Positions 1-64,000 of a stretch of 64,000 nt of DNA are shown here, in pieces (position 1 is the stretch's first letter; the number at the start of each line of letters is the position of its first letter). Under the pieces are notes generated by a model that was not told where the DNA came from, did no database searches, and saw nothing but the letters and a program-made list of their open reading frames with translations. The stretch lies in IMG/VR virus record IMGVR_UViG_3300025770_001492, positions 62,001 through 126,000 of that record; one strand, written 5' to 3'. A program made the position numbers and the translations under genes. The DNA is from a virus.

Positions 1-121
1 CTTTTTTTGGCGTTGTTTTGTTGATTCCGACATCAGAAAATGCCAAAAGCATGTTTTCGCCTTTTCTGGATCGCCTAACTGCTGCCTCGTTCAAAGCTTT
101 AATAGTTTCCAAGCACCACAT
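1..121 (-). CDS. unknown protein, N-terminal part (runs off left edge)
   Basis: An open frame starts at an ATG at 121 and runs leftward off the window without a stop (40 codons seen). It begins MWCLETIKALNEAAVRRSRK and looks like ordinary soluble protein, but I do not recognise it. It starts about 30 nt after the degenerate tRNA-like sequence and has no clear SD. It could also be a chance open frame. Confidence 0.5.
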   Translation of the reverse strand, partial: MWCLETIKALNEAAVRRSRKGENMLLAFSDVGINKTTPKK

Positions 122-138
122 AGTTAACTTTCTGTAAA

Positions 139-210
139 TGATGAAGGATTCGAACTTGCGGCCTCAAGGTTATGAGCCTTGCGAGATACCCCTTCTCCAT
201 CCTGCGTCAT
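139..210 (-). tRNA. degenerate tRNA-Met (CAT)-like sequence
   Basis: On the minus strand there is a good D-arm (GAGA/TCTC around AGGGGTA), a perfect 5-bp anticodon stem CAAGG/CCTTG around loop CTCATAA (anticodon CAT), and a T-loop-like GTTCGAATCC. The T-stem has two mismatches and I cannot pair the expected acceptor arms. It therefore looks like a tRNA whose 3' end has been lost or replaced, or a structurally odd phage tRNA. Boundaries are approximate. Confidence 0.4.
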
Positions 211-241
211 TGTAATTTTATTGTAGTCAGAACAATTCAAA

Positions 242-341
242 AAAATGAAAAAACGGGAAACCACACCTGAACTTGCGGGGGATCAAGTTTGGATTAAACA
301 TTAGAATGCGGGGTCTAATGCCTAACCCGTTTTTTCATTTT
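242..341. ncRNA. three-way-junction RNA-like inverted-repeat element
   Basis: A perfect 16-bp closing stem (242-257 with 326-341) encloses two hairpins: AACTTG/CAAGTT (270-275 with 284-289, 8-nt loop CGGGGGAT) and CATTAGA/TCTAATG (299-305 with 314-320, 8-nt loop ATGCGGGG). Both loops are G-rich on the plus strand and the closing stem is A/T-rich at its base, so it could end transcription in either direction. It lies between the gene at 498-860 and the tRNA-like sequence. I do not recognise it as a known family. The stretch 342-497 holds two shorter hairpins (343-369 and about 392-407) and no convincing gene. Confidence 0.5.
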
Positions 342-497
342 GAGTGTAACAGTGGCCGACTATTACACTAAGTGTTTCAAAAAGAATGCAGGAGCCTAAT
401 CACTCCCAAGGAATTGAAGCCCTCTCAGAAAACAATTATTCTGGTACTTGCCACCTAAGTGCTATGCATCGCACAATTACATTCTATGTTTCAAATG

Positions 498-860
498 TTA
501 CTTGGTTTCTTTTTCGTTGACAAGCTCAATTTTCTTTTCAACTTTCGAAGCCATAATTTGAACCTCAGTACCTCTGTCATATCCATCATGCCAAATTTGC
601 TCATAATGTTCTGGGCGGCTCAATGTCTCGACCACCCCAGAAACATAGTTTCTGGTGCCAACCATTTCACTTTCGGACTTAGCGATTTTCAACTCATACA
701 TAAGGTCACGAATTTGATCGTCAGCTATCTCTCTAGCTCTATCTGAATACTCGACAATACTTTCGAGTCTTTCGACCTTATTTTCAGAATAAATGTAATA
801 ATGAATCGCCACAGATGCTAAACAAATTCCAAGCAGCGAATAAACAGGTTTCTTGTCCAT
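498..860 (-). CDS. small membrane-anchored protein of unknown function
   Basis: 120 residues starting MDKKPVYSLLGICLASVAIH. The start at 860 is chosen because a strong SD (AAGGAG) lies 6 nt upstream. One N-terminal membrane segment (about residues 6-23) is followed by a charged, helical region likely to form a coiled coil (about 26-65). No family recognised. It is the last gene before the RNA-rich left end. Confidence 0.7.
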   Translation of the reverse strand: MDKKPVYSLLGICLASVAIHYYIYSENKVERLESIVEYSDRAREIADDQIRDLMYELKIAKSESEMVGTRNYVSGVVETLSRPEHYEQIWHDGYDRGTEVQIMASKVEKKIELVNEKETK

Positions 861-939
861 TTGTATCTCCTTAAGATAGGACGCCAGAAATAAAACACTT
901 GAGTGCTTTATCATACAGAAATTATTATTTCTGTAAAGT

Positions 940-1575
940 CTAATCCTCTATCTCGGCTCGAATTTTTTCTATTGCGTTAAACGCACAGTGTCTTGCCCCC
1001 GCCCGTGTCATGTCGAAGCAATCACCTATTTCTTGCCAAGATTTATTCTCTAGAAATCTCATTTTCAGCATTTGTTTGTCTCTTTGATGTTTCTCTCCTT
1101 CAGAATCATCACAACTGAAAATTTTATCAAAATCCAAATCTGGGAGTTTTTCCTCTGCTTGTTCTTCAGGAAAATCAAGATTGTCTAACTCTGAAATTCT
1201 AACCAAAGGAATGTTTCTCTTTTTCCTCTGATTGAACTTAAACGAATCTAAGATTCTATTTCTCATGCATTTCCATGCGTAAGTCGAGAAGGCATCATTT
1301 ATGTGTGGATCATACGTTGACGCCGCATCCCATAAGCCAATCAAGGCAATTGAATATTCTTCTGAATCTCGAACCTCAATCGAATTTTTGACATAACGAG
1401 ACGCACATTTGAGAGCCAACCCAATGTGGTCTTCAACCGAAATAGGAACAATCTTTTCTTCTAGAAAAATTGTTTCTACAGGAATTTCAGATTTTAAAGG
1501 AGCAGAAATCAGATCTAACATAAACCAGTCTTTGGCGTTTAAAAGTAAATCATCCCTGATTCTGTTGTTGTTCAA
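940..1575 (-). CDS. sigma-70 family RNA polymerase sigma factor
   Basis: 211 residues. Residues about 48-115 match sigma region 2 (helical core-binding and -10-recognising part; note the segment DAFSTYAWKCMRNRILDSFK). The C-terminal 45 residues form a region 4-like helix-turn-helix (KSWQEIGDCFDMTRAGARHC). It should direct the host core RNA polymerase to a class of phage promoters. The start is TTG at 1575, directly after AGGAGGGG, which is closer than usual, so the exact start is uncertain. It is one of two sigma factors here (see 7547-8062); their sequences differ and probably define different promoter classes. Confidence 0.85.
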   Translation of the reverse strand: MNNNRIRDDLLLNAKDWFMLDLISAPLKSEIPVETIFLEEKIVPISVEDHIGLALKCASRYVKNSIEVRDSEEYSIALIGLWDAASTYDPHINDAFSTYAWKCMRNRILDSFKFNQRKKRNIPLVRISELDNLDFPEEQAEEKLPDLDFDKIFSCDDSEGEKHQRDKQMLKMRFLENKSWQEIGDCFDMTRAGARHCAFNAIEKIRAEIED

Positions 1576-1661
1576 CCCCTCCTACTTGGTGGCATGCGGA
1601 AGGCCCGCATCGAGTAAAAATTATAGTAGCCAACAAAATTGGTGTTGTAAAGTCTTAAAAA

Positions 1662-2069
1662 TCAATTTTTTCTCTTGTTCGCAATCGACATATGAAAAGT
1701 TTTTTGAAATCCTTCGGGAAGAATCGAGAAATTTTCTTCGCAAGAAAGCCCCAACTCTGTTCGGATTTCTTCAAATCTTTTAGAAAAAGCATTGATCCAA
1801 AAATAAACTTCACCTTCCCTTATAATCCCATCGTAAAAGAATTCAACCGCTTCTCCCTCGTATTGTCCCCAATTAGACATATCCGTGGGCTTATCGTATT
1901 CTAACCCGTTCTTTTCACGCACAATTGTAATGTGTGCAGGATATCGTAAACCATTTACATTCTTGTACTTAGGAACCAATTTTCGATAATAATCGGCTAT
2001 TTGCTGATCTACTTCGAGTCGCAATGACCAATTTCCTCGATAACTGAGGGTTCCTTTTGAAGAAAACAT
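1662..2069 (-). CDS. acb1: 2H phosphoesterase, T4 57B / Acb1-like (anti-CBASS candidate)
   Basis: 135 residues. Two short His motifs of 2H phosphoesterases are visible: HIT at 46-48 and HMS at 126-128. The spacing, the N-terminal block (GNWSLRLEVDQQIADYY) and the block RFEEIRTELGL resemble what I recall of phage T4 protein 57B, now known as Acb1, which cuts the cyclic nucleotide signals of CBASS defence. The second motif has Ser instead of Thr, which 2H enzymes tolerate. I chose the ATG at 2069; an upstream in-frame TTG (2159) would add 30 residues that do not fit the family. No strong SD is seen. Assignment rests on memory of the family, not a search. Confidence 0.65.
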   Translation of the reverse strand: MFSSKGTLSYRGNWSLRLEVDQQIADYYRKLVPKYKNVNGLRYPAHITIVREKNGLEYDKPTDMSNWGQYEGEAVEFFYDGIIREGEVYFWINAFSKRFEEIRTELGLSCEENFSILPEGFQKTFHMSIANKRKN

Positions 2070-2171
2070 ATTTTTGGATTTCCAGATAAACCAGTAGCTA
2101 CACCTGCATACGGAAATCACCTCATTGCTTCCCATACGGGAATTCGGTTCAAAGACCAAAGGCGAATTACG

Positions 2172-2372
2172 CTACTTTCGCAACTTTACTGAACTCTGTG
2201 CCGTGGCACAACGGAGCCAAAAGAACAATATGGCTGATGCAAGCCAAGTCCAAAAACTGTATTCGACTCCTGTTGAAAGGAGCGTATTCAAAGACCAAAT
2301 AAGCCCAAACGGGAAAAATATGATTGCCAGAATCCCAAGAATTCCTAAGGCTATATCGTTGTTATCACTCAT
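2172..2372 (-). CDS. small two-helix membrane protein
   Basis: 66 residues with two predicted membrane segments (about 8-28 and 40-57). ATG at 2372 with SD-like AGGTAAG. No function can be assigned. It lies between the dehydratase gene and the Acb1-like gene on the same strand. Confidence 0.65.
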   Translation of the reverse strand: MSDNNDIALGILGILAIIFFPFGLIWSLNTLLSTGVEYSFWTWLASAILFFWLRCATAQSSVKLRK

Positions 2373-2414
2373 ACTTCAATCTTACCTAAAAAAATAAACT
2401 TGTAAACCAAAAAA

Positions 2415-3479
2415 CTAAATCCAATGAGGATTCTCTAAAGTCCAATCGACAATTGAATCGATGCTCGAATCAAAAGAGTATGGAGGATTCCATCCTTTTT
2501 CCTTCATCTTTGAGCCATCGAGAGCGTATCTACGGTCGTATCCTTTGCGAGCAGACTCAGATTTAATTAGCTTATACTTCAAATCTTTACCCATACATTT
2601 GGCAATAGTTTGAGCCATCTCTAAATTGTTAAGCTCTATATCTCCACAAATATTATATCTATCGGGTCTTTCGCCGCCTTCCTCATAAGAAGATGGTGGA
2701 AACTGAGACAAAAACACAAATGCATCTGCGTGATTTTTTGCATGCATGTAGTATCTGGTCCCTATATTATCTGGATTGTCTGCATAGATTGGAACCTCTT
2801 CTCCCTTGTAAACCTTTTGGATGATTTTAGGAAGAAACTTCTCCGCATCTTGCCATTCTCCAATATTGTTCATTGTATTGGTTAAAACAACAGGAACCCC
2901 GTATGTTCTCCAATACGCTATCGCCATTGCTTCCTGTGCTGCTTTGCTTGCAGCGTATGGGTTGCTTGGCATGATAACATCCCATTCATCATGCGCCTGA
3001 TTCTGCTTTGCCTCTCCGTAGACTTCGTCTGTAGAAACTTGAAAAAATATTTCTGGCTTAATTTTTCTAGCAAACTCTAACATGTTGAAAACGAGTTCGT
3101 AGTTGTTAAAAAGACAATGCCTTGGGTCTTTAGTTGATCGTTCAACAGCACTGTCGCTTGCCATATTTATTATGTAATCAATCTTATCTTCAACTATGTT
3201 TCCGTCTTCTAGCCTTCTGTTGAGCACCAGCTTCTCTAATTGATCATCTATAGGAGCAGATAAATCATGATAATATACCTTGAACCTATCTCTATTGTGG
3301 ATGCTGCTGATGAAGTCCACATGCCTTTTTGAGGCTTCTTCCACCCTGCGGTATGTTCCCTTGTGTCGAAAGGAATCAATTCCAATGATTTCCCAATCAG
3401 TGTGATTTAGAAAATATTCAAGACAATGCGCACCAATAAAGCCGCCCACGCCTGTAAGTAAAACTCTCTTAGACATCAT
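2415..3479 (-). CDS. dTDP-glucose 4,6-dehydratase-like SDR (extended) enzyme
   Basis: 354 residues with the NAD-binding GVGGFIG near the N-terminus, STDEVYG near residue 148 and the catalytic YAASK near 173, all as in RmlB-type NDP-sugar 4,6-dehydratases. These make 4-keto-6-deoxy sugars from activated hexoses; with the UDP-sugar dehydrogenase (25338-26264) and glycosyltransferases it suggests sugar modification of virions, DNA or the host surface. Full length for the family. Its start overlaps the stop of the thioredoxin gene (ATG pairs at 3479/3476), so translation is probably coupled. Confidence 0.88.
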   Translation of the reverse strand: MMSKRVLLTGVGGFIGAHCLEYFLNHTDWEIIGIDSFRHKGTYRRVEEASKRHVDFISSIHNRDRFKVYYHDLSAPIDDQLEKLVLNRRLEDGNIVEDKIDYIINMASDSAVERSTKDPRHCLFNNYELVFNMLEFARKIKPEIFFQVSTDEVYGEAKQNQAHDEWDVIMPSNPYAASKAAQEAMAIAYWRTYGVPVVLTNTMNNIGEWQDAEKFLPKIIQKVYKGEEVPIYADNPDNIGTRYYMHAKNHADAFVFLSQFPPSSYEEGGERPDRYNICGDIELNNLEMAQTIAKCMGKDLKYKLIKSESARKGYDRRYALDGSKMKEKGWNPPYSFDSSIDSIVDWTLENPHWI

Positions 3480-3925
3480 TGCTCCAATTCTTTAAAGGTG
3501 TCTTCAATTTGATTTTTTTGTTGTAAACCTAAAATCTTTTTCACAACTTTTCCATCTTTAAAAAAGACCAACGCCGGTATTGAAGAAATACTGTACTCAG
3601 ATGCCAAATCTGATTCTTCTTCCACGTTGACTTTGTATACCCCATATCCTTCCTCGTTCAATTGATCAATAGTTGGGGTCAAAGCGTTACACGGTCCACA
3701 CCAAGGTGCCCAAAAGTCAACCAACAAAACTTTTCCCTGATTATCCGCAGAATTAATCGTTGCTTCAAAATTAGAACTATTCAAACCTATAGCCATTTTA
3801 ACTTCTCTTTCTCTTTTAATGAAATCTAGTGTGCCAAAAATTGCGATTACCAAACAAAAGACAAGCACCCACCTGTCGCTTCTATAATAGCGCAAATCAT
3901 TCGTTTCTGAATTATTCAAGTCCAC
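3476..3925 (-). CDS. thioredoxin, possibly membrane-anchored
   Basis: 149 residues from a GTG at 3925. Residues 44-149 are a complete thioredoxin fold with the active site WCGPC at 75-79 and the conserved cis-Pro in SIPALVFF. Residues 1-43 contain a hydrophobic segment (about 19-36) that would anchor it in the inner membrane. An alternative ATG at 3796 (MAIGLNSS) with a purine-rich SD would give a normal 106-residue cytosolic thioredoxin. The longer form is kept because the gap would otherwise be unusually long for this genome. It overlaps the upstream gene's stop and the downstream dehydratase start. Confidence 0.88.
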   Translation of the reverse strand: MDLNNSETNDLRYYRSDRWVLVFCLVIAIFGTLDFIKREREVKMAIGLNSSNFEATINSADNQGKVLLVDFWAPWCGPCNALTPTIDQLNEEGYGVYKVNVEEESDLASEYSISSIPALVFFKDGKVVKKILGLQQKNQIEDTFKELEQ

Positions 3926-4638
3926 AATGCATCCTTTGCCAAAACGAAAAATTCTTTTTCATCGGACTGTAAATACTTTTTAACTTCTTTGTCAGACTTG
4001 TTCTCAAAAAAAGTCAACCACCCATATCTTCCTGTTACTGCCGTGGATTTATCTTTTTTAAAATTTGTAAAACCAAAAAGAAATCTCATCATGGCATTTT
4101 TAGTCCTTTTTGAATACCCATACGAGAAAAGAGCATCTTCATAGTTGTCCATAAAAGGATTGTAGGACATGCTAGACCGCATCATTATCGAAAGCAAAGA
4201 TCTTTTCATTGAGCAAGACTTCCAAAAAGGAGAAGGGTTTATCCAGATCACAGATTTTAAATTAGTTTTAGAAAACTCGCTGTAACACATTTCCTCTGAA
4301 ATTCCTGAAAATTCAGATATTATTGATTCGGTTTTTCTCATAAACTCACAAACATTAACAGGATAGTCTTTAGGGATTCCCCCATCCCCTGTAGGCCATC
4401 TTCTTTTTTCAACATTGCAAGAAAAGTAAAAACCTTCTGTGGAATTATTGAACTTGTTTGCAAATGCTTCTCTGCACGTAATCCACTTAACCTCATCTAA
4501 AGGATTTTTAGATCGTGCTTCAATAATTCCAAAAGACCCGTCTTTAGGCATCCTGAAAGAGTTTTGTGAAACATACTTCCTCTTGGTTTCAGGAAGACTC
4601 ACGGATGATTTAAACTCATATCTGTTTTGCATCTTCAA
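3916..4638 (-). CDS. unknown phage protein, paralogue of 43927-44523
   Basis: 240 residues, no domain recognised. Its C-terminal half aligns by eye with the protein at 43927-44523: both have a W-I-x(3)-PFW block, an Arg-Ser pair, an NxEEAL/NYEDAL block, a short Tyr-containing segment and an RFL-x-G block in the same order. This makes it one of two members of a phage gene family. It overlaps the end of the methyltransferase gene by 23 nt; a second ATG at 4632 is equally possible. Confidence 0.7.
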   Translation of the reverse strand: MKMQNRYEFKSSVSLPETKRKYVSQNSFRMPKDGSFGIIEARSKNPLDEVKWITCREAFANKFNNSTEGFYFSCNVEKRRWPTGDGGIPKDYPVNVCEFMRKTESIISEFSGISEEMCYSEFSKTNLKSVIWINPSPFWKSCSMKRSLLSIMMRSSMSYNPFMDNYEDALFSYGYSKRTKNAMMRFLFGFTNFKKDKSTAVTGRYGWLTFFENKSDKEVKKYLQSDEKEFFVLAKDALWT

Positions 4639-5353
4639 TCCTCTCGTAAGTAGACTGAATGTAATCAGGATTTATTTCGCTTCCAATAAAACGTCTGCTA
4701 AGGGTGCTAGAGCAAACAGCAGTCGTTCCCGTGCCAGAGAAGGGATCATAAATAATATCACCCTCATTAGTAAAGTTGTTTAAGATTTTAAAAACCAACT
4801 CTTGCGGCATGACCGCAGCATTTGACTTGTTAGATGTTCTTTCTCTTTTGATCGTCCAAAGATCTGACAGAGTTCCTCTATCAAATCTGCCACGGTTTCT
4901 AAATTGTCTAGAAATAGGATAGTCTTTCTCGAAAACCAAAAGCAATTCAGTTTGTCGATTCAAAACTCCTTTTTGCATTGCCGGTTGCGCATGGCCTTTA
5001 TCCCACACAATTATATCTTTCAGAGACTCGTTAAAATCTCCGATCATTTTAAATACTGATCTCTTGCTGCCTGTTACTATTTGTATGTTGTAAAATACTA
5101 GATCTGATACCCTGAGTAGCTCTCTCAAAACCTCAGAGTGAAATTTGTTGTATTCGTCTATTGGGAGATTGTCGTCAAAATTAGAATACTTGGTGCTAAA
5201 TTCTTTAACGATTTGCCTAGAACAATACTTCCCATTCCTTATTCTAAGATTCATGTTGTAAGGAGGTGAAGTAATAACCACATCTACAGAATCGTCTTCC
5301 ATCTTTGACAAAGTATCAATGCATGATTCGTTGTATATCCTGTCCAGTTCCAT
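4616..5353 (-). CDS. solitary DNA methyltransferase (N6-adenine or N4-cytosine type)
   Basis: 245 residues. Catalytic motif IV is TSPPYN at 28-33 and the S-adenosylmethionine motif DPFSGTGTT lies near the C-terminus, the order of beta-class enzymes. TSPPY is more typical of N4-cytosine and some N6-adenine enzymes. No restriction gene is next to it, so it probably protects phage DNA or marks it. ATG at 5353. Confidence 0.9.
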   Translation of the reverse strand: MELDRIYNESCIDTLSKMEDDSVDVVITSPPYNMNLRIRNGKYCSRQIVKEFSTKYSNFDDNLPIDEYNKFHSEVLRELLRVSDLVFYNIQIVTGSKRSVFKMIGDFNESLKDIIVWDKGHAQPAMQKGVLNRQTELLLVFEKDYPISRQFRNRGRFDRGTLSDLWTIKRERTSNKSNAAVMPQELVFKILNNFTNEGDIIYDPFSGTGTTAVCSSTLSRRFIGSEINPDYIQSTYERIEDAKQI

Positions 5354-5423
5354 CTGTAGATTTGCTCCTTTGAGAAAACATTTGAATTAAACATTTTTCC
5401 CAAAGTGCAAAAAAAAGTCAATG

Positions 5424-6092
5424 TCAAAAAGACTTCAAGAAATCAGCAAAAGGATAGTTGTACCTTTCAACAAATTCTCTTTTGAATTCAATCCATCTTT
5501 TTCTCATCGACGATCCCAAAATGTCTCCATTACTAAATGTTGAATACATTTGCAATTTAGACTTATTTGACACCTCTTCTTGAAACACCAAAGAAATGCT
5601 TTTTATCCTATCTCTCAAAAAACTGCTCTCGTAAAAGGCATTTTGATTCGAAATTATGAAAAATTGCATTGCAGATATTTTCACCAAACTTGGGTCAGAA
5701 ACTACAACATCAGGGTTTATCTTTTTTGCCAAATCAAACATGTATTGTTCGTAATTTTCAAGTTCAATATAGTTCCTTTTTTCCACGCAAAAGTAGAGCG
5801 AACAAAAATGAGACTTATATTGCATGCATCCGTGATTAGACAAATTGAATGAAATAAATTTTTCACGCCTTGATTTTGAAAACGCCTTAGGGGAGTACTT
5901 TTCAAACAAGTAACAAGGAGGCATAAAAGATCTGGTTGCCTTCTCGACTCTCATAAAGGACCAAAGAACACAATCTCCCTGCTTTGCAGCAGGGAGATTG
6001 TTCTTTAAGATTAAAAATCCATATTTTGAAAAGTCAACCAAAGGAAATTTTATATTATTTCTTTGGCAGTATTCTTTTGCAAGATTCATCAA
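5424..6092 (-). CDS. unknown protein containing a long in-frame hairpin sequence
   Basis: 222 residues, not recognised. Rich in aromatic and Cys residues around 60-110. Near its N-terminus the DNA carries an 18-bp inverted repeat (5963-6006) inside the reading frame. It overlaps the stop of the 78-residue gene upstream at 6089-6092 and so is probably in one transcript with it. Confidence 0.65.
   Translation of the reverse strand: MMNLAKEYCQRNNIKFPLVDFSKYGFLILKNNLPAAKQGDCVLWSFMRVEKATRSFMPPCYLFEKYSPKAFSKSRREKFISFNLSNHGCMQYKSHFCSLYFCVEKRNYIELENYEQYMFDLAKKINPDVVVSDPSLVKISAMQFFIISNQNAFYESSFLRDRIKSISLVFQEEVSNKSKLQMYSTFSNGDILGSSMRKRWIEFKREFVERYNYPFADFLKSF
5963..6006. repeat. intragenic 18-bp inverted repeat
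   Basis: AAAGAAC + AATCTCCCTGC (5963-5969, 5972-5982) pairs with GCAGGGAGATT + GTTCTTT (5989-6006); 2-nt bulge, 6-nt loop. It lies inside the coding frame of 5424-6092. Confidence 0.9.
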
Positions 6093-6325
6093 TCGTCCTG
6101 TTTTTTAAACAATTCAAATCTTGATACTTGCGATATATCGGTAGTCCAAGACCAGCAACGTTTCTCTTCATCCCATATCAATGGAAATTTATCCGGTATT
6201 GTTTCCAACACGTCGAACAAATGACCAGGCGAATCTGCACGTTCCACCGATCTGTGGAAAATTAATGTATCTATATGTTTGTATCTTTCTTTAAAAGATT
6301 TCAAAACATCATCATCAATTCTCAT
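6089..6325 (-). CDS. small unknown protein
   Basis: 78 residues, acidic and aromatic-rich, beginning MRIDDDVLKSFKERYKHIDT. No family recognised. Overlaps both neighbours by a few bases, which supports it being translated. Confidence 0.6.
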   Translation of the reverse strand: MRIDDDVLKSFKERYKHIDTLIFHRSVERADSPGHLFDVLETIPDKFPLIWDEEKRCWSWTTDISQVSRFELFKKQDD

Positions 6326-6599
6326 TATCTTTCTTTTCCAATGCGATTATCTGATTTAATTTAAATCTACGGTAGATGTAACAAAATATTACACCTCCTG
6401 CAATGCCCATCAAAATTCCCGATGTAGAAAAAACTTCACCTTTGCCTAGCATCCAGTTTATAAATCCTCCAACATAGCTACCGGCTATGCCTATTCCGAC
6501 TGTTGGGAGAAACCCAACAGGATCATCACCGGGATGTAACGCTTTTGCGCAAAGCCCAACAATTAAACCATAAACAATCCAAATAAGTATACTTAACAT
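6315..6599 (-). CDS. GlsB/YeaQ/YmgE-family small membrane protein
   Basis: 94 residues. The start at 6599 is set by a strong SD (AGGAGGT) 3-4 nt upstream. Three hydrophobic segments, the first beginning MLSILIWIVYGLIVG and the others Gly-rich (GIGIAGSYVGGF, GILMGIAGGVIF), match the transglycosylase-associated family of general-stress membrane proteins. The family's molecular role is poorly known. Rare in phages. Confidence 0.7.
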   Translation of the reverse strand: MLSILIWIVYGLIVGLCAKALHPGDDPVGFLPTVGIGIAGSYVGGFINWMLGKGEVFSTSGILMGIAGGVIFCYIYRRFKLNQIIALEKKDNEN

Positions 6600-6628
6600 G
6601 TTACCTCCTACAAAACAATGTTTACACA

Positions 6629-7537
6629 TTATTTATACTTAATAGGCATTATCTGCAAGTAGCTATTCGGAGTAACACCATTTGAAATGTCAGTTATTAA
6701 GTTTTTAGAATACCTTTTAAAAGTTTGGTTTAGATGGTCAAAATTCTGAAATCCATAAACCATCTTAAAATTCTCTTCGGTATTTGGATTTCTAAAAAAA
6801 TCCAAAAGATTCTTTTGACCAAATTCTTTCCTCAACAGCAAACAGGCCATAGCTGATGCTCCGTCAAAATCTTTCCTTTTTTCTGGCGACATCTTTTTGT
6901 AATCTTCTCTCGTAACAGAAAACATGTTTCCATTTTGAAGATCAGGATTCACTTTTTTCAAACTAGTCTTAATGTTTGGGATGGTACTATTTAAAACACT
7001 CATCCCACGCACTGCCCAAAAACCAAAGTTGTAATTATAATCAGACTCAACTTGACTTAAACAAACCATAGTAAGTGCTGGTGGGATTGTTTCTGCGGGT
7101 GTGCCGTCAAGAACAAGCCACAAAAACCTTTTTTCTATTTTCCCATCTTTTGAAACAACTTCTCCATAAGACTCCTCTAAATTAAAAAGTTTTTTCATCA
7201 AAGTCTTATTGGGCACACATAAAACCATACAACCTGGCTCTGATTTTTCTCCAAGTTTAGAACTAGGAAAACCTTCAGACGGAAGCCCCCATCTTGAGGC
7301 AACCCAATCTTTCATGTTCTCTATGTTGGTTTGAAGATACCTTCCTTGATCATCGTTTAAGCTTAAAATCACAAAGTTCTCTGTGGATCTGCGATTCCAT
7401 ACAAGATTTTTTATATCGGGGTCTTGCTCTACCTGAATTCCTGTTGGCGTTGGAATCTGAAAATGACTTACATTTTGCTGTGCAATAACAATTTGCTGGG
7501 AGAGCAAGATGATCACTAAAAAAATAAAATTTTTCAT
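6629..7537 (-). CDS. secreted protein of unknown function (peptidase MA-like fold without the catalytic motif?)
   Basis: 302 residues with a clear Sec signal peptide (residues 1-19, likely cut after IVIAQ). The C-terminal half has a layout reminiscent of MA-clan peptidases (a helix pair followed by DFDGASAMACLLL and a FGQKNLLDFFR block), but no HExxH is present, so any resemblance would be to an inactive relative. Otherwise unknown. It sits between a membrane protein gene and a sigma factor gene. Confidence 0.7.
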   Translation of the reverse strand: MKNFIFLVIILLSQQIVIAQQNVSHFQIPTPTGIQVEQDPDIKNLVWNRRSTENFVILSLNDDQGRYLQTNIENMKDWVASRWGLPSEGFPSSKLGEKSEPGCMVLCVPNKTLMKKLFNLEESYGEVVSKDGKIEKRFLWLVLDGTPAETIPPALTMVCLSQVESDYNYNFGFWAVRGMSVLNSTIPNIKTSLKKVNPDLQNGNMFSVTREDYKKMSPEKRKDFDGASAMACLLLRKEFGQKNLLDFFRNPNTEENFKMVYGFQNFDHLNQTFKRYSKNLITDISNGVTPNSYLQIMPIKYK

Positions 7538-7546
7538 TCTAAACCT

Positions 7547-8062
7547 TTATGCTGCCATTTCTTTTGCATCTCTGCTAAGTTCAATCTTGGCAGATTTCTT
7601 TGCTTGACTGAGCATTTGAGAAATCCTACTTTCACTCACGCCCAACTGATTTCCTATATCTTTTAAAGAGTATCCATCAATATAATATTTTCTCAAAACA
7701 AGATAAAGGCTACTTTTTATTTTATGAGATATTTCTTCTAGAAAATCACATTTACAATCCGACACAAAGCAATCAAAAACGCAGTCGTTGTCCAGAGACA
7801 ATGGAATAAATGGGCTTTTTCTAGTTCCCCAGGAAATACCTCTCATGAAATCAAAAATTTCTCCCATTATTCTAATTCGGGCATATGTGCAGAAGTTCAC
7901 AGAATAATCATATTTATTTGCTGCATCAACTAAGCCAAAGTATGCAGCAGATTTTAAGTCGTCTATAGAAATGTTGGGAGGAGTAGACCGACATTTTTCC
8001 CATGCCATCTTTTCAGCTAGAGGCATATAATCTAAAATAAGCTTGTTTGTTTTTTCGTTCAT
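7547..8062 (-). CDS. sigma-70 family RNA polymerase sigma factor (FliA/SigF-like size)
   Basis: 171 residues. Region 2 spans about 10-80 (LAEKMAWEKC ... FCTYARIRIMGEIFDFMRG) and region 4 is the final 50 residues (GYSLKDIGNQLGVSESRISQ). Regions 1 and 3 are absent or very short. It should recruit host core polymerase to a class of phage promoters, plausibly late ones. A T4-late-like AATAAATA lies upstream at 8106-8113 on the same strand. Confidence 0.88.
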   Translation of the reverse strand: MNEKTNKLILDYMPLAEKMAWEKCRSTPPNISIDDLKSAAYFGLVDAANKYDYSVNFCTYARIRIMGEIFDFMRGISWGTRKSPFIPLSLDNDCVFDCFVSDCKCDFLEEISHKIKSSLYLVLRKYYIDGYSLKDIGNQLGVSESRISQMLSQAKKSAKIELSRDAKEMAA

Positions 8063-8122
8063 TTTGTACCTTTTTTAGTTAAAACTTAGTATTTTGTAGT
8101 TACAGTATTTATTAATTTCAAG

Positions 8123-9091
8123 TCAATTATTTTGAATATTTATATTTTTCCAAACGTCCCAAGAATCCTTCCAAAGGTGGGTGTTTTTTGCAAATCTTTG
8201 AATTCTTGACAATACCCACGATCTTGTTTGGCTCAAGTCCTGTCCGTATATGCGGAAACCATTTCCATGCCCCATTCCTATCACTTCTAGAAATTCGTCT
8301 ACATCTTTAACTGCATCCAAGTCAGAAGGAAACCCAGAATTATACTCTAAAAAATTGATAAACATGATCGTCCAATTCACTATCGACCAACCATCGAGGG
8401 TGCCTTCTGGAAGTCTGAGTTCTAAAGTTTCTCTAGACTTTAAATTTCTAATATAATTGACCAAATTCAAAGAAAACTTCTTTTGCTCATTGTTGTGAAT
8501 CCTCTTGTCAGTTGGCTTCATGATGTCCCAAAAAATATCAGGACTAGTTCGAATCTCTCGAACTAGTGAATTCGCTTTTTTGAAACTAAGGCTATCTCTC
8601 CATCTTTTGCAGTAATTGGAGTCAGATCTTCTTTCGGGAACCATGTTGAAAAAAATGTCTTCTACTTTAATCCAATTTGCCAATATGCTAGAAACTCGAT
8701 CTTCAGAAAAATCTGAAACATCAACATGAATATGAAATCCGCAGTTACAATTAACCAAAGCTCCTTGAGATTTCAAGAACTCTGCCACTTCTGCTATGTG
8801 AAGGATATCTTTTTTACCAGCAGCCTTATACGACGCCACTTCCCATCCAAACGGCTTCGACCATTGCGGAAATGAAGGAACTTCATCGCCACAAGTAGAA
8901 TCATGTTTGACATGCCAGTATGAATTATTTTTAGATTCAGCCCACCCTCTGGCAACTTTCACTCTTTTATGGGTCTTTTTAGAAATTATATCTGAAATTT
9001 GATTTCTGGAAAAATCAGAATCGCCAAACTCAATTTCTACACCAAAAAAACGATTACTATCAAATTCTTTATACTCGACTGAATTCAACAT
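8123..9091 (-). CDS. putative amidoligase (ATP-grasp-like COOH-NH2 ligase family)
   Basis: 322 residues. The block FFGVEIEF near residue 15, CGFHIHVDV near 118 and TLELRLPEGTLDGWSIVNW near 222 follow the Amidoligase_2 pattern (acidic metal ligands, a His-rich strand, then an ExR motif). These ligases join carboxyl and amine groups and are thought to modify peptides or cell-wall precursors; in phages a role against wall or peptide targets has been suggested. The substrate here is unknown. A 10-bp perfect hairpin (8543-8567) lies inside the gene. Confidence 0.7.
   Translation of the reverse strand: MLNSVEYKEFDSNRFFGVEIEFGDSDFSRNQISDIISKKTHKRVKVARGWAESKNNSYWHVKHDSTCGDEVPSFPQWSKPFGWEVASYKAAGKKDILHIAEVAEFLKSQGALVNCNCGFHIHVDVSDFSEDRVSSILANWIKVEDIFFNMVPERRSDSNYCKRWRDSLSFKKANSLVREIRTSPDIFWDIMKPTDKRIHNNEQKKFSLNLVNYIRNLKSRETLELRLPEGTLDGWSIVNWTIMFINFLEYNSGFPSDLDAVKDVDEFLEVIGMGHGNGFRIYGQDLSQTRSWVLSRIQRFAKNTHLWKDSWDVWKNINIQNN
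8543..8567. repeat. intragenic 10-bp inverted repeat
   Basis: ACTAGTTCGA (8543-8552) and TCGAACTAGT (8558-8567) with a 5-nt loop, inside the amidoligase gene. Confidence 0.9.
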
Positions 9092-9112
9092 GTCATAAAC
9101 TCTAATATGAAA

Positions 9113-9433
9113 TTACAAAGGTTCAGCTTCCTGTTCGACAACATTTCCGTTGTCATCAAGCCTCTCTGTGAGAACGGTTCTTCTTACATTCCTGTTAACG
9201 GGACCGATGTCCTTCAATCCTGTCTGCCTCGGAGAGGTATTACCAGATGCTTTCGTAAGATCATAGTCAAGACGAGTTGTAAAATTATCTTTTAGAATTT
9301 TTATTTGATCGGCTATTCTTAAAATAAAAGTAACAACAGAGAGAGTGAGGAGTAAATTTAAGACCGTAGCTACCAAAATTACAGAAATCACGACCCAAAG
9401 AGTAGCAGGGCTTATCCCCAATTGTTCCAACAT
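9113..9433 (-). CDS. single-pass membrane protein, unknown function
   Basis: 106 residues from ATG 9433, chosen for the SD (TTGGAGATT) just upstream rather than the earlier start at 9469. One membrane segment (about 11-38) and a hydrophilic C-terminal tail. It directly follows the giant virion protein gene, so a virion-assembly or host-envelope role is possible but not shown. Confidence 0.6.
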   Translation of the reverse strand: MLEQLGISPATLWVVISVILVATVLNLLLTLSVVTFILRIADQIKILKDNFTTRLDYDLTKASGNTSPRQTGLKDIGPVNRNVRRTVLTERLDDNGNVVEQEAEPL

Positions 9434-9481
9434 TTCAATCTCCAAAATATTTCGCTTTGCAAGAGTCAAATTATTGTTTAA

Positions 9482-12400
9482 CTATACAGGAAACAACGAT
9501 ATTATGTCAACCTTTCTTACGCCAGAAGATAAAACTGATTCTGAAATTTGAATTTTCAATTCAGGATCAGTTTGCCACCCGCCAACAAAGAATCCCATTG
9601 AATCATGAAAAACTTCATAATCTACAACATAAGGCGAGTTTCCTGAGACATAAGAGACTTTTGAGTCTACATCGATATTGAACTCAAAGTTTAACTTGTC
9701 GCTTACGCAAACAGTATCCCGACTAAATGTATACAACAACCTAGCATCATAATCTTCTAAGCTAACTAGATTCTTTCTCTTTATGTAAAGGGAAAGCTTC
9801 CAATTCGGGGTTTGTGTCTGTTCCGAGATAAAATTATTGTTATTACAAGTGAACTCAAACAAAAACGTCCACCTCTCTTGAGAAGAACCATCAATACCAA
9901 TGCCAGTATATTGAATGTTTTCTCTCCAAGAAACATTCAAAGAGTCGTACCTTAACGTTAAAATGTCTGGAAAAGTTATATCATTTAATGTTGAAAAACT
10001 CCTCAACAAAGTGCTTTTGTTTAAATTTTGTTTTAAACTTAAGGTCAAGGGAAGAGGATCGCATCCACAGATAGTGGTAACCGTACCGTCATCTATAGTT
10101 AAAGTATCGCCTGTAATAATGCCTGGGAATGAAGCCGCTTCTTCAGTCAACTCCGCTTCTGCTCCGATGTAAGCTGTTAAAGTTCCCAAGAAGGAGCTAA
10201 ACACTCCAGCACTGCCGCCCATACTCATACTTCCAGAGCCAGACGCACTCCAGCTAGAACTAATAACAACAGGATTACCGCTTAAACCAATTCCTCCTAA
10301 TGATTCATAACTATAATGAATTATAAAACCTGAAGATCCAGAAACCGATATGTCTCCTGTTGATTCAATAGATCTAGAAATCAAGACTTCTCCAGAAGCA
10401 GAAAGGCCACCACTGCCTGCATAAGTAACATAAGAAGAAACATCCTCAGAGTCACCTGAAATTATCAATCCTCCATCTCCTTCGTAAGAATGATTATTCT
10501 TTAAATTATTAGCCTCTCCAGATAATGTAATTCCTCCAGATGAAATATAGTTGAAACCACCAGTACTGACAGATGCTTCTCCTGAAGTAGAAATTAAAGG
10601 AAAGAGAGGAATAAATTCAAGAGCAACTTCCTGAACTGAACTTCCTTCTAAAAAGATTCCAGAACTAGCAACGAACGTATAGCTACTAGACTCATTAGCA
10701 ATCGTCCCCGATACCCCTATAGATCCAGATCCAATATAGGCATAAAACTCAGAAGAAATATCTGAATTTCCTAGCAGCACCACCTCGCCATTAGACTCGT
10801 AAATCCAAGAACTACTTTCTGTCGTTATGCTTCCAGAAGCAACTATTCCTCCTGTAGACTCATAAGAGTAAAATCCAACTTCTCCTGATGTTGCACTAGC
10901 GAATAGACCTCCGACAGATTCGTAGACAAAGAATGTATCTTGAATCGTTACATTCATACCCATGAAGACTTGAGGCTGCTCCGAAAGGCAAAACTCTGCA
11001 CACTCTGGTATTTGACAAAACTCTTCTTCAACCAACTCTAAGCAATCATGATTTATTCCTTGAGCTTCCTGACTCCGAATCACATTTAAATTGGCAGGTC
11101 TACTAAATCTTTTTATACTCTTAACAGGCCATATCATCGGATAAGAGAAATATGCTTGTTTTAATTTTTCGCAGACATCTGACACCGATCTTGCAACAAC
11201 AGTCTGGAAAAACCTTTTTCCTTGGGTGCATGTTTCACCGTCATCAAAAGTAGCGTTTTCGCAATCTGGCTGCTGGCAGTCACCTTCAACTCTATAAAAC
11301 ATTAATGGCGACTCGCCCACATCCCACTGGAAGTTCTGGAAGGAATAAACCTCTCCCTGTACAGCCCATTGGAAATCTTGAGTAAATATATAATCTACAA
11401 CAACTACTGTTTTGTTAAAGATATTTTCTGTAATTAAAAGACCGCCAGAAGATTCGAATGCTATCAGCCACTTGCTTTCTGCAAAACCTGACAGGCTGAG
11501 ACCGCCAGAAGATTCATATTTATAATCTTTTACCCCTTCATTTGAATCACCCGATATTATCACGCCGCCAGATGAAACATAGTTGAACCCACTTATCAAA
11601 TAGTCGGATTCCCCTGAAACAGATAATCCTCCAGATGATGTGAATCTTTTGGTTAACAATACATTTGCAGAACCTGAAAGTTGGACTCCACCTCTTGCTA
11701 CCCAGTCTCCCCTAACAGAAGAACTTCCCGATACAACTAATCCACCAGAAGATTCAAAAGCAAATGAATTCGATGTTACACCAGACTGGCCAGATAATAA
11801 TATTCCACCGGATGGAACAACAGGGATAATCAGTGAAGTTTCAGACTCTCCGCTTAATATAATTCCACCAGAAGCTTCGGCAGAATACTCCCTTTGATCT
11901 ATAGAATCCCCGGCTAGTACCAGACCGCCAGAACCTTCTACTGAAATGTTTGTCATTCCAGCATCAGACTCACCAGCAACTGACACTCCAACACCAGTCG
12001 TGCGAAGCAAATCAGAACTGCCACTTAATGTAATTCCTCCGTCAGATTCGGCAGGAATAGACATAGAATAAAAATAAAACCCAGAGTTATAATGAGCAGA
12101 GACATCTTCTGTGCTTAAAACTGAATTCCAATAAGCGGTGTAGCCTAATTGCCCATCAAAGAATTTGGGAGATGCCGTCCCAGATTGAGTCACATATCCA
12201 AGATGCCCACCAACCAAATTTCTGTCTCCAGAAGGGTTGCATCCGGTACATGCTCCTCTGTCGTCGTACAATCTCGCCAACTTAGTTGTGGTTTGTGTTC
12301 CTATCAACTCTCCGTTCAAATAAGCTTTTAATGTCGCTCCAGTTGATGGCCAATTACTTTCAAAAGTAATCACCACCTGGTGGGGTTTGTCCCAATTTGC

Positions 12401-15400
12401 AACAAAGTCAAGAGCAGAACCGCCTGCATTCGGGGTAAACCCCCCTCCAAGACGGATGCTCCAAGGTTCTGCAACTCCTACATCTGTTGTAGAATCGTAA
12501 ATCCATATGTCTAAGTAATTACCCCTAGAGGGGTTAACTACGCTGTTACTACCATAATCAATCCAAATACCATGACCAAAATCATTTATTGCTGGAGATG
12601 GCCCTCCTACTCCCTGATGCCAAAGAGGCATGTTTTGATTAAAAGATGAGTATATTGATTTCGTTGGCAAGAACCAAATTTCTACACTCTTAGATGTATA
12701 GGGACCACCAGTGTTTATAAAATCGCTGTCTGGTATTAGAACTCTATCGGCGTCGATTGCACTAAGGTCAATTGTTGTATCTGTAGTGGCTTGAATTATA
12801 GGAGGAGACCCAAGATCGATAGGTCCTACATACTCTCCATCTAAAGAATCACCCTCTGTTCCAAGATTGTCCGATACTGTTCCAGAAGATTCATTGAATT
12901 TCCAGAATCCAACTGCGTCGGATGATGTTATCAAGTCGGACAATGTCAAAGGAAGAACTCTAATCCCCCCGCTGGCTATAAATTTCCTTTCAAGAGATGC
13001 CTCTCCAGAAAGTGTAATACCACCAGAAGATGTGTGTGATATTATTGGCAAAGCATCTGCAACCCCTGTGAGGGATATTCCACCAGAAGAAGTGTAGTCA
13101 AACGAAGAAGCAACTAAGTCGGCTTGGCCAGACATCGAAACTCCGCCCTCTCCATCCATTTGCCTTGTGACGTAAACATTAGATTCTCCACTTAAGGAGA
13201 CCCCACCTCTTGCTAACCAATCCCCCCTAATAGAAGAGTTTCCTGATATAGCCAAGCCGCCAGAAGGCTCAAAACTAAATGATGAAGAAGTTACGCCAGA
13301 CTGACCAGATAATGATACTCCACCTCCTGCAATGTAGAGACTGACATAAGCATCAGAGCCTCCGCCTATCGTGATCCCTCCAGAACCTGTAACAGACTGT
13401 TGCCATTTCGATTCCGTCGTAGATCTTAGTATCAGACCGCCAGAACCTTCTACTGAGGTATTTGTCATTCCAGCATCAGACTCGCCAGAAGTTATTACGC
13501 CACCACCTGATGTGAAACTTATTTCATATGGTTCATAACTTCCGCTAAGTGTAACTCCACCAGAACCTTCAACAAAATATTGTTCTTGCTCTTCGGAATC
13601 CCCGCTTAGTATCAGACCGCCAGAACCTTCAAAAATACGTGCTCCTGATATCGTGACAGATTCACCAGAAACTGTTGCCCTAACGCCAGTTGTGCGAAGC
13701 AAATCAGAACTGCCGCTTAGTGCAATGCCGCCAGAACCTTCAACAAAATATTGTTCTTGCTCTTCGGAATCCCCGCTTAGTATCAGACCACCAGAACCTT
13801 CTACTAAGTAGTAGCTTGACATCAAGTAGTCAGATTCACCAGAAACTGCTACCCCAACACCCGTTGTACGAAGCAAATCAGAACTGCCGCTTAGTGTAAT
13901 GCCTCCGTCAGATTCAGCAGGAATGGATAGGCCATATGGAAAATAAGTATACGACTGTCTAGTTTCTATGTCAGACTGAGATAAGACTATATTGTAAGAT
14001 GCGATGTATCCAATTCGGCCTTCAAAGAAGTTGCCAATACCAGAAACATCACCATCATGATATTTAGTTTGGCCTCTTACTCCGAAGTATCCAGTTGCCA
14101 CTGGAATGATAGACATGCTACCCACAGAAAGATCACTGCCAACTTCTGTACCATTTAAATAAAGTCTAAAAGATGTGCTGTCCAAGAAAGTTAAAACAAC
14201 ATGATATATCTCGCCCAACTCCAGATCATCAACATTAATGAAAGCCTGCCAAGAGTTAGATGTGTCCCACGCTCCAGCATACAAACTAGATCCATCTAAA
14301 TAGATATTGAACCCGTTTGCAGCATTACCTGCGGTGTATATGGCCCGTCTGCCACTTAAGGAATTTGGACTAACCCACAATTCAATGGACTTATCTCCAC
14401 TCGCTCTTAACTCGGTTCCGTCAGACCTCTCTACTCTGTCATCACCAGGAATTTTCTGAAAATCTCGCACAAGTGGAGACTCTGTAGGAATGAGTCCCTC
14501 TGACCAACGTATATTACCTTCGTGAATCCCATTCTCGGCACTACCAGAACTGCTTCGGTTTTTAGCCACGGTTCCAGAACCCTCGTCCAACGGCCAGAAT
14601 CCTGCGGATTCGGAAGCCATTAGTGTAAACAGACGAGGACTCCTTAGTGTCAAGCCGCCTGAAGCAATAATTTTCGGCGTAATGTCTACTTCGCCTGAAA
14701 TCGACACTCCTCCAGATCCTGTGACAAAAAGCTGCACTTCCTCTACGGCATCCCCACTTAGCACCAATCCACCAGAAGATACAAAACTTATCTTGTATGG
14801 TTCGTAGCTGCCACCTAGTGTGATTCCGCCTTCTGAAACGTGTCTGTAACCCGTTATTAAATGATCAGACTCTCCAGACAAGATAAATGGATTAGAAGAT
14901 CTGTAAGTTATTGAGGGCCAGAATCGGTTTGCTAGTGTCACAGCGGGTTCTCCGCCATCGGCCACCAGTCCTCCTGAAGGATTCCCATCCAGAATCATGT
15001 TGAAGTTATAAACTCCAGCAGAATAATGTCTTCTAACTTCCGTTGCCGATAAAGTTGCATTTTGCAGAGAAAGATGGTTTATTTTTCCATTAAAATAATT
15101 TCCAACCAAAAACCCATCATGGTATTCTACACCGGCTGTGGTGCCGCCAATGAAAGGGGCTTGAGTGTGTGACCGAAGCTGACCGCAACTTTCAGATCCA
15201 ATTTCTTCTCCATTCAAGTACCCTTTGAGTTGACCCCCTGTATTTGACAAGGTTGGATTATCGAATGTAAGCACAACATGATAGATCCCTCCTGCATCAA
15301 CAGGAGCGGATACAAATTTTTCCCATTGGCTCGCACCGGCACCACCATTGTTATATCCATAAACATAAAGAATTCCGTCAAGGATGTATATATTTAACCC

Positions 15401-16774
15401 TCTTGTCCCTCCACCCTGACAATATATTGTGCGTCTTCCATAAGTAGAATATGCTTGAAACCAAATTTCAACGCTTTTGTTCGGATAGCCACCGCTCGAC
15501 GTGCCCCCAGCAGCGAGTGGATTGTTGCCTATTAAATCATTGGCCGGAATTGACACATAGTCGTTTACTCCATCAAACTCAGCAGCGAAACCCCCTACTT
15601 CCTGAAGTATGCCACCCTCTCCAGTAGTCACAAAGTTTTTATATGTTCCATCAACTGCTGTGCCAATCGTTCCATAATTTTCAGCAACAGAAGCACCTGA
15701 CGATTCATCCAACTTCCAATATGCTATTGGTTGAGAACCAGATACAATGTCAACATAAGAGTCTTTTGATATAATCAAAGAACCTTGAGACATTGCTCTA
15801 AGTTCAGTGATTGAAGCAGCACTTGTTCCAGAAACTGACACCCCGCCCGATGCTGTGACGTACCTTTCGTCTGATTTGTCCAGAGCGGTTGATTCACCTG
15901 CGACAGAGATGCCACCAGAAGATACGCCGCCCCAAGCACTACTTTTAACTGACGACTGGCCCGATATTACAACGCCACCACTTGAGGTGTCAGATAAACT
16001 AAAGGATATTTCAGCCTGTCCTCCTATCGAAATCCCACCATTTACAGAATGACTTAATCTAAGATCGACATCTGCCGTGCCGCTAATCGTTTTTGGCCTC
16101 TCTTCTGCTAGTGTATCCGCCCAATAACTTAAATCAGATTGTAGAAGCAATCCTGATCCTGCAATTGTCACGACACCAGCATAATAGGCGTCGTTTTCTT
16201 TAACAATTCCGTCATTAAAACCATTATATTTTCCATCGCTGGAATCCGCCCACGGATGGTTTGATGCAGGTTGCCCAGCAGTCTCCATCGGAGACCCATC
16301 ATCTGATTGGTCTTCTGCAACTAAGACATTATCTACCCATACCCGAACCCTCGCTACTGGTTCGACTTGAAATTCCCACATTAAATCAAAATCTACATTC
16401 TGTGGCAGGGATGCAGTGGATATTTCAACTCTAGCGTAATTGTTTACATCGACCTCAGGGGTTCCTGGCCCGCCCGGGGGATATTTTCCATCTCCCATTC
16501 TGACAATCAATGTGCTTGATGAATTAAAGCCGCAATATCCACCTTTGGTATTCGACCCCATTTCAAAAATGCAACCGTATGGATTTTTTCCCGTTGGTAT
16601 TTTTATAGTTGCTTTGAATACAGAGTTTTGATTTGACCCCATGCTGGGAACAGCACCACCGGAATTGTAGTTATAGTCTCTGGTTATATTGGTGCCACTA
16701 GTGATCGATTCATCAGCAGATACAATAGGAGTCGGATCAAAATCAATGTCTGTTGCAAAACTGAAATCCGCCAT
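9482..16774 (-). CDS. giant repeat virion protein with three LamG-like domains (probable tail fibre/adhesin)
   Basis: 2,430 residues from ATG 16774 (SD AGGAAG; the earlier start at 16831 would read through the preceding small gene). By eye I count about 50 copies of a 17-21-residue repeat with core SGGxxLSGxS. They are interrupted by three concanavalin A/LamG-like domains (about 348-595, 720-948, 1285-1571), each starting with a W-K-L/F-D/N-E-S-S-G type block and ending with a strand carrying YLNG/KAYLNG. A Cys-rich insert (about 1805-1950; CQQPDCENATF, CQIPECAEFC) splits the last third. No signal peptide. Such repeats form elongated beta-rich shafts and LamG domains bind glycans, so a receptor-binding fibre is the best guess. 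Near-identical repeats in 13,400-13,950 indicate recent internal duplication. Confidence 0.85.
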   Translation of the reverse strand: MADFSFATDIDFDPTPIVSADESITSGTNITRDYNYNSGGAVPSMGSNQNSVFKATIKIPTGKNPYGCIFEMGSNTKGGYCGFNSSSTLIVRMGDGKYPPGGPGTPEVDVNNYARVEISTASLPQNVDFDLMWEFQVEPVARVRVWVDNVLVAEDQSDDGSPMETAGQPASNHPWADSSDGKYNGFNDGIVKENDAYYAGVVTIAGSGLLLQSDLSYWADTLAEERPKTISGTADVDLRLSHSVNGGISIGGQAEISFSLSDTSSGGVVISGQSSVKSSAWGGVSSGGISVAGESTALDKSDERYVTASGGVSVSGTSAASITELRAMSQGSLIISKDSYVDIVSGSQPIAYWKLDESSGASVAENYGTIGTAVDGTYKNFVTTGEGGILQEVGGFAAEFDGVNDYVSIPANDLIGNNPLAAGGTSSGGYPNKSVEIWFQAYSTYGRRTIYCQGGGTRGLNIYILDGILYVYGYNNGGAGASQWEKFVSAPVDAGGIYHVVLTFDNPTLSNTGGQLKGYLNGEEIGSESCGQLRSHTQAPFIGGTTAGVEYHDGFLVGNYFNGKINHLSLQNATLSATEVRRHYSAGVYNFNMILDGNPSGGLVADGGEPAVTLANRFWPSITYRSSNPFILSGESDHLITGYRHVSEGGITLGGSYEPYKISFVSSGGLVLSGDAVEEVQLFVTGSGGVSISGEVDITPKIIASGGLTLRSPRLFTLMASESAGFWPLDEGSGTVAKNRSSSGSAENGIHEGNIRWSEGLIPTESPLVRDFQKIPGDDRVERSDGTELRASGDKSIELWVSPNSLSGRRAIYTAGNAANGFNIYLDGSSLYAGAWDTSNSWQAFINVDDLELGEIYHVVLTFLDSTSFRLYLNGTEVGSDLSVGSMSIIPVATGYFGVRGQTKYHDGDVSGIGNFFEGRIGYIASYNIVLSQSDIETRQSYTYFPYGLSIPAESDGGITLSGSSDLLRTTGVGVAVSGESDYLMSSYYLVEGSGGLILSGDSEEQEQYFVEGSGGIALSGSSDLLRTTGVRATVSGESVTISGARIFEGSGGLILSGDSEEQEQYFVEGSGGVTLSGSYEPYEISFTSGGGVITSGESDAGMTNTSVEGSGGLILRSTTESKWQQSVTGSGGITIGGGSDAYVSLYIAGGGVSLSGQSGVTSSSFSFEPSGGLAISGNSSIRGDWLARGGVSLSGESNVYVTRQMDGEGGVSMSGQADLVASSFDYTSSGGISLTGVADALPIISHTSSGGITLSGEASLERKFIASGGIRVLPLTLSDLITSSDAVGFWKFNESSGTVSDNLGTEGDSLDGEYVGPIDLGSPPIIQATTDTTIDLSAIDADRVLIPDSDFINTGGPYTSKSVEIWFLPTKSIYSSFNQNMPLWHQGVGGPSPAINDFGHGIWIDYGSNSVVNPSRGNYLDIWIYDSTTDVGVAEPWSIRLGGGFTPNAGGSALDFVANWDKPHQVVITFESNWPSTGATLKAYLNGELIGTQTTTKLARLYDDRGACTGCNPSGDRNLVGGHLGYVTQSGTASPKFFDGQLGYTAYWNSVLSTEDVSAHYNSGFYFYSMSIPAESDGGITLSGSSDLLRTTGVGVSVAGESDAGMTNISVEGSGGLVLAGDSIDQREYSAEASGGIILSGESETSLIIPVVPSGGILLSGQSGVTSNSFAFESSGGLVVSGSSSVRGDWVARGGVQLSGSANVLLTKRFTSSGGLSVSGESDYLISGFNYVSSGGVIISGDSNEGVKDYKYESSGGLSLSGFAESKWLIAFESSGGLLITENIFNKTVVVVDYIFTQDFQWAVQGEVYSFQNFQWDVGESPLMFYRVEGDCQQPDCENATFDDGETCTQGKRFFQTVVARSVSDVCEKLKQAYFSYPMIWPVKSIKRFSRPANLNVIRSQEAQGINHDCLELVEEEFCQIPECAEFCLSEQPQVFMGMNVTIQDTFFVYESVGGLFASATSGEVGFYSYESTGGIVASGSITTESSSWIYESNGEVVLLGNSDISSEFYAYIGSGSIGVSGTIANESSSYTFVASSGIFLEGSSVQEVALEFIPLFPLISTSGEASVSTGGFNYISSGGITLSGEANNLKNNHSYEGDGGLIISGDSEDVSSYVTYAGSGGLSASGEVLISRSIESTGDISVSGSSGFIIHYSYESLGGIGLSGNPVVISSSWSASGSGSMSMGGSAGVFSSFLGTLTAYIGAEAELTEEAASFPGIITGDTLTIDDGTVTTICGCDPLPLTLSLKQNLNKSTLLRSFSTLNDITFPDILTLRYDSLNVSWRENIQYTGIGIDGSSQERWTFLFEFTCNNNNFISEQTQTPNWKLSLYIKRKNLVSLEDYDARLLYTFSRDTVCVSDKLNFEFNIDVDSKVSYVSGNSPYVVDYEVFHDSMGFFVGGWQTDPELKIQISESVLSSGVRKVDIISLFPV

Positions 16775-16776
16775 GG

Positions 16777-16911
16777 TCAGTCTTCCTTCCTGTGTGAAGC
16801 GTCCTTGAACAAGTCGCCAATTGAAGACCAAGATTGCGCAGGCGATACCACATCAGACTTGCCACTTGTCTGATAACTCCCGCTATCTGCTGTGTAAACG
16901 AAATCAGCCAT
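16777..16911 (-). CDS. 44-residue protein sharing the MADF start of the giant fibre protein
   Basis: A short frame from ATG 16911 to TGA 16777, fitting exactly between phoH and the giant gene (2 nt before its ATG). It begins MADFVYTADSGSYQTSGKSD; the next protein begins MADFSFATDIDF, so the two N-termini look related. It may be a small virion or assembly peptide, or a broken copy of the fibre N-terminus. No strong SD. Confidence 0.6.
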   Translation of the reverse strand: MADFVYTADSGSYQTSGKSDVVSPAQSWSSIGDLFKDASHRKED

Positions 16912-16915
16912 ATTT

Positions 16916-17575
16916 TTATTCACTAAGTTTATCTAAAATTTGACCAACCAAAGGATGACGAACTATGTTGTCATTCTTAAACCTGATTATTCCTATTCCT
17001 TTTAAAGTTTCCAAACGAGTCATCACATCGACCAATCCAGTTCTATTCCCAATGTCGCTTTGCATTGGGTCGCCTGTTATTATCAGCTTGCTATTTTCTC
17101 CAAATCTACTCATAAACAAGGTCAGTTGACCCTTGGTAGCATTTTGAGATTCATCAAAAATGCAAATCGAATCATCAAAAGTTCTTCCTCTCATGTACGC
17201 AATTGGAGCAACTTCTATGCATTTTTCTACTTCTTCTCTCTGCGGTCCTTGATAACCAACGAGCTTTCCTAGAACATCATAAAGAGGAGACATGTATGGA
17301 TCGACTTTCTCTTGAAAATCTCCAGGCAAAAATCCTAAATTTTCACCCGACTCAACAATCGGTCTTGTTAAAATTATTCTTTTACAATTTTTTTGAAGCA
17401 ATTCGCTAATTGCAAAAGCCATCGCTAGATGAGTCTTGCCCACTCCTGCGGGTCCTGTAAGAAACAACACGTCATGTTGCTGGAATGCTGCCCATGCTAA
17501 CTTTTGTGCCGTATTTTTAAATTCCATGTGGAATTTATTACTCGAAGAGGACTTTTGACGTTTCCTTGGTGCCAT
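16916..17575 (-). CDS. phoH: PhoH-like P-loop ATPase
   Basis: 219 residues. Walker A GPAGVGKT, Walker B ICIFDESQN and the later TGDPMQSD segment are those of PhoH, an ATPase common in phages and linked to phosphate stress or RNA metabolism. Start ATG 17575 has SD GGAG 8 nt upstream; a TATATA box lies at 17610-17615. A terminator for a different upstream transcript sits at 17630-17659. Confidence 0.93.
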   Translation of the reverse strand: MAPRKRQKSSSSNKFHMEFKNTAQKLAWAAFQQHDVLFLTGPAGVGKTHLAMAFAISELLQKNCKRIILTRPIVESGENLGFLPGDFQEKVDPYMSPLYDVLGKLVGYQGPQREEVEKCIEVAPIAYMRGRTFDDSICIFDESQNATKGQLTLFMSRFGENSKLIITGDPMQSDIGNRTGLVDVMTRLETLKGIGIIRFKNDNIVRHPLVGQILDKLSE

Positions 17576-17629
17576 ATATGATACTCCAATACTAAAAAGG
17601 CTTGTACTGTATATATCAATCAACAAAAA

Positions 17630-17659
17630 AGAAAAGCTCGCTTAAAAGCGAGCTTTTCT
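17630..17659 (-). terminator. rho-independent terminator facing left, upstream of phoH
   Basis: Perfect 12-bp stem AAAAGCTCGCTT/AAGCGAGCTTTT, extended by two more pairs, with a T-rich tail on the minus strand (A-run at 17624-17630 on plus). It lies before the phoH start, so it must end a transcript coming from the intergenic region to the right. Confidence 0.85.
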
Positions 17660-18122
17660 AGCCATGCACCTATTGCCACAAAAATTTGCTAAATTATTTG
17701 GTTTAATTTGTTATTTTGGCGGGTTGCACCAAAACTAAACTCAACTAACAAAACATCCGCATGGAACAATTAAAAATAAAAAAGAAACGTAATACGATTA
17801 AACAAAGTTTCTTTAGCGGAATAAAGAAAACAATTCTTTTTTATTCTAAAAATTTATCCATTTATCAAGTCTGTGTTAATGGCAATCAATGTAAATAGCA
17901 GCATGAAATCACGTTAACTGAATCGTGGCTCAGTTGGGCATTGCTTTAAGTTTCAAGTCTTCAAACAAGACTCCTTTTTACATAAGGACATGACGGAAAT
18001 TAAAATCTATCGTCTGATTCCCTTTTACAATTAGAAATTATTAAAAGGGCATAATTTCTAACTTTATTAATAGTTACATTAATGTGCATTTTCAAGTCAG
18101 AAACTGTATATAAAATAGAAAA
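17660..18122. other. long intergenic region; candidate minus-strand non-coding RNA
   Basis: No convincing protein frame on either strand. It contains hairpins TTTTGG/CCAAAA (about 17714-17734), GTCTT/AAGAC (about 17957-17971), and two overlapping, mutually exclusive palindromes: CCCTTTT/AAAAGGG (18020-18026 with 18043-18049) and an 11-bp TTAGAAATTAT/ATAATTTCTAA (18031-18041 with 18051-18061). A TATATA-type box lies at about 18108-18115. With the left-facing terminator at 17630-17659 this suggests an RNA of up to about 450 nt on the minus strand. Confidence 0.4.
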
Positions 18123-18551
18123 ATGAATTTTAGACAATTTTTAATAGAATCAGATTACAACGTAAAAAAGACCCTTGGAAAAGTACCAAAGAGTCATCGA
18201 TCCCTTATTGAAAAATATAAAGTAGAATTTGAAAAGGGAAACACTCTGGATGGGGACCACATTGGTGAAATAGATGAAAAAAAGAAGAAAATAAAACTTG
18301 CTGGCCCATGGAACTACGGAAGAGAATTCACCTTCCTGCACGAATTGGGCCATGCAGTATGGAATTACTTACTTGATGAAGAAAGTAAAAAAGAATGGAC
18401 GAAAGTTGTCAAAAAAACAAATAAACCAAGACAGCATCAAGGAATGGAAGAATTATTCTGCATGGCATATGCCAATTTTTACGCAAAAAACAAAATCGTA
18501 ATTCACGATCATCCAGAATGGGAAGAATTTATCAAAAAGTTGCCCAAATAA
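18123..18551 (+). CDS. HExxH zinc metallopeptidase-like protein with capsid-targeting-like N-terminus
   Basis: 142 residues. HELGH near residue 77 (FTFLHELGHAVW) gives two zinc ligands and the base; EELFCMAYANFY about 35 residues later is the expected third-ligand helix. It starts MNFRQFLIES, resembling the 10-residue tags that send T4 internal proteins into the head and are cut after Glu. A packaged, injected peptidase acting on the host is a reasonable inference. A TATATA box lies 10 nt before the ATG. It may alternatively be a cytosolic ImmA-like peptidase. Confidence 0.7.
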   Translation: MNFRQFLIESDYNVKKTLGKVPKSHRSLIEKYKVEFEKGNTLDGDHIGEIDEKKKKIKLAGPWNYGREFTFLHELGHAVWNYLLDEESKKEWTKVVKKTNKPRQHQGMEELFCMAYANFYAKNKIVIHDHPEWEEFIKKLPK

Positions 18552-18629
18552 GTATACAACTCTCATCCAGAAAAGTACAATGTACCGGATCTCATTCAAA
18601 AGCTTCATACAAGAAAAGCGATTCTTGAA

Positions 18630-19868
18630 ATGGAAACAACTTCTTCAGAAAAAGACCAGCTACGTCTGATTATAACGAAATTGGCACTGGGCGACTTCAA
18701 CTGGCTCAAGGAGAAAGACATTCTAGTCGGTGATAAAGGTTCATCATGGATCTTAAATTATGGAATGAAAGATAAAAACGAGTTCAATAGACTTGTTCGT
18801 GGAATGGTAGTAGAAAAACCACATGCAAATAATTTCTTTCATGGCGACGATCCGCTAAAAGAAATCAAAAGCTTTCCTTTCATCAGATTTTTCAATCAAG
18901 GAGAAAAAGAATCTGACGAAATCGACATGAACGATTCGGAAATGCTTGAAAAGCTAGATGGAACCATGGTTGGAGTGTTTTTCTCAACCTATGATCCATC
19001 TAGCCCACAATGGCACACGAGAAGAATGTTAAGTTCATACGAATCCGATATGAAAAATACAGTCAAAGGATTTCATGGAGGGAATTACAACCTTATGTAT
19101 GAGATTGGCAAGTATGTAAAGAAACTTAATTTCAACCGAGAAGACACAAGCCACACATACGTTTTTGAATTCATTCATGACGCATCAACCGTGTTGACAA
19201 AATACAAAGAGAGCCAATGGGGATTATATCTTTTAGCTGGAAGAAACGTTGAAACGCACAAAGAAGAAACAGAAAGCGAATTGGACAAAATCTCAAAAAG
19301 AATTGGTGCCAACCGCCCTCAGAGATGGGATGCCACAAGCGAAGAGGAAATTAAAAACATGATGCAAAAAGCTGCATCTGAGATCGAAGACTTTGAGGGC
19401 ATGGTTTTTCGTGATAAAAAAACAGGCAAAAGAGTGAAATTAAAAGATCCCAAGTATGTAGAAAAACATCACATGCTGGGAGACACATCTCTCAAAAGAC
19501 TGATCCCAAAAACAATAGAGGGAGAAGAAGATGAAGTAACTGCATACTTTCCTCACGTAAAAGAATTGGTAGACGATATAAAGGAAAGACATGCAAACAT
19601 CAAAAACAAAACTGTGGAAACTGTAAATCAGTTTCAGAAATACAAAAATCTTCCAAGAAAAGAACTATGGGAGAAGGTTTCAAATATAGACAATGCTTTC
19701 ATCAGAAGCATGGTAATGAAGCACGTTGAATGCGAAGATTTGGAATACGAGATAGAAAAAGAACTCAAAAGAATTGCTGTAGCAACTGTTGAAAAAGACA
19801 CTTATTTAGGAAAGCAGACATTCAGTTATGCTTCTCGAAAGTATTTAGACTTACTAGGACTCAAATAG
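18630..19868 (+). CDS. T4 Rnl1-type RNA ligase
   Basis: 412 residues. Nucleotidyltransferase motifs in order: I KLDG (EKLDGTMVG, near 111), III VFEFI, IV EGMVF, V VKLKDPKYV. Rnl1 ligases seal 5'-phosphate to 3'-hydroxyl RNA ends using ATP, often repairing tRNAs cut by host defence nucleases. The ATG at 18630 lacks an SD; the same frame stays open for 26 more codons upstream to the TAA of the previous gene, without a standard start, so the true start is uncertain. Confidence 0.85.
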   Translation: METTSSEKDQLRLIITKLALGDFNWLKEKDILVGDKGSSWILNYGMKDKNEFNRLVRGMVVEKPHANNFFHGDDPLKEIKSFPFIRFFNQGEKESDEIDMNDSEMLEKLDGTMVGVFFSTYDPSSPQWHTRRMLSSYESDMKNTVKGFHGGNYNLMYEIGKYVKKLNFNREDTSHTYVFEFIHDASTVLTKYKESQWGLYLLAGRNVETHKEETESELDKISKRIGANRPQRWDATSEEEIKNMMQKAASEIEDFEGMVFRDKKTGKRVKLKDPKYVEKHHMLGDTSLKRLIPKTIEGEEDEVTAYFPHVKELVDDIKERHANIKNKTVETVNQFQKYKNLPRKELWEKVSNIDNAFIRSMVMKHVECEDLEYEIEKELKRIAVATVEKDTYLGKQTFSYASRKYLDLLGLK

Positions 19869-20626
19869 TGAACGAAATCATAATCAAGAATAAGCAGCAA
19901 ATAGATGGAATACGAATAAGCTGCAAACTTGCTGCTGAGACACTAGATTACATTGAGGAATTTGTAGTAGAAGGAATCACTACAGAAGAAATCAATAATA
20001 TTGCAGCTAAATTCATAAAAGATAATGGAGCTACCTCTGCTCCACTGAACTACAAAGGATTTCCAAAAGAAACATGTATTTCCATCAACGAAGTAATATG
20101 CCACGGCATTCCAGATCAAACCGTCCTCAAGAACGGAGACATTCTGAATATCGACATAACCACAATCCTAGACGGATTCTATGGGGACACGAGCAGAATG
20201 TTTGCAGTCGGAGAAATAAACGAAACTGCGAAGGAACTGGTTCAGACGACCAAAGAATGCCTCATGATGAGCATAGAGACAGTGAAGCCTCAAAGTATGC
20301 TGTCGGGTATCGCCAAAGTAATTACCCAACATGCTGAATCTAACGGATTTAGCGTTGTCAACGCATTTTGTGGTCATGGGGTAGGACTTGAATTTCACGA
20401 GCCTCCATTCGTGCAGCACGACTATAAATCTGTAAAAGACGGATTTCTAATCAGTCTGGAAGAAGGCATGATTTTCACAATTGAACCAATGCTGTGCGAA
20501 GGGGAACGCCAAGCAATGCTTTTAGAAGACAATTGGACGGCGATTACCACAGACAAAAAACTGTCTGCTCAATTTGAGCATACAGTTTTAGTGACTAAAG
20601 GTGGATACGAAATATTGACTAAGTGA
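19868..20626 (+). CDS. map: type I methionine aminopeptidase
   Basis: 252 residues from GTG 19868, overlapping the TAG of the RNA ligase gene. The fold's metal ligands are visible: D in NIDITT, D in GDTSRM, H in GHGVGLEFHE, E in FTIEPM and E in AQFEHTV. It removes initiator Met from new proteins after deformylation, and pairs functionally with the peptide deformylase at 36850-37383. Length matches bacterial MAPs. Confidence 0.93.
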   Translation: MNEIIIKNKQQIDGIRISCKLAAETLDYIEEFVVEGITTEEINNIAAKFIKDNGATSAPLNYKGFPKETCISINEVICHGIPDQTVLKNGDILNIDITTILDGFYGDTSRMFAVGEINETAKELVQTTKECLMMSIETVKPQSMLSGIAKVITQHAESNGFSVVNAFCGHGVGLEFHEPPFVQHDYKSVKDGFLISLEEGMIFTIEPMLCEGERQAMLLEDNWTAITTDKKLSAQFEHTVLVTKGGYEILTK

Positions 20627-20677
20627 AACAGATCAAAGGTGCCACCTGCACACCATAGGTTTTATGAATTTTTAATA

Positions 20678-21424
20678 TTAAACAATTGGTTTAACAGAAT
20701 CGCTTTGAGCATCTTTAAGCAATTGAGGTATAGTAACCATTGCTGACTCTGTTAGTCTTTCGTACTCGTTGATATCTAGACTAAATATTCTATAGTGATG
20801 TGCAATCGGATTCCTCATAATCTGAGGCTTATATCCCTTGTGTTGCGCTTTCACCGTCACAATAAATGCAGGACCAACTTGTGGCAAGTGTTCTGGCCAT
20901 GGACCAACGGCTTCCCAGCACTCTCTTGTGGCCATCATCAGCCACTCCTGTACAAAGTCAACCTTCTGTTGTTGCATGTAGTACGACTGAAGTTCGACTC
21001 CAACAATCCCAGCATTTTGAGACTCGCAAACGTTAACCAAAAGATCCAACCACGCAGGATTTGTAACGACCACATCGCAATGCATGAAAACTATGTATTT
21101 TGAATCTTTACTTGCATTTTGATATCCTATATTACAAGCTTCGGACCAGTAAAGATTTTTATCGTTTTTAACAACCTTAACCTCACCATCAATGTCATCT
21201 AGAAAATCCTGACTATCATTATCCGATCCATTATCAACAACAATAATTTCGTAATTGTTGTTGAAACTAGTTACGGCAATAGATTGCAAACAAATATTTA
21301 GGTATTCTGGTCGGTCACGATGAACGACAACTATTGATATCTGTTCTTCACTTCCGTCATGAAGGTTGATCGTCATTTCTGGACGTTCTCCCTCCAGAGG
21401 ATTGTGTGGGTTTTGATCTGGCAT
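20678..21424 (-). CDS. family 2 glycosyltransferase (GT-A)
   Basis: 248 residues. Starts the GT-A fold at about residue 30 with ISIVVVHRDRPEYLNICL, then IIVVDNGSDN and a metal-binding DxD-like MHCDVVV near 115. It should transfer an activated sugar; the acceptor is unknown. ATG follows GAGGA SD inside the end of the upstream 78-residue gene. Confidence 0.85.
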   Translation of the reverse strand: MPDQNPHNPLEGERPEMTINLHDGSEEQISIVVVHRDRPEYLNICLQSIAVTSFNNNYEIIVVDNGSDNDSQDFLDDIDGEVKVVKNDKNLYWSEACNIGYQNASKDSKYIVFMHCDVVVTNPAWLDLLVNVCESQNAGIVGVELQSYYMQQQKVDFVQEWLMMATRECWEAVGPWPEHLPQVGPAFIVTVKAQHKGYKPQIMRNPIAHHYRIFSLDINEYERLTESAMVTIPQLLKDAQSDSVKPIV

Positions 21425-21425
21425 T

Positions 21426-21662
21426 TTAATCCTCTAATTCTATTTCGAAAGCACCAACCTCACAGAAGCATTCAGCATCTCCTTGCGGTGTGGCTATGTT
21501 TACTATATTGACTTTTCCGTCAGTCGAGTATTGGCTTTTAAGACTTTGCAAAAGACTATCTGCCTTTTTTGCACTACTAAATGCTTTTTCTGTTTTGATG
21601 AATACGTATTCACCTTCAACCTGTCTAGCAACTGTAATTACTGCAAATACATTTTTACTCAT
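21426..21662 (-). CDS. small unknown protein
   Basis: 78 residues with alternating strand-like segments (VFAVITVARQ, YVFIKTEKAF) and an acidic C-terminus. SD AAGGAG before the ATG. Not recognised; 1 nt separates it from the glycosyltransferase gene. Confidence 0.6.
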   Translation of the reverse strand: MSKNVFAVITVARQVEGEYVFIKTEKAFSSAKKADSLLQSLKSQYSTDGKVNIVNIATPQGDAECFCEVGAFEIELED

Positions 21663-21671
21663 ATTGACTCC

Positions 21672-22151
21672 TTAAACCCATTCAAACGAATAGACAGGTT
21701 CGACCCACATTGTCGCAATAGGATCTTTATTTTTTATCATCATAAATTCTTTTCCCAAATTCATCAAGGTCAAAACAACTCTTCCCTCTGTCATCTGGTT
21801 TGGAGAAACTAAAAATAACCCCTTGCCAGACAGTTCTTCATTGACAGAAAATCGAACCTTGTACCCATTAGAAACATCTAAAGAAAATCCACAATCTATC
21901 TGAACAAATCCTCTATTGGGAATTCTAGTATATTTCTCGCCAGTGTAATCTTCTTCTTTTTCAGACAAGTTGGCAAACAGTCCCGCCATGTGGCTGCCAT
22001 TCGAACTTTTGTAATGAGAAGGCATAAAGCAATCGTCATCAGCATCTATCTTTGTACAGATACTTTTCACATCTGGACAGTCCCAATTTTTAACTTCTGA
22101 AGTGACCGGACTTGCTTCCGCTTTCACTCTAGGTTTATTTTTATTTTCCAT
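21672..22151 (-). CDS. dUTPase-like protein with altered motifs
   Basis: 159 residues. From about residue 55 the order of strands resembles trimeric dUTPases: GSHMAGLFANL in place of the SAGxDL motif, IPNRGFVQIDCGFSL, GLFLVSPNQ and a C-terminal MMIKNKDPIATMWV. The usual GxIDxxYRGE uracil-pocket motif is not recognisable, so activity on dUTP is doubtful; a nucleotide-binding or regulatory relative is possible. No SD before the ATG. Confidence 0.5.
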   Translation of the reverse strand: MENKNKPRVKAEASPVTSEVKNWDCPDVKSICTKIDADDDCFMPSHYKSSNGSHMAGLFANLSEKEEDYTGEKYTRIPNRGFVQIDCGFSLDVSNGYKVRFSVNEELSGKGLFLVSPNQMTEGRVVLTLMNLGKEFMMIKNKDPIATMWVEPVYSFEWV

Positions 22152-22166
22152 GTATTAAATAAGTAA

Positions 22167-22412
22167 CTAGGAATCAGAATTTTTCTTTTTTTGAATAGCT
22201 ATAACGTAATTATTGAAATTTTTACGAAATTGTTCGTAGGCTCCTGGCGGATATTTTTTGGCCTTTTTAATAAGCTCATTTGTTAAATATGGATCTAAAT
22301 TCTTGTCATTTATCCAATTTATAACATTCTCTAAACCAGGCTGTGAGTGCCACATTTTACTATCCTTCTTCCCCGGAATTTGAATCTTTATCGGCAGATT
22401 GTACTCGCTCAT
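22167..22412 (-). CDS. small unknown protein
   Basis: 81 residues from ATG 22412 (MSEYNLPIKIQIPGKKDS), preferred over an upstream start because of a TGGAGA SD. Overlaps the end of the next upstream gene by 53 nt. Basic C-terminal half. Not recognised. Confidence 0.55.
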   Translation of the reverse strand: MSEYNLPIKIQIPGKKDSKMWHSQPGLENVINWINDKNLDPYLTNELIKKAKKYPPGAYEQFRKNFNNYVIAIQKKKNSDS

Positions 22413-22737
22413 CGTCTTTCTCCATATCGTCTTCTTTATCAATCTCAAAGTTATTTAGAACATCGGCCTGTTTCTGGGCATTCGCCCTCTGAATCATAGC
22501 AGATGAAATGTCCATAGGAATTGTAGGAGCATCTAATATTTGCTCCTGCATGATCGCCTCTCCTAATACTTTAACAATGTCTGCTGATACTTCTTTAAAC
22601 TCCGAAGATTCATATGTTTTTGAATTTGAAAAATCATAAAACAAGACTTTGGACACTTTTTCACCATCAACAAGTAGCTCAACATGCATTGGAACCAAAC
22701 CCGTCATAGATACTAGTGACATATTATTTTTTGACAT
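22360..22737 (-). CDS. unknown protein with acidic tail
   Basis: 125 residues: a folded-looking N-terminal 80 residues (VELLVDGEKVSKVLFYDF) and a highly acidic, disordered C-terminus. SD AAGGG before ATG. Not recognised. Confidence 0.6.
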   Translation of the reverse strand: MSKNNMSLVSMTGLVPMHVELLVDGEKVSKVLFYDFSNSKTYESSEFKEVSADIVKVLGEAIMQEQILDAPTIPMDISSAMIQRANAQKQADVLNNFEIDKEDDMEKDDERVQSADKDSNSGEEG

Positions 22738-22788
22738 TTAATCCCTTTAAACATAAATAAATTAGCTTATGAAAATATAAGAGTAACA

Positions 22789-23223
22789 ATGATTAAATTT
22801 AAAGAATACATTGAAAAAAAAATGCAAGAGCAAAATACTGTTGGCAAGCACAACGATGGTGCCACCACAAATAATGCTGGAGCATATCTTGGGAGCGATT
22901 GGACTGGGAGCGAGCAAAGTCCAACAATGGGATATCTGGGACACCCTGTTCATTTACCAAGTCTAGACCTTGTGGTAAACATGCCAAGCCTCGGATTGCC
23001 AACAGTGAAAAGAAGTTCAAAAATCATACTAATTCAAAAGAACAAAAATCCAATATCGGTATTTCTATCCGATGGAACAAAAATATTTTTAACGCTTGAC
23101 GAATTCAATCGCATAAACGGGAAAAAACCCGAAGTAGGCAAGAACATTACCGTCACGTTCCAGCGTCATAATAAAAACAATTCAGAAGAAAACTCTAAAA
23201 TTCAAAACATCATGTGTCACTGA
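22789..23223 (+). CDS. capsid-targeting-like tagged protein, unknown function
   Basis: 144 residues beginning MIKFKEYIEKKMQEQ, which matches the F-x-x-aromatic-hydrophobic N-terminal pattern shared by several small proteins here. The middle is Gly/Ser/Asn-rich; the last 65 residues look like a small beta domain (SSKIILIQKNKNPISVFLSD). It is an isolated plus-strand gene among minus-strand ones. A head-internal protein is my inference. Confidence 0.6.
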   Translation: MIKFKEYIEKKMQEQNTVGKHNDGATTNNAGAYLGSDWTGSEQSPTMGYLGHPVHLPSLDLVVNMPSLGLPTVKRSSKIILIQKNKNPISVFLSDGTKIFLTLDEFNRINGKKPEVGKNITVTFQRHNKNNSEENSKIQNIMCH

Positions 23224-23498
23224 CGTTGCTCTTCCCACTGGCTTTCCCAATTGTTCTCTGGTTCAAATCGAATGGCCTTATTAGCTGTTTTGTCTCTCCA
23301 AATGTTTGGATTAACTTTGTCGGGATCAATTCCAGGAAAATAAGGACCTGGTGAATAATCCTTCATCAATCTTTCTACAACTTTGTCTGTTATGCGATCA
23401 ACTATTACTGGTCCTGCTAAGGACACAAATAGCAAAGCAACTGCTATTGCTCCAGCTACCCACATCAACTTGTTTTCTAAAATTTGCTTAAGATCCAT
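23217..23498 (-). CDS. small membrane protein, unknown
   Basis: 93 residues with one membrane segment (about 12-32) and a Trp- and Pro-rich polar tail. SD AAAGAGG before ATG. It converges with the plus-strand gene ending at 23223 (7-nt overlap). Confidence 0.6.
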   Translation of the reverse strand: MDLKQILENKLMWVAGAIAVALLFVSLAGPVIVDRITDKVVERLMKDYSPGPYFPGIDPDKVNPNIWRDKTANKAIRFEPENNWESQWEEQRQ

Positions 23499-23524
23499 TG
23501 TTTTTACCTCTTTCTATAATCTAG

Positions 23525-24514
23525 TTATACATCACTCTTTTTTTCTATCTTCAATAACTCAGAAAGAATCTCTTTATGTTTTTCAGATACTTTTTCAGGA
23601 ACATCTAAAACTATCTTAATCAAAAGATTGCCTCTAACTTTTTGATTTTCCACAGAAGGCATCCCTTGACCCTCCACTTTAAAAATCTGTCCAACTTTTG
23701 TGCCAGCAGGAATTTTTAACAACATGACAGAACCCAGTGTTCTTACCTCTACATGGCTTCCAAGAACAAGCTCTGCATACGAAGCTGATACCTCTGCCTC
23801 TAAATCTAAACCATTTGGGGCATAGGAAAAATAGTCATCTTCTCTTACCTTTATGGCAATCAGCAAATCTCCAAAGCGACCATCAGGAGTTTCTTCTCCC
23901 TCGCCTTTCATCACAAGCTGACTCCCAGTCTGAACGCCAATTGGAATGTTAACTTTAAAGGTAAAATTCTCAACCCCATCATTGCCGCTCCCTCTACATT
24001 TGTCACATTTTTTAGAAGGCGTTTGACCTCTACCCTTGCAAACATTGCACTTGGCCTGTAAATTAAAAAATCCTTGCTGTATGTTTAAAACTCCCTTGCC
24101 GAGGCAGGTGCTACACGTTTTAAATTCTGTATAGCCCTCTGAGGAGCAGGATTTGCAAGGCTTGTTCTTCTCTACTTTTACATCTTTTTTACATCCTTGA
24201 AACGCATCTATCAGATCAATTTCTAATTCAACCAATATATGTTTAAGCGGTCTGACTTCCCAAGCTCTACGTCTAAAAGAAAACATGTCTCCGAACGAGC
24301 CAGAGACATGTCTATCGTATGAACGCCTTTTGATTGGATCTTTTAGAACATCGTATGCCCCACATATTGACTTGAACTTATTAGCAGCATCTGGGTCGTC
24401 AGGATTGGCATCAGGATGTGTCTGTCTGGCAAGGTTGCGATAAGCCTTATTGATTTCATCATCGCCAGCATCTCTTGAGACGCCTAATATTTCGTAGTAA
24501 TCAGGAGATGCCAT
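23525..24514 (-). CDS. dnaJ: DnaJ (Hsp40) co-chaperone
   Basis: 329 residues. J-domain with the HPD tripeptide (RQTHPDANP, about 31-39), a very short Gly/Phe linker, four CxxCxGxG-like zinc repeats (first CKSCSSEG, last CDKCRGSG) and C-terminal substrate-binding domains. Shorter than the usual 370-380 residues, mainly in the linker. It should stimulate host DnaK. Placed beside a GroES-like gene, forming a chaperone pair. Confidence 0.93.
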   Translation of the reverse strand: MASPDYYEILGVSRDAGDDEINKAYRNLARQTHPDANPDDPDAANKFKSICGAYDVLKDPIKRRSYDRHVSGSFGDMFSFRRRAWEVRPLKHILVELEIDLIDAFQGCKKDVKVEKNKPCKSCSSEGYTEFKTCSTCLGKGVLNIQQGFFNLQAKCNVCKGRGQTPSKKCDKCRGSGNDGVENFTFKVNIPIGVQTGSQLVMKGEGEETPDGRFGDLLIAIKVREDDYFSYAPNGLDLEAEVSASYAELVLGSHVEVRTLGSVMLLKIPAGTKVGQIFKVEGQGMPSVENQKVRGNLLIKIVLDVPEKVSEKHKEILSELLKIEKKSDV

Positions 24515-24529
24515 AATTTTACAAAAAGA

Positions 24530-24874
24530 TTATTCTTCTTCGACAATCCCGTGAATGTTATGAATTTCCAAAAGAGCAATGACTCTTCCTTTTTCAGCCC
24601 CACGAGGGTCTGCGACTGCCAATCCTTTTCCATCCCAGAAGACCCTTTGGCCTACTTTGATACCACAATTGTCATCAAACGCTGGTCCCAACTCCATGAT
24701 ATAAGCCTGTGGGGGGCCTTCGTTCTCCAGCCCATCTGGTAGAACTAAGGATGTATCAATCATCTCTTCACCATTGATAATCTCTACAAGAATCTTCGAT
24801 CTAAAAGGATGTACTGCTTTTATCTTTGGAACTTTGGCTGCTTTAGTTCCGTCTACGCCTACAATGCTGCTCAT
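24530..24874 (-). CDS. GroES-like co-chaperonin
   Basis: 114 residues. The cpn10 order is visible: HPFRSKILVEI, the mobile-loop region around IDTSLVLPDG, PQAYIMELGPAF, VGQRVFWDGKG and a C-terminal VIALLEIHNIHGIVEE. Like T4 gp31, it may replace host GroES to fold a phage protein such as the capsid protein. An AATAAATA late-promoter-like site lies at 24903-24910 on the same strand. Confidence 0.75.
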   Translation of the reverse strand: MSSIVGVDGTKAAKVPKIKAVHPFRSKILVEIINGEEMIDTSLVLPDGLENEGPPQAYIMELGPAFDDNCGIKVGQRVFWDGKGLAVADPRGAEKGRVIALLEIHNIHGIVEEE

Positions 24875-24945
24875 TTTGAAACCTCTTATCTGGTTAAAGT
24901 TGTATTTATTAAAATAGTATCTTGAACAAAATTCTAAAAATATTT

Positions 24946-25341
24946 TTATAAAGTGTAACTGAGGACGTTCGGTACTGTGTGTTGTATCGAAACATTCTCT
25001 GGAATTGAATTTATTTGAACATTTGAAAAATCATCTCCGTTCCTGTTAGTACCAGCAGAATGAGTTTCTCCGATTTGGATGTAATGATCTGTCTCTGAGT
25101 TTACAAAAGAAACATAGGGGTTGTCGATACTGTGTCTGTACCAATCCCGACTAGTGGCTTGTACACTTAGATTCGCACTATTGAGTTCCGCATTTTGCGA
25201 CTGAGCCAGATGTTTATTCTCATCTTTGTATTTTTGCACTATTGCATAGCAATTTGCAGTCATTTGCTCAAAGTAGCCTTCATATCCAGATTGATAAGCC
25301 TCTTCAAGCATAGATAGCAACTCTTGTTCTGAAATATTCAT
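24946..25341 (-). CDS. unknown protein
   Basis: 131 residues: helical first 50 residues (EQELLSMLEEAYQSGYEGYF), polar Asn/Ser-rich remainder. ATG overlaps the stop of the UDP-sugar dehydrogenase gene (ATGA). Not recognised. Confidence 0.55.
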   Translation of the reverse strand: MNISEQELLSMLEEAYQSGYEGYFEQMTANCYAIVQKYKDENKHLAQSQNAELNSANLSVQATSRDWYRHSIDNPYVSFVNSETDHYIQIGETHSAGTNRNGDDFSNVQINSIPENVSIQHTVPNVLSYTL

Positions 25342-26264
25342 TCGCTAACGGCTCTTCCTTTTAGTGTTTCCCAATCTTTTTCTGGTCTGACTCTTAGATT
25401 GGTTTCCCATGCAGCAGACATTGTTGAACAATCCACATCATTAGACTTACAAAGTTGCAAAATAGCGTTCAAATCCTTCGGGAAGCAACTTCCGCCAAAT
25501 CCATTTTTTCCATCCGGTCCCGGCACGCTCCAGTGAGAATTGCCAAGTCTTTCATCTTTCGTTGCATGTTTTGCCACTTCGTCATAATCGACATTGATAG
25601 CTTTACACAATTCAAAAAGTTCATTGGCAAATGAAACCTTAACAGCCAAGAAGCAATTAGTTGTATACTTCACAAGCTCTGCAACTGATGAAGATGTTTT
25701 AAATAGAGGGACTTCGGGAAATGAAGACTCAAAAACTTGACTAAGGATTTCCAAACTTTCTTCTGGTCCTCCTATGATGATCCTATTTTGATTTTTGAAA
25801 TCTTCTACTGCATTTCTCTCCGTGAGAAACTCTGGATTGAAGCAAATATTGTTTTTGAATTCTGAATTGAAACCATCAACTGTGCCAGGAGGCACAGTTG
25901 ATTTTATTACCACAGTTCTAACTTCTTCAGAAAGATCATCCAACATCTTTAAGGCACTTCTTAAAATGCTCAAATCGCATTCGCCACTTTTATTCATAGG
26001 CGTCGGCAAACACACAAATATAGGACCATCTGTTTGAGACAAAACAGATTTATAGCCTTCTTCACACGATAGAGTTTTATCCACTTGCTCTACAAACTGT
26101 ATGACTACATCTTCATGCTCTTCTGATCTTGGAACCCAATCAGGGATAAAAGACCTTTTAAAGCCTTTGGATATGTCATATGTGTTCACAGCAAAAGCGT
26201 GTTTGAAGCCCTCATACAAAGCACTTCCAACAAAGCCTTGTCCTATTATTCCTATGCTTTTCAT
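25338..26264 (-). CDS. UDP-glucose/GDP-mannose dehydrogenase family protein, short form
   Basis: 308 residues from ATG 26264 (SD AAGGTAAT). NAD motif GIIGQGFVG at the N-terminus, KSTVPPGTVD near 120 and the catalytic Cys in GGSCFPKD near 257. These enzymes oxidise a UDP-hexose to its uronic acid. It stops before the C-terminal UDP-binding domain of full-length enzymes (usually 390-450 residues), as in some other phage versions, so its substrate is uncertain. A 12-bp hairpin lies over the STVPPGTVD codons. Confidence 0.85.
   Translation of the reverse strand: MKSIGIIGQGFVGSALYEGFKHAFAVNTYDISKGFKRSFIPDWVPRSEEHEDVVIQFVEQVDKTLSCEEGYKSVLSQTDGPIFVCLPTPMNKSGECDLSILRSALKMLDDLSEEVRTVVIKSTVPPGTVDGFNSEFKNNICFNPEFLTERNAVEDFKNQNRIIIGGPEESLEILSQVFESSFPEVPLFKTSSSVAELVKYTTNCFLAVKVSFANELFELCKAINVDYDEVAKHATKDERLGNSHWSVPGPDGKNGFGGSCFPKDLNAILQLCKSNDVDCSTMSAAWETNLRVRPEKDWETLKGRAVSE
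25875..25902. repeat. intragenic 12-bp inverted repeat
   Basis: ATCAACTGTGCC (25875-25886) and GGCACAGTTGAT (25891-25902), 4-nt loop, over the conserved STVPPGTVD codons of the UDP-sugar dehydrogenase. Confidence 0.92.
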
Positions 26265-26271
26265 CAAAATA

Positions 26272-26475
26272 TTACCTTGGTTTATCCAAACAAACTGCAT
26301 CTACTTCATTTCTACCATACCACTTTTCTCTTCTCATTGTGGCAAGGTCAAAACTTGCAAGACAGTCAGACAAATATTCTGCCAGTATCCAATCAGGAGT
26401 ATTGGAGCCATTTTCCTTGCTGCAACAGTTTATTAAAGTTTCTAATTCTTCTCGAAAATTTTCTGGTGAACTCAT
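26272..26475 (-). CDS. small conserved phage-type protein
   Basis: 67 residues: MSSPENFREELETLINCCSK, then a NTPDWILAEYLSDCL block and REKWYG. I recall similar short proteins in other large phages but no function. Fits between two metabolic genes with 1 and 7-nt spacers and has an AGGT SD. Confidence 0.65.
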   Translation of the reverse strand: MSSPENFREELETLINCCSKENGSNTPDWILAEYLSDCLASFDLATMRREKWYGRNEVDAVCLDKPR

Positions 26476-26476
26476 T

Positions 26477-27964
26477 TTAATTACCTGTTTTCATACCTTG
26501 TGCCCAACTTATACCGTGTTCATAATTTGCAGTAACTGCCATTGTATGAGTTACCGCTTTATATGTGGCAGAAGCAGATGCTCCATATCCGCTCTTCTTC
26601 CAGCTTGAAAATGGAAGGTGGGATTCGGCAGCAATCGATCCGCCGTTTAAGTAGAGCATTCCAGTTGTACATTCTTGCTCAATTATTTTATGCTTTCTGT
26701 AGTCGTCTGTCACGATTCCCAAAGCAAGTCCGTAATCAGTGTCATTATAAATTCTGATTGCGTCATCTAAATCATCAAATGGGATCAATACAACATGTGG
26801 ACCAAAGACTTCGTTCTTTAAAAACTCTTTCTCGCCCCATTCACACTGATAAACAAAAGGTGTTAAAAAATATCCTTTTGGATGTGTGTTCTTAGTTGTG
26901 GAATCAGGAGATCCAGAAACTAGAACCTTGGCATCTTTGTCATCTCTCACCATTTGATTGAAAGACATAACTTTATCCATTTGTTCTTTGCTGATGATAG
27001 GTCCGTAAAAAGGAGCATCAGTTTCAAAGGGACAACCTGTACCAAGGGATGCAGCATGACTAGAGAAATCTCTGGAAAACTTATCAAAGATCGATCTTTG
27101 AACCAAAATCCTGCTCGAACTTACACATCGTTGTCCACTTAGCTTGAAAGCGGAGGCGATTGTTGCCTCTAATGCCAAATCATAATTTCCATCCTCAAAT
27201 ACAATTGTGGCGGACTTTGATCCACACTCCATGCTGCAAGTTTTTGTGAATGATTCTGCGCAGTGCTTTCTTATTTCCTGTCCTACTTCCGCAGAGCCAG
27301 TAAACAAGATGTGATCGACTTCCGATCTGACAAGGGCTTTTCCTGTTTCTCCAGCACCGTGTACCATGTTGTACACGCCTGGTGGGAAGCCTGCTTCGTC
27401 GTACAGCTTGGCGACCTTTTGTGCGATCATAGGTGTTAATTCTGATGGCTTATGCACCACCGTGTTGCCTTCCACAATTGCTGGAGCAGATGACCAAAAT
27501 GAACCAATCGCAAGAGGGAAATTCCAAGGACTGATGACTGCTATTACGCCTTTGGGTTTTCTTATTACTTTTGCATCTTTAGTTGACAGTTCAGATGCAA
27601 TCACTTCTCCATAAGGCTGACGACCAGCAGACGCTGCCACTTGACACATATGCAGGGCTTCAATTACTTCTGCATGTGACTCGTTTGTATTCTTTCCTGT
27701 TTCAAGAGAAATGGTTTTAACCAAGTCGTCATGATCTCTCTTTAGCAACTGAGCGAGCGTGTCGAAAAAGTCTGCTCGTTGGACTCTGCTTACTTTCTTC
27801 CAGCCATGTTGAACCGCACGAGCGACAGATACAGCTTCCTCAACCTCTTGTTTTGTGCTCTCTGGAAAACTTCCCAAACTATCTTCTGTAGCTGGGTTTA
27901 TGTTTTCAAAATCAGGGCGAGTTGGACAAAAATCGCCATTTACATAATTCATTCCTATAATCAT
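26477..27964 (-). CDS. NAD(P)-dependent aldehyde dehydrogenase
   Basis: 495 residues, full length. Cofactor segment SPWNFPLAIG, glycine motif FTGSAEVG, catalytic Glu in MECGSKS and catalytic Cys in SGQRCVSS are all present. It oxidises an aldehyde to the acid. Two genes upstream lies a 2-oxo-acid decarboxylase (29982-31613), which makes aldehydes, so the two may form a short pathway. ATG 27964 has a GAGGA SD; a second in-frame ATG follows at 27952. Confidence 0.93.
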   Translation of the reverse strand: MIIGMNYVNGDFCPTRPDFENINPATEDSLGSFPESTKQEVEEAVSVARAVQHGWKKVSRVQRADFFDTLAQLLKRDHDDLVKTISLETGKNTNESHAEVIEALHMCQVAASAGRQPYGEVIASELSTKDAKVIRKPKGVIAVISPWNFPLAIGSFWSSAPAIVEGNTVVHKPSELTPMIAQKVAKLYDEAGFPPGVYNMVHGAGETGKALVRSEVDHILFTGSAEVGQEIRKHCAESFTKTCSMECGSKSATIVFEDGNYDLALEATIASAFKLSGQRCVSSSRILVQRSIFDKFSRDFSSHAASLGTGCPFETDAPFYGPIISKEQMDKVMSFNQMVRDDKDAKVLVSGSPDSTTKNTHPKGYFLTPFVYQCEWGEKEFLKNEVFGPHVVLIPFDDLDDAIRIYNDTDYGLALGIVTDDYRKHKIIEQECTTGMLYLNGGSIAAESHLPFSSWKKSGYGASASATYKAVTHTMAVTANYEHGISWAQGMKTGN

Positions 27965-27973
27965 CTATATTCC

Positions 27974-28324
27974 TCAACAACTAAAGCTAGACCCGCATCC
28001 ACAATTGGACTTTGCGTTTGGATTTGTAAACGCAAATCCACGCTTATTTATATCTTCATGAAAGTCTATCACTGTGCCATCCATATGAATGAGAGACTTT
28101 TTATCAATAACAACTTTCAAATCTTCTTCTTCCTTTAAAATGTAGTCATCTTCTGTGACCTCAGAATCATCTATGAACCCCAATTGATACTGGAATCCGC
28201 TGCACCCTCCTCCAACGACTCCTACTCGTAACACATTGACTTCAATTTCTTGATCTTTAATAGTTGATCTGACCTCTTTTAAAGCCTTTTCTGTGATTTC
28301 TACATTTATTTCTACATTTGCCAT
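27974..28324 (-). CDS. A-type Fe-S carrier (IscA/ErpA/HesB family)
   Basis: 116 residues from ATG 28324 (SD TGGAG). The three conserved Cys are in GGGCSGFQ and near the C-terminus in NCGCGSSF. It delivers Fe-S clusters to target enzymes. A phage copy suggests a phage- or host-encoded Fe-S enzyme is needed in infection. Confidence 0.9.
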   Translation of the reverse strand: MANVEINVEITEKALKEVRSTIKDQEIEVNVLRVGVVGGGCSGFQYQLGFIDDSEVTEDDYILKEEEDLKVVIDKKSLIHMDGTVIDFHEDINKRGFAFTNPNAKSNCGCGSSFSC

Positions 28325-28326
28325 GA

Positions 28327-29409
28327 TTAGCTCCAATATGATACAAAATAACACTTACCAGATCTCTCTCCCAATATGACCGGAGAAATAATTTCATTCC
28401 TAATTAAGTAAGAACATGCTTCTTTTTCGCAAAGCGTCTTAAATTTATCGACACAAAGTTGTTTTTCAAAGTCTCCAAAAGTATACAAAACGAATAGATG
28501 GTCAAACAACGCTCTATTTCCCACCTTATCAAATTTTTCTATTTTATTTAGAATTTTTCCAACTTTAGAAGAAGCCTTCAATGCAGAAGGAATATTGAAA
28601 ACAGGGGAAGAAAAAACTTTTAGACTGTCATAATCCGAAAAATTATATCCATGCTGTTTTGCAAGAATTATTGAAGCATCGCCCATGTTCAAACGATTAA
28701 ATCCATAATATGATTCTTCTTTTGTGGCAACACTATCCATGATCATCTTTGAAAACTCATTGAGGCCATAAGCCTTTAGAGCGTTAGACTTTTCAGTAGC
28801 CAATTTAACTTCATCGTCAAATGAATCAACTCCATAACAATACTTAGAAAAATCGTCTGCCGTGCTCATCCATCTGTCTAAGTCGATGCATACACGACTA
28901 GACTCTTTTTTGTTTCTAAGCTTCTGTACTTCACTTTTGTCTTTTAACAACCGAATATACAGGGAAGGGTTAATCGAAGATTTTTTTAAATAAGAATTTA
29001 AATATTGCCTAGCAGACTTGTTAACATTATTTTGAATACCTGGGGTTTCTTTACTTGCGTAGTCTGATAAATCTATAAAGTCTAATAGGGATTTGAAGTT
29101 TGATGGGTTAAAAATGCCATTAAGCACATCAAAAATATCAGGATGCTCTACATTGCAGATGCTTAAAAAATCATACAAGCAAGATCCTTTCTTGCCAAAT
29201 ATATTAACAATCTTTTTTTTAGGATTGTTTAAAAATAAAGTTTTATATGACTTCAAATCCTTGAAAACACATTTTGAAAACTTGCTTCTTTTGTTTATGT
29301 TTTTATAAACAATGTTTATAACTTTATTTTTATCTTCAATCAAAGCGTCCATGTTGAAAGCAACTCTTGAATCGAATTCGCCTAAACCGACCTTAATGCT
29401 GGATTTCAT
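28327..29409 (-). CDS. unknown 360-residue protein
   Basis: Lys/Asn/Ser-rich, mostly helical, ending in a compact ILGERSGKCYFVSYWS block that looks like a conserved C-terminal motif. SD CGGGAAT before ATG. I do not recognise it. It lies between IF-3 and the Fe-S carrier on one probable transcript. Confidence 0.6.
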   Translation of the reverse strand: MKSSIKVGLGEFDSRVAFNMDALIEDKNKVINIVYKNINKRSKFSKCVFKDLKSYKTLFLNNPKKKIVNIFGKKGSCLYDFLSICNVEHPDIFDVLNGIFNPSNFKSLLDFIDLSDYASKETPGIQNNVNKSARQYLNSYLKKSSINPSLYIRLLKDKSEVQKLRNKKESSRVCIDLDRWMSTADDFSKYCYGVDSFDDEVKLATEKSNALKAYGLNEFSKMIMDSVATKEESYYGFNRLNMGDASIILAKQHGYNFSDYDSLKVFSSPVFNIPSALKASSKVGKILNKIEKFDKVGNRALFDHLFVLYTFGDFEKQLCVDKFKTLCEKEACSYLIRNEIISPVILGERSGKCYFVSYWS

Positions 29410-29424
29410 CGACTTATTCCCGAT

Positions 29425-29973
29425 TTATTGTTTCAATGGCTCTATTAAACAATTCAAATTATTTCCATTAAGTTTCGGCTTTGAGACCGCCAATCCAATA
29501 TCTTTTAAATCTTCTATAATTCCGTCTAAGACTTCGAATCCCTGTTCTTTATGTGCGTTCTCTCGTCGTCTGTATTGCAACCTAAATTGCACCTTGTTGC
29601 CTTGAGCCAAAAATTTTCTAGCTGCTTTGACCTTTGTGTCTATGTCGTGTTTGCCAATAGATGGCCTTAAGCGAATTTCTTTAGTTTGTGCAGTTTGAGA
29701 ATTTCTTTTTTGATTCTTCTCTTTAATAGACTTTTCATATTTATGTTTGCTGTAGTCCATTATTCGACAGACAGGAGGTCTAGAATTAGGAGAGATCTCC
29801 ACCAAATCTAGACCATCTTTTCTTGCCATGTACTGGGCGTCCTTTATGGGCTTGGTTCCCAAGTTTTTCCCATCTTTGTCTATAACTACAATTGGGGATA
29901 TTCTAATCCTTTCGTTTATTCTAACCTCGTAGTTTCCCGTGTCTCTGGAATTGTTATTTTTGTTGTTTTTCAT
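29425..29973 (-). CDS. infC: translation initiation factor IF-3
   Basis: 182 residues with both domains: N-domain with RINERIRISPIVVIDKDG and DGLDLVEISPNSRPPVCRIMD, linker, then C-domain from EIRLRPSIGKHDIDTKVK to FRLQYRRREN. Full length for the family. IF-3 checks start codons and normally discourages leaderless mRNAs. No SD is seen; a TAAATA hexamer sits 5 nt before the ATG, overlapping the stop of the upstream gene. Confidence 0.92.
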   Translation of the reverse strand: MKNNKNNNSRDTGNYEVRINERIRISPIVVIDKDGKNLGTKPIKDAQYMARKDGLDLVEISPNSRPPVCRIMDYSKHKYEKSIKEKNQKRNSQTAQTKEIRLRPSIGKHDIDTKVKAARKFLAQGNKVQFRLQYRRRENAHKEQGFEVLDGIIEDLKDIGLAVSKPKLNGNNLNCLIEPLKQ

Positions 29974-29981
29974 ATTTTTAT

Positions 29982-31613
29982 TTAGACTTTTTTCGCAAGC
30001 CCGCTTGTCATCCTCTCCAAAGCATTTGAAACATCATATGAGTCTAAGGAAACATTAATCAAAAACATTTCCTTAGCATTAAGGGCCTCGTCAACAACTG
30101 ACTCTAATTCAGATTCAGTCTCTACCATCGCCCCTTTACCTCCGCCAATTATATCAACAAACTTATGATAGTTCCAGTCAGGAATATCATTAAAATCCCC
30201 ATCCAATAAAAATCTTTCTGTGGTATAACCATGATTATTCAATATGAATATAATTGGATTTAATTTATTCGCAACAATAGTGCTTAACTCCGTGCAAGAC
30301 ATTTGAAAAGCACCATCGCCAACTATCACAATAGTCCTGCTATCGGGTCTGGCAAATCCTGCCCCCAACGCTCCCGGAATTGATGTGCCCATACTTGTGT
30401 AAAATGCAGAACCTAAAAAAGCATTTTTGTGATGCATTGTTAAATCTGCTGCCCCAAACAAACTGTCGCCTATGTCTGCAACGACCGACATATCTTTTGT
30501 CAGCAAAGAATCAATTTTATCAAACAACCTTTTGCTCGTAATCGGAGTACCCGCAAGCGGAGAGAAACTCTTATTAGATCGAGTATTCACCACAGAAGGC
30601 TTGTTTGAATGGGTAGGAATCGAAGCCTCATCAAAAAGTTTATTGCAAAAGTCTTCAAAATTTACAGAAGCATACATATGATTTTTAACTTTCAATCCTT
30701 GTATGCTGCAAGATACGGTATTCCTTTTTACAAATTTTGAAGGCATAAAGCTTAATGTCATATCAGTGAGCATCGCCCCAAACATAAGAAGACAATCAGA
30801 TCCCTCGACTGCTGCCTGCACTCCCTCTTGACTCGTGCTTCCAGCATATACGCCTAAATAAAGCGGATGAGTCTCGCCAATTACTGATTTGCTAAGAAGA
30901 GTTGTTGCAATTGGAATGTTCGCTTTTTCAGCAAACTTGACCAGTTTAGATCCAAGTCCAAATCTTGAAACCTCAATCCCTGCTAATATAACTGGATTTT
31001 TTGAATTATTTATCCAAGTTTCAACTTCTTCAAAAGACTCTTCTAAGTTTTGCAAATCTGTACTTGGAGAATCTGGAGTTCCCTGCTTGTAAACATCGTA
31101 ACCAATCGGCTTGTCCGCAACGTCTCTTGGAAGCTCAATATAGATGGGCTGCTTATAGTAGTGAAGGGCTTCAAAAGCTTTATCGATTTTGTATCCCGCT
31201 GTATTCGGGTCGTCTAGAACAACAGACTCACATGTGAAATTTTCAAAAACTTCTTTTTGACACTCGAATGAACGAACCATATGATGGAGCAAAACACCTT
31301 CGTCTCGCTCTTTCATTCCAGGCGAACCTGAAATGACAACTAAAGGAGACCTCTCAGCATAAGCACATTGAACTGCATTTATAAGTTTTGCTGCTCCAAC
31401 ATTATATGTGACACAAACGCAACCAATACCCTTTATTCTAGAATACGCATCTGCTGCAAATCCTGCGTGATTTTCGTCTGTAGTGTTGATCAAACTTATG
31501 TCTGAATTATTTAATTTTTTATAGAAATTAAGAACATAATCTCCAGGAACTCCAAAGACGTGTTCAATTCCAGAATTTTTCATTCTGTCGATTAAGAAAT
31601 CTGACACTAACAT
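29982..31613 (-). CDS. thiamine-diphosphate 2-oxo-acid decarboxylase (indolepyruvate/pyruvate decarboxylase type)
   Basis: 543 residues, full length. N-terminal catalytic Glu block (TTDENHAGFAADAYSR), the LLHHMVRSF His-His motif typical of pyruvate/indolepyruvate/phenylpyruvate decarboxylases near residue 113, and the thiamine diphosphate motif GDGAFQMSCTEL ... LNNHGYTTE. It should turn a 2-oxo acid into an aldehyde. With the aldehyde dehydrogenase nearby the pair could make a carboxylic acid. The substrate cannot be told from sequence alone. SD AAGGAG; a perfect TATAAATA site lies 30 nt upstream. Confidence 0.9.
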   Translation of the reverse strand: MLVSDFLIDRMKNSGIEHVFGVPGDYVLNFYKKLNNSDISLINTTDENHAGFAADAYSRIKGIGCVCVTYNVGAAKLINAVQCAYAERSPLVVISGSPGMKERDEGVLLHHMVRSFECQKEVFENFTCESVVLDDPNTAGYKIDKAFEALHYYKQPIYIELPRDVADKPIGYDVYKQGTPDSPSTDLQNLEESFEEVETWINNSKNPVILAGIEVSRFGLGSKLVKFAEKANIPIATTLLSKSVIGETHPLYLGVYAGSTSQEGVQAAVEGSDCLLMFGAMLTDMTLSFMPSKFVKRNTVSCSIQGLKVKNHMYASVNFEDFCNKLFDEASIPTHSNKPSVVNTRSNKSFSPLAGTPITSKRLFDKIDSLLTKDMSVVADIGDSLFGAADLTMHHKNAFLGSAFYTSMGTSIPGALGAGFARPDSRTIVIVGDGAFQMSCTELSTIVANKLNPIIFILNNHGYTTERFLLDGDFNDIPDWNYHKFVDIIGGGKGAMVETESELESVVDEALNAKEMFLINVSLDSYDVSNALERMTSGLAKKV

Positions 31614-31643
31614 AACCGCTCCTTGGGGAATGCGAGGTTTAAT

Positions 31644-31651
31644 TATTTATA
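31644..31651 (-). promoter_or_regulatory. T4-late-type TATAAATA promoter element
   Basis: TATAAATA on the minus strand, 30 nt before the decarboxylase ATG, leaving room for a normal leader with its SD (AAGGAG). Similar AATAAATA elements precede the sigma factor gene (8106-8113) and the GroES-like gene (24903-24910). Confidence 0.5.
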
Positions 31652-31697
31652 AATTACAGAATAGCTCTCTGCCTGTCTTGGCGTCAATACCATTAAC

Positions 31698-32519
31698 CTA
31701 TTCCGTTGTAGGAGAAAAAGGAATGTGAATTAAAAACCCTTCGCCTGTCGTTGGAAATCTCCTAACCCATTCGACACCTGATCCTATGGTGCAGCCAAAA
31801 TCAGTAGGCGTAAGACTGCTAGGTGTGAAACTGGGGGTGACAGATGGGGCACTAGATGAAAGAAAGCTCACGCTCTCTTCCATTTTCAAAAGTTTAAATT
31901 CAAACCAATAACAACCAGGAAGACATGTGTTATTGGCGTTCCAATTATATACCAAAAGAGTTTCTAATAACTGGTCTTTTAAAGTTGTTCCGTCTTCCTG
32001 AGTTATGTCTCCCAAAACCAACTCTATAACAGCAGACGCATCCAAAACCCTAAATATCCTCATCGAAGATCCTTTCTTCCATGAAGACTCATTGGTTCCA
32101 TTATATCCTCTCTGAACTTGAATTAACTTATTTGTTTCATCAAATCCAGTCACAAGCATATGCTCAGGAAGTCTAACTCTATCCATGATGATGATGTCGC
32201 CAACCATCACCTGTTCAAACCCAATGTCGTCTGCCAACCTAAAGTAGGTATCAGATGTGTCAATGCTCGTCTTTAACTTAGCAATAGCCCACATGTTTGC
32301 CTCTAACACCAAAGACGTGTCTAGTTCCCCAGTGTCTGGGTCTGTCAAGTCTAAAGGACCATCACAATCATCAGCAGCCAGTCTAAATGGCGGCTTAACA
32401 TCGTGCCTTCTAATGGTAAAATCAGGACAAACATTGGACGGACATCCAAATTTATCTAAACAGTTGGAGTTTGTCGTGAGATCACACGAAACTCCTATTC
32501 TCGCTCCTTGAATACTCAT
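31698..32519 (-). CDS. putative virion (baseplate/tail) protein
   Basis: 273 residues from ATG 32519. Cys pairs near the N-terminus (CLDKFGCPSNVCPDF), a long beta-rich middle (VGDIIIMDRVRLPEHMLVTG, IQVQRGYNGT) and a Ser/Pro/Thr-rich linker before a C-terminal strand block. Similar small Cys motifs occur in the Cys-rich insert of the giant fibre protein, so I infer a virion role; no family was recognised. A TATATA box lies 5 nt before the ATG and there is no SD. Confidence 0.55.
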   Translation of the reverse strand: MSIQGARIGVSCDLTTNSNCLDKFGCPSNVCPDFTIRRHDVKPPFRLAADDCDGPLDLTDPDTGELDTSLVLEANMWAIAKLKTSIDTSDTYFRLADDIGFEQVMVGDIIIMDRVRLPEHMLVTGFDETNKLIQVQRGYNGTNESSWKKGSSMRIFRVLDASAVIELVLGDITQEDGTTLKDQLLETLLVYNWNANNTCLPGCYWFEFKLLKMEESVSFLSSSAPSVTPSFTPSSLTPTDFGCTIGSGVEWVRRFPTTGEGFLIHIPFSPTTE

Positions 32520-32524
32520 ACAAC

Positions 32525-32530
32525 TATATA
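32525..32530 (-). promoter_or_regulatory. TATATA box 5 nt before ATG (leaderless candidate)
   Basis: TATATA then 5 nt then the ATG at 32519; no SD between. Confidence 0.5.
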
Positions 32531-32538
32531 TGGAATAT

Positions 32539-33063
32539 TTATTCAAAAACTCCCAACAACTCCATCTGGGAAACTCTATCTCTGATCCAATTTAAATTTC
32601 CTTCAAATTCTTGAAGGGTTACATTGCCTTTTTTTGCAATCTCTTGTACTTTTTGGATAGAATCAGCACTGTTTAAAGAAGATTTTGAATCTTTAGATTT
32701 ATATGGAAAAAAAATAACTTTATCAATTTTATTTTTAACAATTTTGAGCATGCATTTTTTACACGGCCTAGCAGTAACATAAAGAGTAGAACCATCTAAA
32801 GTTTGAAAGCCCAGTCTGCTAAAATCTATTGCATTTTCTTCAGCATGTTCCACGTAGTCATATTTGTGAGGTCGTTCCCAATTTATATCTTCGTCCTTTA
32901 TCGAAGATGGTGGGCCGTTGTATCCCCAACCCAGTGGACGATTCGAAGAATCTATAATAAAAGCCCCAACCTGTGTATCAGGGTCTTTCGAAAAAGACGC
33001 TGCCCACAGTGCCATGGCCATATATCTTTCATCACGACTAGGTACTGCTCTAGGCTTTTTCAT
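32539..33063 (-). CDS. dCMP deaminase family protein
   Basis: 174 residues from ATG 33063 (SD AAGGG). Zinc site HAEENA and PCKKC, with TQVGAFII upstream, as in deoxycytidylate deaminases. It supplies dUMP for dTTP synthesis during phage replication. C-terminal 50 residues are longer than the minimal domain. Confidence 0.9.
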   Translation of the reverse strand: MKKPRAVPSRDERYMAMALWAASFSKDPDTQVGAFIIDSSNRPLGWGYNGPPSSIKDEDINWERPHKYDYVEHAEENAIDFSRLGFQTLDGSTLYVTARPCKKCMLKIVKNKIDKVIFFPYKSKDSKSSLNSADSIQKVQEIAKKGNVTLQEFEGNLNWIRDRVSQMELLGVFE

Positions 33064-33838
33064 TGTCATCCCTTTCTATAATTCTTTGTTCGAAATCATT
33101 TGGATAAAGAGTAAGAACAAATTGATAATCTAAAGAACTATGATCGATTACAACATTTTCTGTTATGTGTGTTAAACAATGATTTAAAACTTTAGACGGC
33201 TCATAATAAAACAAATCATTAAATCTGAATTGTTTGTGGCCATCACTTCGTTGGTTTGCTCTATCTGACAAGATCGTGACAATGACTCCTTCGTCGCACA
33301 GGTTGAACATTTTTTCAAGAACAGAAAAAAGATATGCGTATTGATTGGGCGAATCAAGCAATCTGAGATTAAAAGTCCCCGCAGCAATTACCCATTCAAA
33401 AGATTTCTCAAATTCTAAATCTAAAAAATCTCCACAGCCAAAGCTAATTCTTGAAGTCGGGATTAGTTCGAGACCTTCCCGATGAGGCAGGGTTTCCCAC
33501 ACGCTTTCTGCCTGCCTCTTCGCTTCTTGTATCACATCCTCAGATATGTCTATTCCTGTATATGTCCAACCGCTTCTTTTATAATGGTTTTTGAACAAAT
33601 AAGGCAAGAAGTCTCCAACCCCGCACCCAACATCCAACACACTGTCATAATTCGTTTGAGACCCTTTAACATTCTTCATAATTACGTCAAAAATTCGACG
33701 CTGGTATCCTGAAGAAGACCAACTTGCAGCTTTCCATCCTGTTGCAGTTTCGTTCTCATTTCCGTTTCTAGAATGAGCAAGTCTGAGATTGTAAAAATTG
33801 TTTATAATCTCGCTTGTACCATTAAACTCAATACTCAT
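33050..33838 (-). CDS. class I SAM-dependent methyltransferase
   Basis: 262 residues. SAM motif I is VLDVGCGVGDFLPYL near 78, motif II-like YTGIDISEDVI, and a later WVIAAGTFNLR strand. Substrate unknown (small molecule, sugar or protein). Overlaps both neighbours, indicating one operon with the deaminase. Confidence 0.8.
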   Translation of the reverse strand: MSIEFNGTSEIINNFYNLRLAHSRNGNENETATGWKAASWSSSGYQRRIFDVIMKNVKGSQTNYDSVLDVGCGVGDFLPYLFKNHYKRSGWTYTGIDISEDVIQEAKRQAESVWETLPHREGLELIPTSRISFGCGDFLDLEFEKSFEWVIAAGTFNLRLLDSPNQYAYLFSVLEKMFNLCDEGVIVTILSDRANQRSDGHKQFRFNDLFYYEPSKVLNHCLTHITENVVIDHSSLDYQFVLTLYPNDFEQRIIERDDNEKA

Positions 33839-34377
33839 TTAATCATTATCTCCGAGAGCTTACACTTATCTTCGGTTTCTCTGGCTATGACAATATAGCG
33901 ATTTTCATTCAGCCAGGATAGTGCTGATTTATTATTGCCCTCAATTAAATGCGGCAAATGAAAAGAAACATTAGAATCAATAAATTTTGTATCTTTCAAA
34001 TCAAAGATATCGCTGCCTTGAAACCAGACTCCCATCCTTATTAAACACCTGCGAATTGCAATATCAGAATAATGATCAGAATAGCCAGTCTGATGTTTAT
34101 AATTAAAAAGAGAATCTATGTCGTGTCTATCATGTACAAAAACGTTGTGTTTAGAAATCAATTCTTTAATCGAAGATATATCATTTCGAAAAAAATTCCA
34201 ATAGGCGTCCTCATACATCTGCATTCCGAATTCCCACGAATACAGTTTAGCTTTGCACCTAAAGGCCCAAAACCAGTTTCCCTTACCGGCTTGCTTGCTA
34301 ACGTTGCCTAAAAATTTATCTCTATTTTTCCCTAAATTTCCCACTTGCAAATAATGAATCAAATCAAAACATTCCAT
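33835..34377 (-). CDS. unknown conserved-looking protein
   Basis: 180 residues, rich in aromatic residues (GNWFWAFRCKAKLYSWEFGM). No domain recognised. Overlaps the preceding membrane-protein gene by 14 nt and the methyltransferase start. Confidence 0.6.
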   Translation of the reverse strand: MECFDLIHYLQVGNLGKNRDKFLGNVSKQAGKGNWFWAFRCKAKLYSWEFGMQMYEDAYWNFFRNDISSIKELISKHNVFVHDRHDIDSLFNYKHQTGYSDHYSDIAIRRCLIRMGVWFQGSDIFDLKDTKFIDSNVSFHLPHLIEGNNKSALSWLNENRYIVIARETEDKCKLSEIMIK

Positions 34378-34687
34378 ATGTTAAATAAAAAAATAATGCT
34401 ATTTGAAAAGAAGCTATGAAAGAAGCAACAGTCAACCCCCACTTCTTTTTAAAGAAATAAATCAAAGGAATCATTAGAATTACGATCATAGTTCCTATCA
34501 TTTTCAATGTCATAAATAAAGCGACATCTCCACCATCCGCTTCTATAAGCATTACTCCTATTGGATTTTTTTCATGTTCTAAAATTACATCTGCTGTCTT
34601 AAACGTCCAATAAGAATCGTATATTGAAACAAAAACAATTATCAACATTAAAAGCGACAAGAAAAAAATTTGCATCTTTGCAAACAT
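34364..34687 (-). CDS. three-helix membrane protein (DUF5658-like)
   Basis: 107 residues with three membrane segments (about 7-25, 54-73, 83-103) and a conserved-looking NPIGVMLIEADGG loop. The layout resembles DUF5658 proteins. SD AAAGGTT before ATG. Confidence 0.6.
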   Translation of the reverse strand: MFAKMQIFFLSLLMLIIVFVSIYDSYWTFKTADVILEHEKNPIGVMLIEADGGDVALFMTLKMIGTMIVILMIPLIYFFKKKWGLTVASFIASFQIALFFYLTYGMF

Positions 34688-34689
34688 AA

Positions 34690-34884
34690 CTAACCTTTTT
34701 TCTTTTTCTTTTTCTTTTTCTTCTTCTTTTTAGTTAAACTCTCCAACTCAAAAGGCGAAGCAGTTGACCTGCCGTGGACAGAGCCTACAACGGCCAGCGG
34801 CATCAAGCCAAGAGCGGCGGCATGTCTGGCCCTTGTGGATGCACTAGATTCTTTGGTAATTAGCCAATCTTTGAAAGTAATCAT
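34690..34884 (-). CDS. tagged small protein ending in 12 lysines (capsid-internal DNA-binding candidate)
   Basis: 64 residues. N-terminus MITFKDWLITKESSAS fits the capsid-targeting-like pattern with a possible cut after Glu-12. The C-terminus is a run of 12 Lys followed by Gly. After cleavage the peptide would be strongly basic, suiting a head-internal DNA-binding role like T4 internal proteins. TACATA lies 5 nt before the ATG; no SD. Confidence 0.65.
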   Translation of the reverse strand: MITFKDWLITKESSASTRARHAAALGLMPLAVVGSVHGRSTASPFELESLTKKKKKKKKKKKKG

Positions 34885-34889
34885 AAATG

Positions 34890-34895
34890 TATGTA
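34890..34895 (-). promoter_or_regulatory. TACATA box 5 nt before ATG (leaderless candidate)
   Basis: TACATA, 5 nt, then ATG at 34884; no SD. Confidence 0.45.
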
Positions 34896-34965
34896 TTACT
34901 TCAAGATCCCATTATTTATAAAATTGATAAATGCAATTCCGACATTTTTCAATTAGAAATTTATA

Positions 34966-35003
34966 AAAAAACAACCCTTCTAGCTAAAGTAGGGTTGTTT
35001 TTT
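34966..35003. terminator. bidirectional terminator overlapping the stop of 34984-35169
   Basis: 13-bp stem AAAAAACAACCCT/AGGGTTGTTTTTT with a 12-nt loop that contains the TAG of the minus-strand gene. U-runs follow on both strands. Confidence 0.85.
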
Positions 35004-35169
35004 CCAGTTTTTGAAGTTCTTCTAAGTGAGAATCTAATTCTTTCTCGGCAATCTCTATTCTTTTTATGTCAAAATTTAAAGGATTTTTTTTAAATCTTTC
35101 GCTAAAAATACTTAATTTTAAAAAAGTTTCATCTAGCTTTCCTTGTAAAATTGCGATTTCATTTAACAT
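34984..35169 (-). CDS. small coiled-coil protein
   Basis: 61 residues, almost entirely helical with heptad-like Leu/Ile spacing (MLNEIAILQGKLDETFLKLS). SD GAGGG before ATG. Its stop lies in the loop of the terminator. Function unknown. Confidence 0.6.
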   Translation of the reverse strand: MLNEIAILQGKLDETFLKLSIFSERFKKNPLNFDIKRIEIAEKELDSHLEELQKLEKTTLL

Positions 35170-35510
35170 TTACCCTCGTTTCTTAGTATTGCTTTATATT
35201 TTAATTTTCCAGATTTTATAAGAGATAGTTTTTCAAAATCCAAATCTCTCTTGGCGTTATTATGAACTCTTTCTAAGGTTATTATTTTATTCCTTAAAGT
35301 AGAAAGCCATCTTTCTGAACAAACGTACCCTGTATGTCTAGAAAAATATTTTATATTTATATTGCCATCAAATGTAAAATAGTATTTTAAGAATTGTCTT
35401 TGAGACTCGTTCCTAAAATATTTGAATAAGTATTTTTTTTCTTTAGGCAAATCACAATGAAGAAACTCGCCTGATATAAATTTTAATTCTCTATCACTCA
35501 ATTCCTTCAC
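35163..35510 (-). CDS. unknown basic protein
   Basis: 115 residues from GTG 35510 with SD GGAG 5 nt upstream. Rich in Lys, Phe and Tyr; possibly nucleic-acid binding. Overlaps neighbours on both sides. Confidence 0.55.
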   Translation of the reverse strand: MKELSDRELKFISGEFLHCDLPKEKKYLFKYFRNESQRQFLKYYFTFDGNINIKYFSRHTGYVCSERWLSTLRNKIITLERVHNNAKRDLDFEKLSLIKSGKLKYKAILRNEGKC

Positions 35511-35904
35511 ACAACTCCAAATATATCAAAAGCAATCCTGCTGCGAACTGCTTTGGTATCTCCCTAATGCTGCACTCTTTGAAAACCGACATTACCAATC
35601 TAACATCATCGGACAACATCGCATCGTCCTCTTCTATAACCACGTCAGGGCATCGTTCAATTTTTTCATAAGCTTCCAGAACTCCCGTGCTTATATCTGT
35701 GTTCAGAACCGTGCTGATATTCCTCGGAGAAAAAAGTATATCTTCTCCAATCTCTCCGCCAAAATAATATGTCTTATCAGAAAAAAAAGTTTGCATGTGC
35801 TTCTTTGCAACTGATTTAGCATCTTTTAAAAATCCCAAGAAGAAATCTCCCATTTCTTCTTGTTTCTCTTCAATTGCAACCACATCCTGTTCTTGATAAC
35901 CCAT
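35494..35904 (-). CDS. unknown protein
   Basis: 136 residues from ATG 35904 (SD ACGGAG), preferred over the longer frame from 35961. Acidic, mixed helix/strand, ending QFAAGLLLIYLELCEGIE. Not recognised. Confidence 0.55.
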   Translation of the reverse strand: MGYQEQDVVAIEEKQEEMGDFFLGFLKDAKSVAKKHMQTFFSDKTYYFGGEIGEDILFSPRNISTVLNTDISTGVLEAYEKIERCPDVVIEEDDAMLSDDVRLVMSVFKECSIREIPKQFAAGLLLIYLELCEGIE

Positions 35905-36010
35905 GAAATACTCCGTCAAGCGAATAAGTGAATAGTCGATAAATCTTAAAATAAATAACATACCATGTCAATAGATACATTAGATATTTAAAAGAAAGAA
36001 AGGACGCAAA

Positions 36011-36517
36011 ATGAAAAAAGGAATTTTACTGGCATCTATGTTGTTTTCTATGATAATCTGTTCAGGATGCTCTAACAATTTATCTCCATTTAGCCCAGAC
36101 ATGAAAAATGAGATAAACAACCAAAGTGGGAGAATAGAAGACATAAAGAGTAATCAAAACGGCCTAATGTTGGAGTTAATGAAACTTAGGAACGAACAAC
36201 AGATTAATGCAGACAAAATTGAAAATTTTCAACAAGGTCTATTAAATCTTTCTGGAAAAAATGAAAACTTTGGAGTTCAAATTTTACAGGGTGATGGGTC
36301 GCTGGTGATGGTTTTTGCGTTAGGAACGATTGCCATGATGTTGATTTACCACTACAGAACAAAGTCAATAAAGAAAGAAAAAGCGGCAGGCATATTAGCG
36401 CAGCAAATTGTAAACTACAACGATGATTCGTTAACAGATGGCGTATTCGTTAGCGCAATGTACACAGATGTAGAAAAAGATGTTTATGAGTTGATCTCAA
36501 AGAATCAAAATCTGTAA
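36011..36517 (+). CDS. lipoprotein with coiled coil and membrane helix
   Basis: 168 residues. Lipoprotein signal with lipobox ICSGC (Cys at about 20), a coiled-coil-like stretch (about 33-80), a membrane helix (about 96-114) and a cytosol-sized tail. The combination of a lipid anchor and a later membrane helix is spanin-like in spirit, but the order differs from known spanins. SD AAAGGA before ATG. Isolated plus-strand gene. Confidence 0.7.
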   Translation: MKKGILLASMLFSMIICSGCSNNLSPFSPDMKNEINNQSGRIEDIKSNQNGLMLELMKLRNEQQINADKIENFQQGLLNLSGKNENFGVQILQGDGSLVMVFALGTIAMMLIYHYRTKSIKKEKAAGILAQQIVNYNDDSLTDGVFVSAMYTDVEKDVYELISKNQNL

Positions 36518-36569
36518 GAGGTAAATGAGAAGATTTAAAAAACCCATTTGCAAATTGAAATAATACAAT

Positions 36570-36845
36570 TCAGACATCGTATCCTTGCTTTATATTTTTC
36601 AACAAGGGGTATCCTTTACAATTATCACCCAGCGGCACACCAGACGCCGCTGGGTCTTTGCCTTTACTCTGACAAGATACAACCCACATTGAAATCTTGG
36701 CATCAATAAGAGACTTGTCGCTAATCTTATGTTTTAAACAATACCATTTATTCCAATTTTTCTCATCTTGCCTTAAATATCGACAGGTATTTGAATCCGA
36801 TCCACCAAGAAGGCACACGTTAACTAGTTGATTTTTAGAAAGCAT
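36570..36845 (-). CDS. small Cys-containing conserved-looking protein
   Basis: 91 residues with spaced Cys (VCLLG, TCRYL, WYCLK, SCQSK, NCKGY) and a GDNCKGYPLL motif, suggesting metal binding. I recall similar short proteins in other large phages, function unknown. A 10-bp hairpin lies over the DPAASGVPLGD codons. Confidence 0.6.
   Translation of the reverse strand: MLSKNQLVNVCLLGGSDSNTCRYLRQDEKNWNKWYCLKHKISDKSLIDAKISMWVVSCQSKGKDPAASGVPLGDNCKGYPLLKNIKQGYDV
36628..36656. repeat. intragenic 10-bp inverted repeat
   Basis: ACCCAGCGGC (36628-36637) and GCCGCTGGGT (36647-36656), 9-nt loop. Confidence 0.9.
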
Positions 36846-36849
36846 ATTT

Positions 36850-37383
36850 TCACCAAATAGAAATTTCTTCCCCTATGTCAGATATCAAAGTACCATTTTG
36901 ATGATCTATCTCATGAGCATAAACTACAGCATGCAAATCAGTCAACGTATCTTGAAAGCCTTCAAGAAAAAGACCTCCTTGTTCGTTTATAGACAACCTA
37001 CTCCCTGTAACCAATATTTTATTAGACCTATCCACCCAATATCTTTTCAAAGTTCCGTCTGAATTTTTTAAAGAGAGGCAACCTTCTATGCCTCTCTTTG
37101 ACTCGGATGCATCTTTAACCTCTGCATAAGAACAATTTACAAGATGATCGAATTCACCGTCTGGACTCTTTACTACAAAAAGTTTTAGTGGAACGCCAAC
37201 CTGCACTGCTGACAGACCTATACCATCTGCTTTGATGCAAGCTCTTTCCATTTTGAGACACAAATCGTATGCCTCAACCAAAGATTTGCAATCATCCTGA
37301 ACGTCTTCTACAAATTCGCAATCAGGTATATCCTTTAAATCAACTATATCGGCCCCACGAAGAGGTTTTTTGTTTAATTTCAT
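36850..37383 (-). CDS. def: peptide deformylase
   Basis: 177 residues with all three motifs: GIGLSAVQVG, EGCLSL and HEIDHQNG (metal ligands Cys and two His, catalytic Glu). It removes formyl groups from new proteins, the step before methionine aminopeptidase (19868-20626). An 11-bp hairpin in the DNA covers the codons around EGCLS. Confidence 0.94.
   Translation of the reverse strand: MKLNKKPLRGADIVDLKDIPDCEFVEDVQDDCKSLVEAYDLCLKMERACIKADGIGLSAVQVGVPLKLFVVKSPDGEFDHLVNCSYAEVKDASESKRGIEGCLSLKNSDGTLKRYWVDRSNKILVTGSRLSINEQGGLFLEGFQDTLTDLHAVVYAHEIDHQNGTLISDIGEEISIW
37070..37099. repeat. intragenic 11-bp inverted repeat
   Basis: AAAGAGAGGCA (37070-37080) and TGCCTCTCTTT (37089-37099), 8-nt loop, over the EGCLS-motif codons of the deformylase. 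Confidence 0.92.
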
Positions 37384-37643
37384 TTTGACAAAGCTTTTAC
37401 TATTCCAGAAACTCTAGAATCTAACCAAACCTTCAAGTCCTCTGGATTGCCTCGGAGGCTAGTGGGAATCTTTAGTATCACAGGAATTTCTTCACCATCA
37501 TTCACGATTAAATCTATATGTTTGTCTACTAGATCTCTAACAAGAGAAGATACCGAACATCCCATCTTTTTAGATGAGTTCTTTAACAGTTCCTGCATTT
37601 CAGGCTCTACTGACAAACTCATTATCTTTAATTTTTTACTCAT
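37380..37643 (-). CDS. ribbon-helix-helix DNA-binding protein
   Basis: 87 residues. N-terminal strand KLKIMSLSVEPEMQELLKNS followed by two helices with the turn KKMGCSVSSLVRDLVDKHI, the CopG/Arc/MetJ layout. Probably a small transcription regulator; its operator is unknown. SD AAGGG. Its stop overlaps the deformylase ATG. Confidence 0.75.
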   Translation of the reverse strand: MSKKLKIMSLSVEPEMQELLKNSSKKMGCSVSSLVRDLVDKHIDLIVNDGEEIPVILKIPTSLRGNPEDLKVWLDSRVSGIVKALSK

Positions 37644-37652
37644 AATAAACCC

Positions 37653-37910
37653 TTAACCAAAATGTTGACGCAATTTTTGCTTTAATTCTTCTTTTTTAAC
37701 ATTTGCAGCCGTTTCCTTGGCTTTTCTTCTACGCTTTTCGCCTTTGCTCTCATAAAATTGCTTTTGTTTCCATTGAGCAAGAATGCCTGCTTCATTGCAC
37801 TGCTTTTTAAATGCAGAAAACATTCCCTTAAACGCCCTTTCCTTCTCTTCTCTAGAAGCATTGGGATTATATCTTTTTAACTCTACTCTAACTCTCGTGA
37901 CGTTAGCCAT
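37653..37910 (-). CDS. rpsU: ribosomal protein bS21
   Basis: 85 residues from ATG 37910 (SD AAGGA). The bS21 core is clear: FKKQCNEAGILAQWKQKQFY and KRRRKAKETA. bS21 sits near the mRNA start/anti-SD platform of the 30S subunit, so a phage version may change which mRNAs are initiated. Slightly longer than bacterial S21, with an extra basic C-terminal tail. Confidence 0.9.
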   Translation of the reverse strand: MANVTRVRVELKRYNPNASREEKERAFKGMFSAFKKQCNEAGILAQWKQKQFYESKGEKRRRKAKETAANVKKEELKQKLRQHFG

Positions 37911-37921
37911 CAATAAGTTCC

Positions 37922-39064
37922 TTAAACTTTAGGTATTTTTATAAACCTTGAACCAAATCTTTTATTTTTTAGTTCTCTAACTTTTTTATAAGGGACAATT
38001 TCTTCTATTTCCGCTGTAGAAGGCCAGTTGTCCCTATTTAAATCGGGTAAAAATTTATCTAGTCTATTGGTTAATGCGTCAAAAACATTCACCTTCCAAG
38101 AAGTATTATCTCTATGACCTAATATAGTAGGAAATCCAAAAATATATTCTCTAGGGATGTCATCTGCCATCAGATCGTCTATTTCAAACTCTTTACAATT
38201 AGAATATCTGCTTCTCTCATCAAACGCCACAAAGGGGCATCTTGCTATAATTGATAATCTTGAAATGCCAGAGTAAAAATCTACAACAAGCCCAACATGC
38301 CTCATAGCTGCCAATATATGAGAGATGTCTCCGTCATTTATGTACAAACATTTATCTAAAAAATCTCCAGAAATATCATGAGTATATTTGTCAAGATACA
38401 CAACTGGCTGGTATCCTTTAACCAGAAGGCTTTCAACTAGACCTATCCAAAAATTCTTATCAACGTCCACATAGTTAATTCTTCCATTTTTCCAGTGCCT
38501 AGCAATAGAGTTTGGATATATAAACACTTTAAAACCTTGAGACTTACCCATATCTCTAATGAACTGGTTCCCTAAAATTGCAGCCGAGGATATCGCTGGG
38601 AAATACTTTTTAACATTCTTGAATGCGTCAAAAAATCCCTGCTTTATTCCTCTATTGTAGAATTTTTGCAAGTCTTTATAAGAAGAACAGTCTACAAAAA
38701 AATGATTTAAATTTCTTTCGTATCTAACACACAAATCTGAATTGTTTCTCATCCCGTCAGTTTGACGATACATTGATTTCATTACAGATTTTTCGCTTAT
38801 CGACCAATATTCATCTACATATGGAAATAGATTTTCATATCCAGTCCATGAGCAAAATATAAAATATTTAGATGATTTTAATTCTTCTCTAAACCTCTTC
38901 ACTATCAAAGAAGAGGCAATTGACATAGATCGCATATCGCCAAATAAAAACAAAACACAAACATTGTCAGGATCTATCGATGTAGGAACATTGTTTGAGT
39001 CATATCTAACACGCTCGAAGCCACATTTATCAGCAGCATTTTTTAAAAATAGAGAAGAATCCAT
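37922..39064 (-). CDS. putative GT-B glycosyltransferase-like protein
   Basis: 380 residues. No certain motif, but the C-terminal half (NDGDISHILAAMRHVGLVVDFYSGISRLSIIARCPFVAFDE) follows the pattern of heptosyltransferase-like GT-B proteins, and the next gene has a clearer version of it. SD AGGT. Could equally be an unrelated Rossmann-type protein. Confidence 0.45.
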   Translation of the reverse strand: MDSSLFLKNAADKCGFERVRYDSNNVPTSIDPDNVCVLFLFGDMRSMSIASSLIVKRFREELKSSKYFIFCSWTGYENLFPYVDEYWSISEKSVMKSMYRQTDGMRNNSDLCVRYERNLNHFFVDCSSYKDLQKFYNRGIKQGFFDAFKNVKKYFPAISSAAILGNQFIRDMGKSQGFKVFIYPNSIARHWKNGRINYVDVDKNFWIGLVESLLVKGYQPVVYLDKYTHDISGDFLDKCLYINDGDISHILAAMRHVGLVVDFYSGISRLSIIARCPFVAFDERSRYSNCKEFEIDDLMADDIPREYIFGFPTILGHRDNTSWKVNVFDALTNRLDKFLPDLNRDNWPSTAEIEEIVPYKKVRELKNKRFGSRFIKIPKV

Positions 39065-39068
39065 ATAT

Positions 39069-40238
39069 TTACCTAATTAAAACCTCACGCTCTTTCTTCA
39101 TGTTTTGAGCCACTACATCAGATTCTAACAGACCAAATACATCTTCGTAATTTCCGACTTCCATCTCTGTTATACATTGATTGGTCAAAGACAATGCTGC
39201 TTCATTGTCGTCATACATATTTAAGTAATGACAAATGCAAAGTTTATTATCAGAAAAATCACACAATTCTCTCCGATAACCCTCTTGCCCTCGACCCCAA
39301 ATTTGATCTGGGCTTTCAAACAACAAGTACGGCGTGCCAACCATAGAAGCTAGTCGGGTAGAAGCTGTCCAGTACTGAATAGTGAAATTCAAAGAAGATA
39401 TCAAAGCCAGAGTTAACTCTAAATCTCTAGACTCAGGCATCCTAGAAAAATCTACAACATCCTCAACAGGACATGGCAGAGTACTTTGTTTCTCGCCAAG
39501 CCAAATAGGGCTATATCCCATATCCCTGAGCATTTTTATTAAATTAACATAAAACTCAGGCTGCATGTTTCTGCCATATGTTTTTCTTCCACGAGCAAAT
39601 ATTCCAACAGGGTTTTTCCCCAAATAATATTTTGCTTGATCTATTTTAAATTTTGATGGATTAGGAGTTAACTTTGCATATTTTTTAAAACTCTTGGGAT
39701 CTGAGAAAAGTGAAGGAATGACATCTTCACTTTCGCAGTACTTGCACTTCTTACATGGATCAGTTTGTCCCCATGAAGCCCCGCAACTCTTGCATTTACA
39801 TCCTACTGCAATTCTACCCATTTCCTGTGTTGTGATAACTCTTCCAAGTTTTTTCAAAGCCTTTTCTAAGTTGGATAGATTCTTGGAGTCATAATGAAAA
39901 GCCCTACAATAATCTCTCAAATGTTGAAACTCTTCTTTTATTTCCCAAAATTCATCTGCCAGATGCCGATATAAATATTCCCTACCAAACCAACCTACAA
40001 TAATTACATATTTTCCAGGATTCTCACGAAGGATTCTGGGAATGCAGTACATGCATCCAACAATCTCGCAACCAAATTCTGACAAGCTTGAAATAATTAG
40101 TATATCATCTGGATTCTTGGGCTTTGTTCTTGGATTGTTTTTAAATAAATTAAAACTTATATCTACAACAGGCTCTTCTGCCTCAATCGACTTCTTGTCG
40201 CCAGCATTCTGTGGTTTGGGTTTTATGATTCTACTCAT
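39069..40238 (-). CDS. GT-B (GT9-like) glycosyltransferase-like protein with a zinc-ribbon insert
   Basis: 389 residues. C-terminal domain: NPVGIFARGRKTYGRNMQPE, a Lys-Met-Leu helix, SPIWLGEKQ, then LALISSLNFTIQYWTASTRLASMVGTPYLL, matching the acceptor/donor pattern of GT9 proteins. A Cys-rich insert near the middle (CKCKSCGASWGQ, CKKCKYC) looks like a zinc ribbon, unusual for such enzymes. The next gene downstream in the transcript order is another zinc ribbon protein upstream of it. SD AAGGG. Confidence 0.55.
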   Translation of the reverse strand: MSRIIKPKPQNAGDKKSIEAEEPVVDISFNLFKNNPRTKPKNPDDILIISSLSEFGCEIVGCMYCIPRILRENPGKYVIIVGWFGREYLYRHLADEFWEIKEEFQHLRDYCRAFHYDSKNLSNLEKALKKLGRVITTQEMGRIAVGCKCKSCGASWGQTDPCKKCKYCESEDVIPSLFSDPKSFKKYAKLTPNPSKFKIDQAKYYLGKNPVGIFARGRKTYGRNMQPEFYVNLIKMLRDMGYSPIWLGEKQSTLPCPVEDVVDFSRMPESRDLELTLALISSLNFTIQYWTASTRLASMVGTPYLLFESPDQIWGRGQEGYRRELCDFSDNKLCICHYLNMYDDNEAALSLTNQCITEMEVGNYEDVFGLLESDVVAQNMKKEREVLIR

Positions 40239-40420
40239 TTAGTGTTACCCTTAGTTCTGTACATCTTCGACGCATGTCCGCACTCAGGGCACCTGAACTG
40301 TCTACCCCCGCAATTCTTGCATTTTTTGATTTCTTTAAGATGATCTAGATCTGAAGAAAGTCCGGTAGACTTTTCTGCCCAATTGCAGGCTTTACATTTT
40401 ATAAGAAACCTTTTATCCAT
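40235..40420 (-). CDS. small zinc-ribbon protein
   Basis: 61 residues with three CxxC pairs (CKAC, CKNC, CPEC). Likely binds one or two zinc ions. Its stop overlaps the start of the GT-B-like gene, which also has a zinc-ribbon insert, so the two may work together. TATATT lies 5 nt before the ATG and no SD is seen. Confidence 0.65.
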   Translation of the reverse strand: MDKRFLIKCKACNWAEKSTGLSSDLDHLKEIKKCKNCGGRQFRCPECGHASKMYRTKGNTK

Positions 40421-40425
40421 GAAAT

Positions 40426-40431
40426 AATATA
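40426..40431 (-). promoter_or_regulatory. TATATT box 5 nt before ATG (leaderless candidate)
   Basis: TATATT, 5 nt, ATG at 40420; no SD. Confidence 0.4.
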
Positions 40432-40441
40432 GTTAATAACT

Positions 40442-41611
40442 TTATTTTTTCATCTGCCTTAGAATTCTATTTCTTTCTTTTTCATTATACAAATCCCAAG
40501 TCTTAACCTTGGTGGCTTCATCATCGTCTTCATCTATCCCGCCACCGCCCATGCCGTAGAGGTATGCTCCCTTACCAAGTTTCCCTCCACCATTCCCTTT
40601 TTTCGCCTCTCCCAAGTCTTTACAAAGTTTAGGAACAGACACGGTAGAAGAAGAACTGCGAACTGAGCCTTCAATCCTGTCCCCATCAACCATTGCAAAG
40701 CTTATAGCGGTGGTCACCCCTTCCCATGTAACCATGTCATCAGACATGTCTGCGATCATATCTCTATGCCTAGAAGGAATTATCCCCATGCCCACAACGG
40801 CCACTCCCTCATTGATATACGCTTTCTTAGTAGCCTCTGCTTTTGAATCAACCCAAAACTTTGGACGTTCAAAATTAACTATAGACTTCAAAGCAGACGG
40901 ATGCCTGTATTCAAACAACCCTGACCACGCTTTGAATTCATACTCGGTTGCGTCATCAGCCATCAAGTTTTCAGTATCTGTGCTTATCCCAACCATCAAG
41001 GCAGTAGCCAACTTAGAGTCAATGTCATTATCTGGATCAAATTTTAGACCCGTTTTTTCTATCAAATCATAGACGGTAGCCGAACAACTTCCTGCTTTCA
41101 AATTAATCCATAGACCTTGAAAACTAGCAGAAGGATTTTCCCTATGGTGATCAACTACAATGTCAAATGTGACTTCATCACACAATCCCGCATTAACTGG
41201 GACTGTATCGCACAAAATATGGATACTATAGGGAGACTCTTTATGTATTTGGGCGTATTCGTCAACCCTTCTTAGATTGGGATCAAGAAGGTTGACCATC
41301 GCAACATTTTGCGGATGAGAAACTTCTCCAGAATAGAACAAATCACTTTCAATTCCATAAGACTTTTCTAACAACCACTGCATCCCCATCATGGAGCCGA
41401 TAGCATCTGGATCTGGACACCTATGAGTGAATATCGCAGCCTTGTTGCAAGACTCTGAATTGTTGCGATTTTCAAAGCCTGTAGCCTCGCTGAAAAAGGA
41501 TTTAAACTTTGTGAAGTACGTTGCCCTTTTACCAGAAGCAGGCTTTTTTTTAGAAGTTTTTTCTTGAGAAGATTCTTCAACATCCTTAGCCTTGGAAGAA
41601 GCGGTGTTCAT
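40442..41611 (-). CDS. DHH-family phosphoesterase (NrnA-like)
   Basis: 389 residues from ATG 41611 (SD AAGGTAT). Motifs HRCPDPDAIGS (about 51-61), ILCDTVP, VDHHREN and GISTDT are those of DHH phosphoesterases, which cleave short RNA, pAp or cyclic dinucleotides. A C-terminal DHHA1-like glycine segment is present (GKGAYLYGMGGGG). With the Acb1-like protein it could also destroy nucleotide signals, but nanoRNase activity for nucleotide recycling is as likely. Its first 45 residues are low-complexity Lys/Ser/Glu-rich. Confidence 0.85.
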   Translation of the reverse strand: MNTASSKAKDVEESSQEKTSKKKPASGKRATYFTKFKSFFSEATGFENRNNSESCNKAAIFTHRCPDPDAIGSMMGMQWLLEKSYGIESDLFYSGEVSHPQNVAMVNLLDPNLRRVDEYAQIHKESPYSIHILCDTVPVNAGLCDEVTFDIVVDHHRENPSASFQGLWINLKAGSCSATVYDLIEKTGLKFDPDNDIDSKLATALMVGISTDTENLMADDATEYEFKAWSGLFEYRHPSALKSIVNFERPKFWVDSKAEATKKAYINEGVAVVGMGIIPSRHRDMIADMSDDMVTWEGVTTAISFAMVDGDRIEGSVRSSSSTVSVPKLCKDLGEAKKGNGGGKLGKGAYLYGMGGGGIDEDDDEATKVKTWDLYNEKERNRILRQMKK

Positions 41612-41612
41612 C

Positions 41613-42017
41613 TTATACCTTAAAAACGAGTCCTTTGTTCCTGAGAAAAGTAACGATACTAATATCTTTTCCCATGTCATCTGTGACACGAATGTCAACG
41701 ATCCAAAACGAGTCTTTTTTTTCCTTCAAAACACAACGAGGATTTGTGCTAGAATTGAACAACTTGATCAATTCATCCTTTGCCTTGTAAGAAGATGTAA
41801 CTTCTAGAAAGGCCCAAACTTTCCTTCCGTCTTCAAGAACCAATTCAAACTCGTGACCAGAATTAACCCTTACTTGATTTATTCCAAAAACTCCAAAAGA
41901 ATCAACAATTCCAGATGTGGAATTGTTTGAAAATGGAGACTTTATACTACACATGACAACAAAGTTTGACAAAAGCAAAACAATCAAAATAAGCTTTAGC
42001 AAAGTATTTTTATTCAT
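41613..42017 (-). CDS. membrane-anchored or lipoprotein, SNase-like fold suspected
   Basis: 134 residues from ATG 42017. Hydrophobic N-terminus with a possible lipobox (VVMCS). The remainder (ELVLEDGRKVWAFLEVTSSY ... ISIVTFLRNKGLVFKV) has the strand order of staphylococcal-nuclease-like OB folds but without the catalytic Arg/Asp/Glu set, so it would be inactive. Weak assignment. Confidence 0.5.
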   Translation of the reverse strand: MNKNTLLKLILIVLLLSNFVVMCSIKSPFSNNSTSGIVDSFGVFGINQVRVNSGHEFELVLEDGRKVWAFLEVTSSYKAKDELIKLFNSSTNPRCVLKEKKDSFWIVDIRVTDDMGKDISIVTFLRNKGLVFKV

Positions 42018-42075
42018 TTTAACCACTCAATATGATATGACACAATCCGCAAATACAAATAGAAAAAGATGTTTT

Positions 42076-42627
42076 CTAAGCTTGTTCCTCACCATTGGAC
42101 TTATCATTATCTATTATCGCATCATTCAATTCTAAAAGTTCTTCGCACCACAAACCATATCTCGAAACATTCTGCGTGAAAACCAACAAGTCCAAAGGAG
42201 AAACCTTCCATTTCGGATTTCCGTCATCATCAATTTTCAACTCATTAGAATATTGAACTCTTCCAAATTCGTCTTTTACGACTTTTTTCTTCCCATTTTC
42301 AACCACTACCTCTGGTAAGAATTCAGCTTCCATTCGGGTCATGTGCAAATCTATGAATGCATGCTTTTGGTCGGGGCCAAGTATTTGGTGCCATATATCT
42401 GAACAAATTACAATGCAAAAATCATATTTTGTGGCTTGCCATACTTTTGAAAACTCTGAAAATTTCTTAGTCGAACCCCAATTAAAACGATTATTTGTAA
42501 ATGGCTTCGAATCTACAAAAGCAGCAGTGACTCGTGCTTCGTCTAAACGAGGAGAATGATGAAAAGATTTCACATCGTTAATTGTTGTTTGAACAGTGTC
42601 AGGTACTTTCCAAGTAACAGGCATCAT
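42076..42627 (-). CDS. putative phage metallopeptidase-family protein, catalytic motif degenerate
   Basis: 183 residues. The segment KYDFCIVICSDIWHQILGPDQKHAFIDLHMTRME and the later WKVSPLDLLVFTQNVSRYGLW (read in parts) resemble the Putative phage metallopeptidase family (PF18894), where HExxH is expected at the DLHMTRM position. Here the His-Glu-x-x-His pattern is lost. It may be a non-catalytic relative. Family recalled, not searched. Confidence 0.5.
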   Translation of the reverse strand: MMPVTWKVPDTVQTTINDVKSFHHSPRLDEARVTAAFVDSKPFTNNRFNWGSTKKFSEFSKVWQATKYDFCIVICSDIWHQILGPDQKHAFIDLHMTRMEAEFLPEVVVENGKKKVVKDEFGRVQYSNELKIDDDGNPKWKVSPLDLLVFTQNVSRYGLWCEELLELNDAIIDNDKSNGEEQA

Positions 42628-42836
42628 TTTTCCTTTTCTGTTTTTGTAATTTTAGATTTAACTTTTTCGTTTCGATTAAAAATATGAAAAAGTGTAGACA
42701 AGAATAACATTCCAAGCACGAAAAAACAAATGTTATTGAATATGCTAAGAACGCCATCCTTTTCATAAGAGTAATATCCAACCAATACCGCTAGGGAAAG
42801 ATAGGACAACGCAGACAAAGCATATAATATTTTCAT
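42624..42836 (-). CDS. small membrane protein
   Basis: 70 residues with two membrane segments (about 3-22 and 30-50) and a basic tail. Its SD (AGGAAGG) lies in the 3' arm of the terminator hairpin at 42841-42870, so translation may depend on whether that hairpin forms. Confidence 0.6.
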   Translation of the reverse strand: MKILYALSALSYLSLAVLVGYYSYEKDGVLSIFNNICFFVLGMLFLSTLFHIFNRNEKVKSKITKTEKEK

Positions 42837-42840
42837 AAAA

Positions 42841-42870
42841 AAACCTTCCTAAAACTATTTAGGAAGGTTT
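42841..42870 (-). terminator. terminator whose 3' arm contains the next gene's SD
   Basis: 11-bp stem AAACCTTCCTA/TAGGAAGGTTT, 8-nt loop, T-run on the minus strand. It follows 42902-43678 and immediately precedes the ATG at 42836. Confidence 0.8.
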
Positions 42871-42901
42871 ATTCTTAATTATATCTGAATGAAAGTCAAC
42901 G

Positions 42902-43678
42902 TCAATATGCTTGGCCAGAGGATATAGATTCTGGAGCCGAATGAGATAATTCGTCGCTCAACTTGTCAAGCTTTTCTTTAAGAGACTCCATCTTTTTTTC
43001 CATTGCTTCTGAGCGTTTTCCCAAACCTAACAAAGAATTGATTTTGTCACCCATCTCGTGCAGTTTAGCCTTAGCTTCTTCGATTTTCTCAAGATCTTCT
43101 TCACTATATGTTACTCCCAATTGCTCTGGTTCCAACTCTTGGTCAGGACCAATCGTATTTGGACGGATAGGATTGGGGGATTGCCTTATTGCATCAGCAA
43201 CTTTTTTGATTCCCTCTTTATCAATAACTGACTCTGTGAACACCTCTTTAGGAGCAAGCTCGCCATTCGCAGACATATTGTGAACAGTGTTCCAGTAGTC
43301 AGCATCTCGCTCAGACACGCCATCTGAAGGGTCTGAGTTCGTGGCTCCAAAAAAACTGACGTTTGCAGTTTTTTGGGACGGGACGAAGTGGTTAGGAGCA
43401 TTTTCGAAAACTCCATCGCTTTTTGCCTTTTCCCACTTTTCACACCAATCATCAAAGTCTCCTCTTTGCTCCTGCTCTCTGTCTTGGCCAAAAGAAGGAT
43501 CGAATCCAGCAGAAGAAGAAACAAATGACTCGCTATCTGTCACTTTAGGCTGTGGATTTAAGTTTCCATTTCCATCAGTAATAGCACCTTTGGAAAAGTC
43601 TTCTTCATTCTTCGCTTTGTCCCATTTTTGACACCAATCGGCAAAGTCTTCTCTTTGTTGTTGTTCATAATCTTTCAT
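42902..43678 (-). CDS. unknown protein with a duplicated D-W-C-x-K-W motif
   Basis: 258 residues. Two copies of an 18-residue motif (REDFADWCQKWDKAKNEEDF near 10 and RGDFDDWCEKWEKAKSDGVF near 72) suggest internal duplication. The C-terminal 70 residues are coiled coil. Virion or scaffold function is possible. TATATA lies 6 nt before the ATG, without SD. Confidence 0.6.
   Translation of the reverse strand: MKDYEQQQREDFADWCQKWDKAKNEEDFSKGAITDGNGNLNPQPKVTDSESFVSSSAGFDPSFGQDREQEQRGDFDDWCEKWEKAKSDGVFENAPNHFVPSQKTANVSFFGATNSDPSDGVSERDADYWNTVHNMSANGELAPKEVFTESVIDKEGIKKVADAIRQSPNPIRPNTIGPDQELEPEQLGVTYSEEDLEKIEEAKAKLHEMGDKINSLLGLGKRSEAMEKKMESLKEKLDKLSDELSHSAPESISSGQAY
43347..43376. repeat. intragenic 11-bp inverted repeat with 1-nt bulge
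   Basis: CCAAAAAAACTG (43347-43358) pairs with CAGTTTTTTGG (43366-43376), 7-nt loop. Confidence 0.85.
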
Positions 43679-43684
43679 AATAAT

Positions 43685-43690
43685 TATATA
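43685..43690 (-). promoter_or_regulatory. TATATA box 6 nt before ATG (leaderless candidate)
   Basis: TATATA, 6 nt, ATG at 43678; no SD. Confidence 0.5.
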
Positions 43691-43702
43691 TGGTTTTCGA
43701 GC

Positions 43703-43915
43703 TTATTTTTTTAATTCTGGGTCGAAATAAATGGCCAAACTAGCAGTTGTGCTCTTCATCTCTCCAGAAAAATAAGCATCTCTAAGACGAGATATGGCTA
43801 AATTTGTTATGTTATACTTATATTCTAAATGTTCCCAGCTTTCATCGAAGCCTCTCATCATACACAGTAGCTCGTCAATAATCTTCAAATCATCTAAACG
43901 ATATTCTTTATTCAT
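43703..43915 (-). CDS. small unknown helical protein
   Basis: 70 residues, acidic, predicted helical; a possible helix-turn-helix at YNITNLAISRLRDAYF. No SD of note. Function unknown. Confidence 0.55.
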   Translation of the reverse strand: MNKEYRLDDLKIIDELLCMMRGFDESWEHLEYKYNITNLAISRLRDAYFSGEMKSTTASLAIYFDPELKK

Positions 43916-43926
43916 AACGATATTCT

Positions 43927-44523
43927 TTATTTATCAGGCTCAACAAGCAGTCTATCGATTTTCTCTTTTGATCTAAACTTAAACTCATCATGCCACCCAG
44001 TAGTTTTCCCCGTGTACCTCACGTTGCCCTTCAAAAACCTTCTCACAGCATACTCAGTATCTGAAGTATATCTAATACTTAAGAGAGCTTCTTCAAAATT
44101 GTTCTCTACCCAATCATAGTTTTGGGAACAACGAAGCATCATGGTAAAAAACGACCTTCTCATGCCAGTCTTGGTCCAAAATGGAACAACTTTTATCCAA
44201 GAAATTGTTGATCTTTGAGTTGGGCCAATTCGAGACTTGTCTTTAAGTTTCAACTTGTTTTCGACTTTTCTAATAAACCTAGCAACATCTTCTGTTTGAT
44301 GTTTCGAGTGAGAATATAAAATCCTTGTCACTCCCTGAGATTCTTGTTGAAACCATTCTCTGCAAAAGTACCACTTATTCGCCAGCCAAATTTCTTCGTT
44401 AGAAGGATGTGTTCGGGAGGAATGTCTAACTTTAGAAAAGGAACCTTGAGTGACTCGCATTGCAGAAGATCGTTTCTCACCAGTATCATTAGCAACTTTC
44501 TTTTTCTCGCCAATAATTGACAT
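43927..44523 (-). CDS. unknown phage protein, paralogue of 3916-4638
   Basis: 198 residues, SD TTGGAG. Shares with the 3916-4638 protein an ordered set of blocks: W-I-x(3)-PFW, R-R-S, N-F-E-E-A-L, a Tyr segment, R-F-L-x-G. It has a different, basic N-terminal third. No known domain. Confidence 0.65.
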   Translation of the reverse strand: MSIIGEKKKVANDTGEKRSSAMRVTQGSFSKVRHSSRTHPSNEEIWLANKWYFCREWFQQESQGVTRILYSHSKHQTEDVARFIRKVENKLKLKDKSRIGPTQRSTISWIKVVPFWTKTGMRRSFFTMMLRCSQNYDWVENNFEEALLSIRYTSDTEYAVRRFLKGNVRYTGKTTGWHDEFKFRSKEKIDRLLVEPDK

Positions 44524-44542
44524 CTATTTTCTCCAAGGGTTC

Positions 44543-45028
44543 TTAAGAGCTTTCTTCTGTCAGAATGTTTGCTCTAATCGTAAGGCCATCCTCAGTGTTT
44601 TCGATGGCGTCATCTAAATTTATCAAAGAGACACAACTCCAGTGAGGATCATCACGAGGAATATATTCCTGTTGGGTATAAAAGTAAACCTCAACTGTAT
44701 AGCTGTATTTCTTTTTTGCTAAATCATCGTGAGACATCCCAGCCAACAAATCCTCCGACATCTCTCTTGGAATCCGAATAGAATCTTTTTCATTTGCGTG
44801 AAGCAGTTTTCGCATGATTTGCATAACTGCTTCAATTTTTCCATCCCCTTGAAGCATCGACATAATGTTTCTTTTTTCCATTCCATCAAGAAACTCAGCT
44901 TTGGCTGTGTAACAAGCCATAACCTGACCTCTCTGAGGCTCATGCCTTCTGACATCAAAAAAATATTGATCAAAATTTTCTTCCGTGATGACCAGCAACT
45001 CTTCTTTTTCTTTTTCTTCTTCACTCAT
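44543..45028 (-). CDS. unknown protein
   Basis: 161 residues; Lys/Glu-rich start (MSEEEKEKEELLVITEENFD) then a folded domain with strand-rich YSYTVEVYFYTQQEYIPRDD. It follows the polymerase C-terminal gene with 1 nt between stop and ATG, so it may be expressed with it. Confidence 0.6.
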   Translation of the reverse strand: MSEEEKEKEELLVITEENFDQYFFDVRRHEPQRGQVMACYTAKAEFLDGMEKRNIMSMLQGDGKIEAVMQIMRKLLHANEKDSIRIPREMSEDLLAGMSHDDLAKKKYSYTVEVYFYTQQEYIPRDDPHWSCVSLINLDDAIENTEDGLTIRANILTEESS

Positions 45029-45029
45029 T

Positions 45030-47762
45030 TTATATTCCCACTATTGTAAAGCCTTCATCGTTTATATCTTTCAAAAGCTTTTCCTCTGCCTTGGAAGGCT
45101 CATGCTTTATTTCAACTTGTTCCGGTTTAGCCATGACGACGAGTCTGCCATCTGCTGCTTTTTCAGGTAGCTCCGAACGATTTCGTTTGGTCGGACTCTG
45201 AAAAACGTGACTGCTAAATCCGGGATCAGGTCGATTGATCCTCATTCTAAGAAAGTTACCTTGGCGGAATTCTCCGTCCCAATGCTCTATTTCTTCCTTA
45301 AATCTAACAAAATCATCTTCCCACATCGTCACCAGTCTTGTGTTAAAATTTTCATCTTGAACAGTAAAAACATAATAAGGATTTCCCTTTTTAGAAAGCC
45401 TCTCCTGTAATGATGACTCCTTTTTAGGAAGCCCTTTTTTATCCAAGCTTACTATCTGACATTCAATTGGTGCCCAAAGCAAGGTTGATTCCTCATCAAA
45501 ACGGTCAAAAGTCATTCCGCCTTTATAGTCAGGGCTGAACTCTATAGGATGCTGCCATGCGAATCCATAATACATCGATTCTGCAATGCCTAGCAACTCG
45601 TTGTAAACATTTTCAAATCCCGTGTCGATTTCTCCAGAAGGCATAAAATCAGCAAGAGTGATTGGCAGATCAGAATCTTTCTTCTTCTTCAAAGATTCGA
45701 CGTTTCTCTTGTACTTCTTTCCAATCTTTAAAATGTCTTCCAAATCATCTTTTAAGTGTTGGAAATTAAAATTCTCAAATTCAAATTCAGAAATGAAGAA
45801 ATCTTTCTTAGGCAAATCTAATAAACCGCTTTTCAGAATCTCTTTTAAAAAGTTTTCAGAGGAACCATCGCCCCCATTCTTGTAAAGAACGTAGTCCATC
45901 TCTTCTACAATTTTTAATTTAGATTTATCCGCACGCTTATCTCTGTCCTGACGCTTTTTTGTTTCATGTTTAAAGTACTCCCAAAATTCATGGAGCACCT
46001 TTCTGTCTTCCTCTTCTCCGAAGCAATTTAAGGCAATCAAAGGCTTTAGAACTTTTGAATCTGTGCCAAATCTTTGCAAGAAGTCATCAAATCCACTGTA
46101 TGGCTGTCCTTCCTCGATCTTATGAGAGACATCTTCCCCTATTCCCTTAATGTCAGAGAAGCCCATATAGACCAAATCATCAACAATTTCCCAGTTCCAA
46201 CCTGATTTGTTGATGTCTACCCTTTTTAGCTCTACACCATCTTTCTCTGCCTCAAGTTTGTAATCTTTAATTTTACCTGACTGGGTTTCGCATTGCAAAG
46301 TTCCACAATAAAACTCAATTGGAAAATGTGCCTTCAAGTAAAGAAGCCTAGACGAAATATAAGAATATGCGTAAGCGTGGCTTGCGTTAAATCCGTACTC
46401 TGAAAAAGCTTCCACTTGATCCCACAGTTCTTCAACTTCTTTCTTTTCCCAGCCGAGATTTGATTGCCCACGACCAACGAACTGCTCTTTATATCGAGCA
46501 AACTCCTTAACCTTTTTCTTACTCATTGCTTTTCTGACTTTTTCGCAATGAATAAGCGGAATGTCTCCCACGACATTCAAAATTTTCATAACCTGTTCTT
46601 GGTAAACCATAACTCCATATGTTCTGCCAAGAATTGGCCTGAGAATCGGATGCAAATCTCCATCCATGTCTGGAACTGGATTACTAACAGGCTCTTGTCC
46701 TCTTTTTCGCCTGATGTACGTTTTATCCATGTCCATATTAAGAGGGCCGGGTCTGTACAGAGCAGAATAAGCAGGTAAATCATCAAACCCTGTTACACCG
46801 CCTTTTTTAACCATCTCACGCATTCCATTAGAATCAAACTGGAAAATGCACTTTAGCTTTCCTTCATCCGCTAAAGCAATTGCTTTAGGGTCATTCAGAT
46901 AGGCAGTATCAGACCAATCGTCATCCGTGCCATCCAAAGCAGATATTGTCTTTATGTGAGGATGATTCCTTTTGACTAACTCGCTGATGGTTACAATTCT
47001 TTTCAAATCCGTAACAACCAAGAGGTCAAATTTAATCAAACCCAAAGGGCCTAAGTCGGTTCCAGACAGCCCTTCCACAAATGCAGAAACATAAGCGTCG
47101 TCTTTGCCCTTAACCAGTGGAACCAGTTTATTGATTCTTTGATCAGAAATGATTAGCCCACCAGCATGCATTCCCATTCCACGATTGCGATTTAAAAGCC
47201 TACGGGCAGCGTCTGCAACATCTGGATTGTCTTCGCAATATTTGCCCAATTTCTCAAATTGCTCTAAAGCTTTATCGAAAGTAAGAGTCTTGCCATCATT
47301 ATCTTTCAAGCCAAGCTGAGTGGTTAGTCCTATAATTTCATTTCGATCCTTATCATGGACCTTGGCCATATCAATTAAAGAACTTTTTATTCCGTAAGTT
47401 GTGTAGTTGCCAATTGCGCAAACATTTTCTTTTCCAAACTCTTTCGGTGCCCACTCAACCTTTAGATAATCACGAACTTGAGGTAAGTAATCTATATCAA
47501 TATCTGGAAACTCGCCCTGTACAGAAACTGGTGGCAAATTTATGTCGAAATCATCGACCAAGTCTAAAAGATAAGCAATTAAAAGATTGTTTTCATTGTT
47601 TTCAAATTTAGCTTTTTTAGAATGAAGATCTACAAAATACTCATGTTCCGCCTGAGCATCAAGCTCTTTAAGCTCCTCTCTTAATCGCTCTTTATATTCA
47701 GAAGAATCTAAGCCCTTTTTGGACATTCCTTCCACGCAAAGTTTTAGTAGTTGATCTCTCAT
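45030..47762 (-). CDS. dnaE: DNA polymerase III alpha, C-terminal part (palm to OB region)
   Basis: 910 residues. Catalytic palm motif PDIDID at 86-91 carries two of the three Asp; LIKFDLLVVTDLKRI supplies the third. Further matches: TYGVMVYQEQVMKI, NASHAYAYSYISSRLLYLKAHFP, a helix-hairpin-helix region and a C-terminal OB-type domain (PYYVFTVQDENFNTRLV). It lacks the PHP domain and the PGRGS loop, which are in the separate gene at 52260-53919. Its first 45 residues (LLKLCVEGMSKKGLDSSEYK...) repeat a block also present in the N-terminal gene, so the split looks like duplication followed by complementary loss. Confidence 0.93.
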   Translation of the reverse strand: MRDQLLKLCVEGMSKKGLDSSEYKERLREELKELDAQAEHEYFVDLHSKKAKFENNENNLLIAYLLDLVDDFDINLPPVSVQGEFPDIDIDYLPQVRDYLKVEWAPKEFGKENVCAIGNYTTYGIKSSLIDMAKVHDKDRNEIIGLTTQLGLKDNDGKTLTFDKALEQFEKLGKYCEDNPDVADAARRLLNRNRGMGMHAGGLIISDQRINKLVPLVKGKDDAYVSAFVEGLSGTDLGPLGLIKFDLLVVTDLKRIVTISELVKRNHPHIKTISALDGTDDDWSDTAYLNDPKAIALADEGKLKCIFQFDSNGMREMVKKGGVTGFDDLPAYSALYRPGPLNMDMDKTYIRRKRGQEPVSNPVPDMDGDLHPILRPILGRTYGVMVYQEQVMKILNVVGDIPLIHCEKVRKAMSKKKVKEFARYKEQFVGRGQSNLGWEKKEVEELWDQVEAFSEYGFNASHAYAYSYISSRLLYLKAHFPIEFYCGTLQCETQSGKIKDYKLEAEKDGVELKRVDINKSGWNWEIVDDLVYMGFSDIKGIGEDVSHKIEEGQPYSGFDDFLQRFGTDSKVLKPLIALNCFGEEEDRKVLHEFWEYFKHETKKRQDRDKRADKSKLKIVEEMDYVLYKNGGDGSSENFLKEILKSGLLDLPKKDFFISEFEFENFNFQHLKDDLEDILKIGKKYKRNVESLKKKKDSDLPITLADFMPSGEIDTGFENVYNELLGIAESMYYGFAWQHPIEFSPDYKGGMTFDRFDEESTLLWAPIECQIVSLDKKGLPKKESSLQERLSKKGNPYYVFTVQDENFNTRLVTMWEDDFVRFKEEIEHWDGEFRQGNFLRMRINRPDPGFSSHVFQSPTKRNRSELPEKAADGRLVVMAKPEQVEIKHEPSKAEEKLLKDINDEGFTIVGI

Positions 47763-47798
47763 ATGAAATTTATAACCTAAATCAATTACATTTGCAAC

Positions 47799-48194
47799 TT
47801 ATCTTTTTCTTTTGACAACATTTGAATCTTTTCTCTTTCTTCTTCTTTTTGGCTTTTCTTCCTCTTTTTCTTCCTCAACCGGAATAGGTTCTGGATCGAG
47901 TTGAAGAACAGACGAATCGGTCCACTTATGTCGATCCCACACCTGAACTGAACGGTTAAATTTTTGAAAAACCTTTTCTGCCTCGGTTTTTAAATCTTTT
48001 AAAGTGTTGCTTTCCTTGTAGTGAACGTAACAATTAGGATTATCTTCTTTAGACAAACCTAGAACATATCTGAACTCGTATTTGACCATTCCATATTCAT
48101 CAAATTCTAATTCAATTTTAGGTTTTTCTTCTTCGCCTTCTATTATTTCCTCTTCTATTATTTCCTCTTCTTTAATCTTCCTCTTTCTTCCCAT
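47799..48194 (-). CDS. charged low-complexity protein
   Basis: 131 residues from about ATG 48194 (MGRKRKIKEEE). Both ends are Glu/Lys/Arg-rich and probably disordered; the N-terminal part contains a small direct repeat (EEEII). The middle 70 residues (YEFRYVLGLSKEDNPNCYVH) look folded. Overlaps the stop of the upstream gene by about 20 nt. Not recognised. Confidence 0.5.
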   Translation of the reverse strand: MGRKRKIKEEEIIEEEIIEGEEEKPKIELEFDEYGMVKYEFRYVLGLSKEDNPNCYVHYKESNTLKDLKTEAEKVFQKFNRSVQVWDRHKWTDSSVLQLDPEPIPVEEEKEEEKPKRRRKRKDSNVVKRKR

Positions 48195-48441
48195 TTTCAT
48201 TCCAGTATATTTGAGTGTGTTTATTGTTTTTGGAAAGCCATTCATGAACGTGATGGAGTGTATCAATACAATCTTGCTCAGTGAAATCCTTTAGCCTCTT
48301 TTTCTTTGGGAAATATGAATACTCTGAACTATCCGACCAGCCCTCGCCAGCAAGCTCCATCCCAAAGAGACCTTCTGCGTGCCCTAGAAACGAAGCCAGG
48401 AGAGACGTTACGTCTTGCAATTGTTTTAATTCATCAGAACT
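48172..48441 (-). CDS. small unknown protein
   Basis: 89 residues from ATG 48441 (MSSDELKQLQDVTSLLASFL). The longer frame from 48504 overlaps the upstream gene and is less likely. Helical first half, aromatic C-terminal half. Not recognised. Confidence 0.55.
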   Translation of the reverse strand, partial: SSDELKQLQDVTSLLASFLGHAEGLFGMELAGEGWSDSSEYSYFPKKKRLKDFTEQDCIDTLHHVHEWLSKNNKHTQIYWNENGKKEED

Positions 48442-48446
48442 CATTT

Positions 48447-48704
48447 TTAATCCCAAATTAAAGTGCTTCTGTACCAATCCTTGACCCAAAAATGATCTCT
48501 CCACATGGGGTCAAGTTTATATGGATGCTCTTTGTAATAATCCATTAATTTTATATTCAGCATCCCTTTCATTTTGGCATACTCTACAGGATCTATTTCT
48601 TGGCCGCAATCCTGGCATGTATAGCTCCCAATTAAACTATACATGCCATTAAATGTTGCATTGTCGTGTTCGCAGATTAAGTCATCATAACTCTGATGCA
48701 TCAT
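48447..48704 (-). CDS. small zinc-binding-like protein
   Basis: 85 residues with C-x-x-C (CQDCG) and an upstream CEHDN, possibly one zinc site. Overlaps the 42-residue gene upstream by 20 nt. SD GGAAG. A 12-bp hairpin lies inside it. Confidence 0.55.
   Translation of the reverse strand: MMHQSYDDLICEHDNATFNGMYSLIGSYTCQDCGQEIDPVEYAKMKGMLNIKLMDYYKEHPYKLDPMWRDHFWVKDWYRSTLIWD
48613..48648. repeat. intragenic 12-bp inverted repeat
   Basis: TGGCATGTATAG (48613-48624) and CTATACATGCCA (48637-48648), 12-nt loop. Confidence 0.92.
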
Positions 48705-48813
48705 CTGGGGCTTCCTTGAAAAAGTCTAAGGGGTATTCAACAACCGCACCTGTCTCCAACGGCTGAATTTCAAAAATCAAACTCAAGTCAACATATTGCC
48801 CGTGAAATATCAT
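48685..48813 (-). CDS. 42-residue unknown protein
   Basis: ATG 48813 directly follows the TAA of the YopX-like gene and has a good SD (GGGAG) inside it; the stop lies in the next gene. Begins MIFHGQYVDLSLIFEIQPLE. Perfect packing between neighbours supports it being real. Confidence 0.6.
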   Translation of the reverse strand: MIFHGQYVDLSLIFEIQPLETGAVVEYPLDFFKEAPDDASEL

Positions 48814-49212
48814 TTAATGATCTCCCTCAAATATGTTTCCAATTACTTCTATTTCACCCAGAAAATCACAATGTAACCAACCGCCGTTGGGAACCCAGAT
48901 TCCCCAACATAGATTATCTAAAGTTTGATCACTGTTCCACTCAACAAACCCAACATATCTTTCGCCGCCAATATCTGAGTTGTCAAAAACAACTTTATCT
49001 CCCTCGTAAATGTCAACTCCATTTTTATCTACAAGACCAATCCACTGCTGAGTAATGATGCCTTCTATTGGATGTGACAACCGATGACAATTATGGCAGT
49101 CACTAGGGTTGGGACGAAAGCTGCTGCTGCATATGCCACGATTGCCAATATGCAGATTTTCCCTGAACATGCCAGAGCTTTGATCCCAGAATCTAAACCT
49201 AAACCTACTCAA
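48814..49212 (-). CDS. YopX-family protein
   Basis: 132 residues from TTG 49212 with SD GGAG 5 nt upstream. The YopX pattern is clear: FRFRFWDQSSGMFREN, QQWIGLVDKNGVDIYEGDKV, VEWNSDQ and a final IEVIGNIFEG. The family is common in phages and its function is unknown. Confidence 0.85.
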   Translation of the reverse strand: MSRFRFRFWDQSSGMFRENLHIGNRGICSSSFRPNPSDCHNCHRLSHPIEGIITQQWIGLVDKNGVDIYEGDKVVFDNSDIGGERYVGFVEWNSDQTLDNLCWGIWVPNGGWLHCDFLGEIEVIGNIFEGDH

Positions 49213-49231
49213 GTCATCTCCAATTTAAACC

Positions 49232-49450
49232 TCAATTATTTTCCGCAAATATCTCGTTAAAATAAGCCCTCGACGCTTCAGCGGTATCGTATCCGCTTGG
49301 ATTAGTCTCCATGAAATCAGCAACATCTGCCGATGGACCAATTTGAACTAATTCTTCAAAGCATTCACGACATATGTAACCGTATGTATGAGAGTACCTT
49401 TCACACATGACGTTAGGACAATTTCCTCTGGCACAGGGAAGAACACTCAT
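49232..49450 (-). CDS. small zinc-binding phage protein
   Basis: 72 residues with CARGNCPNVMC and YICRECFEEL, a likely zinc knuckle. I recall similar short proteins in large phages. SD AAAGGA. It is the first gene after the tmRNA terminator. Confidence 0.65.
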   Translation of the reverse strand: MSVLPCARGNCPNVMCERYSHTYGYICRECFEELVQIGPSADVADFMETNPSGYDTAEASRAYFNEIFAENN

Positions 49451-49550
49451 TTCTTTTCCTTTGATATTAGAGTTTCAAACATCTTAAAAAAATGTCACGC
49501 ATGAGTCAATAAAAAAAAGCTCAGTCATGCTTCATAACTCATAATAAAAA

Positions 49551-49577
49551 AGCTCCCCTCGCAATGCGAGGGGAGCT
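49551..49577 (-). terminator. tmRNA terminator
   Basis: Perfect 12-bp stem AGCTCCCCTCGC/GCGAGGGGAGCT, 3-nt loop, with a T-run on the minus strand, 5 nt after the tmRNA 3' end. Confidence 0.93.
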
Positions 49578-49581
49578 TCAG

Positions 49582-49937
49582 TGGACCGGACGGGAGTCGA
49601 ACCCGTGTGTTGCGCTACCTATTCAAAAGCGTCTACCTGTATAGTTTGATGTTTGAGTTTCGCATCATTAAACCACAACAAACAAAGGTTTAAATCAACT
49701 ATCAAACAACGAGTCTTAGTTCAAAAGTAGTTTGATTTGCTTTGAACGCATCCAGTATTGCGGCAAGTTGTCAAACGTCACTGGCAGACCTTTGAAACTT
49801 GGGCTACTTATAATTAAGCAGCCATAGCGAAATTAGTTTTGTCAACTAAATTTTTAATCGGATTTTTAAGGAGCCTTCCGATCAACTCCTACAGGCAACT
49901 CAAGAACTCAACAGCCAATCGATACCATTTCCAGCCC
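49582..49937 (-). ncRNA. ssrA: transfer-messenger RNA (tmRNA)
   Basis: 356 nt. 5' GGGCTGG pairs with 3' CCGGTCC (two G-U pairs) to form the acceptor stem; the 3' part has a canonical T-arm (ACGGGTTCGACTCCCGT). The tag frame starts with a resume codon GAC after TAGTT (49843) and reads DKTNFAMAA then TAA (49814), so the tag ends AMAA rather than the usual ALAA. CCA is not encoded. It rescues stalled ribosomes and marks the products for proteolysis. Own terminator follows. A ClpP-like gene lies nearby. Confidence 0.95.
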
Positions 49938-49984
49938 GTGTGTTTTAGTTATACGCAAAAAAGATATTTTTGTAAACTTAATTT

Positions 49985-50305
49985 CTAATTTTTATGAGCA
50001 TCTGCCCATTTTGAATCTTCTGGAATGTCGTGTGTTTTGACGTAATCTCGCCACTTTTCATATCCATAAAGATCGATATATTCGCCTCTTCTTAGAGATC
50101 TTTTTTCTTCTGCCTGCTTGAGAATCTTTTTCCTATCTTGATCAAGCTTTGGATAATCGGCACGACCAGATTGCTGCGATGCTGCTGTATTCGCCCTCTT
50201 TAGCTTCTTTTCAAAAGATTTACTAGTTTTTCTCAACTCTTCCCGTCCTTCTAAGAACTTAGAAAAATTCATAAAATATTCAGTCTGTTTGTTGTGTGAT
50301 TTCAT
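49985..50305 (-). CDS. tagged protein, unknown (capsid-internal candidate)
   Basis: 106 residues from ATG 50305, or 95 from ATG 50272 (MNFSKFLEGREELRK), which has the capsid-targeting-like pattern. Lys/Arg-rich and probably DNA-binding or disordered. TATATA lies 5 nt before the ATG at 50305; the same box serves the divergent gene at 50322. No SD. Confidence 0.6.
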   Translation of the reverse strand: MKSHNKQTEYFMNFSKFLEGREELRKTSKSFEKKLKRANTAASQQSGRADYPKLDQDRKKILKQAEEKRSLRRGEYIDLYGYEKWRDYVKTHDIPEDSKWADAHKN

Positions 50306-50310
50306 ACTAT

Positions 50311-50316
50311 TATATA
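50311..50316. promoter_or_regulatory. shared palindromic TATATA between two divergent start codons
   Basis: TATATA with exactly 5 nt to the minus ATG at 50305 and 5 nt to the plus ATG at 50322; no SD for either gene. Confidence 0.6.
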
Positions 50317-50321
50317 CCAGC

Positions 50322-50963
50322 ATGGTAAAAATATATTCCAACATATTTCCAGGAAAAATCACTGGCAGCGAATTCTGGAACAGGAATGGCCACTTAAATG
50401 ACACCATCTGCTTTCTAAATGATTATTACAAATTTAATTTTTTATGTATACCCAAAAATGCCTCGAACACCATACGTAAAGAGCTTAATTCCAAAAGAGA
50501 AAAACTATTTTCCAAACTGAACAAGGATGAACAACTTTATCCAATTATCTGCTTTGTAAGACCTGTGGATGATAGATTTTGGTCTGCTGTCAATACTATT
50601 TTGAGAAGAAAAAACGGCAGCACTAGAATGTTTTTAAGAAACTGCGATAGTATCGAGAAATTAGCAGATTACATTGCCTCCGGTAACGACCCGCACCTTG
50701 CATCCGTTTCCGTCTTAACATCAAACATAAAACACACGGACATACGTTGGTATGATTTGAAGGTTTTAGACCAACTTAACATTTGCCACCCAAGCATAAA
50801 TCGCAATTTTGACACTTTAGACACATTGAAGCAGCTTGACATATTTGGATCAAAAAAAATCCAATCTTATTATGAAAAAGATTTTGAAATTTATGAAAAC
50901 TCAAAAAAAGAGATTGAAAACATTAAGTTGAAGAAGTTATGTCATAAAAAAAGCCTGTTTTAA
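50322..50963 (+). CDS. sulfotransferase-like protein
   Basis: 213 residues from ATG 50322. IPKNASNTIRKEL resembles the 5'-phosphosulfate-binding loop and FVRPVDDRFWSAVN the 3'-phosphate-binding segment of carbohydrate sulfotransferases, in the right order and spacing. It would move sulfate from PAPS to a sugar or peptide. Assignment is by motif memory only. Its stop codon is inside the terminator hairpin. Confidence 0.5.
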   Translation: MVKIYSNIFPGKITGSEFWNRNGHLNDTICFLNDYYKFNFLCIPKNASNTIRKELNSKREKLFSKLNKDEQLYPIICFVRPVDDRFWSAVNTILRRKNGSTRMFLRNCDSIEKLADYIASGNDPHLASVSVLTSNIKHTDIRWYDLKVLDQLNICHPSINRNFDTLDTLKQLDIFGSKKIQSYYEKDFEIYENSKKEIENIKLKKLCHKKSLF

Positions 50964-50977
50964 AAACAGGCTTTTTT
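50945..50977. terminator. bidirectional terminator overlapping a stop codon
   Basis: Stem AAAAAAAGCCTGTTTT/AAAACAGGCTTTTTT-type hairpin; the TAA of 50322-50963 lies in it. It separates the plus-strand gene from 51003-51680 on the minus strand. Confidence 0.88.
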
Positions 50978-51002
50978 ATTTCGGCTTATGGAAATTCTTG
51001 TT

Positions 51003-51680
51003 TCATCTCATGTTCATATAGCTTTTCATGGCGTCAGGCATTCCATCTGGAAGTCTTCTTTCACTGTGTTTCGATCTTAATCTTTCGAGTGGACCCATTT
51101 CGTCATCCATGCCCTCTTCGTCGTCTTCCATGTCTTCGTCGTCAGCATCCATGTCCATTTCGTCGGCATCCATGTCTTCGTCGTCGGCATCCATGTCTTC
51201 GTCGTCAGCATCCATGTCTTCGTCGTCAGCATCCATGTCTTCGTCGTCAGCATCCATGTCTTCGTCGTCATCCATGTCATCTTCAGTGCCCATGGGAGGA
51301 CCAACCGCTTCGTTTTTATTTTGCATAAATGCATCAAAGCTTTCTGGCCATGTTTTTGCCTCTTTGCCGCTGGCATCTGTGTCTGGACTGTAGATTAAGT
51401 TTTTGTCGCCATCGTCTCCAAGTCCTTTTTCTTTGCCACCATCTGCAACTTGCATCCCAGGGTCTTTACCAGCAGCTTTGTATGGTGCAGGCTTAGAAGT
51501 TTTACTTCCAGCTACGTCTTCCATACCTTTTCCATCATCCTTTAACTTACGACCAGCCTGAGACTTCTCTGGAGAAGCTGGGGTTGGACCGTCATAGTCA
51601 GCAACTTTTTTAGTGCTTGCCTTTTCTCTCGTCTTGCTTCTAGAGTCTATATACTCGTTCCAAGTTTTCCAATTGTTCAT
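51003..51680 (-). CDS. acidic tandem-repeat protein with tag-like N-terminus
   Basis: 225 residues. Starts MNNWKTWNEYIDSRSKTREK (weak match to the tag pattern), is disordered and ends in about seven DEDMDAD repeats plus a short basic tail. SD AGGAG. Strong negative charge suggests scaffold-like, DNA-mimic or head-internal function. Confidence 0.65.
   Translation of the reverse strand: MNNWKTWNEYIDSRSKTREKASTKKVADYDGPTPASPEKSQAGRKLKDDGKGMEDVAGSKTSKPAPYKAAGKDPGMQVADGGKEKGLGDDGDKNLIYSPDTDASGKEAKTWPESFDAFMQNKNEAVGPPMGTEDDMDDDEDMDADDEDMDADDEDMDADDEDMDADDEDMDADEMDMDADDEDMEDDEEGMDDEMGPLERLRSKHSERRLPDGMPDAMKSYMNMR
51113..51290. repeat. tandem 18-bp repeats encoding DEDMDA
   Basis: About seven near-identical 18-bp units (GTCTTCGTCGTCAGCATCCAT phase shifts) inside 51003-51680. 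Prone to copy-number change. Confidence 0.85.
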
Positions 51681-51688
51681 CTTTTCTC

Positions 51689-51871
51689 CTAATGTGCATT
51701 TTCTGCTATTAGCATTATAATTAATAAAATGAGATAAAGCCCTAGGCCAGTGCCGAAAAATACAATGCCTAAAACAAATCCTAGTCTAACTGTTGTAGGG
51801 TTGATGTTTAAGTCTCTTCCCAATCCTGAACAGACACCAAACAAAACCTTATTGCCAAGATCTCTCTTCAT
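51689..51871 (-). CDS. PspC-domain small membrane protein
   Basis: 60 residues from ATG 51871 (SD ACAGGAG). LFGVCSGLGRDLNINPTTVR followed by one long membrane helix is the PspC domain. In bacteria PspC senses membrane stress; a phage copy could protect or manipulate the envelope. Confidence 0.8.
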   Translation of the reverse strand: MKRDLGNKVLFGVCSGLGRDLNINPTTVRLGFVLGIVFFGTGLGLYLILLIIMLIAENAH

Positions 51872-51927
51872 AATATACTCCTGTTTTATATTTAGTGTAT
51901 TATGTGCTTTTTTTTTAAAGCATAAAG

Positions 51928-51933
51928 TATATA
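51928..51933 (+). promoter_or_regulatory. TATATA box 4 nt before ATG (leaderless candidate)
   Basis: TATATA, 4 nt, ATG at 51938; no SD. Confidence 0.5.
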
Positions 51934-51937
51934 TTGT

Positions 51938-52258
51938 ATGCAATTCAGAAAATGGCTAATAAAAGAAATGGCTCACATATCAATTGATGAACCAATCGAC
52001 ATTGGAGATCAAAAAAATGTATCTATGATTGATATGCAGTTTGAACTATATCCCGACATGACCCAGACAACTCTAGCTCACTGGATAGTCAACGGATTTG
52101 CCGCCAAAGTCCCAAATAGCAATTATTATATAGTTTTTGACGGAAAAACAGGAAAAGCAAAGGTGTCCGATTCGACAGAGAACAAAATGCAAGTTCCTGG
52201 CGAATGGCACAAAATGGCTTATATGTCGAGCGATATGCCAGCTTGGAAATCTGCGTGA
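51938..52258 (+). CDS. tagged protein, unknown (capsid-internal candidate)
   Basis: 106 residues. N-terminus MQFRKWLIKEMAHISI fits the capsid-targeting-like pattern with a possible cut after Glu-10. The rest is a small beta-rich domain (NYYIVFDGKTGKAKVSDS). TATATA at 51928-51933, 4 nt before ATG, no SD. Confidence 0.65.
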   Translation: MQFRKWLIKEMAHISIDEPIDIGDQKNVSMIDMQFELYPDMTQTTLAHWIVNGFAAKVPNSNYYIVFDGKTGKAKVSDSTENKMQVPGEWHKMAYMSSDMPAWKSA

Positions 52259-52259
52259 G

Positions 52260-53919
52260 TTATTGATCTGACCAAACACGATCAGTTCTTCCTAGAAAAG
52301 GCGCAGACTCAATTGCTTCGTCCATGGGAATGGGATCAATATTCGAAAAAGATGGTTCTCCCGAAAATCTAAACTTAATTTGTTTTCCGCCACGAGCAGG
52401 ACTCAAAAATCTAGAAAACAATAGACCATGCTTGATTGGATCGACATCCGTTATCCCAAGACAGTAGCAACTAAGAGCACCAACTGCCGAGCCTCTTCCG
52501 GGACCGACTGCCGAAGAACCGCTGGAGCCATATGTCTCAAAGTACCATCTTCTGGCTTCATCGGTCATCATTTTTTGGATCAAAAAGTAAGAGGAAAAGC
52601 CTTTTTGGCAAATTAAAGAATATTCTTCTTCTATCCTATCCAAATATTCTTTATTCCTAGGAATTTTCCTCTTAACAACCCCTTCTATGATTGATTCCTT
52701 AAACTTAATGTCAGATTCGCTAAATGCAGGAAGTTTGATAGTTCTATCAAGCTTTACGCCTTTTGCTTTTTCGCAAAGGGCAACGGTATTTAACTTGGCC
52801 TGCTTAAGTATTTCGTAATCTATTACATCCTTGTAATCACTTTCCCACTTCGCATTTATCTCTTCTTCTGACTTCATCCATAAGTTTGAATCTTGCAATT
52901 CGAACATATCAGCCATGTCATTCTGTGCCAACGCTTGTTCGATTTGCTTCATGGTTCTTCCTGTTTGAACCATAATCATCTTTCTCTGCATTTCGCTGTC
53001 TTCTTTGAGACAGTAGTGGCAATCATTTGTAACAATAATTGGTAAATTATATTTTTGGCTGGCTTTTATTATAAACTCATCATAAGGCTTTTGTTTCGAG
53101 AAGTCTAAAAGCATTATTTCTAGATAGAAGTTTTCTCCGAACATGGCCATATATTTTTCGACCATCTCCATAGCTGGACCTTCGCCACCCACATCAAAAG
53201 CTTGTCCAATTTCACTGTTATAACAGCAAGAAGTGAATATAATTCCTTCTTTATATTGCATGAGGACTTCGTGATTGACTCTGGGTTTCCTGTAGAAACC
53301 CCTCGTCCAACCCCAAGATGAAAGAGTAACCAGATTGCTGTAGCCTGTTTCATTATAGGCTATGGCAAGCAGATGATTCGATTTTCTTAACTTGGCTTGC
53401 TCTTCTTGCGTACCCAGACCTCTATTGAATTCCGTCATAGAAGGAATAGTGGTCGTGTCAGGCTGCAACTGATTTACATAAAGCTCACAAGCAAATATAG
53501 GCTCTAGGTTGTTTTCATCGCATGCTCTAATCTGGCGTGGGACAGAACCCATCGCACCATGATCTGATATGCATAAAAACTTTTGATTTACCTGTTTAGA
53601 ATATTTTCCATATTCTTCAACAGTGGCGTATCCATCTAAGCACAAACTCCACAGTTTCTTGTGGTGTAGACTATATCATCACCCCGAAGGGTGTCGGACG
53701 CTCTGGCCTGTAATTAAGAGGACTGAACCTCTCAGGTAGTCGTTGCACGTTCCAAAAGTGTACTTCTGGCTTCGCTCAGGATTGCCCTCGACTTTACGTT
53801 AGGGTTTCCCTGAATTCATCCGATTTGCATGCAAGATTTCTCTCACATGGCCCCAGTTAGTTAAGGCTGAAATCAGTATGTCTGTGTAGATGTTCAAAAC
53901 CTACAATCAGGTCTTTCAT
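52260..53919 (-). CDS. dnaE: DNA polymerase III alpha, N-terminal part (PHP domain), interrupted by a group I intron
   Basis: Two exons: 53864-53919 and 52260-53640. Exon 1 starts at ATG 53919 (SD GGAG) with MKDLIVGFEHLHRHTDFS; splicing restores HLHRHTDFSLLDGYATVEEY, the conserved start of the PHP domain. PHP metal-site segments CISDHG, FACELYV, NHLLAIAY and TNDCHY are kept, so a proofreading exonuclease is possible. The end holds GPGRGSAVGALSCYCLG and LLFSRFLSPA, then a unique tail; it stops before the catalytic PDIDID, which is in 45030-47762. About 478 residues after splicing. Confidence 0.92.
53641..53863 (-). ncRNA. group I self-splicing intron in dnaE (223 nt, no ORF)
   Basis: 5' site after exon ...AGCCT (U as last exon base) with an internal guide GGGGCC pairing GCCU (U-G at the site); the intron ends in G before CTTAGATGG. 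Core elements are present on the minus strand: GGGCAATCCTGAGC (53774-53787), GTGCAACGACTA with GACTA (53737-53741) pairing TAGTC in GATATAGTC (53669-53673), and an ACACCC/GGGTG hairpin between them. No homing endonuclease inside; an HNH gene lies at 62523-62801. Confidence 0.9.
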
Positions 53920-53992
53920 ATTTTACTCCTTTAGATTCAAGATACTTTTCAAATTCGCCAGCGTCATATTTGCCATTATTTAATCTTTCCAT
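53894..53992 (-). CDS. possible 32-residue leader peptide overlapping dnaE start
   Basis: ATG 53992 to TGA 53894, MERLNNGKYDAGEFEKYLES and 12 more residues. It overlaps the end of the upstream gene and the first 26 nt of dnaE exon 1 in another frame. Weak SD. It could couple translation into dnaE or be chance. Confidence 0.3.
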   Translation of the reverse strand: MERLNNGKYDAGEFEKYLESKGVKYERPDCRF

Positions 53993-54495
53993 TGTTTCCA
54001 TTTGCCCGTCTTTTCATTTTTAAAGTAAAAAGCAGCTTTTGGATCTTGTGTGTCTACCTTGAAGAAAGGCTCAGATCCTTTTCTGTTTCTGCACCACTTG
54101 TTTTCAACAGGCGACTCCAGCATGGCTTCACGATTTACAATGAACAGCCTTTTGTAATCGCCCCCGATTATCATCATATGAGTGGCATGCTCTTCTGCTT
54201 TGTCCCTTTTGCGGTAAGGGAAGTCCATTGTATGAAATTTGAAAGGAACGTCAAACCATTTTGTTCCCCAATCTTGCTTTATCTCGGCCTCAATTCTCCA
54301 TTCACCGATACTCTTTTTTGAATGCGTTCCAGCAACATCCCATATCTTTTTAAATTTTCCTCTGCTCTCGTCTAAGTTCTCTGATATTTTTTTGAATCCA
54401 CGTTGTTGTAAAAATTCCGTTGCCACTAGCTTTGCAGGTCCATCATACTTTTCGTACCTATCTTTGCAAAACCTTATATCATTAGGTTTTGGCAT
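53980..54495 (-). CDS. unknown protein, possible PD-(D/E)xK-like nuclease fold
   Basis: 171 residues from ATG 54495 (SD AAGGA; overlaps the ClpP stop as TGATG). Segment WDVAGTHSKKSIGEWRIEAEIKQDW is reminiscent of a restriction-endonuclease-like D...ExK arrangement, but this is weak. Many Lys and Trp. Confidence 0.5.
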   Translation of the reverse strand: MPKPNDIRFCKDRYEKYDGPAKLVATEFLQQRGFKKISENLDESRGKFKKIWDVAGTHSKKSIGEWRIEAEIKQDWGTKWFDVPFKFHTMDFPYRKRDKAEEHATHMMIIGGDYKRLFIVNREAMLESPVENKWCRNRKGSEPFFKVDTQDPKAAFYFKNEKTGKWKQWKD

Positions 54496-55208
54496 CAAAT
54501 ACATTCCTTAAACTTAGAGCATCTCCTTATCTTTGCTATAGTTTCGAAACCTTTGGTTCCCAAAATCCCATCAGCAAAGCCGTAGTACACTGCCTCTTCC
54601 GCAGACATGTACCAATCACTCTTATCCTTGAGCTTTTTATCTATCCAAGATATAATTCGTGATTCTGTGTATTCTTTCTCTAAAAAGAACTCTCCAATCT
54701 TACAGCGTCTAGCAAATATTTGCAACATACGTTTCATATATTTATTATTCATTTCCACAGCGGAGTTTACAGCTATGGAGTTATCATGCAAAGCTATAGA
54801 ACCATGGTGAATCATGAATTCACAATTAGGCGTTAAAACTCTTTTATCAGCCGCTTGCAACAAAATTCCACTCATAGAAGAAGCTTGTGCATAAGTAACA
54901 AACGTGACTGATGAGTTTGCAAATCTAATTGCATCAAACATCGCTAACCCATCGCACCAACTTCCGCCAGTAGAATGCATGTGTACCAGTACGTTTTCAG
55001 AATTCTGATTCTCTAAAACAGATAAATTTTTATTAAATCTAACTGCCATTCTGTAATCTACACCTGGTTCGGAATCGTCAGACAAAGGGCTTAAAGAACT
55101 GTGCAGAAAGAGTTCTCTTGTATAGTGATTGATATTGTGAGAGTGAACATCGCTGAGAAGCTGTTCAATTTCCGACTTTTTACGCAAACTATTTTTCGTT
55201 GTAGCCAT
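54495..55208 (-). CDS. clpP: ClpP-like serine protease
   Basis: 237 residues from ATG 55208 (SD GGAGG). HSTGGSWCDGLAMFDAI, the nucleophile Ser in AQASSMSGILL and the catalytic His in FMIHHGS are seen; a final Asp is plausible in the SWID/KDKSDWY region. N-terminus is about 40 residues longer than typical. It may degrade host proteins or process virion proteins; T4-type prohead proteases are a different fold but ClpP-like prohead proteases are known in other phages. Confidence 0.85.
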   Translation of the reverse strand: MATTKNSLRKKSEIEQLLSDVHSHNINHYTRELFLHSSLSPLSDDSEPGVDYRMAVRFNKNLSVLENQNSENVLVHMHSTGGSWCDGLAMFDAIRFANSSVTFVTYAQASSMSGILLQAADKRVLTPNCEFMIHHGSIALHDNSIAVNSAVEMNNKYMKRMLQIFARRCKIGEFFLEKEYTESRIISWIDKKLKDKSDWYMSAEEAVYYGFADGILGTKGFETIAKIRRCSKFKECI

Positions 55209-55320
55209 CGCAACCTCCAAAAAAGTCTTTATTTAATTCACTATTATATATCTGATTTATATTCTATTTATCTTTTTTAACTTCCTTCCTAGGAAAATAT
55301 TAAAACTATTAACTTCAAAA

Positions 55321-55359
55321 ATGTTCATAAGTCCTTTTATTTAAAGAACTTATGAACAT
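55321..55359 (-). terminator. terminator-like hairpin overlapping the 23-codon ORF stop
   Basis: 12-bp stem ATGTTCATAAGT/ACTTATGAACAT with further inner pairing CTTT/AAAG; minus-strand U-stretch after it is short. The rest of 55209-55458 holds a TATATA box (55244-55250) and no other gene. Confidence 0.65.
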
Positions 55360-55408
55360 TATGATCTTTAGAGATCCCATTCTCAGCCTCAGATTGTTTA
55401 TCACTCAT
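55337..55408 (-). CDS. possible 23-residue peptide
   Basis: ATG 55408, stop TAA 55337, starting MSDKQSEAENGISKDHNVHK. It follows SpoVR on the same strand, has a weak SD (AAAAGGG) and its stop lies in the hairpin loop, the same arrangement as two other genes here. Confidence 0.35.
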   Translation of the reverse strand: MSDKQSEAENGISKDHNVHKFFK

Positions 55409-55458
55409 TGCTTACATCCCTTTTGACTTTCTTTAATGCTTTTAGCAGGTCGAACACC

Positions 55459-57051
55459 CTATAGCGATTCGTATTCTTCTCTGGTCATGACGGCCACATC
55501 GCCATCCTGTGTTCCTACGCACCAATAAACTATTTCTTCGTCATCGGAACCAGTAGTAGACAACACCACATCATTCCCCCAAATGAATCTTAAAGACTTT
55601 AAAGTGGGGATTAAATCCGGCTCATACAAGCCTCTGCCATCGGAGTTGTGCTCTAGCAACATGACTCCCTTGCCTTGGTGGTTTGGATCTACTAGATATA
55701 TCTCTGGCAAGCCTCCATTCAAATGTCTTTTGATCAACTTACTTTTGATTGACTTGTGGTCACGATTTTCAATCTTGTACTCGCCATTTGGATATCTTTT
55801 CCATTCAAAAAACTCATATTTATTACAAAAATCTTCTGTGAAAAACTCCATCAAAGCTGTTAGGTCATTATATTGCTTTCGAACATCAAATATTTTATCT
55901 CTGCCTAGACCTAGATTCTTATCCCAATTTTCTTTTTCTACTATATTGCTACATTCTTCGTACTCTTGGCCAAACTTGCCTTTATTCCACCTCTCTTCGA
56001 TATCCAACAAAAGACAGAATCCTAGCTTATAAGGATTCATCGAATACTTGCCTCCGAGAACGCCCATCTTGTGAGCGGAGTATTCAACGATGCCGCAGTC
56101 TTCGCCTGTCTGCCCTAAGCCACAAAGTCCCATTTCACACATTACTGTATAATCTGTAAAGCTTGCCCATCCTTCGTTGAGCATTTTTGTAACTCTTTGA
56201 GGCGAAAAATATAAACTTTCCTCATACATCATGGAAAGAATGTCTGACTGCCAAGGTTTCAAAGGAGCACTATCTCTTAAAAATCCCATAATGTCTTTAG
56301 TTGGATTTTTAAATATTCCAATTTGCTGTGCGGCCTCATCTCGACTAATCTTTTCTTTTTGGCCATCAATCCATCTTTTAGGATTGATATAAGGCTCCAT
56401 GTAATCACGGTCAGAATTTACACCTAACCTTTTAGGCTGCTTGTAGGTTCTCTCATCTTGTATGACACGATCTTTTACAACCTTTTCTTCCCAAGCCTTC
56501 GCTGAGTCTATCAAAGTTTCAATCGAGCAGCAGTGGTCGATAAATTCTGTAACTTTCTCCACGCCCCAACGCTGCATGTATTTTCGGATGCGGGTTCCAT
56601 GATTAGCAAGTTGGTTCATCATATTTTGCGAGGTGGGCGCAAAATATATGTTGTTCTTAAAAAAGTCATTGTGGCCTAAAGCGTGAGCAATAACCGTAAC
56701 ATTATCCACCAGCGTATTTGAATCCAAACAGTAGATGTAACAAGGATTGGTATTAATAACCATTTCATAAATTCGGTGCATCCCATGCTCGTAACCTTTT
56801 TGAAGGCTTTCGTATTCCATTCCCCATTTCCAGTGTGGGTAACGAACTGGAAATCCTCCGTAAGATGCAACTTCACTTATTTCATCGTAAGTCAGCATCT
56901 GAACAACGGTGGGATAAAAATCGCAGCCGAAGTCTTTAACTGCCTTGAATATGTCAGGCATAATCTTCTTAAGCTCACTAGGAAGCTGAACGCCTGGCAC
57001 AGTGCTGTCACCGAGAAGCAGAGAAGAGCCTCTGAAAAATTTACTAGACAT
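55459..57051 (-). CDS. spoVR: SpoVR/YcgB family protein
   Basis: 530 residues, full length. Characteristic blocks: DFYPTVVQMLTYDEISEVASYGGFPVRYPHW, the GYEHGMHRIYEMVINTNPCYIY segment and YKLGFCLLLDIEERWNKGKFG (given in parts). In bacteria it is linked to sporulation or stress and co-occurs with YeaH and PrkA, as here. Its biochemical role is not established. Confidence 0.92.
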   Translation of the reverse strand: MSSKFFRGSSLLLGDSTVPGVQLPSELKKIMPDIFKAVKDFGCDFYPTVVQMLTYDEISEVASYGGFPVRYPHWKWGMEYESLQKGYEHGMHRIYEMVINTNPCYIYCLDSNTLVDNVTVIAHALGHNDFFKNNIYFAPTSQNMMNQLANHGTRIRKYMQRWGVEKVTEFIDHCCSIETLIDSAKAWEEKVVKDRVIQDERTYKQPKRLGVNSDRDYMEPYINPKRWIDGQKEKISRDEAAQQIGIFKNPTKDIMGFLRDSAPLKPWQSDILSMMYEESLYFSPQRVTKMLNEGWASFTDYTVMCEMGLCGLGQTGEDCGIVEYSAHKMGVLGGKYSMNPYKLGFCLLLDIEERWNKGKFGQEYEECSNIVEKENWDKNLGLGRDKIFDVRKQYNDLTALMEFFTEDFCNKYEFFEWKRYPNGEYKIENRDHKSIKSKLIKRHLNGGLPEIYLVDPNHQGKGVMLLEHNSDGRGLYEPDLIPTLKSLRFIWGNDVVLSTTGSDDEEIVYWCVGTQDGDVAVMTREEYESL

Positions 57052-57056
57052 ATTTT

Positions 57057-58289
57057 TTATCCTTGAATCTTCTTTTCTATTAAACCCGGTTTTCCTAATA
57101 AATCAATAATTGCTTCTCTGATTTTTACGTCTCTTTCTTCCTCTGAAATTTCAGAAGCAGGCCCCCAACTAGATACATTGTCTTCTGAGTCAGACATTAT
57201 ATCTGTGGTCACAACGTTAGAAGGAGGGCTTTCCGACATTAAAACATTCTCATCTACATATTCTTTCAAGCTTCCCTTGTATCTCCAAGGCAAAATTTGA
57301 GCTATTCCTATAAAGTTGACAATATCTTCTGTGAATTGATCTTTTATTATTTTTGAAAAGACTTCGTTGTCATTGTCCCAGTTTTCCCCGTCAGTAAAAT
57401 AAATTACGTACACATTCCACTTTTCAGGAGGAAACCTATTTTCCATCTGCTTTGAAATTAATTTCAAAGCAGATGAACATGTTGTTCCACCACCATATCG
57501 GTATTTATAGAATCTTTTCTCATCAACTTCCGAAGCTTCTGTGTCGTGCCAAATATAACATCTTTCGACACGTTTATAAAACTGCCTTATCCATAAATCT
57601 ATCCACCAAGACATATCGCTAACAATATCACACTTTGTCTGGTCCATTGAAGCAGATCCATCACGAGCGAAAAATATAACAGCATTGCTCGATGGAACTT
57701 TTATTTCTTTATATCGCCTATACCTGCGATCACTGTTTATCGGCATGATCATTTTTACAGGCTCCTTCATGCCGGGAATGGCATGGAGTTTTTCCAATTC
57801 TCCAGAAGCAGCCATTCTCTTCATGGCTTGCTGCATAGTTCTTCGATTGTGCCTTAAGGATTCTGGACCTTGTAATGAAATATCATTGTATTTAATTTTA
57901 ATTTCATCATAAGTTTGATTTGGCTTTGGCTTTAAATCAGGAAGTTCTAATTCATCCTGAAGAAATTTTAAAACATCTTCCAAGTCTATGGATATAGTAA
58001 CGCCATCAGATTGTCCTTGTCCTGCCTTGCCCTTGCCTTTTCCATCGCCTGGATCATCTCTCCCAACTACGTCTCCAGGTTTTCCACCGCCACGTCCGAC
58101 TCCCTCGCCACTATTCCCATAAACAATATGTGGTATGTCTATTTTTGGGATTGTGATGTTTATCTTTTTCCCATCTCCACGAGTTCTAAATATAGATCCG
58201 TTTTTAATCCTCTTTTGAAGATCTTTTCTTATTCGGCCAGAATAAACATCTCTAAATCTTTTGTGGTCTTCTTCAATACGTCTTGGCAT
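57057..58289 (-). CDS. yeaH: YeaH/DUF444 family (von Willebrand A-like) protein
   Basis: 410 residues from ATG 58289 (SD AAAGGG). MPRRIEEDHKRFRDVYSGR is the family start; a Gly-rich linker (about 55-90) precedes a vWA-like domain with MIDAS FARDGSASM near 210 and YGGGTTCSSALKLI. A partner of PrkA and SpoVR. Contains a 32-nt perfect palindrome (57444-57475). Confidence 0.9.
   Translation of the reverse strand: MPRRIEEDHKRFRDVYSGRIRKDLQKRIKNGSIFRTRGDGKKINITIPKIDIPHIVYGNSGEGVGRGGGKPGDVVGRDDPGDGKGKGKAGQGQSDGVTISIDLEDVLKFLQDELELPDLKPKPNQTYDEIKIKYNDISLQGPESLRHNRRTMQQAMKRMAASGELEKLHAIPGMKEPVKMIMPINSDRRYRRYKEIKVPSSNAVIFFARDGSASMDQTKCDIVSDMSWWIDLWIRQFYKRVERCYIWHDTEASEVDEKRFYKYRYGGGTTCSSALKLISKQMENRFPPEKWNVYVIYFTDGENWDNDNEVFSKIIKDQFTEDIVNFIGIAQILPWRYKGSLKEYVDENVLMSESPPSNVVTTDIMSDSEDNVSSWGPASEISEEERDVKIREAIIDLLGKPGLIEKKIQG
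57444..57475. repeat. 32-nt perfect palindrome inside yeaH
   Basis: CATCTGCTTTGAAATT (57444-57459) is followed immediately by its exact reverse complement (57460-57475), within the coding frame. Confidence 0.95.
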
Positions 58290-58318
58290 TACTGAACCCT
58301 TTAGTAGTCTAAAATAAA

Positions 58319-58351
58319 GAGCCACCCCCACAAAGAAGTGAAGAGTGGCTC
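58319..58351 (-). terminator. attenuator-like hairpin between prkA and yeaH
   Basis: GAGCCAC/GTGGCTC 7-bp stem with a long loop, then TTTATTTT on the minus strand, between the prkA stop (58365) and the yeaH SD. May set the prkA:yeaH ratio. Confidence 0.6.
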
Positions 58352-58364
58352 ATCCTCTTTATAT

Positions 58365-60479
58365 CTAGGAGTCGTTAGCTACATCGCCTCTTGCAAATAT
58401 AGAACCAACATAATCAAGAACATCCGTTGCGGATTTTTCGTTATATCCATGATGCTTAATCAAGCGGGACTTAATTGCATCAATTTTTTCTTGAACGTCT
58501 GGATCAACTACAGAGGCACCAAGAGAATTTAAAGCAGAAAGCTTTATGTGATCTCTAGTGTCTTCGAATAGTTTGGTTTGCAAAGCCTTTTGCAACTGTG
58601 GGTTACTATCCCACTTAAAGGTTTTGCTTTCATGGGCAAGATTTCCAATGAAAGCTGCCAAACTTCTGCGGAAGTCGTCAGAGCCAACTTCTGGAACATC
58701 AATTTTTTCTTCAATCGATCTCATCAACTGCTCATCTGGCAACTGTTCCTGTCCTGTGTACGGATTGGTCACTTTTGCCTTTTTAATGTATGCCATCACG
58801 TTATCGACATAATTAGTACAAAGTCTAATAATGGCATTCTCATCACCAACAAGTGCTTTTTGAACTTCTGTTTTCAAAATCTCATCTAGCTCTTTCATAG
58901 CAAAATCAACACAAGTGTTAAACCTACTTGCGTCCTCTTGATTAGAGATCAAAGAAGATCCGTCAAGTCCTTCACGAATTTCATTCAGCACCATGAATGG
59001 ATTGATGTAATCATGGTGAGAACTCAAACAGTTAGAAATCTTGTCCTGAACATATCGAGCAGAGACTCCGCCAGACATCCCTTCATTTGGATATTTATCT
59101 CGCATTTCTTTTACTGAATCTTCAGTCCAGCCAGGCATTGATTTTCCATCATAAAGCTTTGACTTCTCTACCAAAGAAATTTTGCCATCTTTATCATCTT
59201 GCAATCTTGTCAAAACCGCCCAAAGAGCGGCAATCTCTAAAGTATGAGGAGCAACATGCTGAGGAACTTTACTTTTGCCGTAATCGTTCTGATAAACTTT
59301 AAGTTCATCAGAAAGACTTAAAAGATATGGAACATCGATCTTCACAGTTCTATCACGCAAGGCTTCCATGCTTTGATTGTTCTTGAGTTTTTCATACTCA
59401 GGATTATTTGTATGCCCAATTAAGACTTCATCGACCCCAATCTGAGCGAACTTTTTCGGCTTTATGCTTCGCTCTTGAGACGCTCCCAAAAGATCGTACA
59501 AAAACTCTTGAGCAAGCTTCAGCATCTCAATAAATTCAACAACACCACGATTCCCCACACAAAACTCACCATCAAAGTTGAAAGCTCTAGGATCACTATC
59601 AGATCCAAAGTGAGGAAGCTTCGCATAATTGATGTCACCAGTTAGCTCAGTAGCATCTTGATTCTTTTCGTCTTTAGGTTGAAAAGTTGCAATCCCGCAT
59701 CTGTCTGCTTCAGAATAAACTTTTCTCACAACAACAATGTGCTCGTCAACAACCTTTCTCCAATCACCCTTGTGTATTTTCAAAAGTTCATCCATAAACT
59801 TTTTACATCTCGGATTAAGCTCCCCGTCGCAACGGAGTTCGTATGTTTGCTCTCCTTGAGGGTGATTCCCAAACTCTGCCTTTACTTCATTCAAATCTTT
59901 GAGAAGTTCTGCTCGTACTTTCATGGGCACTAACTTAATGGGATCGTCATGCATCGGACAATCATCAGAATCATTTGTATAAATTCCATCGGACCCTGTT
60001 GGAAGGTTTTTCCAACGGTATGTATACCAAGCACCTTGGTCTGTTTGAGAGTATTCTTCCATGCCTCTTTTGATAAGTCGGCAAATTGTAGACTTAGACG
60101 AACCTACTGGCCCGTGGAGAAGAAGAATTCTTTTTTCGGTTCCGTACCAACCGGCAGCACCCCGAATAAATTTAACCAATTCATGTAGAGTATTGTCCAA
60201 ACCATAAATTGGAATTTCATCATTATCAAAGAAGTTATAATGGATATAGGTTTTTCGATACTTTTTAAACTCAGAAGTTCCAGCATTCATGATCATATCA
60301 TAAACTCGCTGGTAAGCTGATCGGACTAAGCCTGGACTTTTATAACAACTATCAATGTACTCAGAAAAAGTCATTTCCTGATTAAGTGTTTGAAATTTAC
60401 CAGTATCAAAAAATCCAGCAAGCTTGTCTAGCTTAGAAGTGCCTTCATGCTCTTCCTTGTTGAAATTTTCATTTTCCAT
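58365..60479 (-). CDS. prkA: PrkA/YeaG serine protein kinase
   Basis: 704 residues. N-terminal MTFSEYIDSCYKSPGLVRSA and NFFDNDEIPIYGLDNTLHEL, an AAA-like P-loop GPVGSSKST near 130, AQIGVDEVLIGHTNNPEY, RTVKIDVPYLL and SARYVQDKIS. All are typical of PrkA. In E. coli YeaG acts with YeaH in starvation responses. About 60 residues longer than E. coli YeaG. SD AGGAAC. First gene of the prkA-yeaH-spoVR group. Confidence 0.92.
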   Translation of the reverse strand: MENENFNKEEHEGTSKLDKLAGFFDTGKFQTLNQEMTFSEYIDSCYKSPGLVRSAYQRVYDMIMNAGTSEFKKYRKTYIHYNFFDNDEIPIYGLDNTLHELVKFIRGAAGWYGTEKRILLLHGPVGSSKSTICRLIKRGMEEYSQTDQGAWYTYRWKNLPTGSDGIYTNDSDDCPMHDDPIKLVPMKVRAELLKDLNEVKAEFGNHPQGEQTYELRCDGELNPRCKKFMDELLKIHKGDWRKVVDEHIVVVRKVYSEADRCGIATFQPKDEKNQDATELTGDINYAKLPHFGSDSDPRAFNFDGEFCVGNRGVVEFIEMLKLAQEFLYDLLGASQERSIKPKKFAQIGVDEVLIGHTNNPEYEKLKNNQSMEALRDRTVKIDVPYLLSLSDELKVYQNDYGKSKVPQHVAPHTLEIAALWAVLTRLQDDKDGKISLVEKSKLYDGKSMPGWTEDSVKEMRDKYPNEGMSGGVSARYVQDKISNCLSSHHDYINPFMVLNEIREGLDGSSLISNQEDASRFNTCVDFAMKELDEILKTEVQKALVGDENAIIRLCTNYVDNVMAYIKKAKVTNPYTGQEQLPDEQLMRSIEEKIDVPEVGSDDFRRSLAAFIGNLAHESKTFKWDSNPQLQKALQTKLFEDTRDHIKLSALNSLGASVVDPDVQEKIDAIKSRLIKHHGYNEKSATDVLDYVGSIFARGDVANDS

Positions 60480-60600
60480 GAGAAGTTCCTATTCTATAAT
60501 TTCGAAAGTTTGGAGAGTTTGGAGATTCTTGTTCCCGAATATAAAAGAGTATAAGACCTTCTAGAATTATGATCAATGCTAATTTGTTTGATAAATTATT

Positions 60601-60969
60601 TTACTTAACCTCGCCAAAATTTTCGCCACTAGTGATGTCATCGATCTGTTGACCAAACTTTTTAACATCAGCATCTCCATACGGATCAGTTCCCATTTTG
60701 CTAACAGCTTCTGCAATTTTTCTGGTCGCTTTCACACCGCCTGGTTTTTCCATTTTATGTTTAAACCTATAATCGTGCGAATTGTTAAACTTATCTGTTC
60801 CCTCTGGATTTGAAAAAGAAAAATTTGTAGAAGAAACCAAAGAAACTTTTGATTTTGATCCACATTCAGGACACTTGGCTTTTTTTATATTTTCTTCCCT
60901 GTTGGACATTGTAGACATGATGTCATAATCATGTCTACATTTTTTACATTCTAATTCATAAAAAGGCAT
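60601..60969 (-). CDS. FmdB-type zinc-ribbon protein
   Basis: 122 residues. MPFYELECKKCRHDYDI ... KCPECGSKSKV is an FmdB-like CxxC-CxxC ribbon at the N-terminus, followed by a Lys-rich tail. A 12-bp hairpin lies over the CRHDYDIMST codons. Function unknown, possibly regulatory. Confidence 0.75.
   Translation of the reverse strand: MPFYELECKKCRHDYDIMSTMSNREENIKKAKCPECGSKSKVSLVSSTNFSFSNPEGTDKFNNSHDYRFKHKMEKPGGVKATRKIAEAVSKMGTDPYGDADVKKFGQQIDDITSGENFGEVK
60910..60939. repeat. intragenic 12-bp inverted repeat
   Basis: TGTAGACATGAT (60910-60921) and ATCATGTCTACA (60928-60939), 6-nt loop, inside the zinc-ribbon gene. Confidence 0.93.
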
Positions 60970-60971
60970 TT

Positions 60972-61286
60972 TTACTCCGAGTCTTCTTCGTTTTCGTTTT
61001 TATCTTGTGTTTTTTTATACATCAATATATACAGTAATGTATAAAGTTCGGCTATTTTTTTTGACTTGTATTCTGGTGATCTGAATCTCCAAAACCAACT
61101 TTTTTCTAATGTTTTACGTACTGTTTCCAAAACCTTGGGTCTAGGATCTTTTGTCTTAACTTCAACGTGCGGCACCTCAAGGTATTCTCGCATTATATCT
61201 TCTTCATCAAAATAACGTTCTTCATTGAAAAAATTATCTATATCGTCCCTGAAATCTTCGTTGCCATCATAATCGAAATATCTCAT
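60972..61286 (-). CDS. unknown acidic protein
   Basis: 104 residues from ATG 61286 (SD GGAGG); a start at 61298 is also possible. Acidic N-terminal 45 residues (MRYFDYDGNEDFRDDIDNFF), then a helix ending in an aromatic/basic stretch. Not recognised. Confidence 0.55.
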   Translation of the reverse strand: MRYFDYDGNEDFRDDIDNFFNEERYFDEEDIMREYLEVPHVEVKTKDPRPKVLETVRKTLEKSWFWRFRSPEYKSKKIAELYTLLYILMYKKTQDKNENEEDSE

Positions 61287-61299
61287 CCTTTCCTCCATC

Positions 61300-61830
61300 C
61301 TAAAAGGTAGCCTTGTATAATTTTTCTGCCTTTTCCCACAGCTTAATTATCCTAGATTCATTAACGCTCATTTCGGAACTTATAAATCTTCGAGATATAG
61401 CACCAAAGGGTAGTACATTTTTATTTATGCACTCAGCTAAAACAAAGTTACCAACTCCATCTAAATAACTTACGAATGTAGATTGTTCATTAGATTTAGA
61501 AGAAGTAATTTTATCCCCTAAATAAGTGTCAACGGCCATAACGTCAGAATTAATAAATAAAGTTTTTTCAAAATGTCTACTAAATTTCGTTTTAGCAACA
61601 TTTAAATAATTTTGATCATTATATTGAGAAAAATTAATTTTACATCTTTTTGCCCAATTTGAAACAATATCGCTTTTAATAAAGTCTCCTCTTGCAAGTA
61701 TGAAAACCTTTGCGTCTGGTAAATTCTTAACAATTGAATACCATGAGCAAAACGCCATCCATGGCTCAAATGGGTCTTTATCAATATTAATAACAACAGC
61801 TAAGTTGTCGCCAGTTTTAGAGATAGTCAT
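61300..61830 (-). CDS. GT-A-like glycosyltransferase candidate
   Basis: 176 residues. Rossmann-like start LAVVINIDKDPFEPWMAFCS, then AKVFILARGDF and TLFINSDVMAVD, which could be a DxD-type sugar-nucleotide site. Shorter than full GT2 enzymes, so the assignment is tentative. Confidence 0.45.
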   Translation of the reverse strand: MTISKTGDNLAVVINIDKDPFEPWMAFCSWYSIVKNLPDAKVFILARGDFIKSDIVSNWAKRCKINFSQYNDQNYLNVAKTKFSRHFEKTLFINSDVMAVDTYLGDKITSSKSNEQSTFVSYLDGVGNFVLAECINKNVLPFGAISRRFISSEMSVNESRIIKLWEKAEKLYKATF

Positions 61831-61912
61831 GTTTTAATTTAGTTACCAGTGTAAATTTTCAATAACTAAATAAACTACTTAGACTTACAATCGCAGTGAC
61901 TGCTTTATTGCT

Positions 61913-62116
61913 TTATTCCTTTGATTCATCTTCTATCAATTCTCCAGATTCAGCATCAACGATAGCAAAATCAGAAACATCCATTTTCAATGTTTCTACA
62001 TACTCTGCACATGCAGCGAGCATTTCTTTCGCTTCTTCAACATCAGAAGTAAACCACAATCCAACTTGAGGATGCTTTAAGGTTCTGCCTGTCTTTTTAT
62101 TCAATAAAGTATACAT
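61913..62116 (-). CDS. small unknown protein
   Basis: 67 residues from ATG 62116, which overlaps the TGA of the upstream gene (TGATG). Acidic C-terminus; GLWFTSDVEEAKEMLAACAE is a likely helix. Not recognised. Confidence 0.55.
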   Translation of the reverse strand: MYTLLNKKTGRTLKHPQVGLWFTSDVEEAKEMLAACAEYVETLKMDVSDFAIVDAESGELIEDESKE

Positions 62117-62508
62117 CAACCTATATTAGTATCAGGCGATGGAACTTGAACCGTTGAGTTAGCATTATTTTGAGCTTGTCCAAATTGTTGAGGCTGACCT
62201 ATGCCGCCGCCACGAACCGAACCAGATTTTGGCGTCGAGGGTGGGGACATATTAGAAGCAGGGGGAACAGGATTCGGCTGAGTGCCGGGACTCATGTTTG
62301 AAGCTGGTCTTTTGTTGTTTGTTTGCAATTTGTCAGACACATTAAATGCCGATCTGGGCTTTTTAGAACTATTTAAATTATCTTGAGGATTGATGCCTGC
62401 CATTTGTGGATTAGCAGGTGCTACAGGGCTTTCTCCTGCCCTTCCTGCTGCGTTCATTCCTGTGGCACTTGCTCCCGTGCCTTGCTCAAGCCATTTTCTG
62501 AATTCCAT
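62116..62508 (-). CDS. tagged, disordered Pro/Asn/Ser-rich protein (capsid-internal candidate)
   Basis: 130 residues. N-terminus MEFRKWLEQGTGASATG fits the tag pattern; the rest is low-complexity with repeats of PASNMSP. TACATA lies 5 nt before the ATG. Divergent from the HNH gene with only 14 nt between the start codons. Confidence 0.6.
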   Translation of the reverse strand: MEFRKWLEQGTGASATGMNAAGRAGESPVAPANPQMAGINPQDNLNSSKKPRSAFNVSDKLQTNNKRPASNMSPGTQPNPVPPASNMSPPSTPKSGSVRGGGIGQPQQFGQAQNNANSTVQVPSPDTNIG

Positions 62509-62513
62509 ACTAT

Positions 62514-62519
62514 TATGTA
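62514..62519 (-). promoter_or_regulatory. TACATA box between divergent start codons
   Basis: TACATA, 5 nt, ATG at 62508 on minus; on plus the overlapping TATTAT is 6 nt before ATG at 62523. Confidence 0.45.
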
Positions 62520-62522
62520 GAT

Positions 62523-62801
62523 ATGGGACGTAAAAAAACGCTAATCAACAAGAAAAACAAGAAAAGATTAGAAAGCTGTGCTTTTTGCGAATGTGCAGAC
62601 TATGAAATTTTAGATGTCCACAGAATAAACGAAGGAGCAGACGGAGGAAGATATACCAGTCACAACTCCTTGACTGTCTGTGCAAACTGCCATCGGAAAA
62701 TTCATTCTGGAAAAATAAAAACATTCAGAAAGCATCTAAGCACTGGCGGATATGTCCTTCATTGTGAAATCGAAGGACAAGAACAGTTTTTGAAACTATG
62801 A
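62523..62801 (+). CDS. HNH endonuclease-like protein
   Basis: 92 residues. CAFCECADYEILDVHRINEG ... NSLTVCANCHRKIHSG is a zinc-bound HNH motif (two CxxC, DVH, N, H). It could be a free-standing homing endonuclease, perhaps related to intron spread, or a packaging-linked HNH. No SD; leaderless-type start. Confidence 0.8.
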   Translation: MGRKKTLINKKNKKRLESCAFCECADYEILDVHRINEGADGGRYTSHNSLTVCANCHRKIHSGKIKTFRKHLSTGGYVLHCEIEGQEQFLKL

Positions 62802-63062
62802 TTACTTCTTTGCGTTATTGTCAGGCAAAAATTTTGCTGCATCGGCTGGCTTTAGCTGGCCGCTATCGATTGCTTTTATAACATTATTTTTTACAGCATC
62901 TTTTACGGCTTTAGAATCTCCACCACTTTTGATTGTTTTTGTGGTGTCTGCTTTAATTTGCTGGCTCAACTGAGAATTCTCTGCGTCCTTTTCCGCATTG
63001 CCCTGTTGTCCCACTTCCATCTCTTTAAGAGATACCCATTTTTCAAAAGAATAATTATTCAT
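62802..63062 (-). CDS. tagged small protein (capsid-internal candidate)
   Basis: 86 residues. MNNYSFEKWVSLKEMEVGQQ fits the tag pattern with possible cut after Glu-14; the remainder is Lys/Ala/Asp-rich and helical (AVKDAVKNNVIKAIDSGQLK). TAGATA-like box 6-7 nt before ATG; no SD. Its stop abuts the end of the HNH gene. Confidence 0.6.
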   Translation of the reverse strand: MNNYSFEKWVSLKEMEVGQQGNAEKDAENSQLSQQIKADTTKTIKSGGDSKAVKDAVKNNVIKAIDSGQLKPADAAKFLPDNNAKK

Positions 63063-63119
63063 AGTAATTTATCTATGTTTGAAGCGTAAATATTTAAAAC
63101 TTTATTTAAGGATGGATAA

Positions 63120-63305
63120 ATGAAAAAAATACTAACTTTACTAATTTTGGGAATGTGTTTTTCCCTAACTGGATGCTCTTCCGACGACTCTTCCTGCTGC
63201 TGTGAGGGGGATAAATGCCATTGTGTGGATATCGGTGCCTGCTGCTGTGAAGAAGGCAAATGCAAAATAGAATGTGATTGCGAAGGATGCGATTGCAGCA
63301 AATAA
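63120..63305 (+). CDS. cysteine-rich (metallothionein-like) lipoprotein
   Basis: 61 residues. Lipoprotein signal peptide with lipobox LT-G-C (Cys at 19), then 13 further Cys in 42 residues as CCC, CxC and CxxC groups (SSCCCEGDKC, GACCCEEGKC, CDCEGCDC). The pattern is that of a metal-binding peptide held on a membrane surface. SD AAGGAT. Not a known metallothionein family that I recognise. Confidence 0.75.
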   Translation: MKKILTLLILGMCFSLTGCSSDDSSCCCEGDKCHCVDIGACCCEEGKCKIECDCEGCDCSK

Positions 63306-63327
63306 ACGTTGCGCAGACCACATAGCA

Positions 63328-63831
63328 TCAAATAGGTTTCAACCTCGCCATAAACTCTATCTCTTCTATCATGGCGACAACGCCTTCTTTAATCAAGTCA
63401 TCTACGGCTGTCTCTACTCCGAACCTTTTTCCGGGTCGCTGTAGATGATCCTTGTAGTCGTGACACAATATATCCTTAGCTCCACATCTAATTGATCCTA
63501 ATATATCCCTCTTCACAACCTCTGCATCGTGGTTGCCATCAATAAAAGCAAAATCTATTGATTCAGTAGTGGATTCAAAAAAATTATCACTAGACATGTG
63601 ATGAACAATACAATTGGTTAATTTCCTTGCTTTTATTCCAGCTACGAAAGCTGCCTTCCATTCTTCAATAGGCCATATATCGACACAATGAATTTTGCCG
63701 TTGCATATTTCAGCCATTGGAAAAATTGATGCACCTTGATATACGCCTATGTTGACTATATTCTGATAATTGTTTTCTTTGACAATCTCAGCCATTATTT
63801 GATATTGCTTATTTGAGCATTTTCCTCTCAT
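63328..63831 (-). CDS. class I SAM methyltransferase-like protein (Methyltransf_24 type)
   Basis: 167 residues from ATG 63831. NIVNIGVYQGASIFPMAEI is a SAM-motif-like turn and SIDFAFIDGNHDAEVVKRD the second-strand block seen in Methyltransf_24 proteins next to glycan genes. TATATA lies 5 nt before the ATG; no SD. Confidence 0.7.
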   Translation of the reverse strand: MRGKCSNKQYQIMAEIVKENNYQNIVNIGVYQGASIFPMAEICNGKIHCVDIWPIEEWKAAFVAGIKARKLTNCIVHHMSSDNFFESTTESIDFAFIDGNHDAEVVKRDILGSIRCGAKDILCHDYKDHLQRPGKRFGVETAVDDLIKEGVVAMIEEIEFMARLKPI

Positions 63832-63836
63832 GCCAG

Positions 63837-63842
63837 TATATA
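63837..63842 (-). promoter_or_regulatory. TATATA box 5 nt before ATG (leaderless candidate)
   Basis: TATATA, 5 nt, ATG at 63831; no SD. Confidence 0.5.
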
Positions 63843-63897
63843 GTAATATCAAATAAATTGTATTTTTAAAAAGTTTGAGGTGTGGGTAAATAAATAT

Positions 63898-64000
63898 ATG
63901 ATTAATGTCTTAATGTGTACTTATAAATCTGGCGATGTATTGCCTTTATCTTTAAAGCCTCTTGTGGACTTTCCGGGAATCACCAAGATACTCATAGCAG
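63898..64000 (+). CDS. probable glycosyltransferase, N-terminal part (runs off right edge)
   Basis: 34 codons from ATG 63898 to the window end, beginning MINVLMCTYKSGDVLPLSLK, which is how GT2/GT-A glycosyltransferases start. TAAATAAATA-type sequence precedes the ATG. The metal-binding part is outside the window. Confidence 0.55.
   Translation, partial: MINVLMCTYKSGDVLPLSLKPLVDFPGITKILIA

Follow-up and report, generated by a model that had tools for sequence, protein, structure and literature searches.

Within the window, by which we mean the whole 64,000-nt stretch analysed here (positions 62,001 to 126,000 of IMG/VR record IMGVR_UViG_3300025770_001492), a reading of the sequence alone had singled out nine genes with TATATA, TACATA or TATATT 4–6 nt before the ATG and no Shine-Dalgarno (SD) sequence. 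All nine sites are present, two of them on the plus strand (starts 50322 and 51938). On the minus strand, a putative leaderless promoter at 32519..32537 consists of CATATATA, GTTGT and the ATG of a 273-aa gene with a weak tail-protein match (31698..32519), and the ortholog of this gene in phage LR756511 (49–50% identity) also has AATATATA, 5 nt and an ATG. CATATATA, here followed by ATTATT, also precedes the 258-aa gene 42902..43678 (putative promoter at 43678..43697, minus strand), whose LR756511 ortholog also belongs to the class and whose ortholog in relative G002 has a TAGATATT-type word. Further putative leaderless promoters lie at 51921..51940 (plus strand; AGTATATA, TTGT and ATG; tagged gene of 106 aa at 51938–52258, MQFRKWLIKEMA), at 62508..62526 (minus strand; TCTACATA, ATAGT and ATG; tagged gene of 130 aa at 62116–62508, MEFRKWLEQG) and at 63831..63849 (minus strand; ACTATATA, CTGGC and ATG; methyltransferase-like gene of 167 aa at 63328–63831). 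At 50305..50322 a single TATATA box is shared by two divergent genes (CAT-ACTAT-TATATA-CCAGC-ATG) and lies 5 nt from each start (50305 on the minus and 50322 on the plus strand). The left gene is a 106-aa ORF (49985..50305, minus strand) with a tag-like MNFSKFLEG at residue 12, and the right a 213-aa ORF (50322..50963, plus strand) without a relative among the fetched loci. Such shared boxes between divergent starts recur in relatives, with the start codons ~16–23 nt apart.

Two of the nine sites, both on the minus strand, are weaker candidates: 34884..34902 (AATACATA, CATTT and the ATG of a 64-aa ORF with a tag-like start, MITFKDWL, and no detected relative) and 40420..40438 (AACTATATT, ATTTC and the ATG of a 61-aa cysteine-rich ORF that is conserved in LR756511 and G002, the word being obvious in neither). 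A further candidate at 47762..47778 (minus strand; TATAAATT and TCAT) precedes the ATG of a DnaE-type DNA polymerase gene (45030–47762) whose G002 and LR756511 orthologs have an SD in place of the word. The gene for IF-3 does start 5 nt behind TAAATA (29973..29991, minus strand; TCTAAATA, AAAAT and ATG), as had been pointed out; it is probably not a member of the class, because the TAA serves the upstream gene (29982..31613) as its stop codon, and the word is missing from the orthologs in LR756511 and a diverged 320-kb relative (G001). That upstream gene, encoding 543 aa, is itself a leadered counterpart, with a perfect TATAAATA 30 nt before its ATG and an AAGGAG (31613..31650, minus strand). 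The same arrangement is found on the minus strand at 6599..6636 (gene 6315–6599; perfect TATAAATA at 30 nt from the ATG, AGGAGGT) and at 24874..24909 (gene 24530–24874; AATAAATA at 28 nt, GAGGT).

While the TATATA-type sites are real, the full word is longer: the signal is the 8-mer TATAWATA (the T4 late promoter TATAAATA), which ends ~5 nt 5′ of the ATG of genes without an SD and frequently has C or A as its first base. Restricting the word to TATATA was given up for TATAWATA. The class reaches beyond 32519–63842, the range first listed, and occurs throughout the window's own genome (G000, a 245-kb phage), in G001, in the 595-kb LR756511 and in 56 of 63 non-redundant related contigs; contig G003 is uninformative, its ortholog proteins being at ≥99% identity. 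Spacing peaks at 5 nt and ranges over 3–8 nt rather than 4–6 nt (strict words: 30 at 4 nt, 71 at 5 nt and 19 at 6 nt).

The positional enrichment of the word exceeds chance genome-wide. The three hexamers stand 4–6 nt before 13 of 364 start-like ATGs and 3 of 1,271 internal in-frame ATGs, the former set mixing predicted with alternative upstream starts, so that held-out and positional tests are preferred. Outside the window, a weight matrix trained solely on the window sites recovered 8 of 253 starts at distance 5, against 0.2 expected from internal ATGs. The word lies 2–8 nt before 22/194 (G000), 56/252 (G001) and 22/234 (LR756511) starts classed as SD-less by simple rules, the starts themselves having been predicted with a simple in-house procedure in which SDs were initially favoured; the corresponding internal ATG controls gave 7/1271, 32/1311 and 8/1226, and neighbouring bins are lower too. 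The 63 contigs show the same distance peak with flat internal controls, and the peak recurs in the G+C-richer LR756511 (42% GC). In the T4 control the word lies 9–29 nt from the ATG, and TATAWATA abutting the ATG was absent from the sampled late regions of T4, GAP32 and Syn9. Unsupervised motif discovery in upstream regions of SD-less genes returned A-rich tracts only, with no positional peak.

The base before the ATG carries an initiator signature. With the word at distance 5, 80 of 84 cases have a pyrimidine there, whereas at distance 8 the ratio is down to 8:8; overall the base is a pyrimidine in 60/67 cases in the three genomes and 105/118 in the contigs (p = 1e-14), compared with ~50% at other starts; all ten sites of the sequence-only reading, IF-3 included, have C or T there. 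Behind leadered words, a search for a corresponding initiator signature gave only a weak one. Since the word-count classes in genomes and contigs were defined by SD absence, the fair test of SD exclusion is the SD fraction by word distance, which is 0.02 at 3–5 nt, 0.06 at 6–8 nt and 0.58–0.75 at 12–35 nt. The genes with an abutting word are thus set apart from SD genes, as had been claimed; the word itself is not special to them, because it also stands 12–32 nt upstream of SD genes in the same phages, which it would drive with a short, SD-bearing leader. Matches to TTGACA give no −35 enrichment in G001 (3.16 vs 3.11) or LR756511 (3.00 vs 2.99) and a slight −35 resemblance in G000 (3.48 vs 3.09).

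Membership of the class turns over between phages, and ortholog-by-ortholog conservation is weak: class members common to orthologs number 1/102 (G000–G001), 2/61 (G000–LR756511) and 3/72 (G001–LR756511). Among neck-gene orthologs the word is 2–8 nt away in 35 of 66, and several others combine it with AAGGAGG. The gene preceding a class gene is often divergent in G001 (18/33 vs 66/325) and LR756511 (10/18 vs 52/341). In G000 a same-strand neighbour precedes 14 of 16 class genes, many of them closely, so that SD-less read-through transcripts may be made there as well. The reported enrichment for N-terminally tagged proteins holds in G001 (p = 3e-6) and LR756511 (p = 8e-4), is marginal in the window's genome (p = 0.011 for the loose and 0.07 for the strict class) and does not show in the neck-gene contigs when these are pooled (p = 0.24). 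The neck protein, tail-like proteins and tagged proteins in the class are indirect hints of late timing.

Two sigma factors had been cited as possible support for the class. Both of these sigma70-like genes lie inside the window, and neither was found in G001, which has the same promoter architecture; a third, region-2-only sigma gene outside the window (201460–202005 of the record) has orthologs in G001, LR756511 and many contigs. Its product is a weak match to the T4 gp55 family, phrog_234 (6.5e-8), which T4 gp55 itself and the LR756511 sigma protein also match, though not the G001 protein. In its predicted fold it is similar to sigma domain 2 generally (all Foldseek E-values >0.1), with T4 gp55 (7d7c) not among the listed matches, and neither a direct profile comparison with T4 gp55 nor PDB sequence searches were significant. 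No phage RNA polymerase beta subunit was found. The sliding-clamp families PF09116 and PF02768 were not found in G000 and G001, PF09116 having matched no control either.

A −10-type element adjoining the ATG would begin the transcript at the ATG or right beside it, and the spacing, the pyrimidine at −1 and the exclusion of SDs support this earlier proposal in silico. As T4 TATAAATA occupies −13 to −6 (PMC1524935), the A of the ATG would be +1 at a 5-nt gap. We infer that the word is a promoter and consider it likely that these are leaderless, gp55-type late promoters, with TATAWATA lacking a −35 and so placed that transcription would start on the A of the ATG or within about three bases of it. 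Such transcripts would be leaderless or nearly so and translated without an SD, and the same promoter 12–32 nt upstream of other genes would yield a short leader with an SD. The most likely reader would be the RNA polymerase core of the host together with the conserved, gp55-like sigma of the phage that has region 2 only. A start at or near the ATG is favoured by the 5-nt gap, the −1 pyrimidine and the SD exclusion, and because neck-gene orthologs show both arrangements, no −35 is evident and the sigma is conserved.

The word could instead be the −10 of ordinary host sigma70 or of the other phage sigma70-like factors, making the genes leaderless without being gp55-type late. TATAWATA does overlap TATAAT, and G000 has both the two further sigma70-like genes and the slightly better −35 match; we nevertheless regard this as improbable, as G001 and LR756511 have no −35 signal, it is the region-2-only sigma rather than the other two that is conserved, and the conserved element is the 8-mer with T4 spacing rather than TATAAT. 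Less probable again is that the A/T-rich word is a translation signal, an unstructured or bS1-binding stretch beside the start codon within longer transcripts, rather than a promoter. SD-less genes of many bacteria have A/T-rich start regions and many G000 class genes closely follow a same-strand gene, but the sharp 5-nt spacing, the pyrimidine preference at −1 only, the same word 12–32 nt upstream of SD genes and at the known promoter position in T4, and the excess of class genes heading divergent pairs in two genomes speak against it. It is scarcely credible that A/T-rich intergenic DNA and the way start codons were predicted produced the enrichment artificially: the phages are A/T-rich and the simple start caller first rewarded SDs, yet the held-out test, the neighbouring-position controls, the recurrence of the peak in 63 contigs and in LR756511, and a start fixed by conserved neck-protein N-termini all contradict it.

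Leaderless gp55-type late promoters could, in a further and doubtful step, make one late word in two positions a switch of translation mode, the word either abutting the start (often as a palindromic TATATATA common to two genes with starts ~16–23 nt apart) or standing 12–32 nt away with an SD leader, and the phage's IF-3 and bS21 setting the balance between the classes. IF-3 had also been named as possibly supporting the class; besides its doubtful membership, its role as a helper is unproven, because inhibition of leaderless translation is what is generally reported for IF-3 (PMC9031893), and phiYS40, a phage with leaderless mRNAs, lowers IF3 (PMC3594737).

T4-type late promoters and leaderless phage mRNAs are each already known, and missing SDs in huge phages have been raised in general (PMC7162821). 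No description of late promoter and leaderless mRNA fused into one conserved architecture turned up in the literature searched (most subscription journals being outside its scope). From the sequence patterns described here, a widespread group of huge phages appears to set a T4-type late promoter immediately in front of the start codon in many of their genes. This offers a testable reason for SD-less late-type genes in huge phages and predicts exact transcription starts for many genes of uncultured phages; it also allows phage promoters to be located and start codons to be corrected using nothing but the sequence, and opens the part played by phage-encoded translation factors to direct testing.

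The proposed system shares with the T4 late system (gp55/gp33/gp45) a TATAAATA-type word without a −35 and a phage-encoded region-2-only sigma that would act with the host RNA polymerase core, and in SD genes the word-to-ATG distance resembles that of T4. It differs in that the T4 word is never 2–8 nt from the ATG in the sampled late region, whereas a large class lies at that distance here, and in the frequent C or A at the first base. In bS21-encoding huge phages, bS21 has been linked to late-stage expression (Chen et al. 2022, PMC9723584); bS21 is likewise encoded by the window's phage and by three relatives, but that work makes no mention of promoters or leaderless genes and the window's phage uses many SDs. 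The Thermus phage phiYS40 shares a leaderless class of later (middle/late) genes, but its host is reported to contain more IF2 and less IF3 (PMC3594737), whereas the window's phage encodes IF-3 and bS21 of its own.

The word preceding genes that lack a Shine-Dalgarno (SD) sequence is bound to a narrow spacing. All ten sites of the sequence-only reading (nine genes with TATATA, TACATA or TATATT and IF-3 with TAAATA, 4–6 nt before the ATG) are as described when read in the sequence, and its positional claim was borne out genome-wide: of 364 start-like ATGs, a set that contains alternative starts, 13 have one of the three hexamers 4–6 nt upstream, versus 3 of 1,271 internal in-frame ATGs. Because of these alternative starts, a weight matrix was built from the window sites only and tested on the rest of the genome, where 8 of 253 starts scored at distance 5 (0.2 expected). 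Words before SD-less genes include TATAAATA, CATAAATA, AATAAATA, TATATATA and similar. With gene starts predicted by a simple caller, TATAWATA (≤1 mismatch) peaks 5 nt before SD-less starts; before SD starts it is absent at 0–10 nt and shows a scattered excess farther upstream. The SD fraction, computed without selection on SD, is 0.02 with the word at 3–5 nt, 0.06 at 6–8 nt and 0.58–0.75 at 12–35 nt, and 0.38 without the word.

The same arrangement recurs in relatives. Part of the comparisons is based on partial genomes, and the window's genome (G000), its 320-kb relative G001 and the related contigs come from uncultured phages. The word lies 2–8 nt before 22/194 SD-less starts in G000 (internal ATGs, 7/1271), 56/252 in G001 (32/1311), 22/234 in the 250 kb covered of LR756511, a 595-kb phage (8/1226), and 3/23 in a related fragment (0/231). 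In sampled late regions the counts are 1/36 for GAP32, 1/33 for Syn9 and 0/25 for T4, where 31 SD starts have 26 word matches at 9–29 nt. A scan for relatives of the neck protein yielded 63 non-redundant contigs, whose SD-less starts have 42, 21, 62, 22, 17 and 17 matches at 3 to 8 nt over a background of ∼9 per position outside this range; SD starts form a plateau at 14–32 nt and internal ATGs are flat. The apparent excess at 3 nt is due to shifted matches within TATATATA, and the strict word, with one distance per gene, gives 6, 30, 71, 19, 13 and 10 at 3 to 8 nt. At least one class gene occurs in 56 of the 63 contigs, and class membership changes from relative to relative. Among neck-gene orthologs the word is 2–8 nt away in 35/66, and several of the SD-bearing ones (16/66) carry it a short leader upstream (e.g. 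CATATATACACAAGGAGGAATACAAATG); thus the adjoining and the distant placement of the word replace each other in one gene.

Judged by its sequence, TATAWATA is the T4 late promoter. As that promoter spans −13 to −6 (PMC1524935), a 5-nt gap would make the A of the start codon +1; in T4's own late region, the sixth base downstream of the word is an A in 9/12 cases. A pyrimidine, which played no part in choosing class genes, directly precedes the ATG in 16/16 class genes of G000, 29/33 of G001 and 15/18 of LR756511 versus about half of other starts, a bias limited to position −1, and in 105/118 versus 305/576 starts of the contigs. By word distance (pyrimidine to other, 35:5 at 4 nt, 80:4 at 5, 19:10 at 6 and 8:8 at 8) the preference is strongest at 5 and weakens as distance grows. 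This pattern fits the prediction for an RNA-polymerase initiator (pyrimidine −1, purine +1) at the A of the ATG.

Neither G001 nor LR756511 shows a conspicuous −35 element, and the one in G000 is slight. Divergent upstream neighbours are commoner for class genes than for the remaining genes; this excess appears in both G001 (p = 5e-5) and LR756511 (p = 2e-4) but is not seen in G000. Some divergent pairs have one short box (TATATA or TATATATA) between start codons about 16–23 nt apart, as at 50305 (−)/50322 (+) in the window and, with a TATATA-type box and start codons 17–22 nt apart, in related contigs L058 (23532–23554), L142 (9979–10001), L078 (2521–2543), L136 (5507–5524) and L015 (7234–7251).

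Three sigma-like genes occur in G000; for the two inside the window no counterpart was found in G001. The gene at record positions 201460–202005 encodes the likeliest candidate reader of the promoter, a sigma factor with region 2 only and a near-invariant EYLNNK motif at its start; it has orthologs in G001 (45%), LR756511 (65%) and many contigs, and such genes occur in at least 167 viral contigs (including L147–L226). Its membership of the gp55 family is probable but not certain: the protein matches phrog_234 (6.5e-8), as does T4 gp55 (2.9e-69), and the Foldseek matches listed for its helical AlphaFold2 model (pLDDT 84, pTM 0.69) are sigma domain 2 structures, but every E is above 0.1, T4 gp55 is absent among them and profile comparison with gp55 was not significant. 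Clamp and gp33 partners were not identified.

Class proteins often start with a short tag (MEFRKWLEQ, MNFKEWLITE, MFRNWIENK) that we take to resemble T4 capsid-targeting leaders. Tags are enriched in the class in G001 (15/33 versus 36/335, p = 3e-6) and LR756511 (6/18 versus 20/346, p = 8e-4); in G000 the counts are 4/16 versus 27/285 (p = 0.07), or 8/32 versus 24/269 (p = 0.011) for a looser class, and in the neck-gene contigs enrichment was not significant. The class is thus enriched for likely virion genes, but it is not restricted to them; its named members include the neck protein, tail-like proteins, a methyltransferase-like protein, DnaE and a protein of 659 aa that combines PAP2 and ArdC-N (anti-restriction) domains. 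The latter (record 171905–173884, + strand; L013:7905–9884), tagged MFRNWIENK and preceded by CATAAATA, 7 nt and the ATG, could from its sequence be a capsid-carried, injected anti-restriction protein.

The source of the window is a phage (record length 245,522 bases, of which the window is 62001–126000) encoding IF-3, bS21, a DnaE-type polymerase, PrkA and SpoVR; no RNA polymerase beta subunit was detectable. A tmRNA gene (49581–49937, − strand) has the predicted tag DKTNFAMAA. Genes for PrkA kinase, DUF444 (YeaH-like) and SpoVR cluster at 55459–60479 in an arrangement resembling a bacterial stress operon. The 543-aa gene at 29982–31613, conserved in LR756511 (53%), matches thiamine-pyrophosphate enzymes annotated as indolepyruvate decarboxylase or acetolactate synthase and has a perfect TATAAATA 30 nt upstream of its SD-led start.

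The start of the IF-3 gene is a doubtful class member, and the suggestion that phage IF-3 could support the class may have to be turned around. Most assays reportedly show inhibition of leaderless translation by IF-3, although some results conflict (PMC9031893). The phage phiYS40, whose middle and late mRNAs are leaderless, is reported to raise IF2 and lower IF3 (PMC3594737). The IF-3 of the present phage could thus act against the class instead of supporting it.

Follow-up and report, generated by a model that had tools for sequence, protein, structure and literature searches.

A PrkA-YeaH-SpoVR module kept in a clade of large phages, with a zincin-like predicted fold for SpoVR

The window analyzed here is a stretch of 64,000 nucleotides (positions 62,001 to 126,000 of IMG/VR record IMGVR_UViG_3300025770_001492) and forms part of a virus record of 245,522 bp. 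It carries prkA, yeaH and spoVR side by side, with the following features at and around the locus.

58365-60479, minus strand: prkA, 704 aa, with an AAA+ ATPase domain (residues 36-430) and a PrkA C-terminal domain (437-690); 'long PrkA' subfamily
58319-58351, minus strand: intrinsic-terminator-like hairpin in the prkA/yeaH gap, GAGCCAC ... GTGGCTC TTTATTTT
57057-58289, minus strand: yeaH (DUF444), vWA-type, 410 aa from the ATG at 58289
55459-57051, minus strand: spoVR, 530 aa, predicted zincin-like fold with H123-x3-H127 and N292-E293-G-x-A296
60601-60969, minus strand: zinc-ribbon protein (FmdB-like, PF09723), found upstream of prkA in most relatives too
54495-55220, minus strand: ClpP-like protease/head-maturation-protease homologue (PF00574, 81 bits), the downstream neighbor at 28 loci, a minority of the relatives

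The preliminary description had reported three full-length genes in one orientation, and this held up: 3/3 ORFs are complete at these coordinates, all are on the minus strand, and their Pfam scores lie far over the cut-offs. PrkA matches AAA_PrkA (PF08298) with 268 bits and the PrkA C-terminal domain (PF06798) with 236 bits, where the cut-off for both is 25. YeaH scores 235 bits with DUF444 (PF04285), far over the curated cut-off, and SpoVR scores 356 bits with PF04293, covering profile positions 5-404 of 407. A further domain, SpoVR_C (PF24755), reaches 22.2 bits in the window protein against a cut-off of 27.6, and relatives score near or over that cut-off. As opened, the yeaH ORF begins with a GTG at 58331 (57057-58331). 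Since this GTG falls within the hairpin and the YeaH proteins of relatives align from the ATG at 58289 (MPRRIEEDHK...), the ATG is the likelier start.

The hairpin between prkA and yeaH consists of a perfect GAGCCAC/GTGGCTC stem with 19 nt between the arms, followed by TTTATTTT. The structure reported earlier as an attenuator-like hairpin is real: its fold has a z of -2.1 and its exact pattern had 0 matches in shuffled windows. The attenuator part of that claim we have dropped, because the shape is terminator-like and shows no conservation: in 27/67 distinct relatives the prkA-yeaH gap is shorter than 60 nt and lacks this hairpin, and others bear unrelated hairpins there, some of them strong terminators. 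The element looks like an ordinary intrinsic-terminator-like site. In some relatives prkA and yeaH are set apart by as much as 2.5 kb and by terminators, so strict co-transcription is not required.

That the module sits in a phage genome, as first proposed, is borne out by its surroundings. A contractile tail sheath is encoded in the same record (G000:C1:204531-204824), the window also encodes PhoH and a T4-type RNA ligase/tail-fibre attachment protein, and there is synteny with the 595-kb huge phage LR756511, a member of the same phage group in which prkA, yeaH and spoVR are adjacent, in the same order and 54-66% identical. The window further holds a tmRNA, a DNA methyltransferase gene and, in two parts, a gene for DNA polymerase III alpha. 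Searches of the record for a terminase (PF03237, PHROG 2) and for a Gp23-type capsid gave no match; the virus record may be incomplete. Identical loci occur on two further metagenome contigs (L002, L003) and loci of about 70% identity on dozens more, so an assembly join at the locus is very unlikely. The refuting condition named at the outset, that the contig is bacterial or the genes sit at such a join, is contradicted by the tail sheath and by the same neighbors recurring on many independent contigs, and low dN/dS in all three genes speaks against degenerate passengers. An artefact of any of these kinds has next to no chance of accounting for the locus.

A search of IMG/VR with prkA returned 133 matching stretches. 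At all retained loci with enough sequence (75/75, a count that leaves aside five further retained loci cut off by a contig end), yeaH and spoVR follow prkA in the same order and on the same strand; the loci were gathered via prkA itself, so this figure is not a rate of carriage in the clade. Contigs with the sheath gene are mostly short fragments and offer no basis for an unbiased carriage rate. The module is present at no fewer than 75 IMG/VR loci, some on contigs longer than 400 kb. The gene usually found upstream among relatives encodes the zinc-ribbon protein, and a frequent downstream gene encodes a DnaE PHP-domain protein. Median pairwise dN/dS is 0.039 for prkA, 0.063 for yeaH and 0.080 for spoVR, and all three genes are under strong purifying selection in the clade.

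Bacterial relatives were sought by scanning one genome per species. PrkA relatives with 51-54% identity turned up in Planctomycetota, Myxococcota, Chloroflexota, Calditrichota and other lineages; to Planctomycetota, Chloroflexota and Calditrichota proteins the window PrkA is 53-54% identical. Many of these bacteria have the same prkA-yeaH-spoVR order. A phylogeny against bacterial copies had been proposed in the preliminary description; when run, it returned a single phage clade in 3/3 trees and pointed to bacterial 'long PrkA' ancestry. The PrkA tree groups the phage rows into a single clade (SH-aLRT 100) on a long stem. This clade adjoins Planctomycetota sequences, a placement with moderate support, and one unclassified bacterium. 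The SpoVR and YeaH trees each contain a single phage clade and do not separate out the donor lineage. The window trio derives from the 'long PrkA' subfamily, whose members in Planctomycetota, Myxococcota, Chloroflexota and Calditrichota also stand in this operon, and this origin is new here. With its phage location, bacterial ancestry and maintenance by selection, the module consists of host-derived genes in a phage.

Other phages carry the same three families. The huge phages LR745206, LR756502 and LR756504 (634–642 kb) carry the full trio in its E. coli-type form, with PrkA 62-65% and SpoVR 53-54% identical to the E. coli proteins. Counting the window clade, these E. coli-type phages and the Thermus phages, phages captured the trio at least three times, and since each of these captures holds all three genes, the three families probably work together. 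The yeaG/yeaH genes of Enterobacter phage LAU1 were set aside as probable host flank, being 98%/93% identical to E. coli and sited at the end of the record. Phage carriage as such is already on record and not new, because the phiYS40 record is annotated with SpoVR and a serine kinase, SpoVR with PrkA has been published for the Ralstonia jumbo phage RsoM2USA (PMC8504454), and spoVR genes have been reported as isolated annotations from ETNP (oxygen-minimum-zone) viromes (PMC8940887).

A PDB sequence search gave no match for YeaH or SpoVR. We compared two AlphaFold2 models of SpoVR (pLDDT 80 and 82.7) with the PDB; Foldseek returned no significant match (best E 0.26), and VIA-align was then run on Foldseek's candidates. 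The highest Z scores were 11.4 for 3o0y, 10.4 for the cold aminopeptidase 3cia, 10.0 for LTA4 hydrolase 1gw6, 8.9 for the M32 carboxypeptidase 5giv and 8.1 for vibriolysin 3nqx, followed by ACE/ACE2-type enzymes, and nearly all of the top matches are zincins. Against M1, M32, M4 and M2 zinc peptidases the models score Z 6-11, and the predicted fold of residues 13-414 resembles that of these gluzincin metallopeptidases. In nearly all SpoVR proteins looked at, one helix bears H-x3-H (for the E. coli type, H-x4-H) and a later core helix bears [NH]EGxA, recalling the gluzincin HExxH ... (N/K)EG; E. coli PepN has HEYFHNWTGN and KEGLT at comparable places. H123, H127 and E293 are conserved in phage and bacterial SpoVR alike. 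However, the general-base Glu of HExxH is absent, its place taken by Ala in phages (HA[TLI]GH) and by Val in bacteria (HV[YFT..][GA]H), about 165 residues separate the two motifs, and a comparison by hhalign between the SpoVR family and E. coli PepN found no homology. Given the replaced Glu and the negative profile comparison, SpoVR is described here as zincin-like and not classed as a peptidase. The suggested link to metallopeptidases comes from structure comparison and motifs, and literature naming SpoVR as a metallopeptidase was not among the matches listed.

About a dozen distinct phage spoVR genes contain in-frame inserts of about 340-440 codons, placed after N100 and/or directly after NEGWA296. 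Pfam identifies Intein_splicing and LAGLIDADG_3 domains in these inserts, which are homing inteins. A Chloroflexota SpoVR (L180) also has an intein at the second of these sites, and over 407 residues the phage inteins there share about 43% identity with it. Inteins tend to occupy the most conserved functional spots of a protein, and their position therefore supports the NEGxA region as a candidate active or binding site. Among the papers searched, none named SpoVR and inteins together.

In YeaH, the MIDAS residues D210, S212, S214, T269 and D300 (D-x-S-x-S ... T ... D) are common to these phages, E. coli and the Thermus phages. Pairs of AAA+ and vWA proteins are known, for example RavA-ViaA, and by analogy with them YeaH may serve as a vWA adaptor. 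In PrkA, the Walker A motif (G123-P-x-G-x-x-K129-S130) and the sensor and arginine-finger-type residues (H356/N358, R377) do not vary between phage, bacterial and E. coli proteins. Three structures of long-type PrkA have been solved (9xip, 9xiq, 9xir), and their 30 chains are compatible with a PrkA that would act as an oligomer.

The preliminary description had suggested that the phage imposes a host starvation programme or mimics one, implying PrkA to be a Ser/Thr kinase that works through phosphorylation. Starvation and stress do induce the bacterial homologues; in E. coli, YeaG has effects on rpoS and on toxin-antitoxin genes (PMC4664914), and it has been reported to phosphorylate AceA in vitro (PMC8055822). 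In E. coli YeaG, complementation was lost with K116A and R232A (AAA+) and likewise with K426A (PMC4664914). K426 is taken as the lysine of the kinase, and the published test of the YeaG kinase domain consists of mutating it (PMC4664914). The position of K426 is Asp479 in the window PrkA, with a lysine one residue further on, and Asp occupies it in 37/38 phage and 79/80 bacterial long-type PrkA proteins; this census counts against a kinase in the long-PrkA subfamily. Moreover, B. anthracis PrkA had no detectable kinase activity and negligible protease activity (PMC13001217), and YeaG shares only 26% identity with the window PrkA. Because the AAA+ residues do not vary, Asp stands at the K426 position and the B. 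anthracis protein showed no kinase activity, we prefer to read long-type PrkA as an AAA+ protein; the kinase mechanism implied earlier is not supported, and a starvation programme driven by phosphorylation strikes us as improbable. What is supported is a module that is complete, co-oriented and under selection, lies in a real phage and is kin to bacterial genes of the starvation, stationary-phase and sporulation response. In E. coli a starvation phenotype is common to yeaG mutants and yeaH mutants, and the AAA+ residues are required (PMC4664914). Tolerance, by phage or host, of stress that is already present would explain the same data more simply than an imposed programme.

With moderate confidence, we propose that the locus is a genuine phage PrkA-YeaH-SpoVR remodelling module, captured once in this clade from long-PrkA bacteria and kept as a unit. 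PrkA would form an AAA+ ATPase ring and YeaH a metal-ion-dependent vWA adaptor, with SpoVR as a zincin-fold effector or client in which the metal-ligand-like His, His and Glu are kept and the usual catalytic Glu is gone. Motor and adaptor would together remodel SpoVR or target proteins, and this remodelling would let a long infection proceed in slow-growing or stressed hosts. The module might instead be an AAA+/vWA chaperone set that folds or matures the phage's own virion or replication proteins, as its position beside ClpP and DNA polymerase III genes could suggest. A ClpP/head-maturation-protease homologue and a DnaE PHP gene adjoin the locus in many relatives, and the module is conserved as if it were core to the clade; yet ClpP is the neighbor at a minority of loci only, and in bacteria these three genes make up an operon of their own, which leaves this account unlikely in our view. 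Highly improbable, we think, is a role in shielding infection from host growth-arrest defences, for instance by damping toxin-antitoxin systems. E. coli YeaG represses mqsRA and dinJ-yafQ, and the yeaG mutant phenotype involves both (PMC4664914), but this effect is transcriptional and may be indirect, it has no direct phage link, and no defence genes were seen among the annotated neighbors.

Going beyond the remodelling module itself, we speculate that SpoVR is a zincin-fold, possibly metal-binding effector of the PrkA/YeaH motor, and that several unrelated lineages of very large phages independently captured this whole machine because long infections of slow or starved hosts require it. This extension is tentative, though if true it would make phages tractable systems for the long-open function of YeaG/YeaH/YcgB. 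In bacteria, PrkA, YeaH and SpoVR form a widespread set of stress genes on whose biochemical function there is no agreement; that large phages have repeatedly captured all three and retained them together supports a function in common. The zincin-like SpoVR model and the inteins at the same spot converge on a candidate active site. Residues E293, H123 and H127 of SpoVR and D479 and K129 of PrkA are thereby singled out, with the phage as a context for measuring loss of function.

Among known systems, RsoM2USA offers isolated annotations, and its SpoVR shares 56% identity with a protein from Vibrio (PMC8504454). The Thermus phages phiYS40, TMA, phiLo, MN1 and Lalka8 are like the window phage in carrying DUF444, SpoVR and PrkA together in tailed-phage genomes; they differ in gene order (yeaH-spoVR-prkA) and in their PrkA, which is about 30% identical and sits on a separate branch of the PrkA tree. 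The same three families occur in E. coli as yeaG-yeaH and ycgB, with AAA+ and MIDAS residues conserved as in the window, whereas the E. coli type has a short PrkA with lysine 426, H-x4-H in SpoVR and about 26% identity, and in E. coli itself ycgB is unlinked to yeaG-yeaH where the window trio is linked. The bacterial long-PrkA operon matches the window module in gene order, strand and subfamily, with PrkA 52-54% identical; its YeaH and SpoVR, in contrast, are only about 32-43% identical to the phage proteins, and the phage clade is long-stemmed in all three trees.

The DNA polymerase III alpha gene is present in two pieces, with the last residues of the PHP part before the break reading '...LLFSRFLSPARGG' and the polymerase part restarting at 'PDIDIDYLP...', about 4.5 kb away. 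Further ORFs and a tmRNA gene lie between the halves, which may either be spliced together or assemble as subunits. As a group I intron is found immediately upstream of the PHP-domain ORF, the TTG 'start' of this ORF probably marks an exon boundary, in which case the 5′ exon would lie farther upstream.

Features of the polymerase region (window positions)
45030-47762, minus strand: DNA polymerase III alpha, polymerase part
49581-49937, minus strand: phage tmRNA gene, tag peptide DKTNFAMAA
52260-53645, minus strand: DNA polymerase III alpha, PHP part
53648-53873, minus strand: group I intron (Rfam RF00028, 90.7 bits)

The region of the tmRNA gene also contains a ClpP homologue, in which Ser, His and Asp seem intact as judged by eye.

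Elsewhere in the window, an aldehyde dehydrogenase, a thiamine-pyrophosphate enzyme in which each of the three domains is present, and a nearby UDP-glucose dehydrogenase-like gene form an apparent metabolic cluster. A 2449-aa ORF, where GC is raised to as much as 45%, was without a PHROG match and could be a very large tail protein or adhesin.

Other phage genes (window positions)
9482-16831, minus strand: 2449-aa ORF
26477-27964, minus strand: aldehyde dehydrogenase (427 bits)
29982-31613, minus strand: thiamine-pyrophosphate enzyme

In the 642-kb phage LR756502, prkA-yeaH and spoVR are about 243 kb apart (LR756502.1, 273831-277139 and 519956-521401), yet all three genes are kept.

Several genes of the phage clade carry in-frame intein-like insertions. 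In phage-clade spoVR these occupy two sites, both at once in some genes.

Loci with inteins or intein-like insertions
Phage-clade spoVR: L011, L013, L017, L019, L021, L036, L048, L052, L061, L066, L067
Phage-clade DnaE PHP: L039, L046, L054, L081
Phage-clade prkA: L102
Bacterial spoVR, NEGxA site: L176, L177, L180, L232

The conserved NEGxA motif is an intein site common to phage and bacterial spoVR, the latter mostly from Chloroflexota. Because the site is the same and one bacterial intein is about 43% identical to its phage counterpart, sequence comparison suggests that inteins have been exchanged between phages and bacteria.
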